From: Terana coerulea
Taxonomy: Eukaryota > Basidiomycota > Agaricomycetes > Polyporales > Phanerochaetaceae
Assembly (NCBI GenBank): GCA_024811115.1
Contig: JAKOGH010000051.1
Coordinates: forward strand, 434,001 to 498,000
Reading direction: 5' to 3'
Length of the DNA: 64,000 bases
The notes under the pieces were generated by a model, which was not told where the DNA came from, made no database searches, and was given only the letters and a program-made list of their open reading frames with translations. Position 1 is the stretch's first letter; every line of letters begins with the position of its first letter. The position numbers and the translations under genes were made by a program. Positions 1 through 64,000 of the stretch are shown piece after piece.

Positions 1-2627
1 GACGCCGGTGCAGATGCGGGAGCTGCTGGAAGCGAGCAACCCGCTGCCTCTTCCGCATCTGCCCTCTTGGACCCATCGGAACCTGTAGCTGGAGAATCCG
101 CGCCCAGTGACACAGTCGTCAACGAGGATGAGTACGGCGACTTCACGGATGAAGAAGTGGATGTCGATGCGGAGGTATGTGACCATTTTGAGCTGTCAAC
201 AAATATTGCTAAAAATGTACGTAGGTTATTGAGGATGAGGGTGACGACCATCCAGAGCCTGAGAAGACTGTGACCGTGTCTGTTGGTGATGGTAGGCTCT
301 CATGTTGGTCTTAGTTAGTCGTGTCTTACACCAGTGTAGATGGCTCCAGGGTAGTCGCTCAGACGCCGGAGGGCACACGGGTGGCGACGCCTAACCCCGC
401 GAAACCGCCTTCAGCAGCCCGTAGCGCTGGCACGCCAAGAGCATCCTACGCTGCCGCATTGAAGACAAAGCCCAGCGATTGGCACCTCGAGTTTTCTATG
501 GACGACCAGAAGTTGCCCCTCGACCTGACGATTTACGGTGCGATACATCAACAGGAAGCGCGCAAAAAGTCGGGCCTGCCCCCCAGCATGATTTGGCAAG
601 GTATCTACACGGTTAAGTTTAAGAAGGTACCCGGGCCTGCGCCTACGGCGGAATGTGAGCACTATCAGCGTCTTATTTGTCGCAGGACGCTGACTGTCGT
701 TCGTGTCATATCATAGCTCGCGGCGATGACGTCTCCACGAGGAGCCGGTCGCCTGCACCCTCCTTGTCATCCTTGCCCGAAGACTCTCCCCATGCAAAGA
801 TTTTACGGCTTCTCCGAGTGCTGCACAAGCTAAATGTGGTGGAGAGTGAACGTGCCCTTTCAAATCATGGAATCCGCGCCTTGCCAGAATCGGCTTTCGT
901 TAATAACAAGCTGACAGCCAAGCTCACCCGTCAGTTGGAGGAGCCTATGATTGTTGCTAGGTGAGAGAGGTCGTTTCTTCGCCACTCCTTTCAGAGCTAA
1001 TCGTACATGTAGCTCTTGTCTGCCGGATTGGGCTCTGGATCTTCCTCAACACTTCCCCTTCCTTTTCCCGTTCGCTACTCGCTATAACTTCTTGCAGTCA
1101 ACATCCTTTGGTTACGCACGTCTCATCTTGAAGTGGCAGAGTCAACAATCAAGAGGACAAGACAGCAACTCCCGCCGAGACGACGGCGTCGGCTTCCTAG
1201 GCCGGCTTCAGAGACAGAAGGTTCGGATTTCCCGCAAGCATATTCTGGAATCCGCCGTCAAGGTCTTTGAACTGTACGGCTCGTCATCGTCCATCCTTGA
1301 GGTTGAATACTTCGAGGAGGTCGGCACCGGCCTGGGACCTACCCTGGAGTTCTACTCCTTGGTTTCGAAGGAGTTCGCTCGACGGGATTTGAAGATCTGG
1401 CGAGACGCAGACGACACTCATCCAGGGCCTTATGTCCACCATCCAACTGGCCTGTTCCCGTCTCCGATAGCTCCTGAGGACCTCGCCAACGACGGCGGAC
1501 AGAAGCGCACGCACATCTTCAAGGTCATCGGCCAGTTCGTCGCTAAAGCTATGTTGGACTCCCGCATCATCGATCTGTCTGTCAACAAGATCTTCCTCAA
1601 ACTCATCCTTGGCGATGAGATTCCTTTGACCATCGAGAATTTGAGAGTGAGTACATATTTTACCAAGCGGCCCAGTGTTGTGCTGACAAACAAACAGCGC
1701 GTTGACCCCGCCTTGGCTGAGTCTCTTGTAAAGCTACGCAATATGAATGCACCCGATGGCCAGAGCGAGAAGGTTAGTCAGTCGGCAATTGAGATGTTAA
1801 CGCTTGCTGAATGCCGGCTTCAGATCCGCCGCAAGCTGGGCATGGTCAATGTGGAGGATTTGGCTCTCGACTTCACGATCCCAGGATACAACATCGAGTT
1901 GCTGGTGAGTGCTAACCGCGCCAGTTCATTAGTTCTACGGGCTGACTATGAGCGCTAGCCTGGCGGACGTGACATCGCCGTTACCGCGGAGAACGTGGAG
2001 GAGTATATCTCTGAAGTCATCGACGCTATCATCGGCAAGGGTGCGCGGCTTCAAGCCAAGGCGTTCCGGGAAGGCTTCTCCAAGGTGTTCTCCATCGCCG
2101 ATTTACAAGCGTTCACTTCAGACGAGTTGGTCATGTTGTTCGGCAACTCCGACGAGGACTGGAGTATCGAGAGTACGTTGTTTGCACTCCTGATGTGATA
2201 CCTGAGCTCATATTAATTCTTCGCAATAGCTCTTACCGAAGCTATCAAAGCCGACCACGGGTTCAACGTTGAGAGTCGCGCTATTCACGACTTGCTTGTG
2301 GTCATGTCGGAGTACGATCAGCCTACCCGCCGCAGTTACCTCCAGTTTATTACGGGTAGCCCGAAGCTTCCTATCGGAGGTAAGTTTATCTCTAGATTCG
2401 ATCAATAACTGTTGCCGACACATCTCATAGGTTTCCGTGGACTCAACCCGCCACTCACCGTTGTTCGTAAACCCCATGAACCCCCTCTCACCGCAGACGA
2501 CTACCTCCCAAGCGTTATGACATGTGTCAATTACCTGAAGTTGCCCGAGTACTCGGCAAAGGCAGTTATGAAGGAGAAGCTGTCGACCGCCATGAAGGAA
2601 GGAGTTGGAAGTTTCCATTTGTCGTGA
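1..2627 (+). CDS. UFD4: UFD4/TRIP12-type HECT E3 ubiquitin ligase, C-terminal part
   Basis: The window opens inside this gene, so the 5' end is missing. The spliced frame gives an acidic linker, then a conserved pre-HECT stretch ([21 protein letters not shown]) and a complete HECT domain: [39 protein letters not shown], and the terminal lobe [17 protein letters not shown], whose Cys (about 2523) is the predicted ubiquitin-thioester residue. UFD4/TRIP12 ligases extend ubiquitin chains on ubiquitin-fusion and N-degron substrates. Several introns of 45-70 bases are seen, for example 171-225 and 2176-2228. The intron starting near 627 is less certain: the phase works only with a GTACCC donor. The stop is TGA at 2625-2627. 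Pre-HECT sequence plus domain order favour UFD4 over other HECT ligases. Confidence 0.9.
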
Positions 2628-2974
2628 TCATCGCCACTCGCTCAGTGCATTGTATTTGTGTCTTTGTCATACTTGTGCTATATCATCCATGTGTTAATTA
2701 GAACAGCAAGTCGTATAAATAGGATACTCTTCATTATGCTAATATTCGTATGCTCGAACGAGCTGGATTCAAGCCTGAGTAAGTAGCAAGCTGCAAGTGC
2801 CGCTAACATGCATGTGAATGCAATGCGCAGAGTTCAAAGTTCGAACATCGTTAGCGACCAGGCGCTTGATGCACGTTCCCGCCACGTGCGTCCGCTCTCG
2901 GTCACTTTCTGAGTCTTGTGCAGCGCCCTGTCTCGCTGACTTTACCACTCACCTACTACCACAACACTACCAAC
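2628..2974. other. Intergenic, UFD4 to PHF5A
   Basis: No gene is seen here. A TATAAATA-like stretch at about 2714-2721 could belong to the PHF5A promoter, but it lies 250 bases upstream of the start. Confidence 0.5.
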
Positions 2975-3582
2975 ATGTCGAAGCATCACCCCGGTAAGTT
3001 GCAACAAGGTTCAGGTCATCCAGAGCTGAACATTGACTTTGCTATAAAATGTAGATCTGATTATGTGCAGGCGGCAGCCGGGAATTGGTATGTCGCCCTG
3101 GTTTAGTGTCCTTGCAGCCATTGATACTTCCATCAGCCATTGGCAGGTTGTGCGAGAAGTGCGATGGGAAATGGTGAGCGTCACCAGTTACTTGGTGCTT
3201 GTATGCTCTAACGCAGCGACCCTAGCCCGGTATGCGACTCCTACGTTCGGCCAGAGACCCTCGTGCGTATCTGTGATGAATGTAACTTCGGTACTTACGG
3301 CGGAAGGTGTATCATATGCGGATCCCCTGGTACGTTACTCTCATAGTCTACCTTGTATCGCGCCACTGACAGTACTACATAGGTATCTCTGACGCCTACT
3401 ACTGTGCGGAGTGCACACGGCTGGAGAAGGATCGCGATGGATGCCCCAAGATCGTCAATCTGGGTGCAAGCCGAACAGATTTGTTCTATGAGAGGCGTAG
3501 GCTAGGTAAGCCGTCACTTTTGCTCTTCTCCTACGTATAAACTGAGCTTGTGTCCGTTCATTTAGGGTTCAAGAAGGGTTAG
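2975..3582 (+). CDS. RDS3: PHF5A/Rds3, zinc-finger subunit of the SF3b splicing complex
   Basis: The spliced product is about 110 residues, the usual length of this very conserved family. Recognisable blocks are [26 protein letters not shown] sequence, [38 protein letters not shown] and [20 protein letters not shown], ending FKKG. The many CxxC pairs form the zinc-binding knot. In the SF3b particle of U2 snRNP, the protein helps build the branch-point pocket together with the SF3B1 subunit. The start ATG at 2975 sits in the family's N-terminal motif; the first coding exon is only about 17 bases, and at least four more introns follow. It lies head-to-tail with UFD4 upstream and RPT4 downstream. 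Confidence 0.95.
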
Positions 3583-3888
3583 ATGTTGCCCTATGTACCA
3601 TCAGCATGTATCATACACCAGTTTTTTCTTTTTCTTCCTTTCTTACTCCCATTGTACTTGCTGCCTCTGAGCCTTCTATATATATGGCAATGACTTGCAG
3701 GTTGTGCTTCAACAGTTCGATCGAGGTTACATTAGCTACCCATGGAACTTGTGAACTTCGTAGTGAATCTGCTGACAAATGTGTACTGCGTGCGCATCAC
3801 ATAACCCCTAACCCAAACACTTATGTGGGCGACGCGTCCATTCGCGCGCCATCCAGTGTCGGTGACGCCTCCTTCCACAACCACAACC
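3583..3888. other. Intergenic, PHF5A to RPT4
   Basis: This spacer holds the 3' flank of PHF5A and the RPT4 promoter region. A run of alternating TA at about 3676-3685 is too far from the RPT4 start to assign with confidence. No other feature is visible. Confidence 0.5.
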
Positions 3889-5546
3889 ATGTCTACACAA
3901 GCCTCGGGTTCAAGCCAAACGATGGATGAGAGAAAAGAAGTTGCATTGAAGGGGTACCGAGAGGTATGTTAGATAGTGCTTAAATGTATGGAAACTGTAT
4001 TGAACTGCGGCAGAAAATGCGGCAACATGAAGCGAATAGCCAGGCTCTGAAGAACTGTATGTTGTTCATGCAAGAGTCAGGACAGGGTATACTGAATGCA
4101 TACGACTATAGTGCGCTTTGGTCTCAAGGACCTCGAAAGAGACTACGACAAGACGGAGGACGACATCAAGGCCATTCAGTCAGTAGGACAGATCATTGCA
4201 GAGGTTCTCAAGCAGCTAGACGACGAACGATGTGAGTCCAGCACATAAGAGATAATTTGCTATAATAGATGCTCACTGTTTTGATAGTCATTGTCAAGGC
4301 TTCGTCAGGGCCCCGATATGTTGTCTCCTTCCGACCTGCGCTGCCCGTCTCAAAACTCAAGTCCGGAACCCGTGTCAGTCTAGACATGACAACTCTCACA
4401 ATCATGCGAATATTACCTCGCGAGGTCGATCCTATGGTGTACAAGATGAGCTTGGAGGATCCTGATGGTGCATCATTCGCAGGTATCGGTGGCCTAGGCG
4501 AGCAAGTACGGGAGCTGAGAGAGGTACGTAACCTGAAGTCGGAGTATGTTCAATGCTTTACCACCTCCCCAACCTCCCGTTAGGTCATTGAACTACCACT
4601 ACTCAACCCTGAGCTTTTCCAACGAGTCGGTATCAAGGCTCCGAAAGGTGTTTTGCTGTACGGTCCCCCGGGTACAGGCAAAACTCTCCTTGCCCGAGCA
4701 GTAGCCGCCACCCTGAACACGCACTTCCTCAAAGTCGTCGCCTCCGCCATCGTCGACAAGTACATTGGCGAGTCCGCGAGGGTCGTTCGTGAGATGTTCG
4801 GGTATGCGAAGGAGAACGAACCATGTGTCATCTTCATGGACGAGATTGACGCAATTGGCGGCCGACGGTTCTCAGAAGGAACAAGTGCAGACCGTGAGAT
4901 TCAACGGACGCTCATGGAGGTGAGTCATCTTCCGGCCGCTTAGCGGACTGCGTTCGATTGAATACTTACCTATGTGCTGGGTGTCAGTTGCTCAACCAAA
5001 TGGATGGTTTCGACTCCCTTGGACGGACCAAGCTGATCATGGCCACGAATCGGCCAGATACATTGGACCCTGCGCTGCTGCGCCCAGGTCGTCTGGATCG
5101 CAAGATTGAGATCCCATTGCCGAATGAGCAAGCACGACTGGAAATCTTGAAAATCCATGCGCAGCCCGTGAACAAGTCCGGCGATATTGATTACGAGGCC
5201 ATTGTGAAGGTAGTGCTCCTGTTGATAGCGCGTTATCTGTGACTCAACTCATCTTCTAGCTCTCTGATGGATTCAATGGTGCCGATTTGCGCAATGTTGT
5301 GACGGAGGCAGGCATGTTTGCTATACGAGACGACAGGTGATTTATTTTCACGGTTTTCGCCGTGCACATAGCATTAATCCCGCATTGCCCACAGAGAATA
5401 CGTCATCCAAGAGGATTTGACGAAGGCTGCTCGCAAGGTCGCGGAAGCGAAGAAGCACGAAAGTAAGTATCTCTTCCACATCCTGTTGTAAACGTATCGA
5501 GCTGAACGCGGAATGTTTCACAGCAAAGCTGGATTACTCAGCATAG
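3889..5546 (+). CDS. RPT4: 26S proteasome regulatory subunit 10B (Rpt4), AAA ATPase
   Basis: This is one of the six ATPases of the proteasome base ring, which unfolds ubiquitinated substrates and opens the 20S gate. The spliced frame starts MSTQASGS at 3889. It contains an N-terminal coiled-coil/OB region ([34 protein letters not shown]), Walker A GPPGTGKT, Walker [14 protein letters not shown], and the second region of homology with arginine fingers in [19 protein letters not shown]. The C-terminal helical part has [21 protein letters not shown] and the end is [18 protein letters not shown] and the KLDY tail match Rpt4 rather than Rpt1, 2, 3, 5 or 6. At least seven short introns are present. 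The stop is TAG at 5544-5546. A decayed copy of the last exons lies immediately downstream. Confidence 0.95.
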
Positions 5547-5674
5547 GATTCGGGTCTTTAGATTTATTCGCTTCACGCCTCTCGACTTCTCGCGCACTGT
5601 ACAACTACGATATTGTCATATACTTCTACCCGAACCCTGAATGCTCGTGCGGTTGCAAACAACTGACTATGTTC

Positions 5675-5962
5675 CCAGGTACGGCAACTGATGGTTTGAA
5701 TGGCGTCAGTTTGCGTACGTCGTGACAGAGGCAGGCTTCATGATATCCGCTATACGAAATCATTTTTACGACCTTTTCTCCCCATGCTTTCCATATAGAT
5801 CCCGCTTTGCTCGCAGAAAATAAATCACTAAAGAGCACTTGACGAAAGCCGCTCGCAAGGTCGCCGAAACGACTTGGCACGAGAGTAAGCATGCTTGTCT
5901 TCGTACTGTCATAGTTTCAGCAATCTCACTGCTCTACAGCGTAATTGAATCACTCGGCATAG
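5675..5962 (+). pseudogene. Decayed partial tandem duplicate of the RPT4 3' end
   Basis: This stretch repeats the last exons and introns of RPT4 in the same order. It has a degenerate version of [21 protein letters not shown] (5681-5757), an intron-like spacer, a match to the exon starting [23 protein letters not shown] (about 5814-5883), a GTAAGC donor, and an end resembling KLDYSA plus stop (5938-5962). Nucleotide similarity is easy to see but carries many substitutions, small indels and in-frame stops, so it cannot encode protein. Retention of intron positions shows DNA-level duplication, not retroposition. The parent is the adjacent intact RPT4 gene. Confidence 0.85.
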
Positions 5963-6872
5963 ACTGTACTTATTGAACGCGTATTCAACTCTTTGCGTGC
6001 TGCGCTATTGCGATGCCTCTACCTGCAATCCTTGCCCGAATTCCCCGGAGAATTGAACGTTCCATCTGGAAGATAGCATCCGCAGCTCGAGCCCGGCGTG
6101 GTACAACGCTCAGATACGCTGAGCGGTTGGTGCTGCATCTATCAGGAGATGACTGACTGCGTTCCCCACGGTGCCCGGTGGACGCTGAATATTGAATGCG
6201 CACAGCATTGCCAGCTCGCGCGGTTGGAGGAAATCCACCATTTCCTCAGTGCGACTGTTGGTTTTCCAGCCGCCGGCCCGCATGCATGCTTCCTATGACT
6301 GCTTCCGTCAAAGCCAATTCGAAGCTTTGCCACACTTTTCTCCCTACAGCTACTTAAGCCGCACCTTGCGAGCTTAGCTCCTAATGCACACATCATCACG
6401 CGGTACGCATCCTCGTTGCGGCGAGTCATTCAGTCACCAGCCAATTCTTTGTAGATGTCAACGCTTCAACTGCTCCATTTGATGTTTGTTGTCGAGTCAT
6501 GCAGGGTCGACGAGTGGATACTTAGTTGCTCGCTCCCGTCTCACCCGCTGCCGTGATGGTGGCTTCGCCTCAGCCGTCCAACCCCCAGGCATCAGTCAGA
6601 ATACGGGGCGCCAAAACATACGGGGCAAGCGTTGTATTGCAAGCGGCACGCTTCTCGCGTATCAGAAGCTCTTCCAACCACCGATGACACCATGCAGTAT
6701 GATCATTAAGGCATGTATCTTCCCACATGCGTTGGTCCAGGGCTACGGGACTGCGGCGGTGCTGCAAGACAACATCTCATGATGGCAATCACGATCCGAC
6801 TCGGTATATAAAGCCCATGTCGAGGTGTGGTGGAGAGCCGCGACGTGCTGGTGTCCATCTCCGCTCGCCAAC
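5963..6872. other. Intergenic, RPT4 remnant to carboxypeptidase A
   Basis: No gene was recognised in these 900 bases. Short open stretches on both strands have no recognisable motifs. The right end carries the promoter of the carboxypeptidase gene, with its TATA box at 6805-6812. Confidence 0.5.
6805..6812 (+). promoter_or_regulatory. TATA box of carboxypeptidase copy A
   Basis: TATATAAA lies 60 bases upstream of the ATG at 6873, a suitable distance for a short-leader transcript. Confidence 0.6.
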
Positions 6873-9649
6873 ATGGCCCCGACGAACACACTCTCATGCT
6901 GGATTGCGCTGGCTCTCACTGTAGGGTTTGTGCAAGCCCAAGTCACCAGCAGTTTTCCGCACGATTATCCTGGAAAGCCGTCCGGCGACTTCAGCCCGCA
7001 ATGGCAGTCTTGTGGGTTTAATCTTGTCACCAGTGGCTTTACGGCAATATTGAACGCGCATTCTACTCCAGACTTCCAAGTGACCCAGTCGCTGCCCAAT
7101 GTTTCGTTCCCACTAAGTCGCAACTGGGCTGGAAATATCCCGGTCGACCGCCCTGGACATCCCAACGACACCCTCTTCTTCTGGGCATTTGAAAAGACAA
7201 CGGAACGTTGACGGCAAACAGCACTGAGCCATGGGGTATCTGGCTGAACGGAGGGTAAGAAGACCAGCCGCTCAATGCTCATGTGAGATGGATTCTAACG
7301 GTACTTGATCCAGACCCGGTTCATCCAGTATGTTGGGGCTATTCTTTGAAGTGCATTCAATACCGTCCAAAAATACCTAGATGACCAGCTAATTGGTTTT
7401 ATCCAGAACGGACCACTGCACGTCGCGGATGACTTCTCTCTGTTCAACAACAATGCCAGTTGGAACCACATAGCGGACTACATCTGGGTTGACCAACCAG
7501 TGTACGCATTCAGCGATGCTATTTGTCACGGAGATAAATGCTCACAATGCTGACGATAGTGGTACCGGCTTTTCGACGGCAGATTCCAAAGGATTTGGTA
7601 CGAGCAGACCTCCCCTCACTAATATATGTATTGATCTCTAACGGTTGTCACCATCGTAGTTCCTGATGAGGACCAGATGGGAGAGGACTTTGTGAGCGCG
7701 ATTCTGCGGGGTTGACTTCTATGATTAACAAGTCACGCAGATGAACTTCCTCGCGAACCTCGTCAAAGTCTTCCCAAATCTAAAAACAAGACCGCTTCAT
7801 CTCACCGGCGAGAGCTATGCGGGAACCTACATTGTTAGTGGACCAACTTTTGTTTCCTTGCCGCAGTTGCTTAACTCGTGTCTTGCAGCCGTATATCACC
7901 AAGACCTATTTTGGTACGGAAAACCCGCCTGTCAACTTGGCCAGAATCGCCATTGGTGACGGCGCAATCGGTAGCGGTGTCGAATTCGAGATCCTACCCA
8001 CGGTACTACGCTTTACGTAGCACGAAAGGCTCAAGGCTCACAATCTCGCTACAGCTCACGGTTATTGAGACATACCCCCAGCTCATCGGGTACGATACTC
8101 AAGTGTACGAATACTTCAAGGAGCAAACCCACTTGTGCGGCCTCGACCTCAACCTGACCTACCCCCAAAACGGCACCTTCCCGACGCTCAACCCGCCGTT
8201 CCCCCAGCAAAACGTGTTCGCGCCGTTCGCGAGGCGCCGCGCCGCGAAGAAGACGCTGTTCAAGCAGGCCCTGACGCAGGACCTGCACGAGCGCCGCACG
8301 GGCCTGGTGAAGCGCGACCCGGCCGTCGAGCAGGGCCGCATGCGCAAGCGCGAGGCGTGGAAGCGGGACCTGTCCGGCCGCGCCAACGGCACGATCGACC
8401 CGTGGTACCAGTGCGACGTGTATGACGAGCTGATTGAATACGCCCTGAACTTCAGTTTGCCTTGGAGTAAGCTTTGCGTAAGGATCTCCGTTCTCGGGAT
8501 GGTTCTGACGCTTTGTGCGTTCCAGAGGGCAACGATTTCAACGGCTTTGATGTCTACAACATCCCGGATGCTTTAGATCCGGAGGCGCCGATGGATGCCA
8601 GCGTGTTCTTGAACAGTGCGTTCGCTTACCTACTGTGTCTGCGTGGCCGCTCTTAAGCCGTCAACAGACCCGCAAGTGCGCGCAGCTATCCATGCTCCAA
8701 CGAGCAAGAACTGGACGTCAAGCATCAACTACCCATTCGGTATGTTGTGCGATTGCTTTTCCCTTCGCTTGACTGCTTACATTGAATGAAATTAGGTAGT
8801 GACGATAATGGCTTCGATCCCAGTGAGTTGCGACAAGAAGAAAACCCACATGTACTGAGAGCTGACCAATGTATTCCAGGTGTTGAGCCTATGGCTTTCC
8901 TCTCTGAGCTGGCTACCAATGCTACCAGCAAGGGAGTTAATGTTATCATCTACTCGGGCAACGACGACTCCCTCGTCTCGCACATCTCTTCCGAGAGTAA
9001 GCATCATTTATACGTACGCCTTGGACGCTCACTGACAATGCTTGTGTAGTCGTGATCCAGAACACCACCTTCGGCGGTATTCAGGGCTTCACCAGGAAGC
9101 CGCAGACGCCGTGGTCTACCGACGACGGCACGTTTGCCGGTATTGTTCACCAGGAGCGCAACTGGACCTACGTCCTCGTCGAAGGAGCAGGCCATCTCGT
9201 GCCTCAGCAGCAGCCTGAGCGTGTACGTGGTCGTAGAATCCACCTCCCCAGTTACCTCACTGAACCACATGCAGGCGTTTGTCTTCCTCCGCGACTTCGT
9301 GTTCGGGAGCAACCAAACTGGCCTCGTCACGAACGCGAGCGGCAGCGCGTCGGTCGTCGGCGGCGAGGTCGCGTCGCTCGCGCCCTTCGTGCACCCCGGC
9401 CAGCTGGGGATCTACGCGGGCAGCGGGACGACGCAGTCGACGTACACGTACCCGTCGGCGACGATCGCCGCGTGGGACAGCTTCTTCGCGACGGTGACGT
9501 CGACGAGCGGCGGGCCCAGCGGTACGGGGAGTGGAAGCGGTGGTGCGTCGCCGAGCGCGACGGGTGGCGGGTCAAACGGCGCGGGGCGGATAGGCTCGGA
9601 TCTGCTGGTGGCTGGTTTGGCTGCCGCGCTGGTGATGGCACTTTGCTGA
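6873..9649 (+). CDS. Serine carboxypeptidase (peptidase S10), copy A, with GPI-like tail; one-base frame break
   Basis: Secreted exopeptidase that removes C-terminal residues from peptides. An N-terminal signal peptide (MAPTNTLSCWIALALTV...) leads into family S10 blocks: NWAGNIPVDRPGHPNDTLFFW, WLNGGPGSSS, the nucleophile motif GESYAGTYI, the Asp region YSGNDDSLVSH and the catalytic His in VEGAGHLVPQQQP. The C-terminus is Ser/Gly/Thr-rich and ends in a hydrophobic segment (LLVAGLAAALVMALC), typical of a GPI-anchor signal. About a dozen introns splice cleanly. The only fault is near 7195: WAFEK runs into a stop at 7209-7211, while the next phase continues NGTLTANSTEPWGIWLNGG. One G missing after GAAAAG explains it. 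Copy B at 15258-17952 on the other strand is a close paralog without the hydrophobic tail. Confidence 0.88.
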
Positions 9650-9963
9650 GGACCTTTACGACGCCCACAATTGGGACAATGTACTTGATGCTAGTGTGTA
9701 ATGATTTGATGATTACTGTCACAAACTCGTGCGTTGAACGCAGACTTGAACAACACCATTCAGAGGACGGCTTTGAGAAGACACTCACGCTGGGACCGGC
9801 ACAATCCAGACTAAAAACCCAATATGTTACGGGTGATGAATTGGATGAATTACAGTAACCGAAGCCAATCTACGTGCGTCCATTCCATGGAATACGGTGA
9901 GAGTGTGGATGAAGCAGGCTGAAGTAGAAAGTAATAAATGGTGGATTGAGTACAGAAGAAGAT
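9650..9963. other. Convergent intergenic, carboxypeptidase A and chitin deacetylase
   Basis: This is the 3' flank shared by two convergent genes. Nothing else is visible. Confidence 0.5.
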
Positions 9964-11740
9964 TCAGAGCACCAGACCGAGGCTCGCAGCGACGAGCGCG
10001 CCGAACACGGAGACCAGCGGGAACGCGACGCCGGCGGCCGAGTTGTTCGATACGTTGCCGGCCTGCGACGACGACGAGGAGGAGGTGGTCGAGCCGTTCG
10101 AGCCCGCCGCGGTTTCGTTGACATGCGAGAGCGCGGACTGGCGCTGGGCAAGGTACGTCTTGTTCGTCGTCGTCTCCATGTACATGTCCGTCGTCGGGAT
10201 GTTCATGCACTGGCCGATGGGCTTGAGCGTGAACGGCGGGTTGTGCGTCTGCGCGGCGTTGAGGGTGTAGCCGGTCGCAAGGTCGACGGTGATCTCGAAC
10301 AGATCGTGCTGGAGGACGATGAAACCAGTGTCAATGAGCGACGCGTTGCCCAGGATGGACTCGAAGGCCTCCCATTGCTGCACACCAGTCATCTGACCGC
10401 CGGCAACACGCCAGTCTAGGGGAGCGCATCAGGAACACATGCGGCACAACTCTACCACAAAAACGTACCGTTGGTATCGAACTTGAAACCGGAGGGCGAA
10501 GCAGTCCAGATGATGGGAGTCAGACCCATGGCTAACGAGATGGCACGGACACGGTTGTCTGCGCGCGCGCTCAGCGTGCCGGGTTTAGCGGAAGGAAAAC
10601 AAGGCACGTACCAATGTCACCGAAAGGGGGACGCATGGTAGTCGGCGTGACACCGAGGACGCGCTTGATAGCCTCGCGCGTCCAGCCAAGCTCGGCGACA
10701 ATCTGCTCGTTCGTGAGAGACGTGAGGGGCTATATGCTGGCATGTCAGTGACCGAACCTGTCGGACAAGCATCGATGTACGTACGTGATGCGACCAGGTG
10801 TGGACGCTGACCTCGTGGCCCTTCATGTACTCCTCGACGAGGACCGTCGGCCGCTCGATGACACGCGAGCCGACGACGAAGAAGGTGGCGTGGAGATCTT
10901 TCTCGTCCAAGTAATTAAGAAGATTTCTGAGAAATGCGGGTCAGTCTTGGCGGCGGGTGGGGCCTTGGCAATGCACGTACTGGGCTGCAGGGACGGTCAG
11001 GCACGGTCAAAGCGCCGTCAGAAAAAGGAGCACGCACTATACGGGGAAGGGCCGTCGTCGAAACTAATGCCCCAGGTGTATTTCTCCGGGCAAGCGACAA
11101 CATCGGTGGGGGCAGTCCAGCCACCGCAAGTCCACCAGCCACGGTTCTTGGCGTCCAAAGCGAACTGAGGGTCGAGAGAACAGTCGCCGTCCTGAGTGGG
11201 TTGCAGGTCGGGAATGTCAATGCCATCGAGCTCCTTCATCCACTCAGCGACCTGATCGGAGTCGGTAGGCGCGACGATGTCCAGCGCGGGCCACTGTCCT
11301 TGCACAAATTGGACTGAAGACGGGTTAGTGAGCATTTGATCAGACGAACGACGAGACATACACGCAGTGGGAAGTGCCGGCGCGCCAGAGAAAGACGGGG
11401 TCGAACCGGCAGTGAATGTAGCGGTGACCGATGCAGGTGCGGACGAGGGCATGCCAGAGCTGAATGACTGGATAGGCGGGAAGCCAGCGGCCTGAGCAGG
11501 CAGGTCGGTGGGCAAAGCCCCCGTGACGGTGGCAGCAGCAGCGGACGAAGTGCCCGCCGCCGCCGCCGAACTGCTCGCGGACGCCGTCGTGGATGCAGCA
11601 GAAGATGTAGCTGACGATGCAGCGGCCGCCGCTGCAGCATCTTGTCGGGCAGCGAGGTTCTTGGCGATGTTGCGGTGGTTGCCATGCGCGTTGGCGGCGC
11701 CGAGGAAAGCTGAAAGGACGACGAATGCTTGGAACTTCAT
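9964..11740 (-). CDS. Chitin deacetylase (CE4/NodB), secreted and probably GPI-anchored
   Basis: The enzyme would convert cell-wall chitin to chitosan by removing acetyl groups. The start at 11740 gives a signal peptide (MKFQAFVVLSAFLGAANA) and an Ala/Ser-rich linker. The NodB fold follows: motif 1 SFDDGPSPY, then HATFFVVGSRVIE, motif 2 HEVSVHTWSHH with metal-binding His residues, motif 3 TMRPPFGDID, and FIVLQHDLFE near the end. The tail is Ser-rich (SNGSTTSSSSSSQ) and ends in a hydrophobic stretch (FGALVAASLGLVL), a likely GPI signal for a wall or membrane location. Introns are short. The join between SPY and NLLNYLDEKDL appears to need a 4-base micro-exon at 10981-10984. It is divergent from PSO2 and convergent with carboxypeptidase A. 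Confidence 0.92.
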
Positions 11741-12323
11741 CTTAGTCGTGAGTTAGTGTATGGTGTAGGTGTAAAGGAATGACAGCGAGCAAGATGCTCG
11801 ACACAGCGGCGAAGGGGACGGGGACGACGACAAGAAACAAGGAAACAATCAAATAACTTCAAGGACCGGTTTATGAACTATGCGGCCATTACCTTATTAG
11901 GCAGGACCACCCTGATGGAACATCCTCGGCAATGTCGGCATCATCGGCAATCCCGCCCTTTGCCATGCTGGGCGGTTCCTGGGCCTTGCTGTGGACACAC
12001 GCTTCAAATTGGTGGTACTTATGCATTGTGAAGCTTGTCATTTCCGTTGAAAACATAGCAATAATACAATGAAATCGTACTTTGCCGGCGTATATGTGGC
12101 TGCAATTTTTGTGTCGAGCATGTGTCCTCTGATAATTCGAAACAATATTAATTGCGCCGACAGGCGACGGCAAGGGCGGCAGCGGCAGTGAGGGCCTCCG
12201 AGCGCCCGAGAGATGCACGGCCGGGCTCGAGCGCATCTCCTTCGTTGACTTCACTCTATTCGTTGCTATTTCCTGCACTCAGTCACTTCTGTTTCAAAAA
12301 TAGCCTGGCCCACACGCTGCTAT
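11741..12323. other. Divergent promoter region, chitin deacetylase and PSO2
   Basis: These 583 bases separate two divergent starts. No small gene or convincing TATA box was found. Confidence 0.5.
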
Positions 12324-15096
12324 ATGGCAAAGAAACGGAAGGATACGACGCAGTCAAACACCCTCGATGGTTTCTTCAAGAAAGGCGCAGCCACCCCGGC
12401 GAATAAGAAAGCCAGGCTGCAGCCGCAACCAGCCCTTCGCACTTCTGCTGCCAAGCTGAAGCTTAAGGAGAAGAAGCCGTTCAACGTTTCTCCGCAGGAC
12501 ATCATCGTGATTGACGACGACGAAGTTGTGATACTCGAGTCCTCGGATATCGAAGACACAGACGAAGCCCCTGCCGCGGTGTGCACGGCCAGTACGTCGA
12601 GAACTGTCGTTCGAACCTCTGCAGGTGCTTCATACAGAGATATTCGAGACGAGCAAGTTGAAGAGAATGAAGCATCGTTTGGAGAACCTTCACTCCTACT
12701 TGGACGGCCTGAGCCCGATTCCGACGACGAAGTACAAGATTTTGGGCCGCCGACACTCCTGAGCCATGAAACGATAAATACGAATCGCGCTGAGGACGAT
12801 GATTCCAATCTAGACACCCAGGCGCAAAGAGAGCAGACCCCTGAAGTACTGTCCGAACCTTCCGAGACGACGAAAGCACAAGCTCGTCCTCAGCCTCATC
12901 CTGTGCAACTTACGGACGCGGCGGCCGCGCTGCATGACGATACCTCATTTATGCAGAAGGCACCTACAACCACCTCTGCTAGTGAGCAATGGGAACTTGG
13001 AGACGATGAAGCGATCGTTGTAGGAGACGACCTTGCCGCGGAAGGTATAGAAGACGCGGACCCAGAGCTTGGAATGCAAGATGAGGCCGTTCCGGCGGAT
13101 GCTGCTGGCGCATGTCCAATATGTAACATAACGCTGGAGAAGATGTCTGAGTCGGTGCGTATGCCACAAGTATTGGCTAAAGTAATACTCATGAATGTTT
13201 CAGGAAATTCAGCAACATGTCAACGATTGCATGGACGCTGAACCTCCTCCACGACCAGTTGGACCAGCCTCTACAGCTTTGTCGAAGCCCAACGACAGCC
13301 CATTGAAGGTCTTGAAGCCCGTTTCCGCTTTCCAGGCTCACAATTTATCGTCGAATACCCAGTCAGATGCTATTGAGGAGGATCCCAAAGATTCGACCGA
13401 TGGCCCCGGTGCCTTTTCTGTGCTTATGAATTCTCACAAAGAGAATGAAGCGTGGAAGGAGGCGAGCATCGCCGAGGACCGCAATTTCCGCCCGACGAAA
13501 GCGAACGGCGGCCGCAGGAAAGCTCCTTTCTACAAGGTCATGCAGGGTATGCCCATTGCTGTTGACGCATTTCGGTATGGAAGTATACCAGGCGTTGCGG
13601 CGTACTTTTTGACGTACGTATTGTTTGTTCGAATTAAACCCCTGCAGTGGCTTATATGCGGGTCTGAATGTTATCAGGCACGCCCACTCTGACCACTACA
13701 CTAACCTTTCAAGTAACTGGAAACATGGCCCCATATACTGCTCTGAGGGAACAGCCAACTTGATCGTGCACATGCTCAAGGTGGATCGGAAATGGGTACA
13801 TGCTTTACCCATGGATGTGCCAACCGTCATACCGAATACTGGTGGCGTCACGGTCGTTCCGATTGAAGCAAATCACTGTAGGCGTCCTAGCTCTTGATAT
13901 GTGCGTAAATAACTCACTCTGCGTCGTACAGGTCCAGGATCCTCTCTCTTCCTGTTTGAAGGCCTGCAGACTATCAACGCCGGCGACAGTGCGTACAAAG
14001 CCCCTTGTGTTGGCTCCAAGAGGATTTTCCGATACCTTCACTGCGGCGACTTCCGTGCTTCGCCACAGCATGTTTTACATCCGGCGGTATACGGGAAAAG
14101 GATTGACCACGTCTACTTGGACACGACCTACCTGGATCCGAAGGTAAGAAACTCTCTTCTATCCAGACCAGTAGAACTAGACTGAGATTTCGCTCTGTAG
14201 TATTGTTTCCCTCCGCAGAGTGAAGTGATCTCCGCCTGCGCCGACCTTGCTAAGAAAATTGTCTGTGGAGAAAGCACGGGCAGCGAGTCATCCAAGAACG
14301 GGCGCGTCGACAAGTGGTTCACGGTGCAAGAGAAAGCCAAAGCGCAGGAAGCTGACAAACCCAGCAAGACTCTTATAATCGTAGGGTACGTGAGCGCATA
14401 TAGGGAGTCTAACGAGAAAACTTAGCCTAACGGACCGCTGATATAGGACCTACTCTATTGGCAAAGAGCGAGTAGTGAAGGCTATCGCGAAGGCACTGCA
14501 AACTAAGGTCTACAGCGACGCGCGGAAGACGGCCATTCTGCGGTGTCAGGCAGACAGCGAACTCGACGCTCTTCTCACCTCAAATCCGTACGAGGCTGGC
14601 GTTCATCTCCTGCCTCTGGGGACGATCAACTCGGACAAGCTCAAGATTTACATGGACCAGTGGAATGGACATTGGACCAAGGCTGTCGGCTTCCGGCCGA
14701 CGGGGTGGTCGTAAGTGCGGTTAACTACGAACTTTCAGCACTTGGCTGATATGTGTAAGGTTCTCTGCCGCCAGTGGCAGCGAAACTATCCCGACGATAG
14801 CGTCTGTCATTGCCAAGTCTCAGGCCAAGGCGTTCAGCTGCGCCAACATCAACGCAAACAGGAACTCTACGCTAAGCCTTCAGCTCTTCGGCGTCCCGTA
14901 TTCTGAGCACTCTTCCTTCTTCGAGCTAACGTGCTTCGCGTTGTCTTTCGATTGGGGGCGCATGATTGCCACCGTCAACGTGGGAAGCGAGACTAGTCGC
15001 GGGAAGATGGCCAAGTGGGTGGAGAAGTGGGAGGCTGAGAAGAAGAAGAGAGGGAAGACGGAGGTGGTAGAATATCGTTCGCCAGAGTATTGGTGA
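12324..15096 (+). CDS. PSO2: PSO2/SNM1 DNA interstrand cross-link repair nuclease
   Basis: This is a nuclear 5' exonuclease acting on DNA interstrand cross-links. The N-terminus (MAKKRKDTTQ) is basic, like a nuclear localisation signal, and is followed by TLDGFFKK, which resembles a PCNA-binding PIP box. A long acidic disordered region leads to a UBZ4-type zinc finger (CPICNITLEKMSE with a following HVNDC). The metallo-beta-lactamase/beta-CASP core begins APFYKVMQGMPIAVDAF; it has HAHSDHYTNL (the metal-binding HxHxDH), IEANHCPGSSLFLFEG, HCGDFRAS and LDTTYLDPKY. The DRMBL end has VPYSEHSSFFEL. The stop is TGA at 15094-15096. Domain order UBZ4, MBL, beta-CASP and DRMBL is diagnostic for Pso2/SNM1A. 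It lies between the inverted carboxypeptidase paralogs and has no functional link to them. Confidence 0.93.
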
Positions 15097-15257
15097 ATCT
15101 GCGTTGCGACATTTTTCTGGTTTAGGTCCTGCTCAAGCATTCTATGTTCTATCTTAGCTCAGATGTCATCAAAGTGCCACATTATTCATGTTATTGATCC
15201 GTCATATAGTAACGCTGAGTACATTGCCTGCCAACGAGCCAGCCGATTCTAGTTGCT

Positions 15258-17952
15258 CTACTTTCCGCCTGCAGCAGCTGGCGAGGCGTCGCCGACTGTG
15301 CTGGTGGGCCCGCTGCTCGTTGAGGTGACCGTCGCGAAGAAGCTGCTCCACGCCGCAATTGTCGCCGAGGGGAAGGTGTACGTCGACTGTGTCGTCCCGC
15401 TCCCCACGTAGATACCTGTTTGGCCGGGGTGCACGAAGCCCGCGAGCGACGCGACCTCACCACCGACGACTGTCGTGCTGCCGTTCACATTCGTGACGAG
15501 GCCAGTTTGGTTGCTGCCGAAGACGAAGTCGCGGATGAAGACAAAAGCCTGTGGGGTGTGAGCTCACTTGTCAATGTGCATCCAAAAACGGAAGATGATT
15601 ACTTACACGCTCCGGCTGCTGCTGAGGCACGAGATGCCCGGCATTCTCCACAAGGACGAAGGTCCAGTTGCGCTCTTGATGCACGATTCCGGCTGCTGTG
15701 CCATCGTCGGTTGTCCACGGCGTCTGGGGCTTCCTGGTGAAGCCTTGAATGCCGCCAAAGGTAGTATTCTGGATGACGACTACACGAGCAGTCAGCCAAT
15801 ATCGTGACGGGGCTGCGAATACTTACCCTCGGAAGAGAAGTGGGAGACTAGCGAGTCGTCGTTGCCTGAATAGATGATTACGTGGACTCCCTTCTCGGTG
15901 GCGTTGGTGGCCAGCTCCGTGAGGAAAGCCATAGGCTCAACACCTGCCGGGTATCAGCCAGAAAGAAAATCTGCTTAGTGCTTGCAACTGACTTGGATCG
16001 AGGCCCTCGTTCATGTTGCCTGAGATGATTCAATCAGTGGTGTAGCGAAGGCAAAAGCAATTACACCACGTACCAAATGGATAGTCGAAGCTACTCGTCC
16101 AGTTCTTACTTGTTGGGGCATGGATAGCTGCGCGCACTTGTGGGTCTATTATCTATATGTTAGTATCATATGCAGCAACATTGAAAAAATGAACACACCG
16201 TTCAAAAACACGCTCGCATCCATGGGTGCCTCTGGATCCAGGGCATCGGGGATATTGTACACGTCAAAGCCGCCACCGTCGAAATGTCCCTCTGGTGCGC
16301 GCAAAGAGTCAGTGCAATTTCGAGAATCATGACGTTTTAATAGAGCTTACGCCAAGGCAAGCTGAAGTTCACGGCGTAGTCGATCATCTCGTCGTACAGG
16401 TCGCACTTGTAATATGGATCGAGGGTTCCGTTGGCACGATTAGAGAGGTCCCGCTTCCACTCCTCGCGCTCGCGCGAGCGGGCCTGCTCGACAATCGGGT
16501 TCCGCTTCACCAAGCCCGCACGGCGCTCGAGGAGGTCCTGCTTGAAAGCCTGCTTGAACATCGTCTTTTTGCGGCGCGACGTCCGGCAGACGGAGTGAAT
16601 TGTGCGTCTGAATCCCAAGGAAGAGATGGGTCGAGTGTGGGGAAGATACCGTTTTGAGGATACGTCAGATTGAGGTCGAAGCCGCACAAGTGACTTTGCT
16701 CCTTGAAGTACTCATACACTTGTGCATCGTATCCGATGAGCTGAGGGTAAGTCTCAATAATTGTGAGCTATGGCGAGATATGTTAGTCTCCAGCAGTCTA
16801 TGCAATGCAAGAAGCCATACCGTAGGAAGAAGCTCAAATCCAATTCCGCTACCGAGGGTTCCGTCGCCAATGGCAATTCTTGCCAGGTTCACTGGTGGGC
16901 TGTCCATACCGAAGTACGCTTTAGTTATATACGGCTGCAGGATTGGATGCTAAATAACTGGGTTAACCGATAAAATTGGGTGCGCTGACGATGTAGGTCC
17001 CAGCGTAGCTCTCGCCGGTGATATGGAGGGGCCTCGTCTTCAGATTTGGGAATACTTCAACAAGGTTCGAAAGGAAGTTCATCTACGTCACGATTTAATC
17101 ATCAGAATCAAACCACTAAGAGTGCGCTTACGAAATCCTCCCCCGTCTGGTCCTCATCGGCAACTAAGCAAGCGATGGGCACCATCAGAGATTAATGCAC
17201 ATTGGTAGTGGACACCTGTTCGTACCGAATCCGGTGGAATCCGCTGTGGACCAACCAGTCCCACTGTTATCAAGCCTGGATGAGTATGTAATAGTACGGC
17301 AAGTTTGGACGGCTAATTGCGCACACAGGCTGATCAATCCAAATGTAGTCCGCTACGTGGTCCCAACTGAAATTGTTGTTAAACATTGAGTAGTCATCGG
17401 CAATGTGTAGCGGGCCATTCTAAATCCAGTTATTAGCTGACTCTGCGGTTTGTGATCGCAGAGAGCATCGAGCGTACCTCAAATAACAACCCCAGCATAC
17501 TCGATGAGCCAGGCCTAGAGAAAGTATTAGCTGGTTCAATTTCATGAGAGCGCCTAGTATTCGTTCTCACCCTCCGTTCAACCAGATACCCCATGGCTCA
17601 GTGCTGTTGGCCGTCAAGGTTCCATTCTCCTTTTCGAATGCCCAAAAGAAGAGTGTATCATTGGGATGTCCTGGACGATCGACCGGAATATTTCCAGCCC
17701 AGTTACGACCCAGAGTAAACGAGACATTGGGCAGTGGCGCGGTCACCTGGAAGTCTGGAGTAGAATATGTCTTTAGGTTTCCCGACAATGGCTGATAGCG
17801 AAGTTAAGCTCACAAGTCTGCCATTCAGGGCTGAAATCGCCGGTTGGCTTTCCAGGATAGTCGTGCGGGAAACTATTGGAAATTTGAGCTTGCACAAGGC
17901 CTGTGGCGGAGGCTAGCACAGTCCAACATAGAAATTTGGTGGCTGGCGCCAT
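15258..17952 (-). CDS. Serine carboxypeptidase (peptidase S10), copy B, no GPI tail; one-base frame break
   Basis: Close paralog of copy A in inverted orientation. The start at 17952 gives a signal peptide (MAPATKFLCWTVLASATGLV). S10 motifs are complete: NWAGNIPVDRPGHPNDTLFFW, GGPGSSS, GESYAGTYI, YSGNDDSLVSH and VENAGHLVPQQQP. Introns match copy A in position. The protein ends TVGDASPAAAGGK without a hydrophobic tail, so it should be freely secreted, unlike copy A. The frame breaks once, at a five-T run (16566-16570, five A on the coding strand): RRAAK is followed in the next phase by KTMFKQAFKQDL, so one A is missing relative to copy A. An open maturation-linker region rich in Arg/Lys pairs follows in both copies, suggesting propeptide cleavage. 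The single-base loss is more likely a sequence error than a dead gene. Confidence 0.87.
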
Positions 17953-19035
17953 ATTCAGAGACTGGGGAGATATCAACTCGTTGCATTTCTCCACTGCACC
18001 TCTTTATGTGCATTATACGAGGTCTCAGGATTCTTGATTGATACGCTGATAGAAAGGTGTCTTAGGGGTAGCCGCGCCGCCATGGCCCTGCACCACTATG
18101 TTTGAGATTATTCGTACTGCCATTTCAATTGTAGCGCACGGTGTTACCCCAGCCGCAGTTTGAAGCTCATCAGCTGTGTTAAAAGCGTCCCGCTCGAATA
18201 CCACTTGCAATACAACGCTTGGCCACCCTATTCCGACGACGCACTATCTGGCTGATGCATCGGAAAAGGACTGGTTGAGGCCCAATAGCAATCACCATAG
18301 CAATCCGAGTCGGGTCCCAGCGAGTAATGTTACAGTGTTTGATGTCATCGACCCTGCATAACGGGACCGCGAGGAAGGTGAGCAGAAACGGCGAGAACGG
18401 CCAGTCTGCAACGTCACGCGGATACAGCGCAGCCCTCTTCTCCCCGCAAATCCGAATGAGACTAGTGCCCGTCTATTGTCGCTTGGGAATATCCGCTTGG
18501 AGCTGTGGGTCAAGGAGGGCGGTCCTGAGTTAGTCTATGCACAACATTGGATTGAGTTGACTGACGTACTCTGCTGGGGTGCTTGAATTGTAGCCACACT
18601 GTTCAGACGGTAAGGTCTGTTGCTGCTGTGTGCGTCCGGACAGAATCGTCAACTGCATCGATGCCGACTTTAAAAAGCCGAAGGCCCGACTTCCACTCGC
18701 AACCATACAGCTCTTCTGAATCCGCACGAGTACTTTTCTTCCGGGCAATGTATCTCGCAGCGCCCTCCTGCCTGCAATGCACGCTTGATTCGCTTTAACC
18801 TAGGCCAAATGCACTTATTGTGGCAAGGGACGAAGCGTCTGGAAAAATGGGGGAAGGGTTTCAGCTGGAGGTCCGGGAACACAACGAGGTTGACTAGATT
18901 CAGAACTCAGTATTGCTGGCTACCGTAAGGGGAAATCTTGAGATAAGATAGCCCAGTCACGATGATCTGCTTGGCATCGACGGTCACTGGAACGCCAGTG
19001 AGCGGTATTGCTGTACACTTTACCACTCGACTGTC
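17953..19035. other. Intergenic, carboxypeptidase B to SEC1
   Basis: About 1.1 kb with no recognised gene. Minus-strand reading between 18292 and 18748 has protein-like stretches broken by stops, without a motif I can name. It may be an old decayed gene, but this is not supported well enough to annotate. Confidence 0.4.
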
Positions 19036-21862
19036 ATGTCCTCTCTCATCCAGGTCGTACGCTCAAGTAAGTATCTTCTCTCTCTTCTCGATTTCACAGC
19101 TTACGCTTAGGTAGAGTTCTTGGAGGCGATTAGGTCTGTGAATCCACCGGGAAGATGGAAGATTCTGGTCGTGGATGAGCACTCGCAGGCTCTGCTAAGC
19201 TCGGTGCTGAAGCAGTTCGACATTTTGGAGGAGAATGTCACCCGTGCGTACTTTTGGCCTACGTTCCAGGCTGTCCCCCTCACCAGATTCATGCAGTCAT
19301 CGAAGCCATCACCAACTATCGCGACCCTCAACCAACCATGGAGGCCGTCTACTTCCTCATGCCAACATCTCAGAACGTAGATCGTGTCATACGCGACTTC
19401 TCAAACGGAAAGCAACAATACGCTGGAGCGCACCTGTTCTTCATAGATGGTATGCAGGCGATACCACCCACTCCGCCTCTGGACGTGACTTGCTTGACGA
19501 CACGATTATTCAGGGATTGCGGAGGAATTGTTCGAGAAGCTCACCGCTTCGCCGGCAGAACCACACCTCAAGGGGCTGCAGGAGCTGTACATCAACTTTT
19601 GGGGTGAGTCGTCTGACAGTATCAGGCCATGGTTGTAGCTGAAAGTATGGGTGCTATGATAGCTATTGAGTCGCAGGCGTTCGCTCTGAAACGGCCCAGC
19701 GTGTTCTTCAACATCTACAGCCCCCCAAGGAGTGATAACGCTTTTCGTACTGCACGCGCACAGCTAGAGGAAGAGCTCAGACTCGCTAGCAAAATGGTGC
19801 GCGCATTTGCACTTTTGCTGTCTCATTCTGCTAAAATAGACATTCTCGACAAGATCGTCAATGTCTGTATTTCCCTTAACGAATTCCCTTACATTCGCTA
19901 TTATCTACCTACGCACCACGCGCCACTTGGTCCACTGAAGCCTCATGATACGACCCGCGCTCCGCCACCGGCAGAGGGAAGTGGACGATGGAGAACGCAG
20001 CTTGCTCGGGGAGCAGACTCTCGTGCGTACGAGAGTGCAGATGGGGACTACGTCTCCAAGATGCTGGCGTTCATGGTCCAACAGGGTCTTGATGACTACA
20101 AGAAGTCCAACCCCGACTTCCCCGTACGCCTGTCTACTCGCCCTATGATATCATACCATGTCTTACTCCTCTGTTCGCTATCTAGAAAGTGGATGCCGCT
20201 AGACCTCGCTCGACGCTGCTTATAACAGACCGTACAATGGATACCATGGCCCCCTTTCTACACGAGTTCACCTACCAGGCTATGGCCAACGACCTTCTAC
20301 CGATTGAGGAAGGCACGAAGTACACTTACAAATTCCAAACAGCCATAGGCGCATTTGAAGACAAGACCGCCGTTCTGTCAGACGCAGATAATGTTTGGAC
20401 AGAGCTTAGGCACATGCATATGCGTGAGGCGATTGACAAGCTCATGGCTGATTTCAATCAATTCCTGCAGGACAATGCTGGGTTCAAGGGGTAAGGTAGT
20501 TATGTCCTTGGGATACGCATATTATCTAATGTGTGCATAGTGAAGGAGCTGCGAGCTTGAACGACATGAAGGATTTGCTGGCGAACCTTCCGCAATACCA
20601 GGAGCAAAGGGAGAAGGTCAGTCCGCATATCAAACCTGTGGATATATGCTCAGCTAATCCTGTTGCTATAGTTCTCCTTACACCTGAACATGGCGCAGGA
20701 ATGTATGGGTATCTTTGAGCGTGCTAAACTACCTGCCATTGCTACCGTTGAGCAGAACTGCTCCACGGGCGTCACAGCCGAAGGCAAGACACCGAAGACG
20801 CTTGTTGAAGAGATGGTGCCCCTCTTGGACAGCCGGGATGTGCACAATTCCGCCAAAGTCCGGATCATCGCGCTATATATCCAGCATCGTGACGGTGTGC
20901 CCGACGAGGACCGTCGCCGACTATACCAGCATGCGCGACTCTCGTTGGCGGACCAGGACGCTGTGAATGCTCTCGTGCATCTTGGTCTCCGGATCAGCAG
21001 GGTAAGTACATTGTACGTATGGCGTGTGACTTAAAAATCTGATAATTGTATAGGGCCCCACTGACAAAGATAGCAAGAAAAGACTGAAGCAGAAGTCCAG
21101 CAATGAAGAAGAGTACGAGCTTTCACGATACAAGCCTCTCCTTCGCGCAGTTATTGAGGTATACCAGCCCTCAGACCATCGTTTGCTGTTGTTAAATGAG
21201 TCCATTACTAGGATCACATCGGCAACCGCCTCGATCCAACACTCTTCCCTTACGTGAAAGACCAGCCATCATTAACCGCTACCACCAGCATCAAAGCTAC
21301 GCCTTCGACAGGCTCACAGTCATTGCGAAGCGCAAAACCTAGTTGGCATCGTGCCGCAAGACCTGGCGCTACCCAGGAAGCCAAACAACGACTGCTTGTA
21401 TTCGTTGCTGGCGGAATGACCTATTCCGAGATGCGCGAAGCGTACCTGCTCTCGAAGAGTCTGAACAAGGATATCATCGTTGGTGAGTTGGTCTTCTTTA
21501 AGTTTGCCATGATGAGGCTAACTGTTATAGGCTCTACGCACACGTTCACACCACGCGAGTTCGTCGATGATCTCAAGGTTGTCGAGATCGGCGGCGTTGG
21601 GTCACGCGCTCTGCCCAACGGCCTCAAAGAAGGACAGGGCCAACGCCCCTTCCAGGAGTTCTACGATGAGTTGTACTTCACCCGCGATGCACCGCCACCC
21701 CAGCCTGCGGCACCCGCGCCGCAGTCGAGAACTCAGCCCGGACGGTCAGCGCGCCCGTCACCTATACCCTCCTATGCCAGCGCCAACTCCACGACCACGA
21801 CCAATTCGGGAGCACCTCCGGAGAAGGACAAGAAGAAGAAGAAAGGATTTTTCCACTTCTAG
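19036..21862 (+). CDS. SEC1: Sec1/Munc18 family SNARE regulator (Sec1)
   Basis: SM proteins bind syntaxin-type SNAREs and promote vesicle fusion; Sec1 acts in exocytosis at the plasma membrane. The spliced frame starts MSSLIQVVRS and shows the family landmarks in order: WKILVVDEHSQALLSSV, MEAVYFLMPTSQNVDRVI, LFFIDG, LITDRTMDTMAPFLHEFTYQ (the hallmark SM motif), MADFNQF, then RIIALYIQHRDGV, YKPLLRAVIEDHIG, LLVFVAGGMTYSEMREAY and TPREFVDDLKVV. The C-terminal tail is Pro/Ser/Thr-rich and ends in a basic patch followed by GFFHF. At least nine introns are present. Length (roughly 700 residues) and the C-terminal extension fit fungal Sec1 better than Sly1, Vps45 or Vps33. It is convergent with the next gene across 287 bases. 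Confidence 0.92.
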
Positions 21863-22149
21863 ATCGGCGTAGTTACGCCCAAGACCTGGAATTCTTACCC
21901 CTCGTTTCTCGGAATCGGATCACCTTTGTTAATTATAATCCTAATATACGACTTCTTTCGACTGTATGCGCGGGTCAAGACATTTTGGAAACGGGAATGC
22001 CTTCGCTATGGACGATCACTCGATGCAGCCTTGCCATGGAAAATAGGATGTGTATAATAAGCTCTATGGTAGACAATGAACAACTCTATGTGCGACGCCC
22101 CCAAAGACCCGTGGAAGTTGAAGACAAATAGGAAATATGCGAACTAAGC

Positions 22150-23500
22150 TTAGACTTCGTCGAAGGCCTTGCCTCCGGCGCGAGCATCGAGGCTGACGAC
22201 TTCGTCCAGGCCTGTCATCAGAGCATGCAATTAGAGCTTGATTGGCTTTGAATTCGGCAAGATACGTACCCATGACCTGGAAGAAGGCCTTCGGATCCAT
22301 ACCCTGTGCGGAGCTGAAGTCGGTCCCGGTCTTCTTGAGCGATCGCATGGCAGCCCGGATGCTGTGCACAGCGGCGACGCAGGAGACAAGAGAGAAGACT
22401 GTGAATATAATTAGTCAGCAAGCTCTAGGCTGTGCAGATGTGCGCAGCAACTGACTGATGATCTTGGCACCGTAGTCCTCGGCCTCCTGGCAAGTGAATG
22501 AGGGCGTGAGACCGCCAGAGATAACATTGACGAGGACGGGCTTGGGCGCGAGCGCGGCGACGGTGGACTCGAGGAGCGCCGAGGTCTTGACGCCCTCGAT
22601 GAAGCACACGTCCGCGCCGGCGTCGGCCGGCGAGCCTCAAGCGGATGAGGGCCTCCTCCATGCCGAACACCTGCGCCGAGTCCGTGCGGCCGATGATGAC
22701 GAAGTCGGACGGCTCGGGCATCGCGTCGCGCGCGATGACGGCGGCGCGGATGCGCGTGAGGAACTCCTCGCGCGAGACGACCTGCTTGCCCATCAGGTGC
22801 CCGCAGCGCTTCGTCTGCACCTGGTCCTCGATGTGGCACGCGGCGATGCCCGCGCGGATGTACTTCTTGACGGTGCGCGCGACCATGGCGGGGCCGCCGA
22901 AGCTGGAGAGGATGCTGTGAGAGATGCGCCGGGCTGTCGGAGGGAGAAGACGTACCCAGTGTCTGCGTCGGCGATGACCGGGACGGTCGGGTCGAGGGAA
23001 GCGTGCATGGCACCGGCCTCGACGAAGTCGTTGAGGGTGGCAATGGCAAGGTCGGGCATACCAAGACGGGATGCAGTGGTAGCGGCACCGCTGGGAACTC
23101 AAGCGTCAGATGCATTCAGAGAAGTGCGGGAATGAACTTCGCGAACCTCTGGTACAAGCAGTCGAAGCCAGCCTCCAGGGCGCAGCGGGCGCTGATACCA
23201 TCACAGATACCAGGAGCAACCTGAAGCGCAGTTCTTAGCACTTCGCGAAAGGAATATGGATTGTCAACGAGTCCAACTTACAACAATGCCGGGGCGCGCA
23301 AGCATCTGGCGCAGACGGGTAGCAGCGTTCGTGGAGAGCGGGCCCTCGAGGTAGTTCTTGGGGTCGAGGCGGGGGTTGTAGTAAACCTGATGGTTGTGCT
23401 TGCCATCTTCCACAGTCTCGTAAGAGGGAATGGCAGCAGGAACCTCGACTGCGGTGGTCGCGGTGTGCTTAACGGATGCGGGGAGCTCGTAGCCAGGCAT
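22150..23500 (-). CDS. Isocitrate lyase/PEP mutase superfamily enzyme, oxaloacetate acetylhydrolase-like; one frame break
   Basis: The start at 23500 gives MPGYELPASVKH. Family features are GIVVAPGICDGISARCALEAGF, VIADADTG (metal site), FGGPAMVARTVKKY, the active-site loop TKRCGHLMGKQVVSREEF, IGRTDSAQVFGMEEA and GGLTPSFTCQEAEDYGAK. The Ser in TPS corresponds to the residue reported as typical of oxaloacetate acetylhydrolases, which make oxalate and acetate from oxaloacetate; oxalate secretion is common in wood-rot fungi. A 2-methylisocitrate lyase-like role cannot be excluded. The frame breaks near 22625-22640, between EEALIRL and AGADVCFIEGVKTSALL; this is not an intron, as no splice sites fit. 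The stop is at 22150-22152. A TATA-like site lies about 110 bases upstream of the start. Confidence 0.82.
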
Positions 23501-23607
23501 TCTGATCGTTGAGAAAGTGAGTTGGTAGGAGAGTGAGTGTTTGTGAGGGTGTTGAGAAGAGAGGTGTGGAGCTGAGGAGTGAAGACTGAGAGGCCATGGT
23601 GTCCTGG

Positions 23608-23615
23608 TATTTATC
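23608..23615 (-). promoter_or_regulatory. TATA-like box of the OAH-like gene
   Basis: On the minus strand this reads GATAAATA, about 110 bases upstream of the ATG at 23500. Confidence 0.45.
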
Positions 23616-25300
23616 CTCCGTATGTCTAGGCGATGTCTGAGTGCGAGCAAAGCCTCCGTGGTCGAAGAAGCAGACGCCTCCGAGCTGGAAAGAGCGTTTC
23701 CAGACCACTCGTAAGCAGAGAGAAGGAAATCTTGATTCTCGCGACGCGGCTATGGCATCCTACGATTGGCCAGACCGAAAGGAGGAACGTATGTTTGTGA
23801 CTGCGTTGCCTATCAGGGCCACGAGGGCGGGAAACATAGAGGTCAAGCGGCATTAACGTGGGTGGAGTGCAGATCCTTTCGATGGAAGTGAATAAAAATA
23901 GTAGTCAAACCTTGGCAAATTGAAGTCATACCTAGTTGACTACAAATTCATATCGCTTCTGCCCTGTACTCCTCCGGCGGCACACCGGCTCCGAGCCTTC
24001 GTATACCACAGCTACCGTCACCTCCGGTGTTAAGTTAGCTTGCTTTGACTTCTGTTACCCTTGATACAGCGAAGTTTTCCAGGCTTCGTCGGCGCTTGAT
24101 AAATAAGGCTGGACAGCGGTGAACACCAGCTGGCATCGAGTAAGATGACTTCTCATCGAAAACCGGCCTTAGAGCGGCCAAAACGCTGAAAAGCTTAATG
24201 CAGACCTCCCCCGAGTATGGCACCGGCCATGCTTTCTTGCCACACACCTAAAGCAAAACATAGGCCCTTCTGGACTGCAACGGGGTCAGTAGTAGCCGCT
24301 GCAGCTGAGACATACACAGGCGCGGGGATCCAGGCTTTAGGCAACAGCGCTATCATTCAAGCACACCTGCGATTTGTATAGGCCATCCAGTACAACCTCC
24401 TACTAATGCAGTGGCATGGCTTGCGAAGCGCAGGGTCGTCAGGAGAGTCGGAGTCAAAGAGGAGGGACAACCTGTGAGATCAACCCCATCAGAAATTCAG
24501 GACGCCACAAAGTTGTTTGTACTTAATTGGCGGCCAACCAAAACAGGCCGCTCCCGCACAGTTTCGGCGTTTACTCACTCTTACTCCGACTTGGAGGGAG
24601 CCGACTGTCATTTTGTCCGGAACCATACATTCAGCCTCCCACCGCAAAGAACTGCTAAGAGCCATTTGAACAGAATACTATGGAGCCGTAATCAAGCTAG
24701 TCTTGCTGGCACGTGCTGTACATGACTGGTGCGCACACTTGCTGTGAGCCGTGGCCAAGCACAGTCCAAATTCACTACTCACACTTCGTGCAAGTAATCC
24801 GTTAACCCGCGAAGGCTCCGTGACAGAAACCATTGCTATCTCGGAGGATATTCTACGGCCTTCACACGGAAATGAATGTCTTGACAGTGCAGATCCGGAG
24901 CCTTACAGCGCGGTGGCCTCGTCGATCATCGAGGTTTCCCACAATACCGCATAAACAGCCTGGACTCCCGAGGAATATTGTTTGTTTCGATTTGCCAGGG
25001 TTGTCGCCGGGGAAGATCGAGTTGTTTGTGCTTTGCAAGCGCCTTTGCCGATAAGGTACGTGCCTGCCCAGTAAATACTCAGCCTACCCCTGAACACGTC
25101 GTTTTAGGTTCAAGGATCGAGGCTTACGGAACGCCTTTAGCTCTTTGCGCTGCCTTGGTATACGCCAGACAACAGCGACAGAGTGAGACATCCCGTACAT
25201 CCGTACCTCGAACAAAACATTATGCGAACAAAACCTCGCAGCACTCCTATCGCCTTCCACGGAGAGCCAGCTCTATCAGAGAATAGCTGTTTCCGAAATC

Positions 25301-25307
25301 TATAAAG
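25301..25307 (+). promoter_or_regulatory. TATA box of pheromone precursor 5
   Basis: TATAAAG lies about 100 bases upstream of the ATG at 25405, matching the spacing seen at the other precursor genes. Confidence 0.55.
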
Positions 25308-25404
25308 GCAGGCCCTGTGCAATAGGGCTCTGCAGCAATCTGCTCTATCGCCTTCGAAGTCCTCCGAGTCAACCGCTCAACTACCCGTTGTCTCCGTAAC
25401 CACA

Positions 25405-25531
25405 ATGGACTCCGTACACCGTCATCCCTCTCGCTGAGCCCATTGTCGCTACTCAGCTCGACATTCCCCACGATGAGGAGGGCGGAGGCGGCGGTCCCAC
25501 GGCTGGGGGCGGCAGCTGCGTTATTGCTTGA
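25405..25531 (+). pseudogene. Farnesylated mating-pheromone precursor (no. 5), frame off by one base near its start
   Basis: Lipopeptide pheromone precursors of basidiomycetes are short, carry an internal processing site and end in a CAAX box for farnesylation. The ATG at 25405 opens MDS and then runs into a stop. One base over, the frame reads YTVIPLAEPIVATQLDI, then PHDEE, a run of Gly, and GGGSCVIA followed by TGA (25529-25531). The whole is 127 bases, one more than a multiple of three, so a gain of one base (or loss of two) after codon 3 restores about 41 residues. A TATA box precedes it. The composition matches three intact precursors in this window. Either the sequence carries an error or the gene is recently dead; the well-kept tail favours an error. 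Confidence 0.75.
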
Positions 25532-26383
25532 GCATGTTCGCGCTTTGGTAAGTTGCAATAGCGTGCTCGCATACCCAGCCGCACGTGCTGACTATGCCGC
25601 AGCGCAACGGCCTTCGACAATTCGCTGCTGTTAAGGCTTCGAGATCGCATGCTCCGGCATTTTTTTCGTTCCTGCTGGAAGATTGCTTTACTTTTGGATT
25701 CTTGGTGTTGAAGATTTTGCCGCTTGGATAGACCTTGCGTGGATTGGGGATGGATGTCAGGGGGCATTTGTATTATTATTTGACTGCGCAGAGAATCATA
25801 CTACACCTGCCTCACTTAACTCTGTGCTGCTGTCGTGCTGCTGGACCTTCCGCCTCCGAGGCTGTCCGAGGTTGCTGTGAGCGTGAGAAAGTTCCACTCG
25901 TGCTGCTCAGGGATGTATTTAGCCGCCCGACACCTCTCTTCCGCTGGCAACACGCTGCTCCCTTGCATGAATCGTAGGTTGCCGTCACTTGCATACAAAC
26001 AACACTCCTAAACCTGTGGATACTTCAAGGTATGAACAACTCGCTCGCCGCAACCGCTGTGTAGCCCTACAACCTACTCGGGTTGCTCTACTCGAAGCCG
26101 GCCCTTTCATGCGAGCCGGAGATGGCTGAAACTCAGTGGAAGCTCGAGCTCGCAGCCAACCTTGTTCCAAACTCGACCCAAATGCCGCCCTTCTATCTGC
26201 AAGGAAGTGAACAAAGGCCTCATTCCGCTATCAGGCACACCCCGGCGGCCACGCGGATCACATACCGAGGCCATTTTAGCCTCGTGTGAACCACACACGG
26301 CGCGTACATGATGGCTTTATAGTGCGGAGGTATCCCTCACCGACTGGCCACAACTTGAGATCTACATCGACCATCACGGAATC
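25532..26383. other. Intergenic, pheromone precursor 5 to WSC gene
   Basis: About 850 bases with no recognised gene on either strand. Confidence 0.45.
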
Positions 26384-28617
26384 ATGGATTCCCCTCTGCT
26401 CAAGCTTGCCTTGACACTCTTGCTACTTATTCAGTTCCAGGCGGCGTTGTCGGCGACTTCCAACTACGTTATATTCGGTGGCACACAGCCTGTGGTGCGC
26501 ACGCGTATTGACCCCATAGTCAACAATGGCACGGTATGTTTCCTCTCACCTGGGATGTTGGCCTAATAGTTCAATATTGATGTCCAGGTTGGCACACATG
26601 TGCATGATGTGTTTGGCGGAAGCGGGTTTTCCGCCACCTACGACTATAATCAACAAATCCAGAGCAAATGCACCACCCTGGAAATAACGGAAGACTTCAG
26701 TAACTACTGGGTGGTATGTGTGCTGTTCCTCGAATACGACGAATCACTTTTGGCTAATGTGGCTCCAGCCATCGATGTACTATGTGGATCCCACGAATGG
26801 ATCGTTCACGTTGATGAGTTCGTATCTTCCTCAGCCCATCGGCGTCGGAGTGGCTGATTTATAACATAGAGAGCACTATGAACATCTACTACCTTCTCCG
26901 CCCTGGTCCAAACAATGACCAGCTACACCCTTTCCCTTCGGGCCTTAGGGTATGTTCAAACGCTTGTTCAGCAGTTCTGAATTCCTAATCGTTTTTGCAG
27001 ATGCTCGCTGGTAGTCAGACTCGTGGCACGTATAATGCCTCTAGCCCTGAAGATCAAGCCGTGAGCTATATGTGCTTGGGTTGGTGTCTCGATCGGTTCC
27101 ATGACGGCTCTACTCATCGCCTGCGTCAGATTACGCCAACAACCACGCTAATGACCCCGACTGGGCCGAGCGTCCGAATTTTTTCGACCATCAGTGCCCA
27201 GATGGTATGCGTGCTCAAGTGTTCTTTCCCTCTTGCTGGGACGGTCAGAATCTCGACAGCGACGACCACAAATCTCACATGTCTTATCCTATCGGGGCCT
27301 ACAATGACGGCTACTGCCCGGATTCGCATCCCGTGCATCTCATATCGCTCTTCTACGAGCTTTTTGCCCCGACAGGAGACTTCCCTTACAACGGCCCCGG
27401 TACATGGTCGTTCTCGAACGGAGACACCAACGGCTACCGGTACCATGGGGATTTCGTCATGGGCTGGAAGGACCCCAGTCTGCTGCAGCAGTTCATCGAC
27501 AACTGCCCGAACGCGCAGGGCAACGTCGCAGACTGCCCCGCGCTGGCCGCCGCGATGGATACGAAAGCCGCGTCGGCGTGCGAGTTCGACGGCCCGGTGG
27601 TCGACGAGGATATTGGGTTGAATGACCCCATCGCGAAGCTGCCCGGATGCAACCTTCCGTGGAACGGGAACGGGACGCAGCCGACCTGCAGCTCCGCGGA
27701 AGAGGTTCTAGCTTTGTCTCTGGCATCCAGCCTCTGCCCGAAGGTTGGACGGACCTGGGCTGCATCGCCGAGCCCGGCGGCGCAGCCGGGCGTGCGCTCA
27801 CCAACGCGTCGTTCACTGGCACCAATATGACCAAGGCGGTGTGCAGCGCTATGTGCGCCAACATGACCATGCCATACGCTGGTGTTGAGTATGGGAATGT
27901 GCGCCGTTTTCCTTCTGTGGGTACGCAGATGCTGAATGCACATCCAGCAATGCTACTGCGGTGAAGCACTCATGAACGGCGCAACTACAACGACCGTCCC
28001 TTCCGAACAGTGTAATATACGATGCGCAGGCAACAGTGAGTGGTCATAATCTGCTGCATCCCCAAAAGCTCCTGACAATTGGTTTTAGGTCTTGAGATAT
28101 GCGGTGGAGCGAACCTTCTGGAGCTGCTACACAACCCAAGTCCCGCTCCAGTAACACTCCCTCCATTGACCCCCTCTGACGGCACCTCGAGCCCTGGCAA
28201 CTCATCCTCTGGCCCACCTACCGCCTCCGGATGGGTCGCAGCCGGTTGCAGCCGAGATGGCTCGAGCCGCGCTCTGACCGGCTATGCTTTTGCTGCAGAT
28301 AACATGACGCCAATACTATGCCAAGATGCATGCACTGCGAAGGGGTTTAGCATCGCAGGTACAGAATATGGCTCCGAGTGCTACTGTATGTTTCCTTTGG
28401 CCCCCGATCGCAAACAACCGCTGACATACTGTTGTGTGCAGGTGGTAACGCTTTCACGAACAACCTTGGAGGCTTGATCTCGGACGGAAGTTGTTCCAAG
28501 ACGTGCTCAGGGGACTCTTCGTCCACATGCGGCGGCCCTTGGGCTCTTAGCGTGTTCAGGCGGCCCAGTAATTCTGCTATGCGGAGGCATGTTCGCCACA
28601 ATCGTGGATATTTCTGA
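26384..28617 (+). CDS. Secreted DUF1996 protein with C-terminal WSC domains; one-base frame break
   Basis: A signal peptide (MDSPLLKLALTLLLLIQFQA) leads to a DUF1996 domain: HVHDVFGGSGF, NIYYLLRPGPNNDQLHPFPSG, MLAGS, FFDHQCPDGMRAQVFFPSCWDG, HKSHMSYP and DGYCPDSHPVHLISLFYE. Two Cys-rich WSC carbohydrate-binding modules follow, the first around DLGCIAEPGGAAGRALTN to QCYCGEALMNG and the second from AAGCSRDGSSRALTGYAF to STCGGPWALSVFRR. Fungal proteins of this build are extracellular or wall-associated and bind glucans; catalytic activity is not established. The frame breaks near 27704: CSSAEE must shift to GSSFVSGIQPLPEGW, explained by one missing G in the GAGG run. All other exons join well, so the gene is probably intact in the organism. 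It is on the + strand upstream of the F-box gene. Confidence 0.87.
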
Positions 28618-29244
28618 GGACGAAACAGGCGGTGGCATGGCTCGCCGTTTAAATCATCAATTGTATTATTAGAGGTGTTTCATGGCATGCTAAGCAGTGC
28701 TAGCTATGCAACTAGCTAGAAGCAATCGAGAAGAATTTAACTGGAATGTATGTTGTAAGGCTTCAGGCGACTGCACTCAAGTCCAACTCAAGTCTGCAAA
28801 TTCGGGGGTTTGACTGTGACTATAGACTGTCACACTCAGGTAGCATCAGGGTAGCACGCCTGAGCCTAACCCGACTCAGAGCGTGAGAGTCTGATGCGCC
28901 GACATTTGATGCGCCCCGGAACGCTCGCTCTGTCTAATTCCTACCATCTTCTTCCTCCTTGATTATGACCGGCAATACTCACACACCATGGTAGTCTAGA
29001 GTTACCCAAGAGAACAAGAAAGCGAATCTTTCGCTGACCCTACTCTTTGTGGTGTCGCCGTCCTAAATGCCTGCAGAGTGCAACAAGGCTGTAACGACAG
29101 ACGACGTCGCTAAAGCTAGCTAGTATGAACTGAGCTCGTTACGCTTTCACACAGTACAACTCTCTTTGAGACGACCACGGTGAGTAGTACAGCTCGTGTA
29201 CGAGGAATGTCTGCTTACTGACGCGTAGGCTCAGCCAGGCTAGT
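28618..29244. other. Intergenic, WSC gene to F-box gene 1
   Basis: About 630 bases with nothing recognised. A CTAGCTATGCAACTAGCTAG hairpin-like repeat lies near 28700-28719. Confidence 0.45.
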
Positions 29245-31105
29245 ATGCATCGTTGTCTTCTGGTCGAAGAGATTCAAGACGAGATATTCGAGCATGTGTT
29301 GCATAGCCCATCTACCGAGGTCGGCAGGAAGAGCGTTGCGAGTCTCACGATCGTCTGTCACACGTTCCATAAAAGTGCGATGAATGCGCTGTGGAGTGAG
29401 CTAGACAGCATCGCACCTCTTCTGAAGTGTATGCCTTCAAGGTTGTGGACGGAGGTTTGGTCACAGGGCTCGGACCGAGAGAGCTGGTCCTGGTACACGG
29501 CACTGTTGGTGAGATATTCTATCCTTCATCTCTTCTACGACCCATCCATTTTGACGCGTCTGTCCTGCGCGCAGAAATGCGAGGAGAAACCGGGGCTGCA
29601 AGACTGGGAAGGGTTCATGAAGCATGCCCATCGCGTTAGAAGCCTGAATATAGAGCCCAAGAGCGAACGGCACCATGTCGATATCTATGCGGGGAGGTAT
29701 ACCGTATCCTCCCAAGTCGTCGATATGCCGTTCCTACGGGCATTTAGCCGCTTTATCATCCACCTACCTTTATGGAATCGGCCTGTGTTTCCACGTCTTC
29801 GGCGACTACAGTGCAGCGCATATGACCACGGAGACTCTGTTGTGGTATTTCGATGCATATTGGACGTTATTGGCCCTCTTTTGCAACAACTAGACATTAT
29901 CTACGATCGGCTGCCAACATCCAGCAGTTGCCTCTACCCTTCTCGGATGCTGGTTTCTGTCCTCCTTTCCCATACACCGAAGAAGTGCCCGTTGCTGAAG
30001 CAACTGCAGTATCACCCAAAGGGCTTTTACGGTCGGAGCACTGTTTCCTTGGGCCTCCGTGCTCCCCTTGGCAAGCTCCTGTTATCGGCGGCGAACCTCA
30101 CTACCCTTCGAATGGACGATGTGACTTTGAGCCGTGCAGACGTTGTACGCCTGGCAAGCTACCAAACCTCACCTATCTGCAAACAACGATGAATATCAAC
30201 ACAGTGCCGTCACTAGCAGCCGCAGAGCAGCCATCCTTCGGCGCACTTCGTACCTTAACTATGAAAGTGGACATGCTGACCACGTGCGTGCAACTACTAC
30301 GGACTGCATTCCGAGACCGTCACCTGGATGACCTGGACATCAGCGTACCCTTATGGACCGAAGACAGCGAACTTGTAGCGTGTTTTCGCGCGATCGCTTT
30401 GGTCTCATCTCTCCAGGTGCTTCAGCTCGAAGTCTCGCTGCTGGACGCAAACCACGCCGATGTTCACCTCGTAATCCCTTTCCACGCCGTGAAAATCTTG
30501 TTCGCTCTCAAAAACCTATGCACCCTGCACATTACCCCGTTCTTGTTCACCAGCGTGACCATGGAGTTTGTCGGTCTGGACATTGTGGCCATGGGGAACG
30601 CAAGGCCCGAACTCCTCAGTCTTCGGCTGCAAACAGTGAGCAATCGTCGCAGGCTGTATCCACGCTCATGCCTCATGAGCATGAACATTCTGTTGATGTT
30701 TCGAGCATGTTTCCCCACCTCCTCGACCTCCACTTGACGCTCGACGGCAGTCACGATGACAAGGCACCTCTCGGGAGAATGCGCTCTTGCTCGCGTGTCA
30801 ATCATCCACTGCACACGCTCGGCACCGGGAACTGCATCTGGCTGCCCAAGGTTGCGCATCCCCGCACGAAGGCACTGTTCGTCGGCAGCGTGTTTCCCAA
30901 CCTGCGAACGATCGAGTGCACGGAGTGCGGGCACGCGTGGAGGAAAGTGAGGAGCATACATGCCACCATGTTCAAGCTTAGCCCGCCACCCTGTCCTATC
31001 CGCTGCCCGGCTAGAAAGTCCTCGCTAGGAAGTCTTCGCACGCTAGCCACCACTGCAGCTTCTGGTTTGCGCAGGATGGTATCGTCTCCAGCTCTACACC
31101 AGTGA
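29245..31105 (+). CDS. F-box-like domain protein, copy 1; two one-base frame breaks
   Basis: The start MHRCLLVEEIQDEIFEHVL opens an F-box-like helix set, followed by a conserved SMALL-type signature (VCHTFHKSAMNALWSELDS and LLKCMPSRLW). One intron lies at about 29508-29575. The long C-terminal region has LRR-like hydrophobic spacing (LKQLQYHPKGF, LTTLRMDDVTLS, LQVLQLEVSLLD). Such proteins usually pair with Skp1 in SCF ubiquitin ligases, but the substrate is unknown. Two faults occur. At 30156 RLA should be followed by KLPNLTYLQ (one A missing). At 30713-30716 ACFP should be followed by HLLDLHLTLDG (one C missing). Both fit homopolymer undercalling, because the damaged paralog at 44820-46669 confirms the expected reading. 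The stop ends at 31105. Confidence 0.78.
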
Positions 31106-33038
31106 ACGCGCTCAAACCAAACGCCTCGAACGTTGCTTTCCTATGATTCTTTTCAAAGAGCTACTAATATTTACTCGTAATTTTGTGTGTATTGACTAAA
31201 AATGACAGTATGCTTCATTTTTGTTTCTTACCCGCTGCATGCACTGGGACTTGCACATTTATTCAAGTTTATCGGAATTTGTGCCGCCGGGCGTCTATAC
31301 CTGTGCAATGGCCGAATTAGGCAGGTAAGATGGTTTGGAATGTGAAGAGTTTGCGTCGGCGTGACCTTGTTGATTGTCAGTAAACAGACTGCCAGCCGCC
31401 GCACAGTATAAATACCCCGCTCACCTCGTCCTATCTCCTCACCAGCTTCTCCTCTCTCCCTCTCTTCGCTCCCTTCCCCGGGCCTGTTCAGGTGTGCGGC
31501 GGGAGGACCTTCCGGCACTGTGTCTCTGCGGGTAGCACCTCGTCGCCTCTCCCGGTCGTCTGCGTTCATGGGTCCACCAACACAATACAAGTGCCAGTGG
31601 TGGCATGGATGCGCCAAGGGCCTTGGTGCCTGCAAACCTCCGTGACCTTGTGTACCCACCGCAGGCCTTCGGCTTGAGGGCGACCCGTGTGTCCATGGAC
31701 CTCCTTTGCCCGCGTCCTTCCACCAGTCTGTGCACCCCAGGCTCCTCCGACAATTCAGCTCTCTCCCTCCCCCTTCCAACGGCTGCGATGTATGGCAGGT
31801 ATATGTAGCTCCATGGCACAGGTGCAGGTTGTGACAACCCCTCGTCGTCCGGACGTGCGAAACCATACTTGGTCTGGTGACTGGCCTCAGTCGAGTATGG
31901 CGGCCTATGGCCATACGTTTTCCGGGCGAGCAGCGACTTGACCCCTGCACCTCCCTATGTGGCGCACTACCACGCTGCGCATTGCGTTTAGGCCGCCTTT
32001 CGACTCTCGCAGGGATATGATAAAACTTAAAGGTACGTCCCGAGGAAGGGCGGACATTCTTCTGATGTCCGTCCTGGTGTGGACCTTTTCGTGGTCCTCG
32101 GGATAAGTACCTCCTCGGAGGGAAACCAACTCACACCTAAATTTTCTCCTTCTCTTTCTTCTACGACCATGACTGGGATCTGCGATATGTATTCTACTCT
32201 AGTTCTTGCTACAATAAATTTATGCCATCATGTCAAGCTTCACATAAATATCAAACATAAGCATGCACTACCTATAGCTTCGACCAAAACCACCCATTTC
32301 ATGGAAGCTTCAACCAACTTGAAAGCCATAGTATGTATGGGTGCATACCCACTTTAAGCCTGTCATGCAGCTATGCGAGGCGGCCTCAAAGCCATTCCGG
32401 GTCTTGGGATTATAGATCTCCGTCTTTACTACCGACTTGCAATAGATAATCAGCGCGCTATCAATCTGCGAGTGAAGAAATGGCATCTGGCTTTGTGGGC
32501 GGGAACACTGTACCCAAGAAATATCCGTAGCACGATAACATGTGGCACTTTGATGCGCCATTACTGCATTCGGTCTGTAGCGCGCGCCGACATATGCGGT
32601 CTTTGTAGCAGAGCCAGAACATGGATATCAGGAAATTCCTGCCATTAATCCTACAGATGCGTGTAGCACAAGTAACAGATGATAATTGTGACAGAGCCTG
32701 TAGGCAGAGCGGGGTAGTAGTAGAGATGGCGCAAATCCTGCTATCATACTAGAGCGTGAGTGTACGAGCATTCAAAAGAGTTCAACGAGACGTACATTGC
32801 CCCTTAATGGTATGAACCCTCATATTGGCGTGCTTGCAGTTCAGATACGAAAAAGGAATATGGGACAAGGCCAAAGGTTCGGAGTTCGCCGATGGCCAAT
32901 GTTGAAAAACGCGCCACTCAGGCCACGTCTTCCCTCACCCTAACCATCACCCTCGTTTGCACCGGCTTGCCATCCACAATCGACGAAACCCCCTAACCCT
33001 CTCCCCCGAAAGAAAGTAATCCATCCTTGATTGCAAGA
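31106..33038. other. Long intergenic, F-box gene 1 to disordered-protein gene
   Basis: About 1.9 kb without a recognised protein gene. It holds a strong plus-strand TATAAATA at 31407 followed by a pyrimidine-rich leader. Open frames after it (for example 31605-31808) have no recognisable domain and do not end in a CAAX box. Confidence 0.45.
31407..31414 (+). promoter_or_regulatory. Orphan TATA box with pyrimidine-rich downstream tract
   Basis: TATAAATA is followed by a C/T-rich stretch (about 31415-31480), the layout of a strong fungal core promoter, yet no recognised gene follows. It could drive a non-coding RNA or a short unrecognised gene. Confidence 0.35.
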
Positions 33039-34611
33039 ATGGCCGTGCAAGGTCGCGTAGATGCCACCGTAGATCAAGACACGCTGGGCAATGCCTTCTC
33101 GCCACGGTCTCAGCATCCTTCTGTCATGATACCCCTGTGTCCCGTGAGGTATAACACCAGGGCTAAGACACCGCATGAAGACGACGCAGAATCCGCGCCA
33201 ACTGTTGAGGACCAGATCGAGGCTACGAGCGACGGCGGCGATGAGACTGAGGCCGAGCCGGTCTCCGACCACCAGGGCGCGGAAGGGTCTGCGGGCGAAG
33301 TCGGTCCCATACTTGAAGGCAGAGGCGCATCCGAGGACGGCGACAACACCCTCCTAGCGCGGACGAAGGTTCTCCAACCCGGAGCCGAGCGCATGCACCT
33401 GTCCCAGATGGATGTAAGCAACTCTTTCGTCAATTCTATCACATCAGGACTGACCCATGCTGATCGCAGCCCTTGGATGCATGCACACCCTACCACGAAA
33501 TCCATGACAACTATGACGGAAAGAAGGCCGAAACCACGAGTGGCGACGGCGATGCAGCCGATGATGAGGTCACCGACGCTGACAAGGACGAAGCCGAACA
33601 TGTAGGCGAATACGAAGACAAGCAAGCAGCCGAAGGTAAAGCCGCATCCGCCGACGAGGGCGACACTCTCTCGACGCGGGAGAAGGGTCTCCGGCATCCA
33701 GAGCACAGGCATCTGCTCCAGGCGAATGTAAGTGTTCCTACATTGCCCGTCTGACACGGATGTTAACGCCTACCAATTGCAGCAACTTGCGAACGTACGC
33801 CCACGTCCAGCTATTACACGCCGAAACACAGCAGGGGATGTTAGGTGCGTGTACGGCCGTTCCAGACATCAAGGTTTGCTAATAAAAGTCATCTAGACGG
33901 AACGGGAGTGGTAACGACCGCTACGAGAGGCACAAAGCTGAGGAAGTCCACGAGGTACAACAGATGCAAGATCGTCACCTAAATCCTACGAAGCATACGA
34001 GGCCTCGGCGTAAAGGAAGCAAAAGCAACTTGACGGGTACGTCGCACACAGCTGTGCAAATGCAGGAACTGCAACTCATGATGAGTACAGGCACAATGAA
34101 AAGAAGGCGGGGCATACCAGTGTTTACTGCACCACCACCCAGGCCAGCTCGGCCCACCGCGAGTACACCAAGGTTGTCAGCGCAGCACAATGAATCATCG
34201 ATATTACTATCTGCTGCGTCTGATAACAGAGCAGATAATAATACCAATAGAGCACCAGGGACTCCGTGCTCCACACAGCTGGGTACACAGCCCGCCGCGC
34301 CCCTACCACGCCGACCTGTGGCGTTACATCCATCGGCGGGAACGGTGTTCTTCGACGACGGGACGAATATGCCCCTCCTTCTCGCGTCGGCTGCTGGACG
34401 CGCGCGTCGGGAATCGGAGGAGCGTGAGGACCTCGAGCGAACGGAGGCGAGAGGTGGCTCACTGGCCGTCTTCGACGACAGGTCCGACGACGGAGAGGAA
34501 GCGGCCAGTGAGAGCGGCGGCAACGCTAGGAGAAAGCCATCTCAGGCGAAGAGAAGGAGAGATGAGGACGACGACGAACCAGTCGCCTGGAGAAAGGCCC
34601 GTCGGTGTTAA
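33039..34611 (+). CDS. Acidic, disordered hypothetical protein with internal repeat
   Basis: I do not recognise this gene. The ATG at 33039 opens MAVQGRVDATVD. Exons join through introns at about 33414-33468, 33727-33780 and 33845-33897. The product is rich in Asp, Glu, Ser and Arg with few hydrophobic blocks, so it is probably disordered. It ends in basic patches (KPSQAKRRRDEDDDEP, WRKARRC) that could act as a nuclear localisation signal. Two exons each end in a related module, LLARTKVLQPGAERMHLSQ and LSTREKGLRHPEHRHLLQ, both preceded by an acidic stretch and followed directly by an intron, as if an exon had been duplicated. It lies between the F-box gene and an unknown membrane protein. Confidence 0.6.
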
Positions 34612-35399
34612 TAGACTTTATGCGGGAGAGAACAAAGGACTGTCTGTGCTTGTATTTCAGCGTTACCGACGAGAACACTCGAATAATAAATCTCTCACCC
34701 GAGAGCTTGCGCTGACAAATAGACGGCCGGTAGTCCTTGTGAATTTACGGCGAAGCGAAAGCGAGTTCCCCATCGACTTCGACGACCATGCCCAAGGTGC
34801 CCTCTGTCTCCCTCCTCAGACCGCATGTAACATCAGCTAACTGGACCAAAATATCGATTTCGCCACTATCTCGCCCAGAGACAAAGAACCTTGTGCTGGC
34901 GACGATATCCGGCGGTAGGGTCCACAGGATGGCGCGAGATGCCACTGGCAGTGGGCAGGACAGTTACCTGTCCCCGCCGTCGTAGGCCTCGCCAAAAATC
35001 ATAATAGAGGCAGCGCGTCGCTCTCTGCTGAACCGCAGCAAGATTCTCTGTGGTCTTTGCGCATACTGACTGGATTTTGTCTTTCTTGAATGGTGGAGGG
35101 AGGTAATCAAGCTGGCGCCTGCTTTGGCGACATGCAAAGCTCAGAAGACCGGCCCTAAATCCGCGTTTACACTACACTTGGTGACTTGGCACCCGCTCAG
35201 TACCGTCACGACCGTGGCTGCATAAACAGTTTCACAAGCGATGTATTGACTAGATGCAGCAATCTATGATACAACAACGGAACCCGAGGTCCAAGTCCGA
35301 CGGAGTAATAGTACAAGTAAGATATATGGTTACAGACTGTCAGTTTAGGCTGGGTGTTCAAAGCAGAGTCCAGTGCCAAGTCGCAAAGTCCAAAGATTT
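34612..35399. other. Convergent intergenic
   Basis: About 790 bases between two convergent genes, with no feature recognised. Confidence 0.45.
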
Positions 35400-37835
35400 T
35401 TACGGATCGCCGCGCCAGAGCCGTTGTCCGACGGCGTCCTCCTGGAACGGCTCCTCGCTCAACCCGAGCGTACTGCCGGCGCCGGGGGTGCGCGTGCCGG
35501 CGGGGTCCACCGCGCGGTACACCTTCTCCTGCGCGCGCTCGCCCATGTGCACGTCGAACAGGCCCGCGCGCCGGAGGGACATCACGTCGGGGTGGTCGAT
35601 ACCCGCGAGGTGCACCTCGTTCCCGAGCAGCCACGTCAGTTGCAGGATGCCCGCGCTCGCGAGGATCGTGTGCGGCTGCGACGACGTGCCGGAGAACGGC
35701 TGCCGGATGAGGAGCAGCGCGAGCGCCGTCATGAGGATCGACACGACGAGGCCGACGATGACCGGAATCAGCGTCAGGTCGAGCCGCACCCGCACCCCGG
35801 GGACGGACATCGTCGCCGCGCCGTACAGCTGGTCCGCGCGGGGCACGCTCGAGGGTCGTTCGGGTCGGTCCCGTTCGTGTTTCTGCCTGAACAACAGGTC
35901 AGCATGGCCGATCATAACTGAGTATGCCGCCTAAACACTCACTATACCAGTACACAGCGGCCATCGCTTTTCCGACGACGAGGTTCAAGTCCTCGAGCGA
36001 GACGTTGTTCTTGGCTTGGTTGATGACGCCGAGGTTCTCCATGATATATCTATAATGGGAGTACGTCGTCAGTGAACTGTATTGCACAAATCCCGGTTAG
36101 ACATACGTGTCGAACGCCGACCACACGGGCTTGACGGAGGTACCGCTAAGGCCGCCAGTGCCCTCAACCGCTTGCATACCCGCGGCGTCGAGGGTTTGCG
36201 GCAGACCAGGGCTTGAGCCGTTGTGCGCTGCAGTCCAAAGCGGCTGGCCAGTCTGTTCCCAACTTGCCGGCGCTTGGAGTGGCACTTGCTGGGCCTGCAC
36301 GAAGCGTTCAGCAAGCGACCCTACAACCAGGTGGTGGAAAGGCACGCACGATATATCTCAGCTGGTCGTCGACAGTCGTATCCACAGGCGTCGTCCAATT
36401 CCCCCACTGCGGGCTGTCCTGCTTGTCCTCCTGCGGCACCCCAGAGTACGGCTGGCGGGTGTTGACGTTGACGTCGACCGTCGTGTTCTTGATGGTCACA
36501 TCGCATACAACGAGCTGTACGTCCGTGATGAGAACTGCGCAAGACATAGACAAGATGAGTTCGAGAGCCAATCAAGTCGTATGATTACACTGACTGTTAT
36601 CCTGAGCCTGGAGCATCTGGGGGTTCAACGGTGTCCACGGACCGTTCGGGTTCGGCATCTGGGCGCCGGTCGAGTCGCTGATCTGAGCAGTCGACGCAAT
36701 GATAACCGGGTTGTAGCATCTCGCATCGTTGGCACAAGTGGTGGCCTTTCCGCCCTTACCGGCGTACATCGAGATGTTGTCTACACCATTCTGTCATGAA
36801 CAAAAATGTTGGGAAAGTGGCGCTGAAGGACTTACTAGGAGGGCCAATGTTGGCAGTGGTCAGGCCTTCGCTGACGTTGAAAGCGTAAGAGAAAGTCTGC
36901 TGGTCGTTCTGGTTCTGCAAGGCACCCTGGCCGGTTGAAGTCACGTTCGGGAGTGCGTAGCACTGAACGTTGAAGAGGGTCGCGTTAACCGTGGCGTTTC
37001 CGACCGCGCCTTGCACGACCGGAATAATGTCGTAAATCATGTTATCGACTAGGCCAATAGGCGGAGTCTGTCCGATCGAGTTGTACGCCGACTGATTGCT
37101 GCAGGTTTCCGTTAGATTCACTGCCATGAGAGGATATTCCGTGTTTGAACGTACATTTGGACATTGTTGCCTACTGCAAGTATGGTAGTCTGCGTAGTAG
37201 GGTTCGTCCCGTTGTATGGCACAACGTGGAACAAACTGGGGATGGAAATGTGCAGAAGGAAGACGCCGAAGAAGTACATGAAGATCAAGCCAACGCCCCA
37301 CGCAGCAGTGGCCATCTTCGCCTGCTGGACGAGCCCAGCAATAGCTGAACCTATGCCGAGCCAGGCAGAGCTCTTGTCATGGACAGCGGTGAGAGTTTGG
37401 CGGTAGGACAGGTCGCGCTGAAGCGACAATCGTTGTGTGAACAACACCATGATAGCGATGTAGATCTGGGAGTAAATGAGTGGGCTGGATCAAGCTCCTG
37501 ATGTAGGTGGAACTTACCACGCCTATCGCCTGTGTAACAGCGGTCACGAGCGTCGGGAGCTTGAGGCGGTTGGCGGTGTGCAGGTCGGCGGTGGCCCGGT
37601 GTTCCCAGTGGTGTATAGCGGTGAGCAGCAATGCAATGTGCAGGCCTACCAGGCCGAGGTGCAGCAGGATGCAAATGACCGCCCGACGCTTCGTGCCGCC
37701 ATTAATGTGATCGTTCGCCGCTGCCTGCGTCGGGTTCGCCGGTTCCAACAGCGTCTTTTCCGTCGCCCGAGAGTTTCGCCATTCGCTCTCGGGGTCTTGC
37801 AGCGGCCGTGGGGGTGGTAGAAGGGGATCGCTCAT
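35400..37835 (-). CDS. Conserved fungal multi-pass membrane protein of unknown function
   Basis: The start at 37835 gives a Pro-rich cytosolic head (MSDPLLPPPRPLQDPESEW). Three hydrophobic segments follow: VICILLHLGLVGLHIALLL, a second around VTAVTQAIGVIYIAIMVLF, and WGVGLIFMYFFGVFLLHI. A large loop of about 400 residues has many Asn-X-Ser/Thr sites (NVTSTG, NATVNATLF, NISMYAG, NNTTVDVNVN) and paired Cys, as expected for an extracellular or lumenal domain. One more membrane segment (LIPVIVGLVVSILMTALALLL) precedes a cytosolic tail. At least five introns are present. It is not a seven-helix STE3 pheromone receptor. A role in sensing or wall contact is possible, but nothing in the sequence proves it. 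Confidence 0.72.
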
Positions 37836-38904
37836 CGCGGGCGACGATGGAAAAGGGAGTGGATTGCATGTTTGACCGGGACCACGTATAAAAGTCCCCC
37901 GTGTGGCGCTTATTGGGCGTGAGGCAAATCACTGGAATCAGAACACAAGTGGAGAGGTGGGGAACTCGCCTCGGCGGCCTCGCCCAGAAAGGCTGATGTC
38001 ATACCCTCTCGCATGGCGTTCACCTGGCGCTCGAATGAAGCGCTCGGGTGATTGAGCTGGCGGGACTGGACGATCATGGGATCAACCGAGCGACCGTCGT
38101 CCTGGGCCACGATCGAGGATGGTAAAAGGCGGCCGTCGGGGGAGCAGCACAGCACTTTTTCTGTGCGCATATAGCGAGTCGCAGCGGTTGGTAGCAATTA
38201 TTTCGGAATTTGCGATGTCGCTGGGAATTCCAACTAGCGAGCCACACTGAGACCGTGTCGCAGAGGAGTTAGAAAATTCCCGCGGGCCAAGCATGTCGTA
38301 CATACCGCAGCGGTGCGGTTTGCGTCGGGCCCCACCCTCCGTGGCCGGTTCCACTGTGCCTGTCCCGATGAGCAGTGGGCGCATGACGGCGCGCCCGCGA
38401 CCTGCATAACAACGACGGAGCTGATGTATACGCGTTGAATAAGATGACAACGCCAGCTTGACGCCAGCAGGCAACATCTTCACCCTGCGGGATCACTGAA
38501 GCAAAGGTGCAGTGCCGGCGCGCGGGGCCTCGACCTGCCCTTCAAGCTCCTTTTACATGTCCATATGTTAGCTGATAAACACCTTTTCTCCGAAGAGCCG
38601 CGATGTAGTAAATCAATATGTTACTTACCTTCGTCGTGTAGTGGCATACTACCCAAATGCGAGCTGCATCGATCATGAGAGTGAAGAGAAGGGCCAAGGC
38701 GGGCGGGCGTCATTTCTTTTCTGAAGCGTCGTCCCGACCGGCGTCTGGACTTTGATGGCGGGATGGGTATTTCGCTTTCAACTAAAGTTTGATTGCCGCC
38801 ACCGAGTGTACTGAGCCTTGACTTAAGTTATGTAATGTACAGTACTGACACTCGCGAGAGCAGACACCGGAGGTATATCCAATTGGCTCACATAAATTCT
38901 ACTG
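37836..38904. other. Intergenic, membrane-protein gene to carnitine acetyltransferase
   Basis: The left part is the promoter of the membrane-protein gene. A minus-strand open frame at 37910-38197 has protein-like composition (for example LNHPSASFERQVNAMREG) but no known domain and no clear partner exon. It could be a remnant or a small unknown gene. Confidence 0.35.
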
Positions 38905-41314
38905 TTACAATTTTGCCTTCGGAGTCTCTAAGGGCTGCATGCCACCGTCAGGTCCAGCGTACAGCTCATACAACTCCTCAGATGCCCGCTTGATCTCAGT
39001 ACAGAACGCTTCGTAGGGGATCTTCTTCTTCCTCGAGGTGACGGTGTACTGGAAGTAGTCTGCATGCATCATACCGCAGCGTCACCAACCAGACAAAAGT
39101 TAAGAGCAGAGCAACATACCATCGAAGCCTGTCATGTAAGCCACACCGAATCCTTCCGGAACGACCTGTCACATTGTTAACCATGGCAGCACATGTAAGA
39201 CGAGAGAAAACGAGACATACTTCGCCCCATCCGTACGGCCCAAAGTGCTTGGAGAAGACGGCAGAGGTGCTCAGCACCCAGTTGCACGCCCGCTTGTACA
39301 CAGGGTCATCAAATAGAATGTGCGGACGCTCCTCCTTCATCTTCGACAGCTTCAAACCTGCACGCATCGCCCGTTAGCCCCACGCAATTCCACATACAAG
39401 GGTCGTACCGAGCATGTGCCTGTCGACGCCGAGGCCCGCGCCCGCCTGCTTTGCCGTCTGCACGTGCGTCCGCACAGCCGCGTCGCACAGCGCACGCCGC
39501 GCCGCAGCGTCCGCGTTCGGGTCGTCCATCGCGCACACCCACGCGTCGCTCGCCGTGCTCACGACGCGAATCGCTTCCGTGCGGCCCTTGAAGAAACGGC
39601 GCGTGGAGGCGGCCTCGTACGTGCCGCCGCGCCGCTTCGCGCCCCTGCGCGCAAGCAGACGTGCGTACGCGAGCTGCACCACGAGCTGCGCCCACGCGTC
39701 GGGCGACGCGCCGAGCGCCTTCACCGCCGCCTTGCCGTAGCGCGTGCGCACGACGCGCAGCGACTGGTTCTTGATCACCGGCACGGTGCGGTGCACGGCG
39801 GACACGATCGCGCGCTCCAGCGGTTCCGAGAGGGTGAAGTCGAGCGGTGTCGGGCGGGGTGGTTTGTGGACTTTACTGGCGCCGGCGTCGAATGCCGGGT
39901 CTGCGATCATGTCGAGCACGGTGTCGCACAGCGCGACGGTCGGAGTGCCGTCCATGATCGAGTGCTCGCCCATGATGCCCGCCTTGCCGTTGTCGTACAC
40001 GATGAAGTTGACAGGCTTGTCGACCCAGCGGTTCCGCACGCCGAGGAACGCGTGCTCGTGTTGTTCCTTGTGAATGCCGCCGTGCCAGAGCCATTCGCTG
40101 TGTGTCTTAAAGTTGTGCGGCATGGCTCGGTCCAGCGAGATAACGAAGGCGGCGGATTGGATCGTCTCGAGGATTTGGGCGTTATGGGGGTCTGCTTGCA
40201 ATGCTGCGTAATCCTGGATCCACGGGCTAAGAAATAAGGTCAATGGTTAAGCAGAAAACGTACTTTGGCCCAAGTATTCCTATCATTTGCAGCTAGCACC
40301 CCGACTTGTGGGTACTCGTTCTTGGTGGACTGTATGATATACTGTAGCTGCCTGACCAGACTATTAGCCATAACGAAGTAGTGGACAACGAGTCATTGCG
40401 TACTCTTCGAGCTCTGTCACACTGAGCAGTCGTCCGTCTTTCCATGGCTGTAACTTCCAATATCTTCCATTACGGGCAACAAGGATATGTCCTGAATTTC
40501 CTACGTCGCCTTCCTTGGCATAAGTAACGCTCCAATCGAGACCTTCTTGACCTGGAATCCGGCAGCAGTCGAACATCCATCTACGTGTTGTGAGTGTGCA
40601 GCCTGGGAATATCCCAATTAAATGCGCACCTCCATGTGTCCATACACAATGGACCTTCACGCGTCGCTTCTGGCTTGACTTGGCCGTTCTTGAACTGCTG
40701 GCGCAACAGCATGGTGGCGCGGATGAGCGAAGCAGCACGATTCACAGCGTTCTGAGGAAGATGTGTGGGATGATCGTCAAAGCCATCTGGTGCACACAGT
40801 CAAGTTAGTGTAAGCCTATATGCTGCAAACCGCTCACAATAATATGACACGTTCACTATGACCTTGAGGGCGTGAGCCATGTTTTCCCTGCCGAATTCGA
40901 GTACACACTCACAGGGTCGCGGTAGCCCAAGTATCCCAGGTCGTCCCACCACTCCTCCAGCCAATGCGGCCGCTCGCTCGCGCGCTGGAGCAAGCGTTCC
41001 TGCAGCTTCGGACCCGCCCCGACGGCAAAGTCGTCTATGCGACGGACGACCTTCTCGTACTCGTCCGCACTCCAGGCAATTGGCTTCAGGCTCTCCTTCA
41101 GCTTCGCGAGGGTGTCCGAGAGCGCTGGCACAGGCAGCTTGGGCAAGCTGCTCTGTGCGGCGAACGTCGGTCCACGCAGCGGCACGGGCGCCGCGTCCTT
41201 CCAGTTCTCGGGTCGCTTTGCGTTCGTCGCCATCTGTCTCGTGAGCGCAGCGTGTCTTGAGGTAAAGGTAAGAGTACGAGAGGGGATGCGGTGGGACTTG
41301 ACCGCGGACAACAT
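38905..41314 (-). CDS. CAT2: Carnitine O-acetyltransferase with mitochondrial presequence and peroxisomal PTS1 tail
   Basis: The enzyme moves acetyl groups between CoA and carnitine so that acetyl units can cross organelle membranes. Choline/carnitine acyltransferase landmarks are LPKLPVPALSDTLAKLKESL, WKDGRLLS, AMPHNFKTHSEWLWHGG, the catalytic His in GEHSIMDGTPT, RTEAIRVVSTASDAWV, and near the end PYGWGEVVPEGFGVAYM. Two in-frame ATGs matter. The one at 41314 adds a basic, Ser/Thr-rich, acid-free leader (MLSAVKSHRIPSRTLTF), a typical mitochondrial presequence. The one at 41233 (MATNAKRPENW) omits it. The protein ends AKL, a PTS1 signal. Yeast Cat2 uses the same two-start, AKL-tail arrangement to reach both organelles. 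Nine or so introns are present. It is divergent from the EI24-like gene. Confidence 0.9.
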
Positions 41315-41753
41315 GGATGAAAGACGGTGAGCAGTACTCGACCAGCGGACCGACACCAAGTCCATGAAATCCAATGGCGGCAATCAAACTCGTTGCACGT
41401 GAAATCTCTATCCCGCCATCAAAGTTCAGACGCCGTCGGGATTTGCAAGTGACGCCCAAAGTGCTCTTTATGCTTTACGACCACCGACTCTGTGTGGCCG
41501 CAGTTATCATCGCTTGCCCGCCGTCCGAAAGCCGCTCCTCAAAATACGAGAAAATGTAACGAATAATCCAGAATAAACCGAGCTTTAAGCTGCCGTCGCC
41601 CGATGGATTTTCCACGCGTCACCGACCTCACGCTGTCGGAGCAGTGCGTTACCCTGACGTCATGACTAGGTACGTGCCGAGTTGAAGTATTTCTCGCCCA
41701 GAGTTCGAGCAGAGCCGCAACTTCAACAATCCCCTTGCATCACGACCTCCATA
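41315..41753. other. Divergent promoter region, CAT2 and EI24-like gene
   Basis: Shared upstream region of 439 bases with no other feature recognised. Confidence 0.5.
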
Positions 41754-42730
41754 ATGTCCTCCTCAGCTACGACGCAGAAAGTGGAAGGCTATGTCAAGAA
41801 CGTTCTTGAAGAGCTTAGAGATGAGTTGGCTGTGATAGCCAAGACAGCAGGCCAGGCCGTCTTCTCGTTTGCATGGCTTTGGCCGCTTCGAGGTCTGCTC
41901 TTCACCGCAACACGTACGTTCTTCTCGCCTTGGTCGAAAACTGACAATGACAAGGTGCGCTGTCTGTAGATCCTCAGATCCTCCTCTCCGTCAAAGGCGC
42001 AATCCTCAAGTCGCTCAGCTCCGCCGCCCTCATTTTTGGCGTGCTCGCCTTCTTCACATACGTCCCACAAGCCGCGATCCTCTCGCTCTTCACTGGCCCT
42101 TTCGGTCCCATCCTCGCGCTCTTCCTCCTCGGCGCCGAGTCCATCTTCGTCCTCACTTTCTTCGCACGTTCCCTCTTCCTCGAACCCGCGCTCGAGCACG
42201 TCTTTGACGGCACGCTCGCCGACCGCGGCCAGCGCGGGCTTGTACAGGCGGGCAAGACGCGGTCTGCCGCTCGCGGCGCAAGCAGCGCGCTCCTACGCCC
42301 GCTACAGGCGCTCTCGAAGAACGGCATCGTCGGCTACCTCCTCACGCTGCCCCTCAACTTCATACCTGCCATCGGCACCGTGGCGTTCCTGTTCGTCAAC
42401 GGGCATCGTGCGGGACCCAGCTGGCATTCGCGGTATTTCCAGCTCAAGGGACTGGACAAATCGCAGCGCGCCGCCTTCGTCGGGAAGCACAGGCCAGAAT
42501 ACACTGCGTACGTCTGCCACGCTCTGTTGTCATGGGTTGAGGCGGTATTCTTACGGTGTTCGGCATGCAGATTCGGCGTCGGCGCACTGATCTTCAACTT
42601 CATCCCCATTGTGGGCCTCATCTTCACTTTCACGAATACCGTCGGCGCCGCGCTGTGGGCCGCAGATCTGGAGGCCAGTGCAAATATCATTGAGCCGACC
42701 GGGAGTACCGAGACCGCAAAGACGAAGTGA
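41754..42730 (+). CDS. EI24/RRT8-LDS-like multi-pass membrane protein
   Basis: The start ATG at 41754 gives MSSSATTQKVEGYVKNVLEE, an amphipathic helix. It is followed by hydrophobic segments around FAWLWPLRGLLFTA, SAALIFGVLAFFTYVP, FGPILALFLLGAESIFVLTF, VGYLLTLPLNFIPAIGTVAFL and FNFIPIVGLIFTFTNTVGAA. The paired NFIP motifs and the LNFIPAIGTV pattern are those of the EI24/CysZ-like group, which in yeast includes Rrt8 and the Lds1/Lds2 lipid-droplet and spore-wall proteins. The fungal cellular role is poorly known; a lipid-droplet or ER location is an inference. Two introns are visible, at about 41913-41969 and 42510-42569. The stop ends at 42730. Confidence 0.75.
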
Positions 42731-43687
42731 ACACTTGCGCATATATTGTAAATTATCTCCAGTATACAGTATCGTCATCGTCATGGTCGCGCTCTAATGT
42801 ACGAACTGCCTATTCCTTCTCGCAGTCCATCTCGCAATCCAGCGGAAGCCCCACAGGCAATATGAGAACAAGACACCGAGAGCATATCTGTTCAGCGTTG
42901 CGACAAGCTTCAGTTAGCGGACGACGATTAATCCGACTGCAGTCCCTAGTCACCCTGCGATTACCGGCTTGTCTCGAACGGCCGTCGTCGATGATTACTT
43001 CAATGCGCTGCCATTGGTGTCGAGCCTGAGGTCTGAGGTCTGAGGCTTCAAGGAGACTTGAGGGATGTGACAGACGCAAGACAAGCGAACGCGACGATTC
43101 ACGAGCTGCCGTTCAGCCCTAGTATGTGCTGTTTTATGCAACAGCAGCTCCAGTCGTTCATAGAGTATGCAGCGTGGTTAAGTTTGCAGTGCAATCGGGT
43201 GCGACACTCAACCTCAGCTGAATATGAGTTTCGCGTTTATCTGATGTTCAAAACTATTGATTGAGGACACAGCCAACGAAATAACCCGTCCCTCAACTGC
43301 CTTGTAGCGTGCGATTAGCGTGATGGCCACGGTGGTACTCTAGAGTCCTTGTCCGGTCAATATCCTACATCTCCTCCGTCTACCGCTCCTCCCAAAAATC
43401 CTACACCAATCCTACACGCCGGCGGGCATTAACGTTGATAGTCGAATATGCGAATGTGAGTGGTGCGGAATGGACGTCGCACATGGTAATCCAAAAATAC
43501 AGCTGGGAGCCGGGGTGGCATCCCAAACAAATGTGGGGGTGGTCCGCGCGGACGAGAACGTAGAAGGTCGAAGGTCGTAAAATCATGTCAGGGACGTGCT
43601 GTCGCCCTGTGTGGTCTGTATCAGCGCTCGAAGCTGTCAGGCGGAGGAACGGGACCATACCTCCGTAAATCGTGTCGTGTGCAGCTC
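42731..43687. other. Intergenic, EI24-like gene to pheromone precursor 1
   Basis: Nearly 1 kb without a recognised gene. A three-copy 7-base tandem repeat (CTGAGGT type) sits at 43026-43046. Confidence 0.45.
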
Positions 43688-43810
43688 TCATGCGATAACG
43701 CACGAGCCGCCAGTAGCGGTGCCCCCGCTCCCAGACTCCTCGTTCATGGGGATGTCCTGCTCGGGGACGGAGGCGGGGATGGGAGAGGCGAGAGCGAGGA
43801 AGGCGTCCAT
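43688..43810 (-). CDS. Farnesylated mating-pheromone precursor (no. 1)
   Basis: An intact 40-residue frame starts MDAFLALASPIPASVP, continues EQDIPMNEESGSGG and ends GGSCVIA, followed by TGA. MD at the start, Ala/Pro-rich leader, acidic NEE region and a C-terminal CAAX box (CVIA) are the build of Agaricomycete lipopeptide pheromone precursors. The Cys should be farnesylated, the last three residues removed and the end carboxymethylated. Trimming after the acidic doublet would leave a Gly/Ser/Thr-rich peptide. A TATA box lies about 100 bases upstream. Gene finders usually miss frames this short. Its partner would be a STE3-type receptor, not visible in this window. Confidence 0.88.
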   Translation of the reverse strand: MDAFLALASPIPASVPEQDIPMNEESGSGGTATGGSCVIA

Positions 43811-43910
43811 GTCTGCACGAGAGTGTGGTGGGTGGGTGGCTCGGTAAAGGTGTGGAGGAGCTGCTCGGGGACGGTGCGCTGCTGCAGTCCCTGGCCCAAC
43901 CGGCTCTGAG

Positions 43911-43920
43911 ATTTATACTG
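43911..43920 (-). promoter_or_regulatory. TATA box of pheromone precursor 1
   Basis: The minus strand reads CAGTATAAAT about 100 bases upstream of the ATG at 43810. Confidence 0.65.
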
Positions 43921-44819
43921 TTGCAGCCTAAGGCGCAGGGCTACGCGTAAAAGGAGGGCGCGCTGGGGCCCGCCGCGCACAAAACAATAAGATGGGGCCA
44001 TCCGATGATGATTCCAGAGTTCTGCCCTCCACGCCGACGCGGAACTTGAGTCAATGTTGCGGAAATTGCGGTGCACGTGCGGCTCGTTATTGTGTTTGCG
44101 CAGACGAAAGTGTTTGGCTGATGCAAGGTTTTAGGTTCGTAAGAACGAGTCCACGGTAGATTGACCTCGTTTCAACCTCGTTTCAACCTGTGAATCTACA
44201 GGTTATGTCGCCATATGCTGTGTTCACCTTGAAATATCTCCTTAGCTCGTGACCATAGAGCCATGTCAGAACTTCTACTATCCGCTGTTACGATTATCGA
44301 TGTAGTCGACTATGCGACACGTCGGCCACAAAGTCTTACGCACCACTAGGCAATGGCTTTACACATAGGGCACAAGCTCAAATGTCCCTCCAGACTAGCC
44401 TGAGTTCTGAGACCCCAAATTTCATACATCATCTGCGCGCGACATAACAAAAGAAGAGGGCGGCTACGGACCTTCCATGGGCGTTCTATTAGGCTACTGT
44501 TTAGCTTCTTCCGGCCACGCCACATCTGCGACAGCGCGGACCGATGGGTGATTGAACCACTTGACGTGTGCGTCTCACCCACAAGACAAAAAGACACCAT
44601 AGGCGCTGGGTTTGTGGCGCGCTCGCCCAGCTCCACGCCGTCCGAGCCGCCGCAGCACTCTTTTCATCCAGCGGATTTCGGACCGTATAGCCAGGGCGCA
44701 GTATTTTGAGAGTGAACACTGGAAATAGCTGCGATATACTGATGACATGGCGACTGAAACATGATTGAGATCTGTACACACGAAGACCAGGGGATGGAAG
44801 TACGAGCGGGCGTATAACC
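43921..44819. other. Intergenic, pheromone precursor 1 to F-box copy 2
   Basis: No gene was recognised. An 11-base unit (ACCTCGTTTCA) is directly repeated at 44164-44185. Confidence 0.45.
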
Positions 44820-46669
44820 TCAGTCGGAGGAGATTGACGAGACAGCATCCCACAAACCGGCCAAGGCATTGGCAGCCACAGCGCGCAGGGTACCTCGTAG
44901 GATACCCAGCGCTGAGTGGTCCTCTGGCCGACGTAAAGGACAAGGCAGCGGAAGGATGTTGAACTCCTTCGCATGTATCCGCCGGACTTCCTTCCAGTCG
45001 TGCCCTTGCGAACCAGCCTTGATGATCTTCAGATTGGGGAACAGCGCGCCGAGGAGCGCCGCCTTCACATGGGCATGCTGTACCTTGGGCAGCCAGTCCG
45101 AGCTCCCGCAGCACAAGGACCGCAGAGGGTGGTCGACGGAGCGGTTCATGCGCACACTTGCGAGGAGGCGCGAGCAGTCTTCTTCGGCGTTGAGGGTGAG
45201 GGCGAGTTTCTTCAGGCGGGGACAGTACTCGCGGAAATCCCACAGAATGGCCATGTCCAGAAGGCATTCGCGGGGATACCGTCTCATACTATGAGACGCC
45301 ACCGCCTCGAGCCGAAGGCTTCGAAGCTCTGGCCAGGCCTGCCCAACTGCTTGAATGTCAAGACCCCTGTATACGATAACCGCGTTGGTCCGGAGATCTG
45401 AACCGATTTCGAGGGTGTGTAGATTGGGCAGGGCAAAGAGGACTTGTATGGCGTCGAAAGAGATGACAGCGTTCGGCGCCGGACGGTCGGTGTAAGTCAC
45501 TTCGATGCACAACGCCTGAAGAGAGGGGATTGCAGCAGCTGCGTAAAAGCATGCAATAAGTTCGTGTTCATCGTTCCATAGCGGAGCCTTGACATGAAGT
45601 TCAACCAACGGGCTGTGCACGAATGCATTATGCAGCAGCTGAGTCGCTGTTGAGAAGGCGTCCAGTTTGATGACACATTCGCCGAGGGCGCTGAATGAAG
45701 TGTCGCCTACGGTGGAGATTATGCTTGTAGAAATCGACGCGCGCAAGGACGAGAGACGGGGCAGCTTAGCCAACGCTTCGAAATCGGATCGGCTGATCGA
45801 CGCAAGTTCTATGTGAACCATGGACATGTTCACCGTTTTGGTGAGTACGTTGCTAAGAGGAGGCGGCGCCACCTAATGATCCCAGCCGGATGGGTTGTGG
45901 GAACGGTACTGGAACTGTTCGAGTGAGGGACAGCGGAGAGACACGTGGTTCAAAAAGGCGGAAGTAGGTATCAGGTCGGGGTGAGGGGAAAGTCGATTTA
46001 AGTCTGCCATATAAGGACGAACAGCGTGCAACTCCCGCAGACCGTCGGAGAGCAGATTTCGCACATCCGTATGCATTACTTCTGGTGTCTTCACCTCTGT
46101 ACGAACCACATTGTAGTCGTTCAAGGCGCAGAAATGGAGATCGGCCCGAGCGCTGCATGTTGGCGATGTTGAAAGCGTCGAAGAACTGCGAGTCGATTAC
46201 TTCAAGCACCTCGGTGGAGAAGTGACTGCGGGGGTCATAGTGAGAGCGGCGCCGCCCAAAGTCTGCGGTTAAAGCTTTCACACGGTGAGCATGCTTCATG
46301 AAAGCTTCCCAATCGCAGGGTGTTGGTGTTTCCACGCATGCCTACAGTCGCAGACGCAAACCCAAATGAGTAAACCAGCACGAATGCGACTGGAAATGGA
46401 TTTCTTACCAGTTGCACGGCTGTCCAACCGCTCCCATTCTCTAACTTCTCTTCAACGACTTCAGTCCACAATCTTGTGGGCATACACTTGATGAGGGGAC
46501 CGACAGAGTCTAGTTCGCTCCACAGCATATCCATGGCGTTCTCGTGAAGCAAGCGGCACGTAACCGCGAGGCGGGCCATGGTCTTCCTACGGTCCTCGTT
46601 GGAGAGCTCATGCCACACATGGAGGAATATCTCGACCTGGATCTCTGCGACTTGAAGGCATTGATGCAT
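44820..46669 (-). pseudogene. F-box-like domain protein, copy 2, inverted paralog with a nonsense codon and a frameshift
   Basis: The start at 46669 gives MHQCLQVAEIQVEIFLHVW, then VTCRLLHENAMDMLWSELDS and LIKCMPTRLWTEV, aligning with copy 1 at 29245. An intron at about 46336-46409 leads to WEAFMKHAHRVKALT. Further on, the frame RLERLQCGSYRGEDT must shift to VRNLLSDGLRELHAV, somewhere between 46050 and 46140; the shift needs a gain of one base or loss of two, not the single-base loss seen elsewhere. An in-frame TAG at 45873-45875 aligns with a Leu of copy 1, so a one-base change from TTG would explain it. The rest (LAKLPRLSSLR to LWDAVSSISSD) is open. Two different lesions make true decay more likely than error, though the long open 3' part suggests it is recent. 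Confidence 0.72.
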
Positions 46670-47232
46670 AGTAAGTCCTGCTGCCAGGTGAGCACGGAAA
46701 TCAAGCTGGCAGTGTACGGAGGTTGAGACCCACTGTGGTCGCACTTGGCAAACTTGAACCGTGCGAAAGTAGGGCAGTCGTAGTGACATCTGTGCCATTG
46801 CCGACGTTACTAGCCGCCTGCAGATGCCGTTGTTTTGCCACTGTAGGGAGCCGAGTCGTCTGGAGATCCCCAAGGAGGCAATAACTATCCCCATGGTCTC
46901 GATAGGTCGCGAGCCTGAGTGCCTGAAGATTATTCTGTGCTGAATATTGAAAGAGATTCAGAGGTGTACGTGGTAGTAGTCAAGACGAACCGATGTACGT
47001 CCGTGCTGGCGTTTGCCCGCGGCGCATCAATATCGAGCGCATCAAAGTCTCACGCTATATAGCGCTCGCTCATGCGCGCTACGGCCTTGTGGCGTTCACC
47101 CCTAACCTGAACGTTGATGCAATCACTCACTCAAGCCGCCCTCTGCTTCTTTTTCTTGAACACCATGTCATCATCATCTGAAAGTCATTCTTGTCCTACA
47201 CTACATCCCATGCTGAGCTGAACGTCGCTACT
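46670..47232. other. Divergent promoter region, F-box copy 2 and intronless gene
   Basis: No gene was recognised. A short palindrome GCTATATAGC at about 47055-47064 may serve as a TATA element for the gene starting at 47233. Confidence 0.45.
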
Positions 47233-48807
47233 ATGCTGAATAAGCCACGGCAAGCCTCCAGATATGCAGGCCATACGGCTGACCCGACGTATATTCTACG
47301 TCTCGGCCCATACCGATTTTACGAGCTCGAGAAATGGAACAGGCCGTGGTGGTATGTGGCGTTGTACAGTGGCTCACCGTATCTGCTAGGATTACTCGCT
47401 GCCAAACTATGGTCGAACATAGCTTCTCTGCCAGGTGCTCGGACACTCATGACCCCCGTCTTCACACTACTGTCTGTACAGTTCCTCTTCGTCGCTCCTT
47501 TCGCAGCCATCTGTGTGGTGTATCCTCCAGTACCATTCCGGAATCTTCCCGCCGCCCTATATCACGATCTCTTCCACCACGCCCTGAACGTCCTCACGCC
47601 ACATAGCCAACTCTGCAGACGCATACAGAGGGCATGCCCAACCTGGGAGGTATACGATGAGGAAGAAGCTAGGAACCCATCTATGAGATTCACCATCTGG
47701 ATCCTTAGGCTCCTGACCCGCTTCCTTCCTGAGGACAAGATTGGATCTATACTGATTCAACTCAGCAAGCACGACCTCTTCCTGCCCTCGCCGATCATGA
47801 AGCTCATCACTGACATCGTCCTCGACCGGCTGAAGCTACACGACCGTACCAACATATCTTGGCGGTCCGCGCCGCTGATCGACATCCAATCCCAGCTTGC
47901 GGCATTGTCGCTAAGCGCTACCCTCCCGCTCATATACATGGCGTTGGAGGTTATCGAGAAGGAGTGGGGTGGTCAGACGTCCCTATCATCCTCTTTTCCG
48001 GAGGACTCTGCATCTGTGGAAGCCATCTGCTGCATCGTGGAGCTCCTCCGCGTTCATGGAGATTGGATGCATGTTGGAGAAGCTCTCGGGAAGACGTTGT
48101 CCGTGACTACGTACAAGCATCTTGCCACTTTGTTGAAATCCTGTTACGGTGGCGTCGACTTCCACGCGGAGGAGAATACTGTCGGATTTATCATCGCACG
48201 GCTGGCTGCGCTTGTGCATCTCCAACATGTGCACCACGGCGACGCTGAGAAGGCGAACGTGGGGCTCTCCATACGTGAGTTCTCCATGACTCCTATCTAC
48301 ACAAGCAGTACTCAGAAAGCCTCATGTATAGCCTTGGCCTACAACATACTGCACGCTGGCCCCAGCATAGAAGCTGCCTTCCAAAGAGCTGCCGATGCCA
48401 ACACTAGTCTTAAAGTCCGAACATTACATCCTGTCGCATCCGCCTTTGCCATGATCTCACTGGCTGCCCGCATACGTGCGCATCACACGCTCTCAGAAGA
48501 CGACCCGCTGTCCTTCCAGGACAGCTCCCACCTCGCATTTTTAACTGATGTGGTGCTTCACTCTCACACCACGAACATTGCGCGACACGAATGTGCAATG
48601 CTGGGCATCAGAGCCTCGTATCTCCAGGATAGTGTTGGGGCAATGTCTGCGGAGGACAATTCGGTACGACGGACGATGAAGCTTCAGGTCGCCATGTGCG
48701 GCATGTTCGTGCGCGACTTGTCCAGGCTCGCGAACTGTCGGGAATGTAACGTTTGCACACGAATGCTTCTAAAACTGCAGATATGTGAGGCGAGGCTTTC
48801 TAGGTAA
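47233..48807 (+). CDS. Intronless hypothetical protein with N-terminal membrane segments
   Basis: I do not recognise this family. The first in-frame ATG, at 47233, opens MLNKPRQASRYAGH; the open frame extends a little upstream without an ATG. The product is about 524 residues. Two hydrophobic stretches lie near the start (SGSPYLLGLLAAKLW and VFTLLSVQFLFVAPFAAICV). The remainder is a long alpha-helical region with repeated Leu/Ala patterns (for example LAALSLSATLPLIYMALEVI), which could be ARM/HEAT-like. The absence of introns in 1.6 kb is exceptional here. Such membrane-plus-helical-repeat proteins are often expanded in Agaricomycetes without known function. Confidence 0.65.
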   Translation: MLNKPRQASRYAGHTADPTYILRLGPYRFYELEKWNRPWWYVALYSGSPYLLGLLAAKLWSNIASLPGARTLMTPVFTLLSVQFLFVAPFAAICVVYPPVPFRNLPAALYHDLFHHALNVLTPHSQLCRRIQRACPTWEVYDEEEARNPSMRFTIWILRLLTRFLPEDKIGSILIQLSKHDLFLPSPIMKLITDIVLDRLKLHDRTNISWRSAPLIDIQSQLAALSLSATLPLIYMALEVIEKEWGGQTSLSSSFPEDSASVEAICCIVELLRVHGDWMHVGEALGKTLSVTTYKHLATLLKSCYGGVDFHAEENTVGFIIARLAALVHLQHVHHGDAEKANVGLSIREFSMTPIYTSSTQKASCIALAYNILHAGPSIEAAFQRAADANTSLKVRTLHPVASAFAMISLAARIRAHHTLSEDDPLSFQDSSHLAFLTDVVLHSHTTNIARHECAMLGIRASYLQDSVGAMSAEDNSVRRTMKLQVAMCGMFVRDLSRLANCRECNVCTRMLLKLQICEARLSR

Positions 48808-49434
48808 AAGTGGGGCACTAGTACTGATCCTGTTGTCCGAGCATATCATATCCTTCGTAGTACTTGTGCTTTGTACTTTCATGCCTCAAACTTTTCATTC
48901 GCAGGCAATGATCAGTACATTAAATCTCCGGTTGCACTCATTCAATCTGGAAGCTGCCTCTTCGATAACTGAGTAACAGTTGCGCAGAACATTGCTTCCG
49001 CCTACAATCCGCCTAGAGCGTCCATACACGTGGCCACACTGAACAACCGGACACTTTCGGTAGCGCCGGTCCACCTGCTGTCGTTTCACGGTTCTGTACA
49101 ACCCGGTGATTTTTTCTTATGTCATATAGCCCCTCAGGTAGCTAGCATAGCACATTTTAACATCAAATCTTTAGTTGGTTTTATATTGCACGCAGCGTAC
49201 CTCCCTCGCAAGCCATTCGAGCAGGTTGAGACTCCGGCGCTGTGTCCGGTTGTTCAGTGTGGCCACGTGTATCTTCCCAACAAGGGTCCAAGTCGTTGTG
49301 GCGTTAAGCCCTAACCCATGAAGGCGTGTAGGCAAACAACGACAAGCAAAGGAGAATAACCAACTTGAACAACACCGGTGACCACCGTCGCACACCACCG
49401 CCAGGACAGACCCTTACCACCTTCATCTGCAGCC
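48808..49434. other. Intergenic containing a MITE-like element
   Basis: No protein gene was recognised. It contains the 249-bp inverted-repeat element at 49024-49272, annotated separately. Confidence 0.5.
49024..49272. mobile_element. MITE-like element with perfect 31-bp terminal inverted repeats
   Basis: The left end (49024-49054, ATACACGTGGCCACACTGAA...) is the exact reverse complement of the right end (49242-49272) over 31 bases. After an 8-base interruption on the left, a further AGCGCCGG also pairs. The interior of about 187 bases is AT-rich and encodes no transposase. Ends of the form TA|CACGTGG...CCACGTG|TA would fit a TA target-site duplication as in Tc1/mariner-type elements, but the true boundary is uncertain. 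It is a non-autonomous element, mobilised if at all by a transposase elsewhere. Confidence 0.75.
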
Positions 49435-49710
49435 ATGACAACTACATGTGCTGTACACCTGAGCCCACCTGGTGCAGCTCAAGTTCGATGGTCTTCACCC
49501 GCAGACCGCATCGGAAAATGGGTCTTGACCACTCGAAGTCTTACACACATCACACGCCACATCTGCCAGGAATCCAGAATATGTAAGACATGTACGTCGC
49601 TGAATGTTCATAGTTGTCCAGTGTGCAAGCAGAAGAGATACAAGTATGTGAGTTATGGACAGCTTCACTACAACCTCGACCGCTTCCTGAAATCGACTGC
49701 AGATGCCTGA
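49435..49710 (+). CDS. Possible small Cys-containing hypothetical protein
   Basis: A 91-residue frame beginning MTTTCAVHLSPPGAAQVRW contains ICKTCTSLNVHSCPVCKQKR, a CxxC...CPxC arrangement like half of a zinc finger. No splice partner or known domain was found, so this may be chance or a gene fragment. Confidence 0.25.
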   Translation: MTTTCAVHLSPPGAAQVRWSSPADRIGKWVLTTRSLTHITRHICQESRICKTCTSLNVHSCPVCKQKRYKYVSYGQLHYNLDRFLKSTADA

Positions 49711-49789
49711 GCCGCCGTCGCTCTACAATGAACATACATTTGTGTTGGTGAGTATTTCGACCTCCATCATGATCTGAACTCACCGTTTC

Positions 49790-50412
49790 TCAGGAAATCA
49801 AGTTCTTCAAGAAGCTGAGTTTTGACGTGCGACCGGGCGAGAACGAATGCACAGAGCGTTTGATATCCACTTTTGAGTCCGACGCCGCCATTGTGGTAGA
49901 CATATCACTAGTGGCTTTGATCACATTCAAAACCTCTAGTATCACAAGATCGGGGATAAGGCAGTCGACGATGCCTGCGCGGTGCATCTTCTGGATACCG
50001 GTTCTTGTCCATCGCGTACAGTAGAGTCCTTCAGCCCCGGCGCCCCGCTGCTGCGCTTGCTCTTGGAATTTCTGTGGCACGACGTTCTTCAGGAGCTTGT
50101 CGAACTGTGCCAGGGATCGCTCGTCGAGGGTTATATGCCCGATCACCCAGGCGCTCACCATCGGCGGCCTGAGCTCCAGTCGGATGAGGTGTAACTTCTG
50201 GTAATGCCATTGCGAGTCGGACAACTTGATCGTCTGGAATACCCAGCCTTGCTGCTGAGCAGGGTCTTCCACGACAAAGAAAGACCATTGGAAGATGTCG
50301 TCGTTGACGTCGTTGGGATTGTGGTTGCGCCGTTTGGTGGCCAGGAGGAGGATATCACCACGCTCCAGTGTAACGCTGCTGTCTGTTTGGGTTTGGGGGC
50401 GTTCTCGGTCAT
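49790..50412 (-). CDS. Conserved hypothetical basidiomycete protein; one-base frame break near its start
   Basis: I cannot name the family with certainty. From 50390 down the frame is open and protein-like: LERGDILLLATKRRN, FQWSFFVVEDPAQQQGWVFQ, VSAWVIGHITLDERS, GLYCTRWTRTGIQKM and LIPDLVILEVLNVIK. It is intronless. A TATA box at 50478-50490 places the transcript start just upstream of the ATG at 50412, which begins MTENAP but in another phase. One extra G in the five-G run at 50395-50399 (C on the coding strand) would join MTENAP to QTQTDSSVTLERGD. The in-phase ATG further upstream (50530) lies before the TATA box and is unlikely to be used. The product would be about 207 residues, soluble and probably cytosolic. 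Confidence 0.6.
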
Positions 50413-51409
50413 TGCGAAGGATGTCTGGATTGGTGAAGGTGAGTAGTTGAGTGTTGGTGTTGTACGTACTTATCGCGCCTTTTATATATGATTTCAATCG
50501 AACCCGAAGCTGTGCATGCGCAGTGGCCACACGTTGCCATCCAATTGTCCTTGCGGCTTAAAGGCCGTGGTACTCAGATTTCCTGCACAGCCACTTCCTT
50601 AACACCAACTTCTGCGCCCATGGCCTAGACAACATCCAATATTGTCGTACTATTTTCTTCCGACGCCTTTATCTCAATACAAGGGTTTGTTTCTCAGAAG
50701 GCTGGCGACACAGCATGGCTCTGTTTCGGACTTTGGAGGACCGGGTGTTATTGTCTACGTACCACCTGACTTCTCTTGTTCTTTCAATGACATCCAAAAT
50801 TAGCCTAGGAATTGTGGCGTAAGCACTGCGAAACTTGGAAACTGTTGGCAGAACAACAGTCAGGAAACCAACATATCCCCAATGCCGTAGCCCACTCATC
50901 AATGGCAGCCTGCAGGGGTGGACTCCTGTCTGTCCACCCAGTCCTTCGTCCTCTATCCAAGCGACACGTTGTGCCGCCTCTCTTCGTCCTGCCCTCGCAT
51001 CGAGTCGATGTATTGCTTGTCCCTGTCACCCTGTTCACATTGACCGCCGCCACCTCGATCTGTAAGCAGAGGAGGGTATCAGAAGACGACTTACCAGGAC
51101 TCCCGCTCAACCTTTGCAGCGATGACGAAGACAGGGGCGAGGGCTATGATCCTCGCAGAGTGCCTTCGGTGAGGGCGGGCGGTGCCTGTGGTGCGACTGT
51201 GTAGGCATTATGGTGCCGGAAATGTAAGGAGTGCCCCTGCCGCAAGTCACTTGATGCCTCCGAGGACCGTCGCATGGTAGTGTGTATCCGCTTTCGAGAG
51301 AGCCTGTATGTATGGCCAAGGTGAACCTTTTCACATGCTCACGTCGTTTAGCAGAGCATCATGAGCCTCACTTTCGAGAGCGTTGCTCGGCAACAATGTC
51401 CCCAGTACT
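50413..51409. other. Intergenic, hypothetical gene to adenosylhomocysteinase fragment
   Basis: About 1 kb with no recognised gene apart from the promoter of the gene to its left. Confidence 0.45.
50478..50490 (-). promoter_or_regulatory. TATA box of the conserved hypothetical gene
   Basis: The minus strand reads CATATATAAAAGG, about 65 bases upstream of the ATG at 50412. Confidence 0.6.
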
Positions 51410-51682
51410 ATCGTAAGAGCGGAGAGACTCTGCGCATCCCTCGCCGAAATCATCAAAATCAGGATTCAGCGACGACGGCAACCTGGCCAGCAAGCATTAT
51501 GGTGGTGGCACGCTTGATATCATCCACAAGGGATCCGCGGCATCCATAATGGTTGCCAAATTTGGACTTGGTGACAGAGTTGTAGATGTTGATGGCGGGG
51601 ACGTTGAGCTTGCCGTCGCAACAGAACGTCTTGCAGACATGGCGGATACTGGTGGTGGACTCTTCAGTAACGCGAATATTGT
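51410..51682 (-). pseudogene. Fragment of an S-adenosylhomocysteine hydrolase gene
   Basis: Adenosylhomocysteinase splits S-adenosylhomocysteine in the methyl cycle. A minus-strand stretch reads [53 protein letters not shown] and [10 protein letters not shown]. It then breaks with a stop and a shift and resumes as DDFGEGCAESLRSY. These match the central NAD-binding part of the enzyme, where an intact copy has VNDSVTKSKFDN and a GxGxxGKGCA-type motif. The Rossmann glycines are lost here, and only about 90 of some 430 residues remain. An intron acceptor AG just before the first codon is preserved, so the fragment came from genomic DNA. No further exons were found on either side. Confidence 0.82.
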
Positions 51683-52456
51683 CTGAATAGAGTTAGATGT
51701 ACAGTATGTCACTATTGTCGTGGGGGTGGCTTGGGATAGTGCGCGGCTTTCTCGACGCTCCTAGAGGCACAACGCTGCGCTTGATGCATGTATGTACGTC
51801 TGCCACCTTGCTATATCATAGTTCACCTGCCATAAATCGTGACCGCCACCTCGAACGGGATATTGCACTTGCATGTCCGCCTTTCCTAATCGTGAAGCCG
51901 TTAGCGGACTATGCGCCGGGTGGCACGTTGTATTCTCCCGACCAATCGCTGCCGTGGCGGAAAGCTCAGGCAATCACGAAGGCTACACCATCCAAAGAGC
52001 CAAAGGAACGTGGCCGATTTCGCAAGATCCCGACGACCCGCAATTGTGTGCAGGGCGCCTGACCAATGGCGCCGTCCGGCCAAATGGGCGCATACAATAA
52101 GCCAGCAGGCGGGGTCGCAATGGATATTCCTTCCGTGGTTTCGAAGTTCGCCTGCGGGTACCGAGTGTCGACATCGCCTTTCGGAAGGAACTCTGTAGGC
52201 CTCATTTCCGTTGTACAAAGTTCGGCACACGCGCCACTTGAGCTTCGTAGCGGGGAGCTTCTTTTGTATAGGGCAGCGGTTTGCGCAGCCAGCGCGCACG
52301 GATATCCTGTATAAAAGAAGGCGTGCGGTGGATGAAAGTGTGCACAGACCACACATTGCATTGCGCGACAGCTCGACAGGATCGGCGGCGCACTTACCCA
52401 CGCACACTTTCGTCTCTGGCTTGACGCCTTCCGACTCTTTGCATACCCGCCCGGAC
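51683..52456. other. Intergenic, adenosylhomocysteinase fragment to pheromone precursor 4
   Basis: I looked for further adenosylhomocysteinase exons on the minus strand and saw none. The right end holds the precursor promoter. Confidence 0.45.
52310..52317 (+). promoter_or_regulatory. TATA box of pheromone precursor 4
   Basis: TATAAAAG lies about 140 bases upstream of the ATG at 52457. Confidence 0.6.
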
Positions 52457-52574
52457 ATGGACGAGTTCCTGATTATTGCTACTCCCGGTGCCTGCAGAGG
52501 AGACCGAGGTGCCGCAGGACGCGGAGGGCCACAAGAGTCACACGAGCACCTTCTTCACGTGCGTTATCGCCTGA
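52457..52574 (+). pseudogene. Farnesylated mating-pheromone precursor (no. 4), frame off by one base
   Basis: The ATG at 52457 reads MDEFLIIATP. One base over, the frame continues VPAEETEVPQDAEGH, then KSHTSTFFTCVIA and TGA at 52572-52574. The 118 bases are one more than a multiple of three, so removing one base at the CCCGG near 52494-52498 would give 38 residues plus stop. MD start, Pro/Glu-rich middle and CVIA box identify a pheromone precursor. Unlike the other four, its region before the Cys is not Gly/Ser-rich (HTSTFFTC). It may therefore specify a different pheromone. A TATA box is present. Error and real decay cannot be told apart here. Confidence 0.75.
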
Positions 52575-53809
52575 GCCACGCTTCATCCTATTACACCAGT
52601 CATAATCTGCACGGTAAGTTCACCGTATACCAGAAAAGTTCAATAAGACTCACCTAGTATCTGTAGAACACCACCCTGCGATGGCCAGAGGCACCACAGC
52701 ATTCCTTTGCATACCCACGACCGAACCATTCGTTCTCGATTCCGCATATAATCATCACTCGTTACCGCATCGATAGACCAAATGTATTTCCACATCCACC
52801 TTGGACATTTCGGACAGTTGTAGGACAGTATACCCGTTGAACATGTTATACCGTAGTGGGAGAAGAAGGAGAGATGTACCATAGTGGAATTAATCGCGTT
52901 GTAAATTACATCTACTGAAATCAGCACCGTCAGTCGGAGCGTATCCTACCATAGCCAAGTTTACTCACAAGATAAATTGCACTGTGGGCACTACTGAAAA
53001 GGGCCGCCTCCATAGACTGATGTCCACCCAGCCCTCCGGTGACCAGCCTGCTCTCTTCCCTTGGCTGAATCGTGTTAGTGAGATATCATACGCACAAGCG
53101 TGTGCATTACCAGGGAGCCTGCGGTTTCCGTCGGCATTCGCGGCGAAGGGTCTGCTTCCTCTACCCATGCATATGCTCACGTTGCAAACCAATGTGCCTC
53201 TGCAGCGAGCAGAGTGTGGGTTGGGCTCGGCTATTGTACGAGTGAGCATCCGGATTAACATGAGGAGAGCGTTGGCAAAGATGCATAGTCGGGGGATATA
53301 TCCTGCGTTTCCTCTCACAGGGAGGGGAGAAGATGTCGAAGGATGTTGGAGGTGATCAAAGCACAGTACAAGGATACGGGAGCGCTCAGTCAGTAGTGTT
53401 CTTACCTGTAGTTTTCGCACGCTTACAACACAAGCTGACGCTTCCAAACTTGGTCCCTTACTTACATAACTTACGACTTTCTACACACCCCTTGACTTTC
53501 CTCACTGCCTCCGTGCCAAGCGACTGCTACGGACAACGTCGAACGCGTCACGACGACGGCGCGGGGCCCGTACGAAGCATCCATCAAACGGCGCAGCTAG
53601 GATCCTGACAGCAGCGCTGCCAATCCAGCATTCCGGGGCTGTGCCGCAGCCTCGCTAACGAGGCGCTACAGGTCCGCAGTCAGGATAACCATGAGGACCA
53701 AGGCGTACATATACCGGAGGCGATAGGGGGTTCTCGTCCTCGTCGTCCTCCTCCCAACACTCATCTCCACCCCTCGTTGTCGCGGCCGAAGCTACCCTCC
53801 CTCGCCACC
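52575..53809. other. Intergenic, pheromone precursor 4 to conserved hypothetical gene
   Basis: Minus-strand open frames at 52640-52927 and 52965-53447 are joined by an intron-like stretch but show no known domain. No STE3-type receptor motifs were found in any frame. Confidence 0.4.
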
Positions 53810-55064
53810 ATGATCATCGAAAAGATTGAGCAGCCGACTGGCTACGCACAGGAGAAGGTCTACGGGGTGCGCTTTCTGTATTGTCCGGAGCAGGCGCAGT
53901 TGCTTACTGGGCTGGGGTGCTGTAGAACCATGCCCTCCCGCAGATTCCACAAATCTCACAAGACGTTCCTCAAGAACAGCCCCCGCCGTACATCGAGGGC
54001 AGCAGCAGGCCTGGGCCCGCTCACAGTCCGTCGTCTATGGCGCGCGCCCAGTCTGTGTTTACCTCAGCGACGCAACAGCCGGTGAACTGCATAACGCTAC
54101 AGTCTAAGCACAACTCTATCTCTGGTACGTCCAGGATAAGATGCATCAAGCTTTGGTCGCTCATTGTGCTGTGTAGGCTCGTATATCATCAACCCCGAGC
54201 TGCCAGGCGCTGTAGCGTCGCAACTACGCATGCTGGACAAACGCGAGAGGAAACGCATGAAACTCAACATCTCGCCCAACGCCGTCTTTAAAACCCACCA
54301 CGGTGCTCTAAACCTGAATCTGGCTACCGCGGGATCCACGGACGAGCCAGGCAAGGCGTATATCCAGGCTGTCACCCGCCATGGCAAGGTTAATGTTAAC
54401 TTGGTGAGTTTGACTTGAATTAGACCGCATACATGAGTCTAATCGGCGAGCAGTTTGCACTACAAGCCAACAAAAATATCTGCCTTGAGCTGGTCACGAA
54501 GCACGGTGCGTCACTATCTGACCACTGCCACATAAAACTCCAACGCTCATCTCCGTCGTAGCTCCGATCACACTGCTCATTCCCCAGAACTTCCGCGGTG
54601 CACTGCATCTGAAGACACGGCGCGGCAATATCCAGTTCCTGAAAGCGTTTGGCGAGCAGGCACGCATCGTGAACGCCGACGATGAGCACGCCCACGTTCT
54701 CTTCGGCGAGGGCGACGTCTCGCAGGCGGAGCCGACGAGCGAGGGTCTCGACTTCGTCTCGATCACCTCCCGCCACGGTCGCATCACCGTCGGCATCTCG
54801 GGCGCGGACCCGATCGAGACGGCGGCGACGGGCAGCCTAATCCAGAAGCTGAGCGCGCTCGTCCTGGGGTCCCAGCGCATGCGCAGCGTGCAGAACCTCC
54901 GGGGCGAGATGGCGCGCGAGCGCGTCGACACCCTCATGCGGCACGTCGAGGCGCGGGCGGACGAGATAGGGCACCATATAGAGGCACGTGCGGCGATGAT
55001 GGAGGGGCGGGGAGAGGGCCGCTTCGCAGCACCACGACCGGGAGCACATCAGCCATCTGCCTAA
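53810..55064 (+). CDS. Conserved Agaricomycete protein, possibly DUF7330
   Basis: The ATG at 53810 opens MIIEKIEQPTGYAQEK. Introns at about 53864-53932, 54122-54175, 54402-54452 and 54508-54560 join HALPQIPQISQDVPQEQPPP, YIINPELPGAV, ERKRMKLNISPNAVFKTHHG, NLNLATAGSTDEP, ICLELVTKHAPITLLIPQNF and LDFVSITSRHGRITVGISG. The body looks like repeated beta-strand units ending in a helical tail rich in Arg/Glu (LRGEMARERVDTLMRHVE). The H-G-x-L/I-N/T-L pattern resembles the fungal DUF7330 group as I remember it; I could not check this. No signal peptide or membrane segment is seen, and function is unknown. The start follows a Kozak-like GCCACCATGA. Confidence 0.7.
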
Positions 55065-55330
55065 CAAGCCCGTCATTCTCCGTCACTTGCCTTCCTGCTT
55101 GTCTATCTTCAAGGAGCTTATCCGGATATCTTAAGGGACTGTTATACCACTGTACAATGCATTTCTTATGTTCTGTCTCCATAGTAAGTTGTCTAGTATA
55201 ATCTAATGCACATCGCCTCGTTACTCGGAAACAACTGCGGTTGCCTAGATGTTGTCTTAGACGTTGTCCAGTTGCAGTCTGTAACCGCCGCGGTCAGAAG
55301 GCCAGCGACCCTGGATGGTATAAGCCTCCG

Positions 55331-57593
55331 ATGACCCCGGACAGGGACCCAACAACCGGTCAACCTGCCGAAAATTCAGGCGTGATCTCTTCACAGGGCC
55401 TGGCGCACGAACCCGCACACAAAACCCCACCGACGGACCCACGCTCGGCACCCACTCTGCCGCACACCATGAAAGGCGGTCTGCCATGCCTGCCCGGCCT
55501 GTTCAACATCGGCCGCAGCGGACGCAAACCAGAGAGATCAGCACCAGCCAGTCCGAACAAAGAAGATGGCGATCATGACGGTAGTAGTACCGCCTCCGTG
55601 TCGTCAACGGGAACGCCAGTGAGTGGCCAGCTTCTTGCGAGTGAGTCGGATGAACTGGCGGCTGACTCCGCACTTTAGCCTATGTATGCCACCCGTGGAG
55701 GCTCCTGTGGCTTCTGTGGATCGTTTGCAGAGACCAAGCAGGTCGCACCAACCGTAAGAAGCGGCAAGCCTCCATCATACTCGTCAGATGGGTCCCCGTG
55801 GGGCAGTATTTTCGACCCTGAGGTGCTCGAGACCATGGAGGCAGAGATTGAGAGCCACAGCGCCGACCTGCGGAAACTCAGTCTGGACATCTGGGGTATG
55901 TATCTGACTGTGTACTGTGATGGCCAACCGCACTCACCACTTCCTTTACTGCAGACCACCCCGAGGTCGGGTACAAAGAACAGTAAGTCCGCACCCTCCG
56001 CACCTCCGCGCGAGCGCTGACGACAGTTCTCATCCTGCGGCAGCTATGCGCACAACACCCTCACTGCGTTCCTCGCCGCTCGCGGGTTCACGGTCACGAA
56101 GGGCTACCTCGGGATCGCCACCGCGTGGCGCGCGGAGTGCGTGCGCGGGCAGGGCGGGCGAGCCATCGGGCTGCAGTCCGAGATGGACGCGCTGCCCGGG
56201 ATCGGGCACGCGTGCGGGCACAACCTCATTGCCATCTCCGGCGTGGCCGTTGCGCTGGGCCTGAAGGCAGCGTTGGAGAAGCACGATATCAGCGGGAAGA
56301 TCATCCTCCTGGGCACACCAGGTGGGCAACGTCAGGTATCTCTCGAGAGGCTTAGTTACTGAACATTTTCCGGCAGCTGAAGAACATGGCGGCGGTAAGA
56401 TCAAGCTGCTTGAGGAGGGCGGCTACAAAGAGATGGACGTGTGCATCATGTAGGTCTCATCATGCATGCATACAAGGACCCTTTCTTACTTCCGGCCGTT
56501 GGCCATACAGGGCACATCCCAGCCCCGGAGTTCCGAACGGCGCAGTCGTGCAGCCGTGGACAGCCTTGCAGAGCATAGACGTGGAGTACTTCGGTCACAG
56601 GTAGCCCCCTTTCCACTGTCGCAGGTAACAGCGCAACTAATGTCGCAAGTGCCCACGCCGGATACGCGCCGTGGGAAGCCCAGAACGCCCTGGACGCAGC
56701 GTTCATGGCATACTCTGGCATCTCCGTCTTGCGCCAGCAGTTGAAGCCGTCGGTCCGCGTCCACGGCATCGTGACCGGAAAGGATTGGGAACCAAACGGC
56801 ACGTCGCACAGTACATCATGCGCTGGAAACCACCGTGCTGACATTCATGCTCATAGTGATACCCGATTACGCGAAGATGAAGTGGGCGGTACGTGCGCCG
56901 TCGTGGACCGAACTGGAGGCGCTGCGCGACAAGGTGGTGAAGTGCTTTGAGGCAGCAGCCATGGCTACCTCGACGAAGTGCAAGATCGATTTTGGTGTAG
57001 GATACAAGGATTGTAGAGAGAATGACGCTCTCGGTGAGTGTTTCTCTAGACTATGCTGGACTCTACATTCTGACATAAATGGCGTAGCGGAAGAGTTTGT
57101 CCGCATTGGGAGAATAGGTATAACCTCGTCGCGTCTACATCGGACGAAGTGCTGCAAGCGTCCACGGACTTTGTGAGTGTTGCCATCGCTTCCTGAACGC
57201 ATACAACTGACTCTCTGCTCAGGGCGACATATCCTACGGTGACGAAGCTCGCAATCTCACTTCGGTTCCGTTCTAACTTAGCCCTTTCCAGTTCTACCGT
57301 CCATACAGCCCGTATTCGCGATCCCGACCTCCAAGAACGGCAGCAACCACACCCCGCAATTCACACAGTCCGCACGCGCGGAAGAGGCGCACGCCGCGAC
57401 CATCGCGACGTCGAAAGCCCTCGCCGCAACCGCCCTGCGCATACTGCTTGACGACGGGTTCTACGCAAAGGTGCGCTCAGTTTGTGCAGCCTACTCGATC
57501 TCGCAGCGTTTAACCCAAATCGTACCCTCTTCCACCCCTCTTGGGCAGGTTCGCACTGCGTATGAGTTACAATGCAAGCCGCTGGCATCCTGA
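55331..57593 (+). CDS. Peptidase M20 / PM20D2-like amidohydrolase; one-base frame break
   Basis: Zinc-type amidohydrolase, close to PM20D2, which cleaves dipeptide-like amides. After a long, probably disordered N-terminal extension (start uncertain; 55331 or 55468) the domain begins IESHSADLRKLSLDIWDHPE. It shows LQSEMDALPGIGHACGHN (metal site), PAEEHGGGKIKLLEEGG, HPSPGVPNGAVVQPW, DVEYFGHSAHAGYAPWEAQN and VIPDYAKMKWAVRAP. The C-terminal part reads FTQSARAEEAHAATIATSKA and ends KPLAS. Most introns are standard; the one at about 56795-56854 seems to use a GC donor. The frame breaks at about 57113: RIGR must be followed by NRYNLVASTSDE, explained by one missing A. The catalytic motifs are complete, so it should be active. 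Confidence 0.85.
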
Positions 57594-58934
57594 ATGCGCC
57601 CCGAATGCGCCTCGGATGGCGCTTTTGCGTTTATGCGGCTTGTGGCTGACCGTGCCTGCGGTGTGTGAAGCCACCATGTGTCCTTGTCCATTACTTCTCC
57701 ATACGCGCTGGCAGGGGTGGGACCAGGAGCATACAGCATAAATGGACGCGATTAATGTTCTTACCGGCACTTGCTGCTGAGTCTCTGTCATCTATGATCT
57801 ACTCGTACGCTGCGTCGCTCTCGTTGATTTCCTGCAATAAATACTATCTGCTTGCTCGCTCGAAGTTTGTCGCTTTACGGTATGATTTGATCAGTACGTG
57901 GTAAATTTGAAGGATATCATCGGGGTAACGAAGTGTTGTAACGTTTCTCTGACGTGTGCATAAGCGTGGGAACTCTAGAGGTAAGCAGGGCACCAACTTC
58001 TCGGCGCTCCTTCCTCCTTTGCCCTCCACGACGTCGACCTGGATCTGAGGCCTGCCTGGGCCCAAAACATGCATCTTACGAACCCAGCCCGTCAACTGGT
58101 TGTTCTTACTGTGTTTAATGCACAGCCAGCAAGCGCGGCCAGTTCGCAGGCTGGCTTCAACTTTGGTACATGACTGAGATAAGTCTTCTTGGCCAGGTGG
58201 GTTCCGGGTGGTGCCATTGCACGGTGATGTTGTGGATGGTCATATCTTCTATGTCGTTAAGCTGATCATTCCTTCAACGAAATCTCAGTATAAGCTGAAG
58301 CCACTGGTATATATTGCGCATCTTTACTCTGGGTCGACCTGTCCGGTCACGGTTCGGACGTAATTGACAGGGAGCTATGTTAGGTGTTCGAATCTTTCGC
58401 TCAAGTCACAGCACGTCTCGCAGGCGGTCATAGAGCCGTTGAAGCTATCTTGCGACAAGCAAGGGGCATTTTGCCTTCTGTCGTTAATGAACAGCGCATC
58501 CACTGCGTACCACTCGCTTGACGTGTGGTCAACGTAGGTCCCGAATAAAATGTCCAGATTCCCAAAGCTGAAATGCGTGTGCGTATGATACAGTGCAGTT
58601 CCACTCCTATCGTACACTGCGCTCTCCCTCTTCCCCCCGTTCCTCTCCCTCAACTATCCTCCGGCCCAAATGTTCTACAAAGTGTACAGCTGGTGAATGA
58701 TATGTGGCGATAAATTACGCGTGTGGTGGTGGTATCGCTCGCGATAGTCGTGGAAAAATCAAATGGTCCCAGCGGATTCGGAAACGAAGCGGGTCGCCGC
58801 GGGTGGTCGAAATATGAATAAAAACAGGCCTCTGGCCTAGCAGCTCCTGTCGACTGATGTGAGTATTGAACGAGCGGGGAATTGGCTATGGTTATTCACC
58901 TTTCGGAGCGCAGCTAAAGGAAAGGAGACAGTGC
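57594..58934. other. Intergenic, M20 gene to pheromone precursor 3
   Basis: About 1.3 kb with no recognised gene. The right end (58710-58815) shares short blocks with the 3' flank of precursor 2, for example ATAAATTACGCG. Confidence 0.45.
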
Positions 58935-59057
58935 TCATGCAATGATGCAGGATCCGCCGGACGCCCTGCCACTGGTCTGGCTCTCCTCGTCAACGGGGAT
59001 TTCGGGCTGGTCGACAGCAACGACGGAAGCCAGAGAGAGCGAGGCGAAGCAGTCCAT
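58935..59057 (-). CDS. Farnesylated mating-pheromone precursor (no. 3)
   Basis: An intact 40-residue frame: MDCFASLSLASVVAVDQ, then PEIPVDEESQTSGRASG, ending GGSCIIA and TGA. The build is the same as precursors 1 and 2, with the CAAX box CIIA, which should be farnesylated. The block SGRASGGSC is identical to precursor 2, 2.4 kb away on the same strand, so the two are recent duplicates that may yield near-identical or cross-reacting peptides. Processing after the DEE would leave a Ser/Gly-rich peptide. A TATA-like box is 110 bases upstream. Confidence 0.88.
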   Translation of the reverse strand: MDCFASLSLASVVAVDQPEIPVDEESQTSGRASGGSCIIA

Positions 59058-61360
59058 TGTTGGTAGAAGGTAAGGTCGGGGGTGACGCTGGAGTACGAGG
59101 TGTCCAGGTGAAGAGGAGGAGGTGCGCTATTGCTCTGCTGTCTCTCTCTCCACTGCTCTCCTCCCTTTTATGCAGATCACTGCGCCCACAGCTGTCACCG
59201 TGCGCGGCCACACATTCTTGTGGAGACAAAAGCGGCTGCCTGGCAACGGCGGCGGGCGTGCGGGTTGCAAGCGCGGCGGGTGAGTGCCGCTCCGTGCAGT
59301 TGTCAGGCAAGAATAGCAAAGGCGAGGGAGACGACGACCCTTACTGCACGGAAGCCAGGCACGACTGCCACCGGCGACGCGCGCATCGCACGGCGCGTGC
59401 ACCCCTTATTGTGTGCGCTGCGCGGCACATTGACGGGGTAGCGGCGCGCGTGGGCCGCGAGGTGCGCACACAATTGCACTGTTGGCACGCTGGACACGCG
59501 CCCGCAGGCTGTTCCTGGCCATTTTGACTGCCTTCCCTCGCCGGAAGTTTCTCATTGTCAAGATCGGACTCGATCACCCGGCCATTGGACGGATGCAAAT
59601 CCTCTTGCCACGCTTTGCCTCCCAAGGTGAAGATGTCATCGAGAGTATTACAATAAGGGGTTCTAGACCCTCCCGTGGAAGCTGTGCCCCAATCTTGCGC
59701 TCGAACTCTCAAGTAATGACCCGGAGGTGAGTTCATCCTCTTCATGTTCGTGAATCTTATCCTCAAATGTATGGGTTTGCAGAGCATTTTGTGCCATTTG
59801 TATCGAGCCAAGCCACGTTTTCGAATATCTGACCGGGTTGACGCTTTCACGCTTGCCAAGCGCCCATCTTATTGTTTGCACCGAATCACGGTCTCTTTAG
59901 AAGACAGCATTCCTAAGCCCAACTGTGGGTTTCTATATCGAAGTCACGCCGAACAAAGCAGGTGCTTCTCAGCCGAGCTTAGACCCGCGCCCAGACGCAG
60001 ACGGCCACTCGGCGCTTGGAGACACGGTGCGCGCGACATTCATTCGTCAATGAGCGGCGTTGAGAAAAGTAAAGGAATAGAATGTTGGTACTGTGGCGAC
60101 TTTCAACATTGTTCTGCTGCGCGGCTTCGATGTGCATGACTTTCGGGGTTTCTGTAACCACTGAATGTTGTGGCTTAGTATCAACATCTACGCCAAATCT
60201 ACGCAGTACTGACTTGGTACTGACTGCCAATGTGCTGATGAACATGATCAGAACTCGAGGCAACTCGCAGTTGTACAGCGGTTGTGATATAGAGTGCATT
60301 ACATACTTAAACTTGCGTCTGACCGATCTTGTCCGTGAGATGGAAAGTGTAGTCGGCCCTACGCGTTATTTGATGCTTGTACTTACTTAAATAGGAAAGG
60401 CGCATCACCTTGTGGCGTCCCGCCCGATCAAAGAGGTAGGCGTCGTCAATGTGCGATGCGCACTGGCAGTGGCCGCACCGTGAGATAACGACGGGTTTGG
60501 TTCACGATAATCGATAATGTCCTGCCGCCGTGCGCCGTCCAGCTAGCAATATTTGAGACTCTGCGAGCACCAGATATTTTACATAGTAAGCAATGCTCGA
60601 ACATTGTGAGGCACCAGCGGGCCCACCACTCAGGCGCGTCACCAAGTAGCGGTGTTACTTATATCGAGTTTTGTACCAACAAATCCGTTACATGGTCGCT
60701 CGAATATCTTGCGCGCGGTCATGGTTTTACGCTGAACCTTTCCACAGGGGTTATGGCCCGCACGTTCCCAATCAATTTTAGCACATGACAAGGTTGACGC
60801 CCTCAAGCTTCCCAAAAGTTCTCATTAGAAGTCGTTCATGGGAGAACCCTTATTGTGTTACATATCCTCATGGACTCGATGGAAGCCTACTTTGCTTCTC
60901 ATCTTAGAGACTGCTCTCTCGTTCGCTGCGTCAGGGAACAAAGCCCCACTAGGCAAAGCCGCAATCTCGTAGGCAAGCTCAGAGTCCGCGTCGACTAGCC
61001 CTCAGACAGGCAGGCGCATCCAAAGCATAGGAATGTCAATCATAATCATGGGCGTAATGTCATAGGCGATGTATAGGTGTACAAATGCGCGATGGTCCAA
61101 TTAATCCTCCTCATCCACTATATTCCTACAACAATTGTTCCCAAGCCCAGCCCATCTAAACCCTGTTGTACATGTCGAAGAACGAAGCGATGCGGTATAA
61201 ATTACGCGCGGATGGTCGAAAAGAGTTGAGCGGCGCCCTGAACGAAGAGCGGACGCCGTCGTGGTCATGAACAAAGACCTCTGGTGAGGCTGTTGAAGTG
61301 TGTATGAGCGTCCGGCTCAGAGAAAATCAAACAGTGACAACGTACCGATGTTTTCGTTAA
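59058..61360. other. Long intergenic between pheromone precursors 3 and 2
   Basis: About 2.3 kb. Minus-strand reading at 59525-59670 gives a protein-like stretch (TLDDIFTLGGKAWQEDLHP) inside a longer open frame at 59341-59859, without a domain I can name. No receptor gene was found. Confidence 0.4.
59165..59172 (-). promoter_or_regulatory. TATA-like box of pheromone precursor 3
   Basis: The minus strand reads CATAAAAG, about 110 bases upstream of the ATG at 59057. Confidence 0.55.
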
Positions 61361-61477
61361 TCATGCGATGACGCAGGAACCACCGCTGGCCCTGCCGCTG
61401 CTGCCGCTCTCCTCATCATGAGGGATTTGTGGTTGCTCGGAAGCGATGGGAGACGCGAGGGTGAAGAAGGAGTCCAT
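61361..61477 (-). CDS. Farnesylated mating-pheromone precursor (no. 2)
   Basis: An intact 38-residue frame: MDSFFTLASPIASEQP, then QIPHDEESGSSGRAS, ending GGSCVIA and TGA at 61361-61363. It has the same features as precursor 1, with LASPI in both leaders and the CVIA box. The acidic DEE is the likely processing point. After the stop, the strand shows a GTACGTT donor-like site, so an intron in the 3' untranslated part is possible. The promoter has a TATATAA box 120 bases upstream. Confidence 0.88.
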   Translation of the reverse strand: MDSFFTLASPIASEQPQIPHDEESGSSGRASGGSCVIA

Positions 61478-62657
61478 TGCAGGTGTGGGTGTAAGGGTGA
61501 GGAGACGAGGAGTCGAGGTGGTGTCGCGGGGTGGCGAGCTCGTCTGGTGAAGGTGCAATGCGATCTGAGGAAGGTAAGGGAGCGACCCTGAGCCCTTATA
61601 TACGCGAGCCCTCTGCAGGGACAACGGAAACAAAAACGAGATCGGGCACGAACCTCGGATGTTCGTGGCGTTGCGGATGCACTTCCCGGTTCGCAAGGCC
61701 GAAGCGCGCAGAGCTTACCTTTATTGTGTTCGGTCACTGCGTGCCTGGAGTTATTCTCTTGCGGCCACGGTGCACACAATTGGACTTCCCGGGGATATCA
61801 GCCATCGGCCTCCAATCGGGTGAACGCGCGGGGACGCAAGCCGTTGGGCGAGAGTGTCAAGGCGTCTACCAAAGCCGTCAATGCAAACACAATAAGCAGG
61901 CATCACCGCATTGCAGGCCATGTCATCCGGAGCACGCTGTGCAGCACGGTTTATGTCGGGCATGCCTGGTGCTGCATAGATACGTGCACACAGACACTCC
62001 CAAGGCCAAGGCCCTTACGCCGGAGCAGCTCCGTGCAGCACTGCCTACGGGACTCGGGTGTACGGGTACGACACATGTCACTGGTCATGGCAGAATACGT
62101 CCAGAGGAATATAGACGAAGGGTAAGGCTGGTGAGGAACATATCAAGATTGCAGGCAGCCTAGGGCTCGCGCATTGAAGAGCGCACGGGTTGGCCATGGC
62201 GTCGCAATCGGAACAGGTTTCCGCGATGCAGTTCCCCAAGATCGCGAGCATAGAAGGACAAGACAATAAGCGTTGCGGCTTATCATCTGGGGCGTCGTCG
62301 CCGAGGGGCAAGAGTGATTACATGAACGTGAACATTTGCAGATGGTATGTCTGTGGGTTCAGATGAGCGGTTGGGCAGAGACAAGGAATCAGGAAATGAT
62401 TTTTCAATGAAGACGACATTCAAGTGATGGAGAATGTTAAAGAATATTGTCAGGAGTGGGCAGCACGACATCGACGGGCCACAACAGGCCACAACCCGCT
62501 GCAGCAGACGTTGTGGCACGAGCGCTCTCGACACGCCGGCACCTGCCGCAACTGTACAGTCCCTCCAGCCACTGACTAAGCGCCCGCTCTCCCACGCGGG
62601 CTTCATCCAGCAAAGCCCAAGGTAGGACCCGACGACACAACCGGCAGTGAAGACGAC
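61478..62657. other. Divergent intergenic, pheromone precursor 2 and RPL11
   Basis: Upstream regions of two divergent genes; nothing else was recognised in about 1.2 kb. Confidence 0.45.
61596..61602 (-). promoter_or_regulatory. TATA box of pheromone precursor 2
   Basis: The minus strand reads GTATATAA about 120 bases upstream of the ATG at 61477. Confidence 0.65.
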
Positions 62658-63364
62658 ATGGTGAGCAGCGAACTCATGCAGAAATTCAACGAGATGCTTA
62701 GACGAGTCGTTGCTGGCAGGCCGAACAAAAGACTGCCCCCACCAACCCCATGAAGGAGGTCCGCATTGACAAGCTGGTCCTCAGTGCGTCCCAGCCCTCG
62801 TTATGACCCTCTATGCACAGTGCTGAACCTAGGCTCCCAAACCATGTAGACATCTCCGTCGGCGAGTCTGGAGATCGTTTGACACGAGCGTCGAAGGTGC
62901 TCGAGCAGCTTACCGGCCAAACACCCGTCACCTCCAAGGCCCGCTACACCGTCCGCACGTTCGGCATCCGTCGTAACGAGAAGATCGCGGTGCACGTCAC
63001 CATCCGCGGCCCCAAGGCCGAGGAGATTCTTGAGCGCGGCCTCAAGGTCAAGGAGTACGAGCTCCGCCGCCGCAACTTCTCCGAGACCGGCAACTTCGGT
63101 TTCGGCATTCAGGAGCACATCGACTTGGGAGCCCGCTACGACCCCGGCATCGGTATCTTCGGAATGGACTTCTACGTCGTCATGGGCCGGCCAGGTGCCC
63201 GTGTAGCACGGAGGAAGCAGAAGCGTGCCCGCGTCGGCTCGCAACACAGGGTGAAGAAGGAGGACACCATGGCATGGTTCAAGCAGCGGTTCGATGGTAT
63301 CATCCTGGTACGTAGTACAGCCACTGCGCACAACTTCGACTACTCACCCCCTATGCAGAAGTAA
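62658..63364 (+). CDS. RPL11: 60S ribosomal protein L11 (uL5)
   Basis: Component of the large ribosomal subunit that contacts 5S rRNA in the central protuberance. The first coding exon is only the ATG (62658-62660), followed directly by a GTGAGC donor. Exon 2 (from about 62721) reads [19 protein letters not shown]. After another intron come [60 protein letters not shown] and [20 protein letters not shown], then [14 protein letters not shown] last intron near 63309-63358 leaves AAG TAA. The length of about 176 residues is normal. This start is chosen because fungal and animal L11 proteins begin with a short Met-Ala leader before NPM. Confidence 0.94.
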
Positions 63365-63636
63365 TCTATAACCATTCTATTCTGCTTTGTATGACTTCCG
63401 TCGTCTGTCGCTATGATTATTGCACGCCATGTACCCACATGCACCACTCCTCAACCGGAGGTTTCTTTTCTTATCGGGCACGCTGTACAATAACCATGAA
63501 CTGCGATGGCATGCGTGGATGAAAATACACGGTGAGATGTCATTATAACGTCAAGTGATACAAAGCAATGCAGAGCAACGAAACTGAATACACTTTAAAT
63601 ACATACGCAAGTCGTTAACCCGTGGTCTGTGTTTCA
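63365..63636. other. Convergent intergenic, RPL11 and the partial gene
   Basis: This is the 3' flank of two convergent genes with no further feature. Confidence 0.5.
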
Positions 63637-64000
63637 TTAAGCAGTTGATCCTTCAATTGCCCACCTCCACGTCCTCGCCTCTATCTTCCACCCTTTTCGC
63701 ATACCATTCTCGATCTCACTGGTCAAGATGCCAATGCCGTCATTATCGAAGAGGAAATGGCTTTCATCGAGATTTCGATGAAGGATTTCCACCTTGGGAG
63801 CTTCTCTGGAGGGCTCTTGCTTGTCTGCAGCGACTTCCGGGCCCGTCGATCGTACTGGCTCAGCGGCCTCAACAACCCTACGCTCTGCAGACTTGCTCTC
63901 CGTGGATGCGGACGGAGTTGCGCCGGTTGGGCATTTGGCGGTAGGACGTTTGTCGTTCTCCGCAACCGGCTCAACCTCCTCACTCTTGCCATCATTGCTC
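63637..64000 (-). CDS. C-terminal part of an unidentified acidic protein
   Basis: An open minus-strand frame runs from the window edge to a TAA at 63637-63639, about 120 codons with no ATG needed inside. It is Glu/Ala/Ser-rich and disordered at first (KSEEVEPVAENDKRPTAK), then has a more ordered end: EILHRNLDESHFLFDNDGIG and WKIEARTWRWAIEGSTA. I recognise no domain. Convergence with RPL11 and codon-like composition support a real gene whose 5' part lies beyond the window. The overlapping frame starting with Met at 63995 is judged a shadow. Confidence 0.5.
   Translation of the reverse strand, partial: SNDGKSEEVEPVAENDKRPTAKCPTGATPSASTESKSAERRVVEAAEPVRSTGPEVAADKQEPSREAPKVEILHRNLDESHFLFDNDGIGILTSEIENGMRKGWKIEARTWRWAIEGSTA

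Follow-up and report, generated by a model that had tools for sequence, protein, structure and literature searches.

The closest known system is that of Agaricus, cited here together with that of Pycnoporus cinnabarinus (PMC4101180). Four glycine-rich pheromone-like precursors are described for Agaricus, and the transcripts of at least three of them contain an intron in the 3'-UTR (PMC8305134). A Flammulina study expected further pheromones at sites away from the receptors and considered a role of these in mating type unlikely (PMC3140503). Genes this small are often missed; in the Rhizopogon study, the JGI gene models lacked nearly all precursor genes, and about half of the genes came to light only with a pattern script (PMC5473757). 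This kind of gene is already known from other mushrooms, and the window described here, the whole 64-kb stretch of DNA that was analysed, is probably a further case. On its sequence, it probably contains a group of clustered paralogues that encode farnesylated, pheromone-like peptides of the non-mating-type class.

Five precursor-like loci in a 36-kb span

The window corresponds to C42:434001-498000 on a contig of 543,966 bases (C42), in an assembly of 48.4 Mb and 896 contigs. A pattern search of the assembly placed five C[VI]IA-TGA tails in one 36-kb span of the window, on both strands. The five loci, in window positions, were:

25405..25531, + strand: g1, with a one-base offset between its ATG and CVIA frames; homologous to g5 (E 6.9e-6)
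43688..43810, - strand: g2, intact precursor of 40 aa with CVIA end; PF08015 E 0.0058
52457..52574, + strand: g3, diverged precursor-like copy, ATG frame and CVIA frame one base apart; without PF08015 match
58935..59057, - strand: g4, intact precursor of 40 aa with CIIA end; PF08015 E 0.0043
61361..61477, - strand: g5, intact precursor of 38 aa with CVIA end; PF08015 E 0.037

The original prediction had read all five as frames running from MD to C[VI]IA. Tails with the CaaX box immediately 5' of the stop codon were present at all five loci, as was an upstream ATGGA, but a single open frame led from the ATG to the tail at three of them only (43688, 58935 and 61361), so that the CaaX box lay within an ATG-opened frame in three of five cases. 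The intact copies shared an N-terminal MD-F motif (MDAF, MDCF, MDSF), and the ATG frames of the offset copies started with MDEF (52457) and MDSV (25405). In the alignment, an acidic EE pair was followed by 12, 12, 12 and 13 residues through the cysteine in g2, g4, g5 and g1, respectively; an EE pair at such spacing was not found in g3. Only the CaaX end was strictly conserved across all five copies.

The ATG frame of g1 met a stop after 10 codons, and that of g3 passed the tail in another frame. Both tail frames were shifted by one base from the ATG frame and contained no ATG; that of g1 reads PLAEPIVATQLDIPHDEEGGGGGPTAGGGSCVIA. These offsets may represent pseudogenes or assembly errors. No second copy of g1 or g3 was found in the assembly at E 0.001. 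Introns are an unlikely cause. All five suitable GT-AG pairs in g1 (43-67 nt) would delete coding sequence; the 43-nt pair, which begins at GTACAC, would take out the region alignable with the other copies. The only two pairs in g3 (73 and 82 nt) would cost most of the coding sequence. Programmed frameshifting at g1 and g3 was set aside, with no supporting evidence.

Homology and selection

When the 48.4-Mb assembly was searched with g5, it returned g4 (E 3.2e-9), g2 (E 6.6e-8) and g1 (E 6.9e-6), and no family member beyond these. The g2 query recovered the same homologous set and one chance match. Neither query recovered g3, whose own tail matched only itself. The claim of one family of five therefore held by sequence for four copies, and 52457 was joined to them by its architecture. 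The chance match, a candidate sixth copy on C763 (E 0.03), was rejected: when its DNA was read, it had an internal stop and no CaaX end.

Frames of 20-60 aa of the form MD/ME...C[VIM]IA numbered three in the window and none in 200 dinucleotide shuffles of it. The assembly contained 46 C[VIM]IA tails (30 with TGA, 16 with TAA or TAG), of which 41 lay outside the family. Five of the 30 TGA tails fell in the 36-kb span, where about 0.02 would be expected from the other 25. Only four of the 46 tails ended an MD/ME frame of 20-80 aa, namely g2, g4, g5 and a fourth that sits within an open frame of 417 codons (L069). Acidic CaaX frames of the family type were not found in C42:424001-434000, 498001-508000 or 538001-543966; the remainder of C42 outside the window was covered by the pattern and protein searches. 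Unrelated CaaX-like frames without an MD start were seen once in C42:424001-434000 (CVAL) and twice in the window (47757, CLLS; 11889, CLIR).

Pairwise differences between the intact copies were mostly synonymous (pN 0.21-0.29 vs pS 0.53-0.62; these and the following counts are based on 31-38 codons). The tail frame of g1 gave pN 0.25-0.36 and pS 0.60-0.79 against the intact copies. The contrast was far weaker for the g3 tail against the others (pN 0.41-0.49, pS 0.60-0.74). In a blastn comparison of the 1.5-kb flanks at E 0.01, in which sequence common to the g4 and g5 flanks as neighbours was set aside, the coding part alone aligned, and only in the g2-g5 and g4-g5 pairs. Since pN was below pS and the flanks did not align, the frames other than g3 appear to have been retained by purifying selection after old duplications. 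g3 is probably a diverged member of the family.

The pheromone/receptor locus lies on another contig

The window had been predicted to belong to, or to adjoin, a pheromone/receptor locus. A search of the assembly for STE3 gave no match on C42 (544 kb) and matches on C530, C529, C577, C526 and C231. The canonical pheromone/receptor locus is on C530. Its first 18.5 kb contained five STE3 loci, as grouped by us from exon-wise matches (11-166, 7759-8876, 12430-13420, 14624-15669 and 17901-18528), and among these receptors lay four mutually unlike precursors with the ends CIIS, CVVA, CTIA and CTIA. This cluster, together with the gene structure, suggests an Agaricomycete source. The predicted position was therefore not supported; what fits is the other option named in the prediction, additional precursors that lie outside such a locus. 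No precursors were found within 1.5 kb of the STE3 matches on C577, C526 and C231 or in the first 10 kb of C529.

Linkage to other markers was also considered and rejected. For mating-type A there were 13 Peptidase_M3 (MIP-type) matches on C244, C140, C553 and C706, for the border of the B locus three PBD (CLA4-like) matches on C107 and C528, and for an adjoining ICMT gene 25 matches; among the best-scoring candidates, none of the three markers was on C42. Among 30 window frames scanned against Pfam, matches above the cut-off were to HECT, a serine carboxypeptidase end, Sec1, DUF1996 and ribosomal protein L5, and those below it to LRR_14 and DUF6540.

PF08015 (fungal mating-type pheromone) was the only Pfam family for four of the five copies (E 0.0043-0.18, the weakest value being that of the g1 tail piece, E 0.18), with no copy exceeding the cut-off of 22 bits (best 18.5 bits). 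To this extent the predicted likeness to Agaricomycete lipopeptide pheromone precursors was borne out. One of the C530 precursors scored above the cut-off (28.3 bits), one below it (E 0.022) and two were without a match; the window copies were about as strong as the precursor with E 0.022. A six-frame PF08015 search of the assembly gave no match and also overlooked the C530 precursor that scored 28.3 bits directly.

Promoters and 3' regions

A TATA-type box upstream of each gene had been predicted and was found at all five loci, starting 104, 107, 147, 115 and 125 bases upstream of the ATG in g1 to g5. An intron-like stretch (GT..branch..AG) followed the stop codon in all five copies, scored with splice-signal weights of our own:

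25301..25306, + strand: TATA box of g1, TATAAA, -104
43912..43917, - strand: TATA box of g2, TATAAA, -107
52310..52315, + strand: TATA box of g3, TATAAA, -147
59167..59172, - strand: TATA-like box of g4, CATAAA, -115
61597..61602, - strand: TATA box of g5, TATATA, -125
25548..25602, + strand: putative 3'-UTR intron of g1; GTAAGT, CTGAC, CAG; 55 nt; score reached by 0.5% of random stretches
43607..43660, - strand: putative 3'-UTR intron of g2; GTATGG; 54 nt or 45 nt; 45-nt score reached by 3% of random stretches
52614..52666, + strand: putative 3'-UTR intron of g3; GTAAGT; 53 nt; 3% of random stretches as high
58847..58899, - strand: weak putative 3'-UTR intron of g4; GTGAAT; 53 nt; 12% of random stretches as high
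61290..61345, - strand: putative 3'-UTR intron of g5; GTACGT; 56 nt; 7% of random stretches as high

TATA-like boxes occurred at 90-150 bases in 4.2% of random positions. The intron-like stretch of g4 was missed by a stricter donor pattern. Three of the C530 precursors also had TATA-like boxes (-170, -132 and -103) and the fourth a weaker TATAA at -145. Intron-like stretches followed three of them, with scores that 7, 2 and 11% of random stretches also attained, and the fourth (CIIS) had unscored GT-AG pairs 3' of its stop codon. Because both features are found at the C530 precursors too, they mark pheromone genes generally and not the window class.

A further element, ACAAAA or its reverse complement TTTTGT, was located upstream of the TATA boxes:

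25212..25233, + strand: two ACAAAA elements of g1 (-193, -177)
43979..43984, - strand: TTTTGT element of g2 (-174)
52262..52267, + strand: TTTTGT element of g3 (-195)
59226..59231, - strand: TTTTGT element of g4 (-174)
61630..61635, - strand: TTTTGT element of g5 (-158)

This hexamer, picked post hoc from inspection of these same promoters, was present 158-195 bases 5' of the ATG in all five window genes. Its background in the window was 2.9% per 110 bases, and the chance of five in five, uncorrected for the selection of this hexamer from all possible ones, is about 2e-8 to 2e-4. When 500 sets of five stretches were drawn at random, a hexamer was common to all five in none and to four of the five in 48. 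Within the window, 8 of 88 TATA-like sites had ACAAAA at most 110 bases upstream, and six of these eight belonged to the five genes (one twice); the same count showed a higher background on C530, with 4/23 and 5/27, and gave 0/3 and 0/17 in two C42 flanks. A rule combining the element, the TATA box and ATGGA selected exactly the five family loci in the 64-kb window, g3 included. The TATA sites at 54531 and 60663 also carried an ACAAAA element, with no family-type frame downstream.

None of the four C530 precursors had ACAAAA/TTTTGT at 158-195 bases. Within 400 bases it occurred in one, at -384; this was the 55-aa precursor with the CIIS end (C530:2932-3099), which had an ATTGTT and no Pfam match. 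ATTGTT/AACAAT was found within 400 bases of all four C530 precursors and of one of the five window genes (g2). GAACAA/TTGTTC was seen in three C530 genes and in g1. The distribution of these hexamers hints that the window family and the C530 precursors may be under separate control.

The Ustilaginales are a basidiomycete group distant from the host of the window. In their pheromone genes, the HMG protein Prf1 binds pheromone response elements ACAAAGGGA (PMC3248468). The likeness consists of an ACAAA-core element near pheromone genes; ACAAAGGGA differs from the putative window element in its last part. By analogy, an HMG factor might bind the ACAAAA element of the window.

Discussion

If the window genes follow the known lipopeptide pheromone pathway, each TATA promoter would give a short mRNA with an intron 3' of the stop codon. 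The precursor of 38-40 aa would be farnesylated at the cysteine of CVIA or CIIA, its last three residues would be removed and the new end carboxymethylated. An N-terminal cut after the acidic EE pair would be followed by export. The predicted product is a lipopeptide rich in Gly and Ser, with 12 residues (13 in g1) and, for g5, the sequence SGSSGRASGGSC; it would signal via an STE3-like receptor encoded elsewhere, or without a dedicated receptor. Given how closely the four recognisable peptides resemble each other, a multitude of mating specificities is unlikely to be encoded by them, and their action is most likely independent of mating type. Four distinct precursors among the receptors and a family of similar ones elsewhere represent the same split as in the literature, and the window genes are best assigned to the non-mating-type class.

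Chance CaaX frames deserve almost no credence as an explanation. CaaX tails are short, and 41 further C[VIM]IA tails exist in the assembly, but the shuffles yielded none against three and the promoter rule picked exactly the five loci. Homology, with the three other copies matching g5 at E 3e-9 to 7e-6, rules chance out for g1 and the intact copies, and 52457, to which homology gives no support, is not considered chance because it shares its architecture with the others. We also judged it very unlikely that the genes encode small farnesylated peptides other than pheromones, for example membrane-anchored intracellular ones. The restriction of strict conservation to the CaaX end and the PF08015 scores below the cut-off would suit such peptides, but the MD-F start, the acidic pair before a Gly/Ser-rich stretch, the PF08015 similarity and the intron-like stretch together make up the set of features reported for pheromone-like precursors.

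Alternatively, the genes could encode precursors that determine mating type and form a second B sublocus, poor in receptors and physically linked to C530 across an assembly gap. C42 ends 48.5 kb past the last copy, the assembly is in 896 contigs, and the partial STE3 match at the extreme start of C530 (11-166) indicates that the C530 locus probably continues on another contig. This arrangement is nevertheless unlikely, given that C42 has no STE3 match, that the mature peptides predicted for g1, g2, g4 and g5 hardly vary while the C530 precursors are unlike each other, and that no C530 precursor has ACAAAA at the position seen in the window genes. There is a small chance that the family is decaying and consists of relics of former mating pheromones, two of the five being broken, which would be compatible with the preferred explanation. 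The frame offsets at 25405 and 52457, neither of which has a second copy, and the strong divergence of 52457 point in this direction. Against it stand the low pN of the three intact copies and a pN of the g1 tail frame well below its pS, and the one-base offsets are possibly assembly errors.

We therefore retain a cluster of paralogous, pheromone-like genes of the non-mating-type kind as the preferred reading. Beyond it, we tentatively raise the possibility of a separately regulated lipopeptide signal. It would comprise five peptides, all farnesylated and four of them almost the same, controlled by an ACAAA-type element of their own, distinct from the ATTGTT of the mating locus. An STE3-like receptor outside that locus would read them, and they would serve self-recognition or development and not the choice of a mate. 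A compact cluster with its own promoter element, unlike that of the mating-locus precursors, would be a removable unit with a testable regulator.

Comparison with known systems

A search of the protein collection returned no relatives from other species, and two controls, a C530 precursor and a 541-codon window frame, were equally without a match, which makes this negative uninformative. The sole relevant match to the peptide strings in the literature was the Agaricus paper, through its own consensus string. Neither a five-copy cluster in 36 kb nor a promoter element that separates it from mating-locus precursors was met in the part of the literature that was searched.

Within the same genome, the C530 precursors resemble the window copies in their MD start (three of four), acidic stretch, CaaX end, TATA-like box and intron-like 3' stretch. 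They differ in adjoining receptors and in being diverse, with CIIS, CVVA, CTIA and CTIA ends, whereas the window copies are uniform, end in CVIA or CIIA and have another upstream hexamer.

The differences from Agaricus concern arrangement and sequence. As described for that genus, three precursor genes flank a centromere and one is on another chromosome, whereas the window has five in 36 kb on both strands. The Agaricus peptides end in GGGSGNGAYC or GGGSGNNAYC and the predicted mature part of the window peptides in GGSC. The window is also distinguished by two offset-frame copies and by the common ACAAAA element, which the accounts consulted do not mention. In both systems, according to the account in PMC8305134, the precursors are short (38-40 aa in the window, 44-54 in Agaricus), start with MD-F, have a charged pair and a CaaX end, and occur as mutually similar copies. 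The predicted mature peptides are Gly-rich, with 12-13 residues in the window and about 11-13 in Agaricus. The intron 3' of the stop codon, present in Agaricus transcripts, has its counterpart in the intron-like stretch read from the window sequence (PMC8305134). Finally, the Agaricus precursors lie away from the PR-orthologous locus (PMC8305134), and the window family lies on a contig without an STE3 match.

The window's genome has its canonical pheromone/receptor locus on another contig of the assembly, at C530:1–20000. Five loci of the pheromone receptor family STE3 and four precursors, with the C-terminal ends CIIS, CVVA, CTIA and CTIA, lie within 18.5 kb. Of the STE3 matches, the first covers only part of the receptor and abuts the contig start. 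All four precursors share the hexamer ATTGTT/AACAAT at most 400 bases upstream.

Outside this cluster, four STE3-like receptor loci were observed, on contigs C529, C577, C526 and C231. Precursor genes were not found near them (1.5 kb each side on C577, C526 and C231; first 10 kb of C529). These four loci are candidate readers of the window peptides.

In the two non-intact window copies, g1 (25405–25531, forward strand) and g3 (52457–52574, forward strand), the stretch opened by the ATG is one base out of frame with the stretch that carries the tail, and the offset has the same direction in both.

Farnesylated proteins are finished by a methyltransferase of the ICMT family. A six-frame search of the whole assembly yielded 25 ICMT matches on 17 contigs, and the family appears to be expanded in Terana coerulea. 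Numerous ICMT genes are likewise described for Rhizopogon (PMC5473757).
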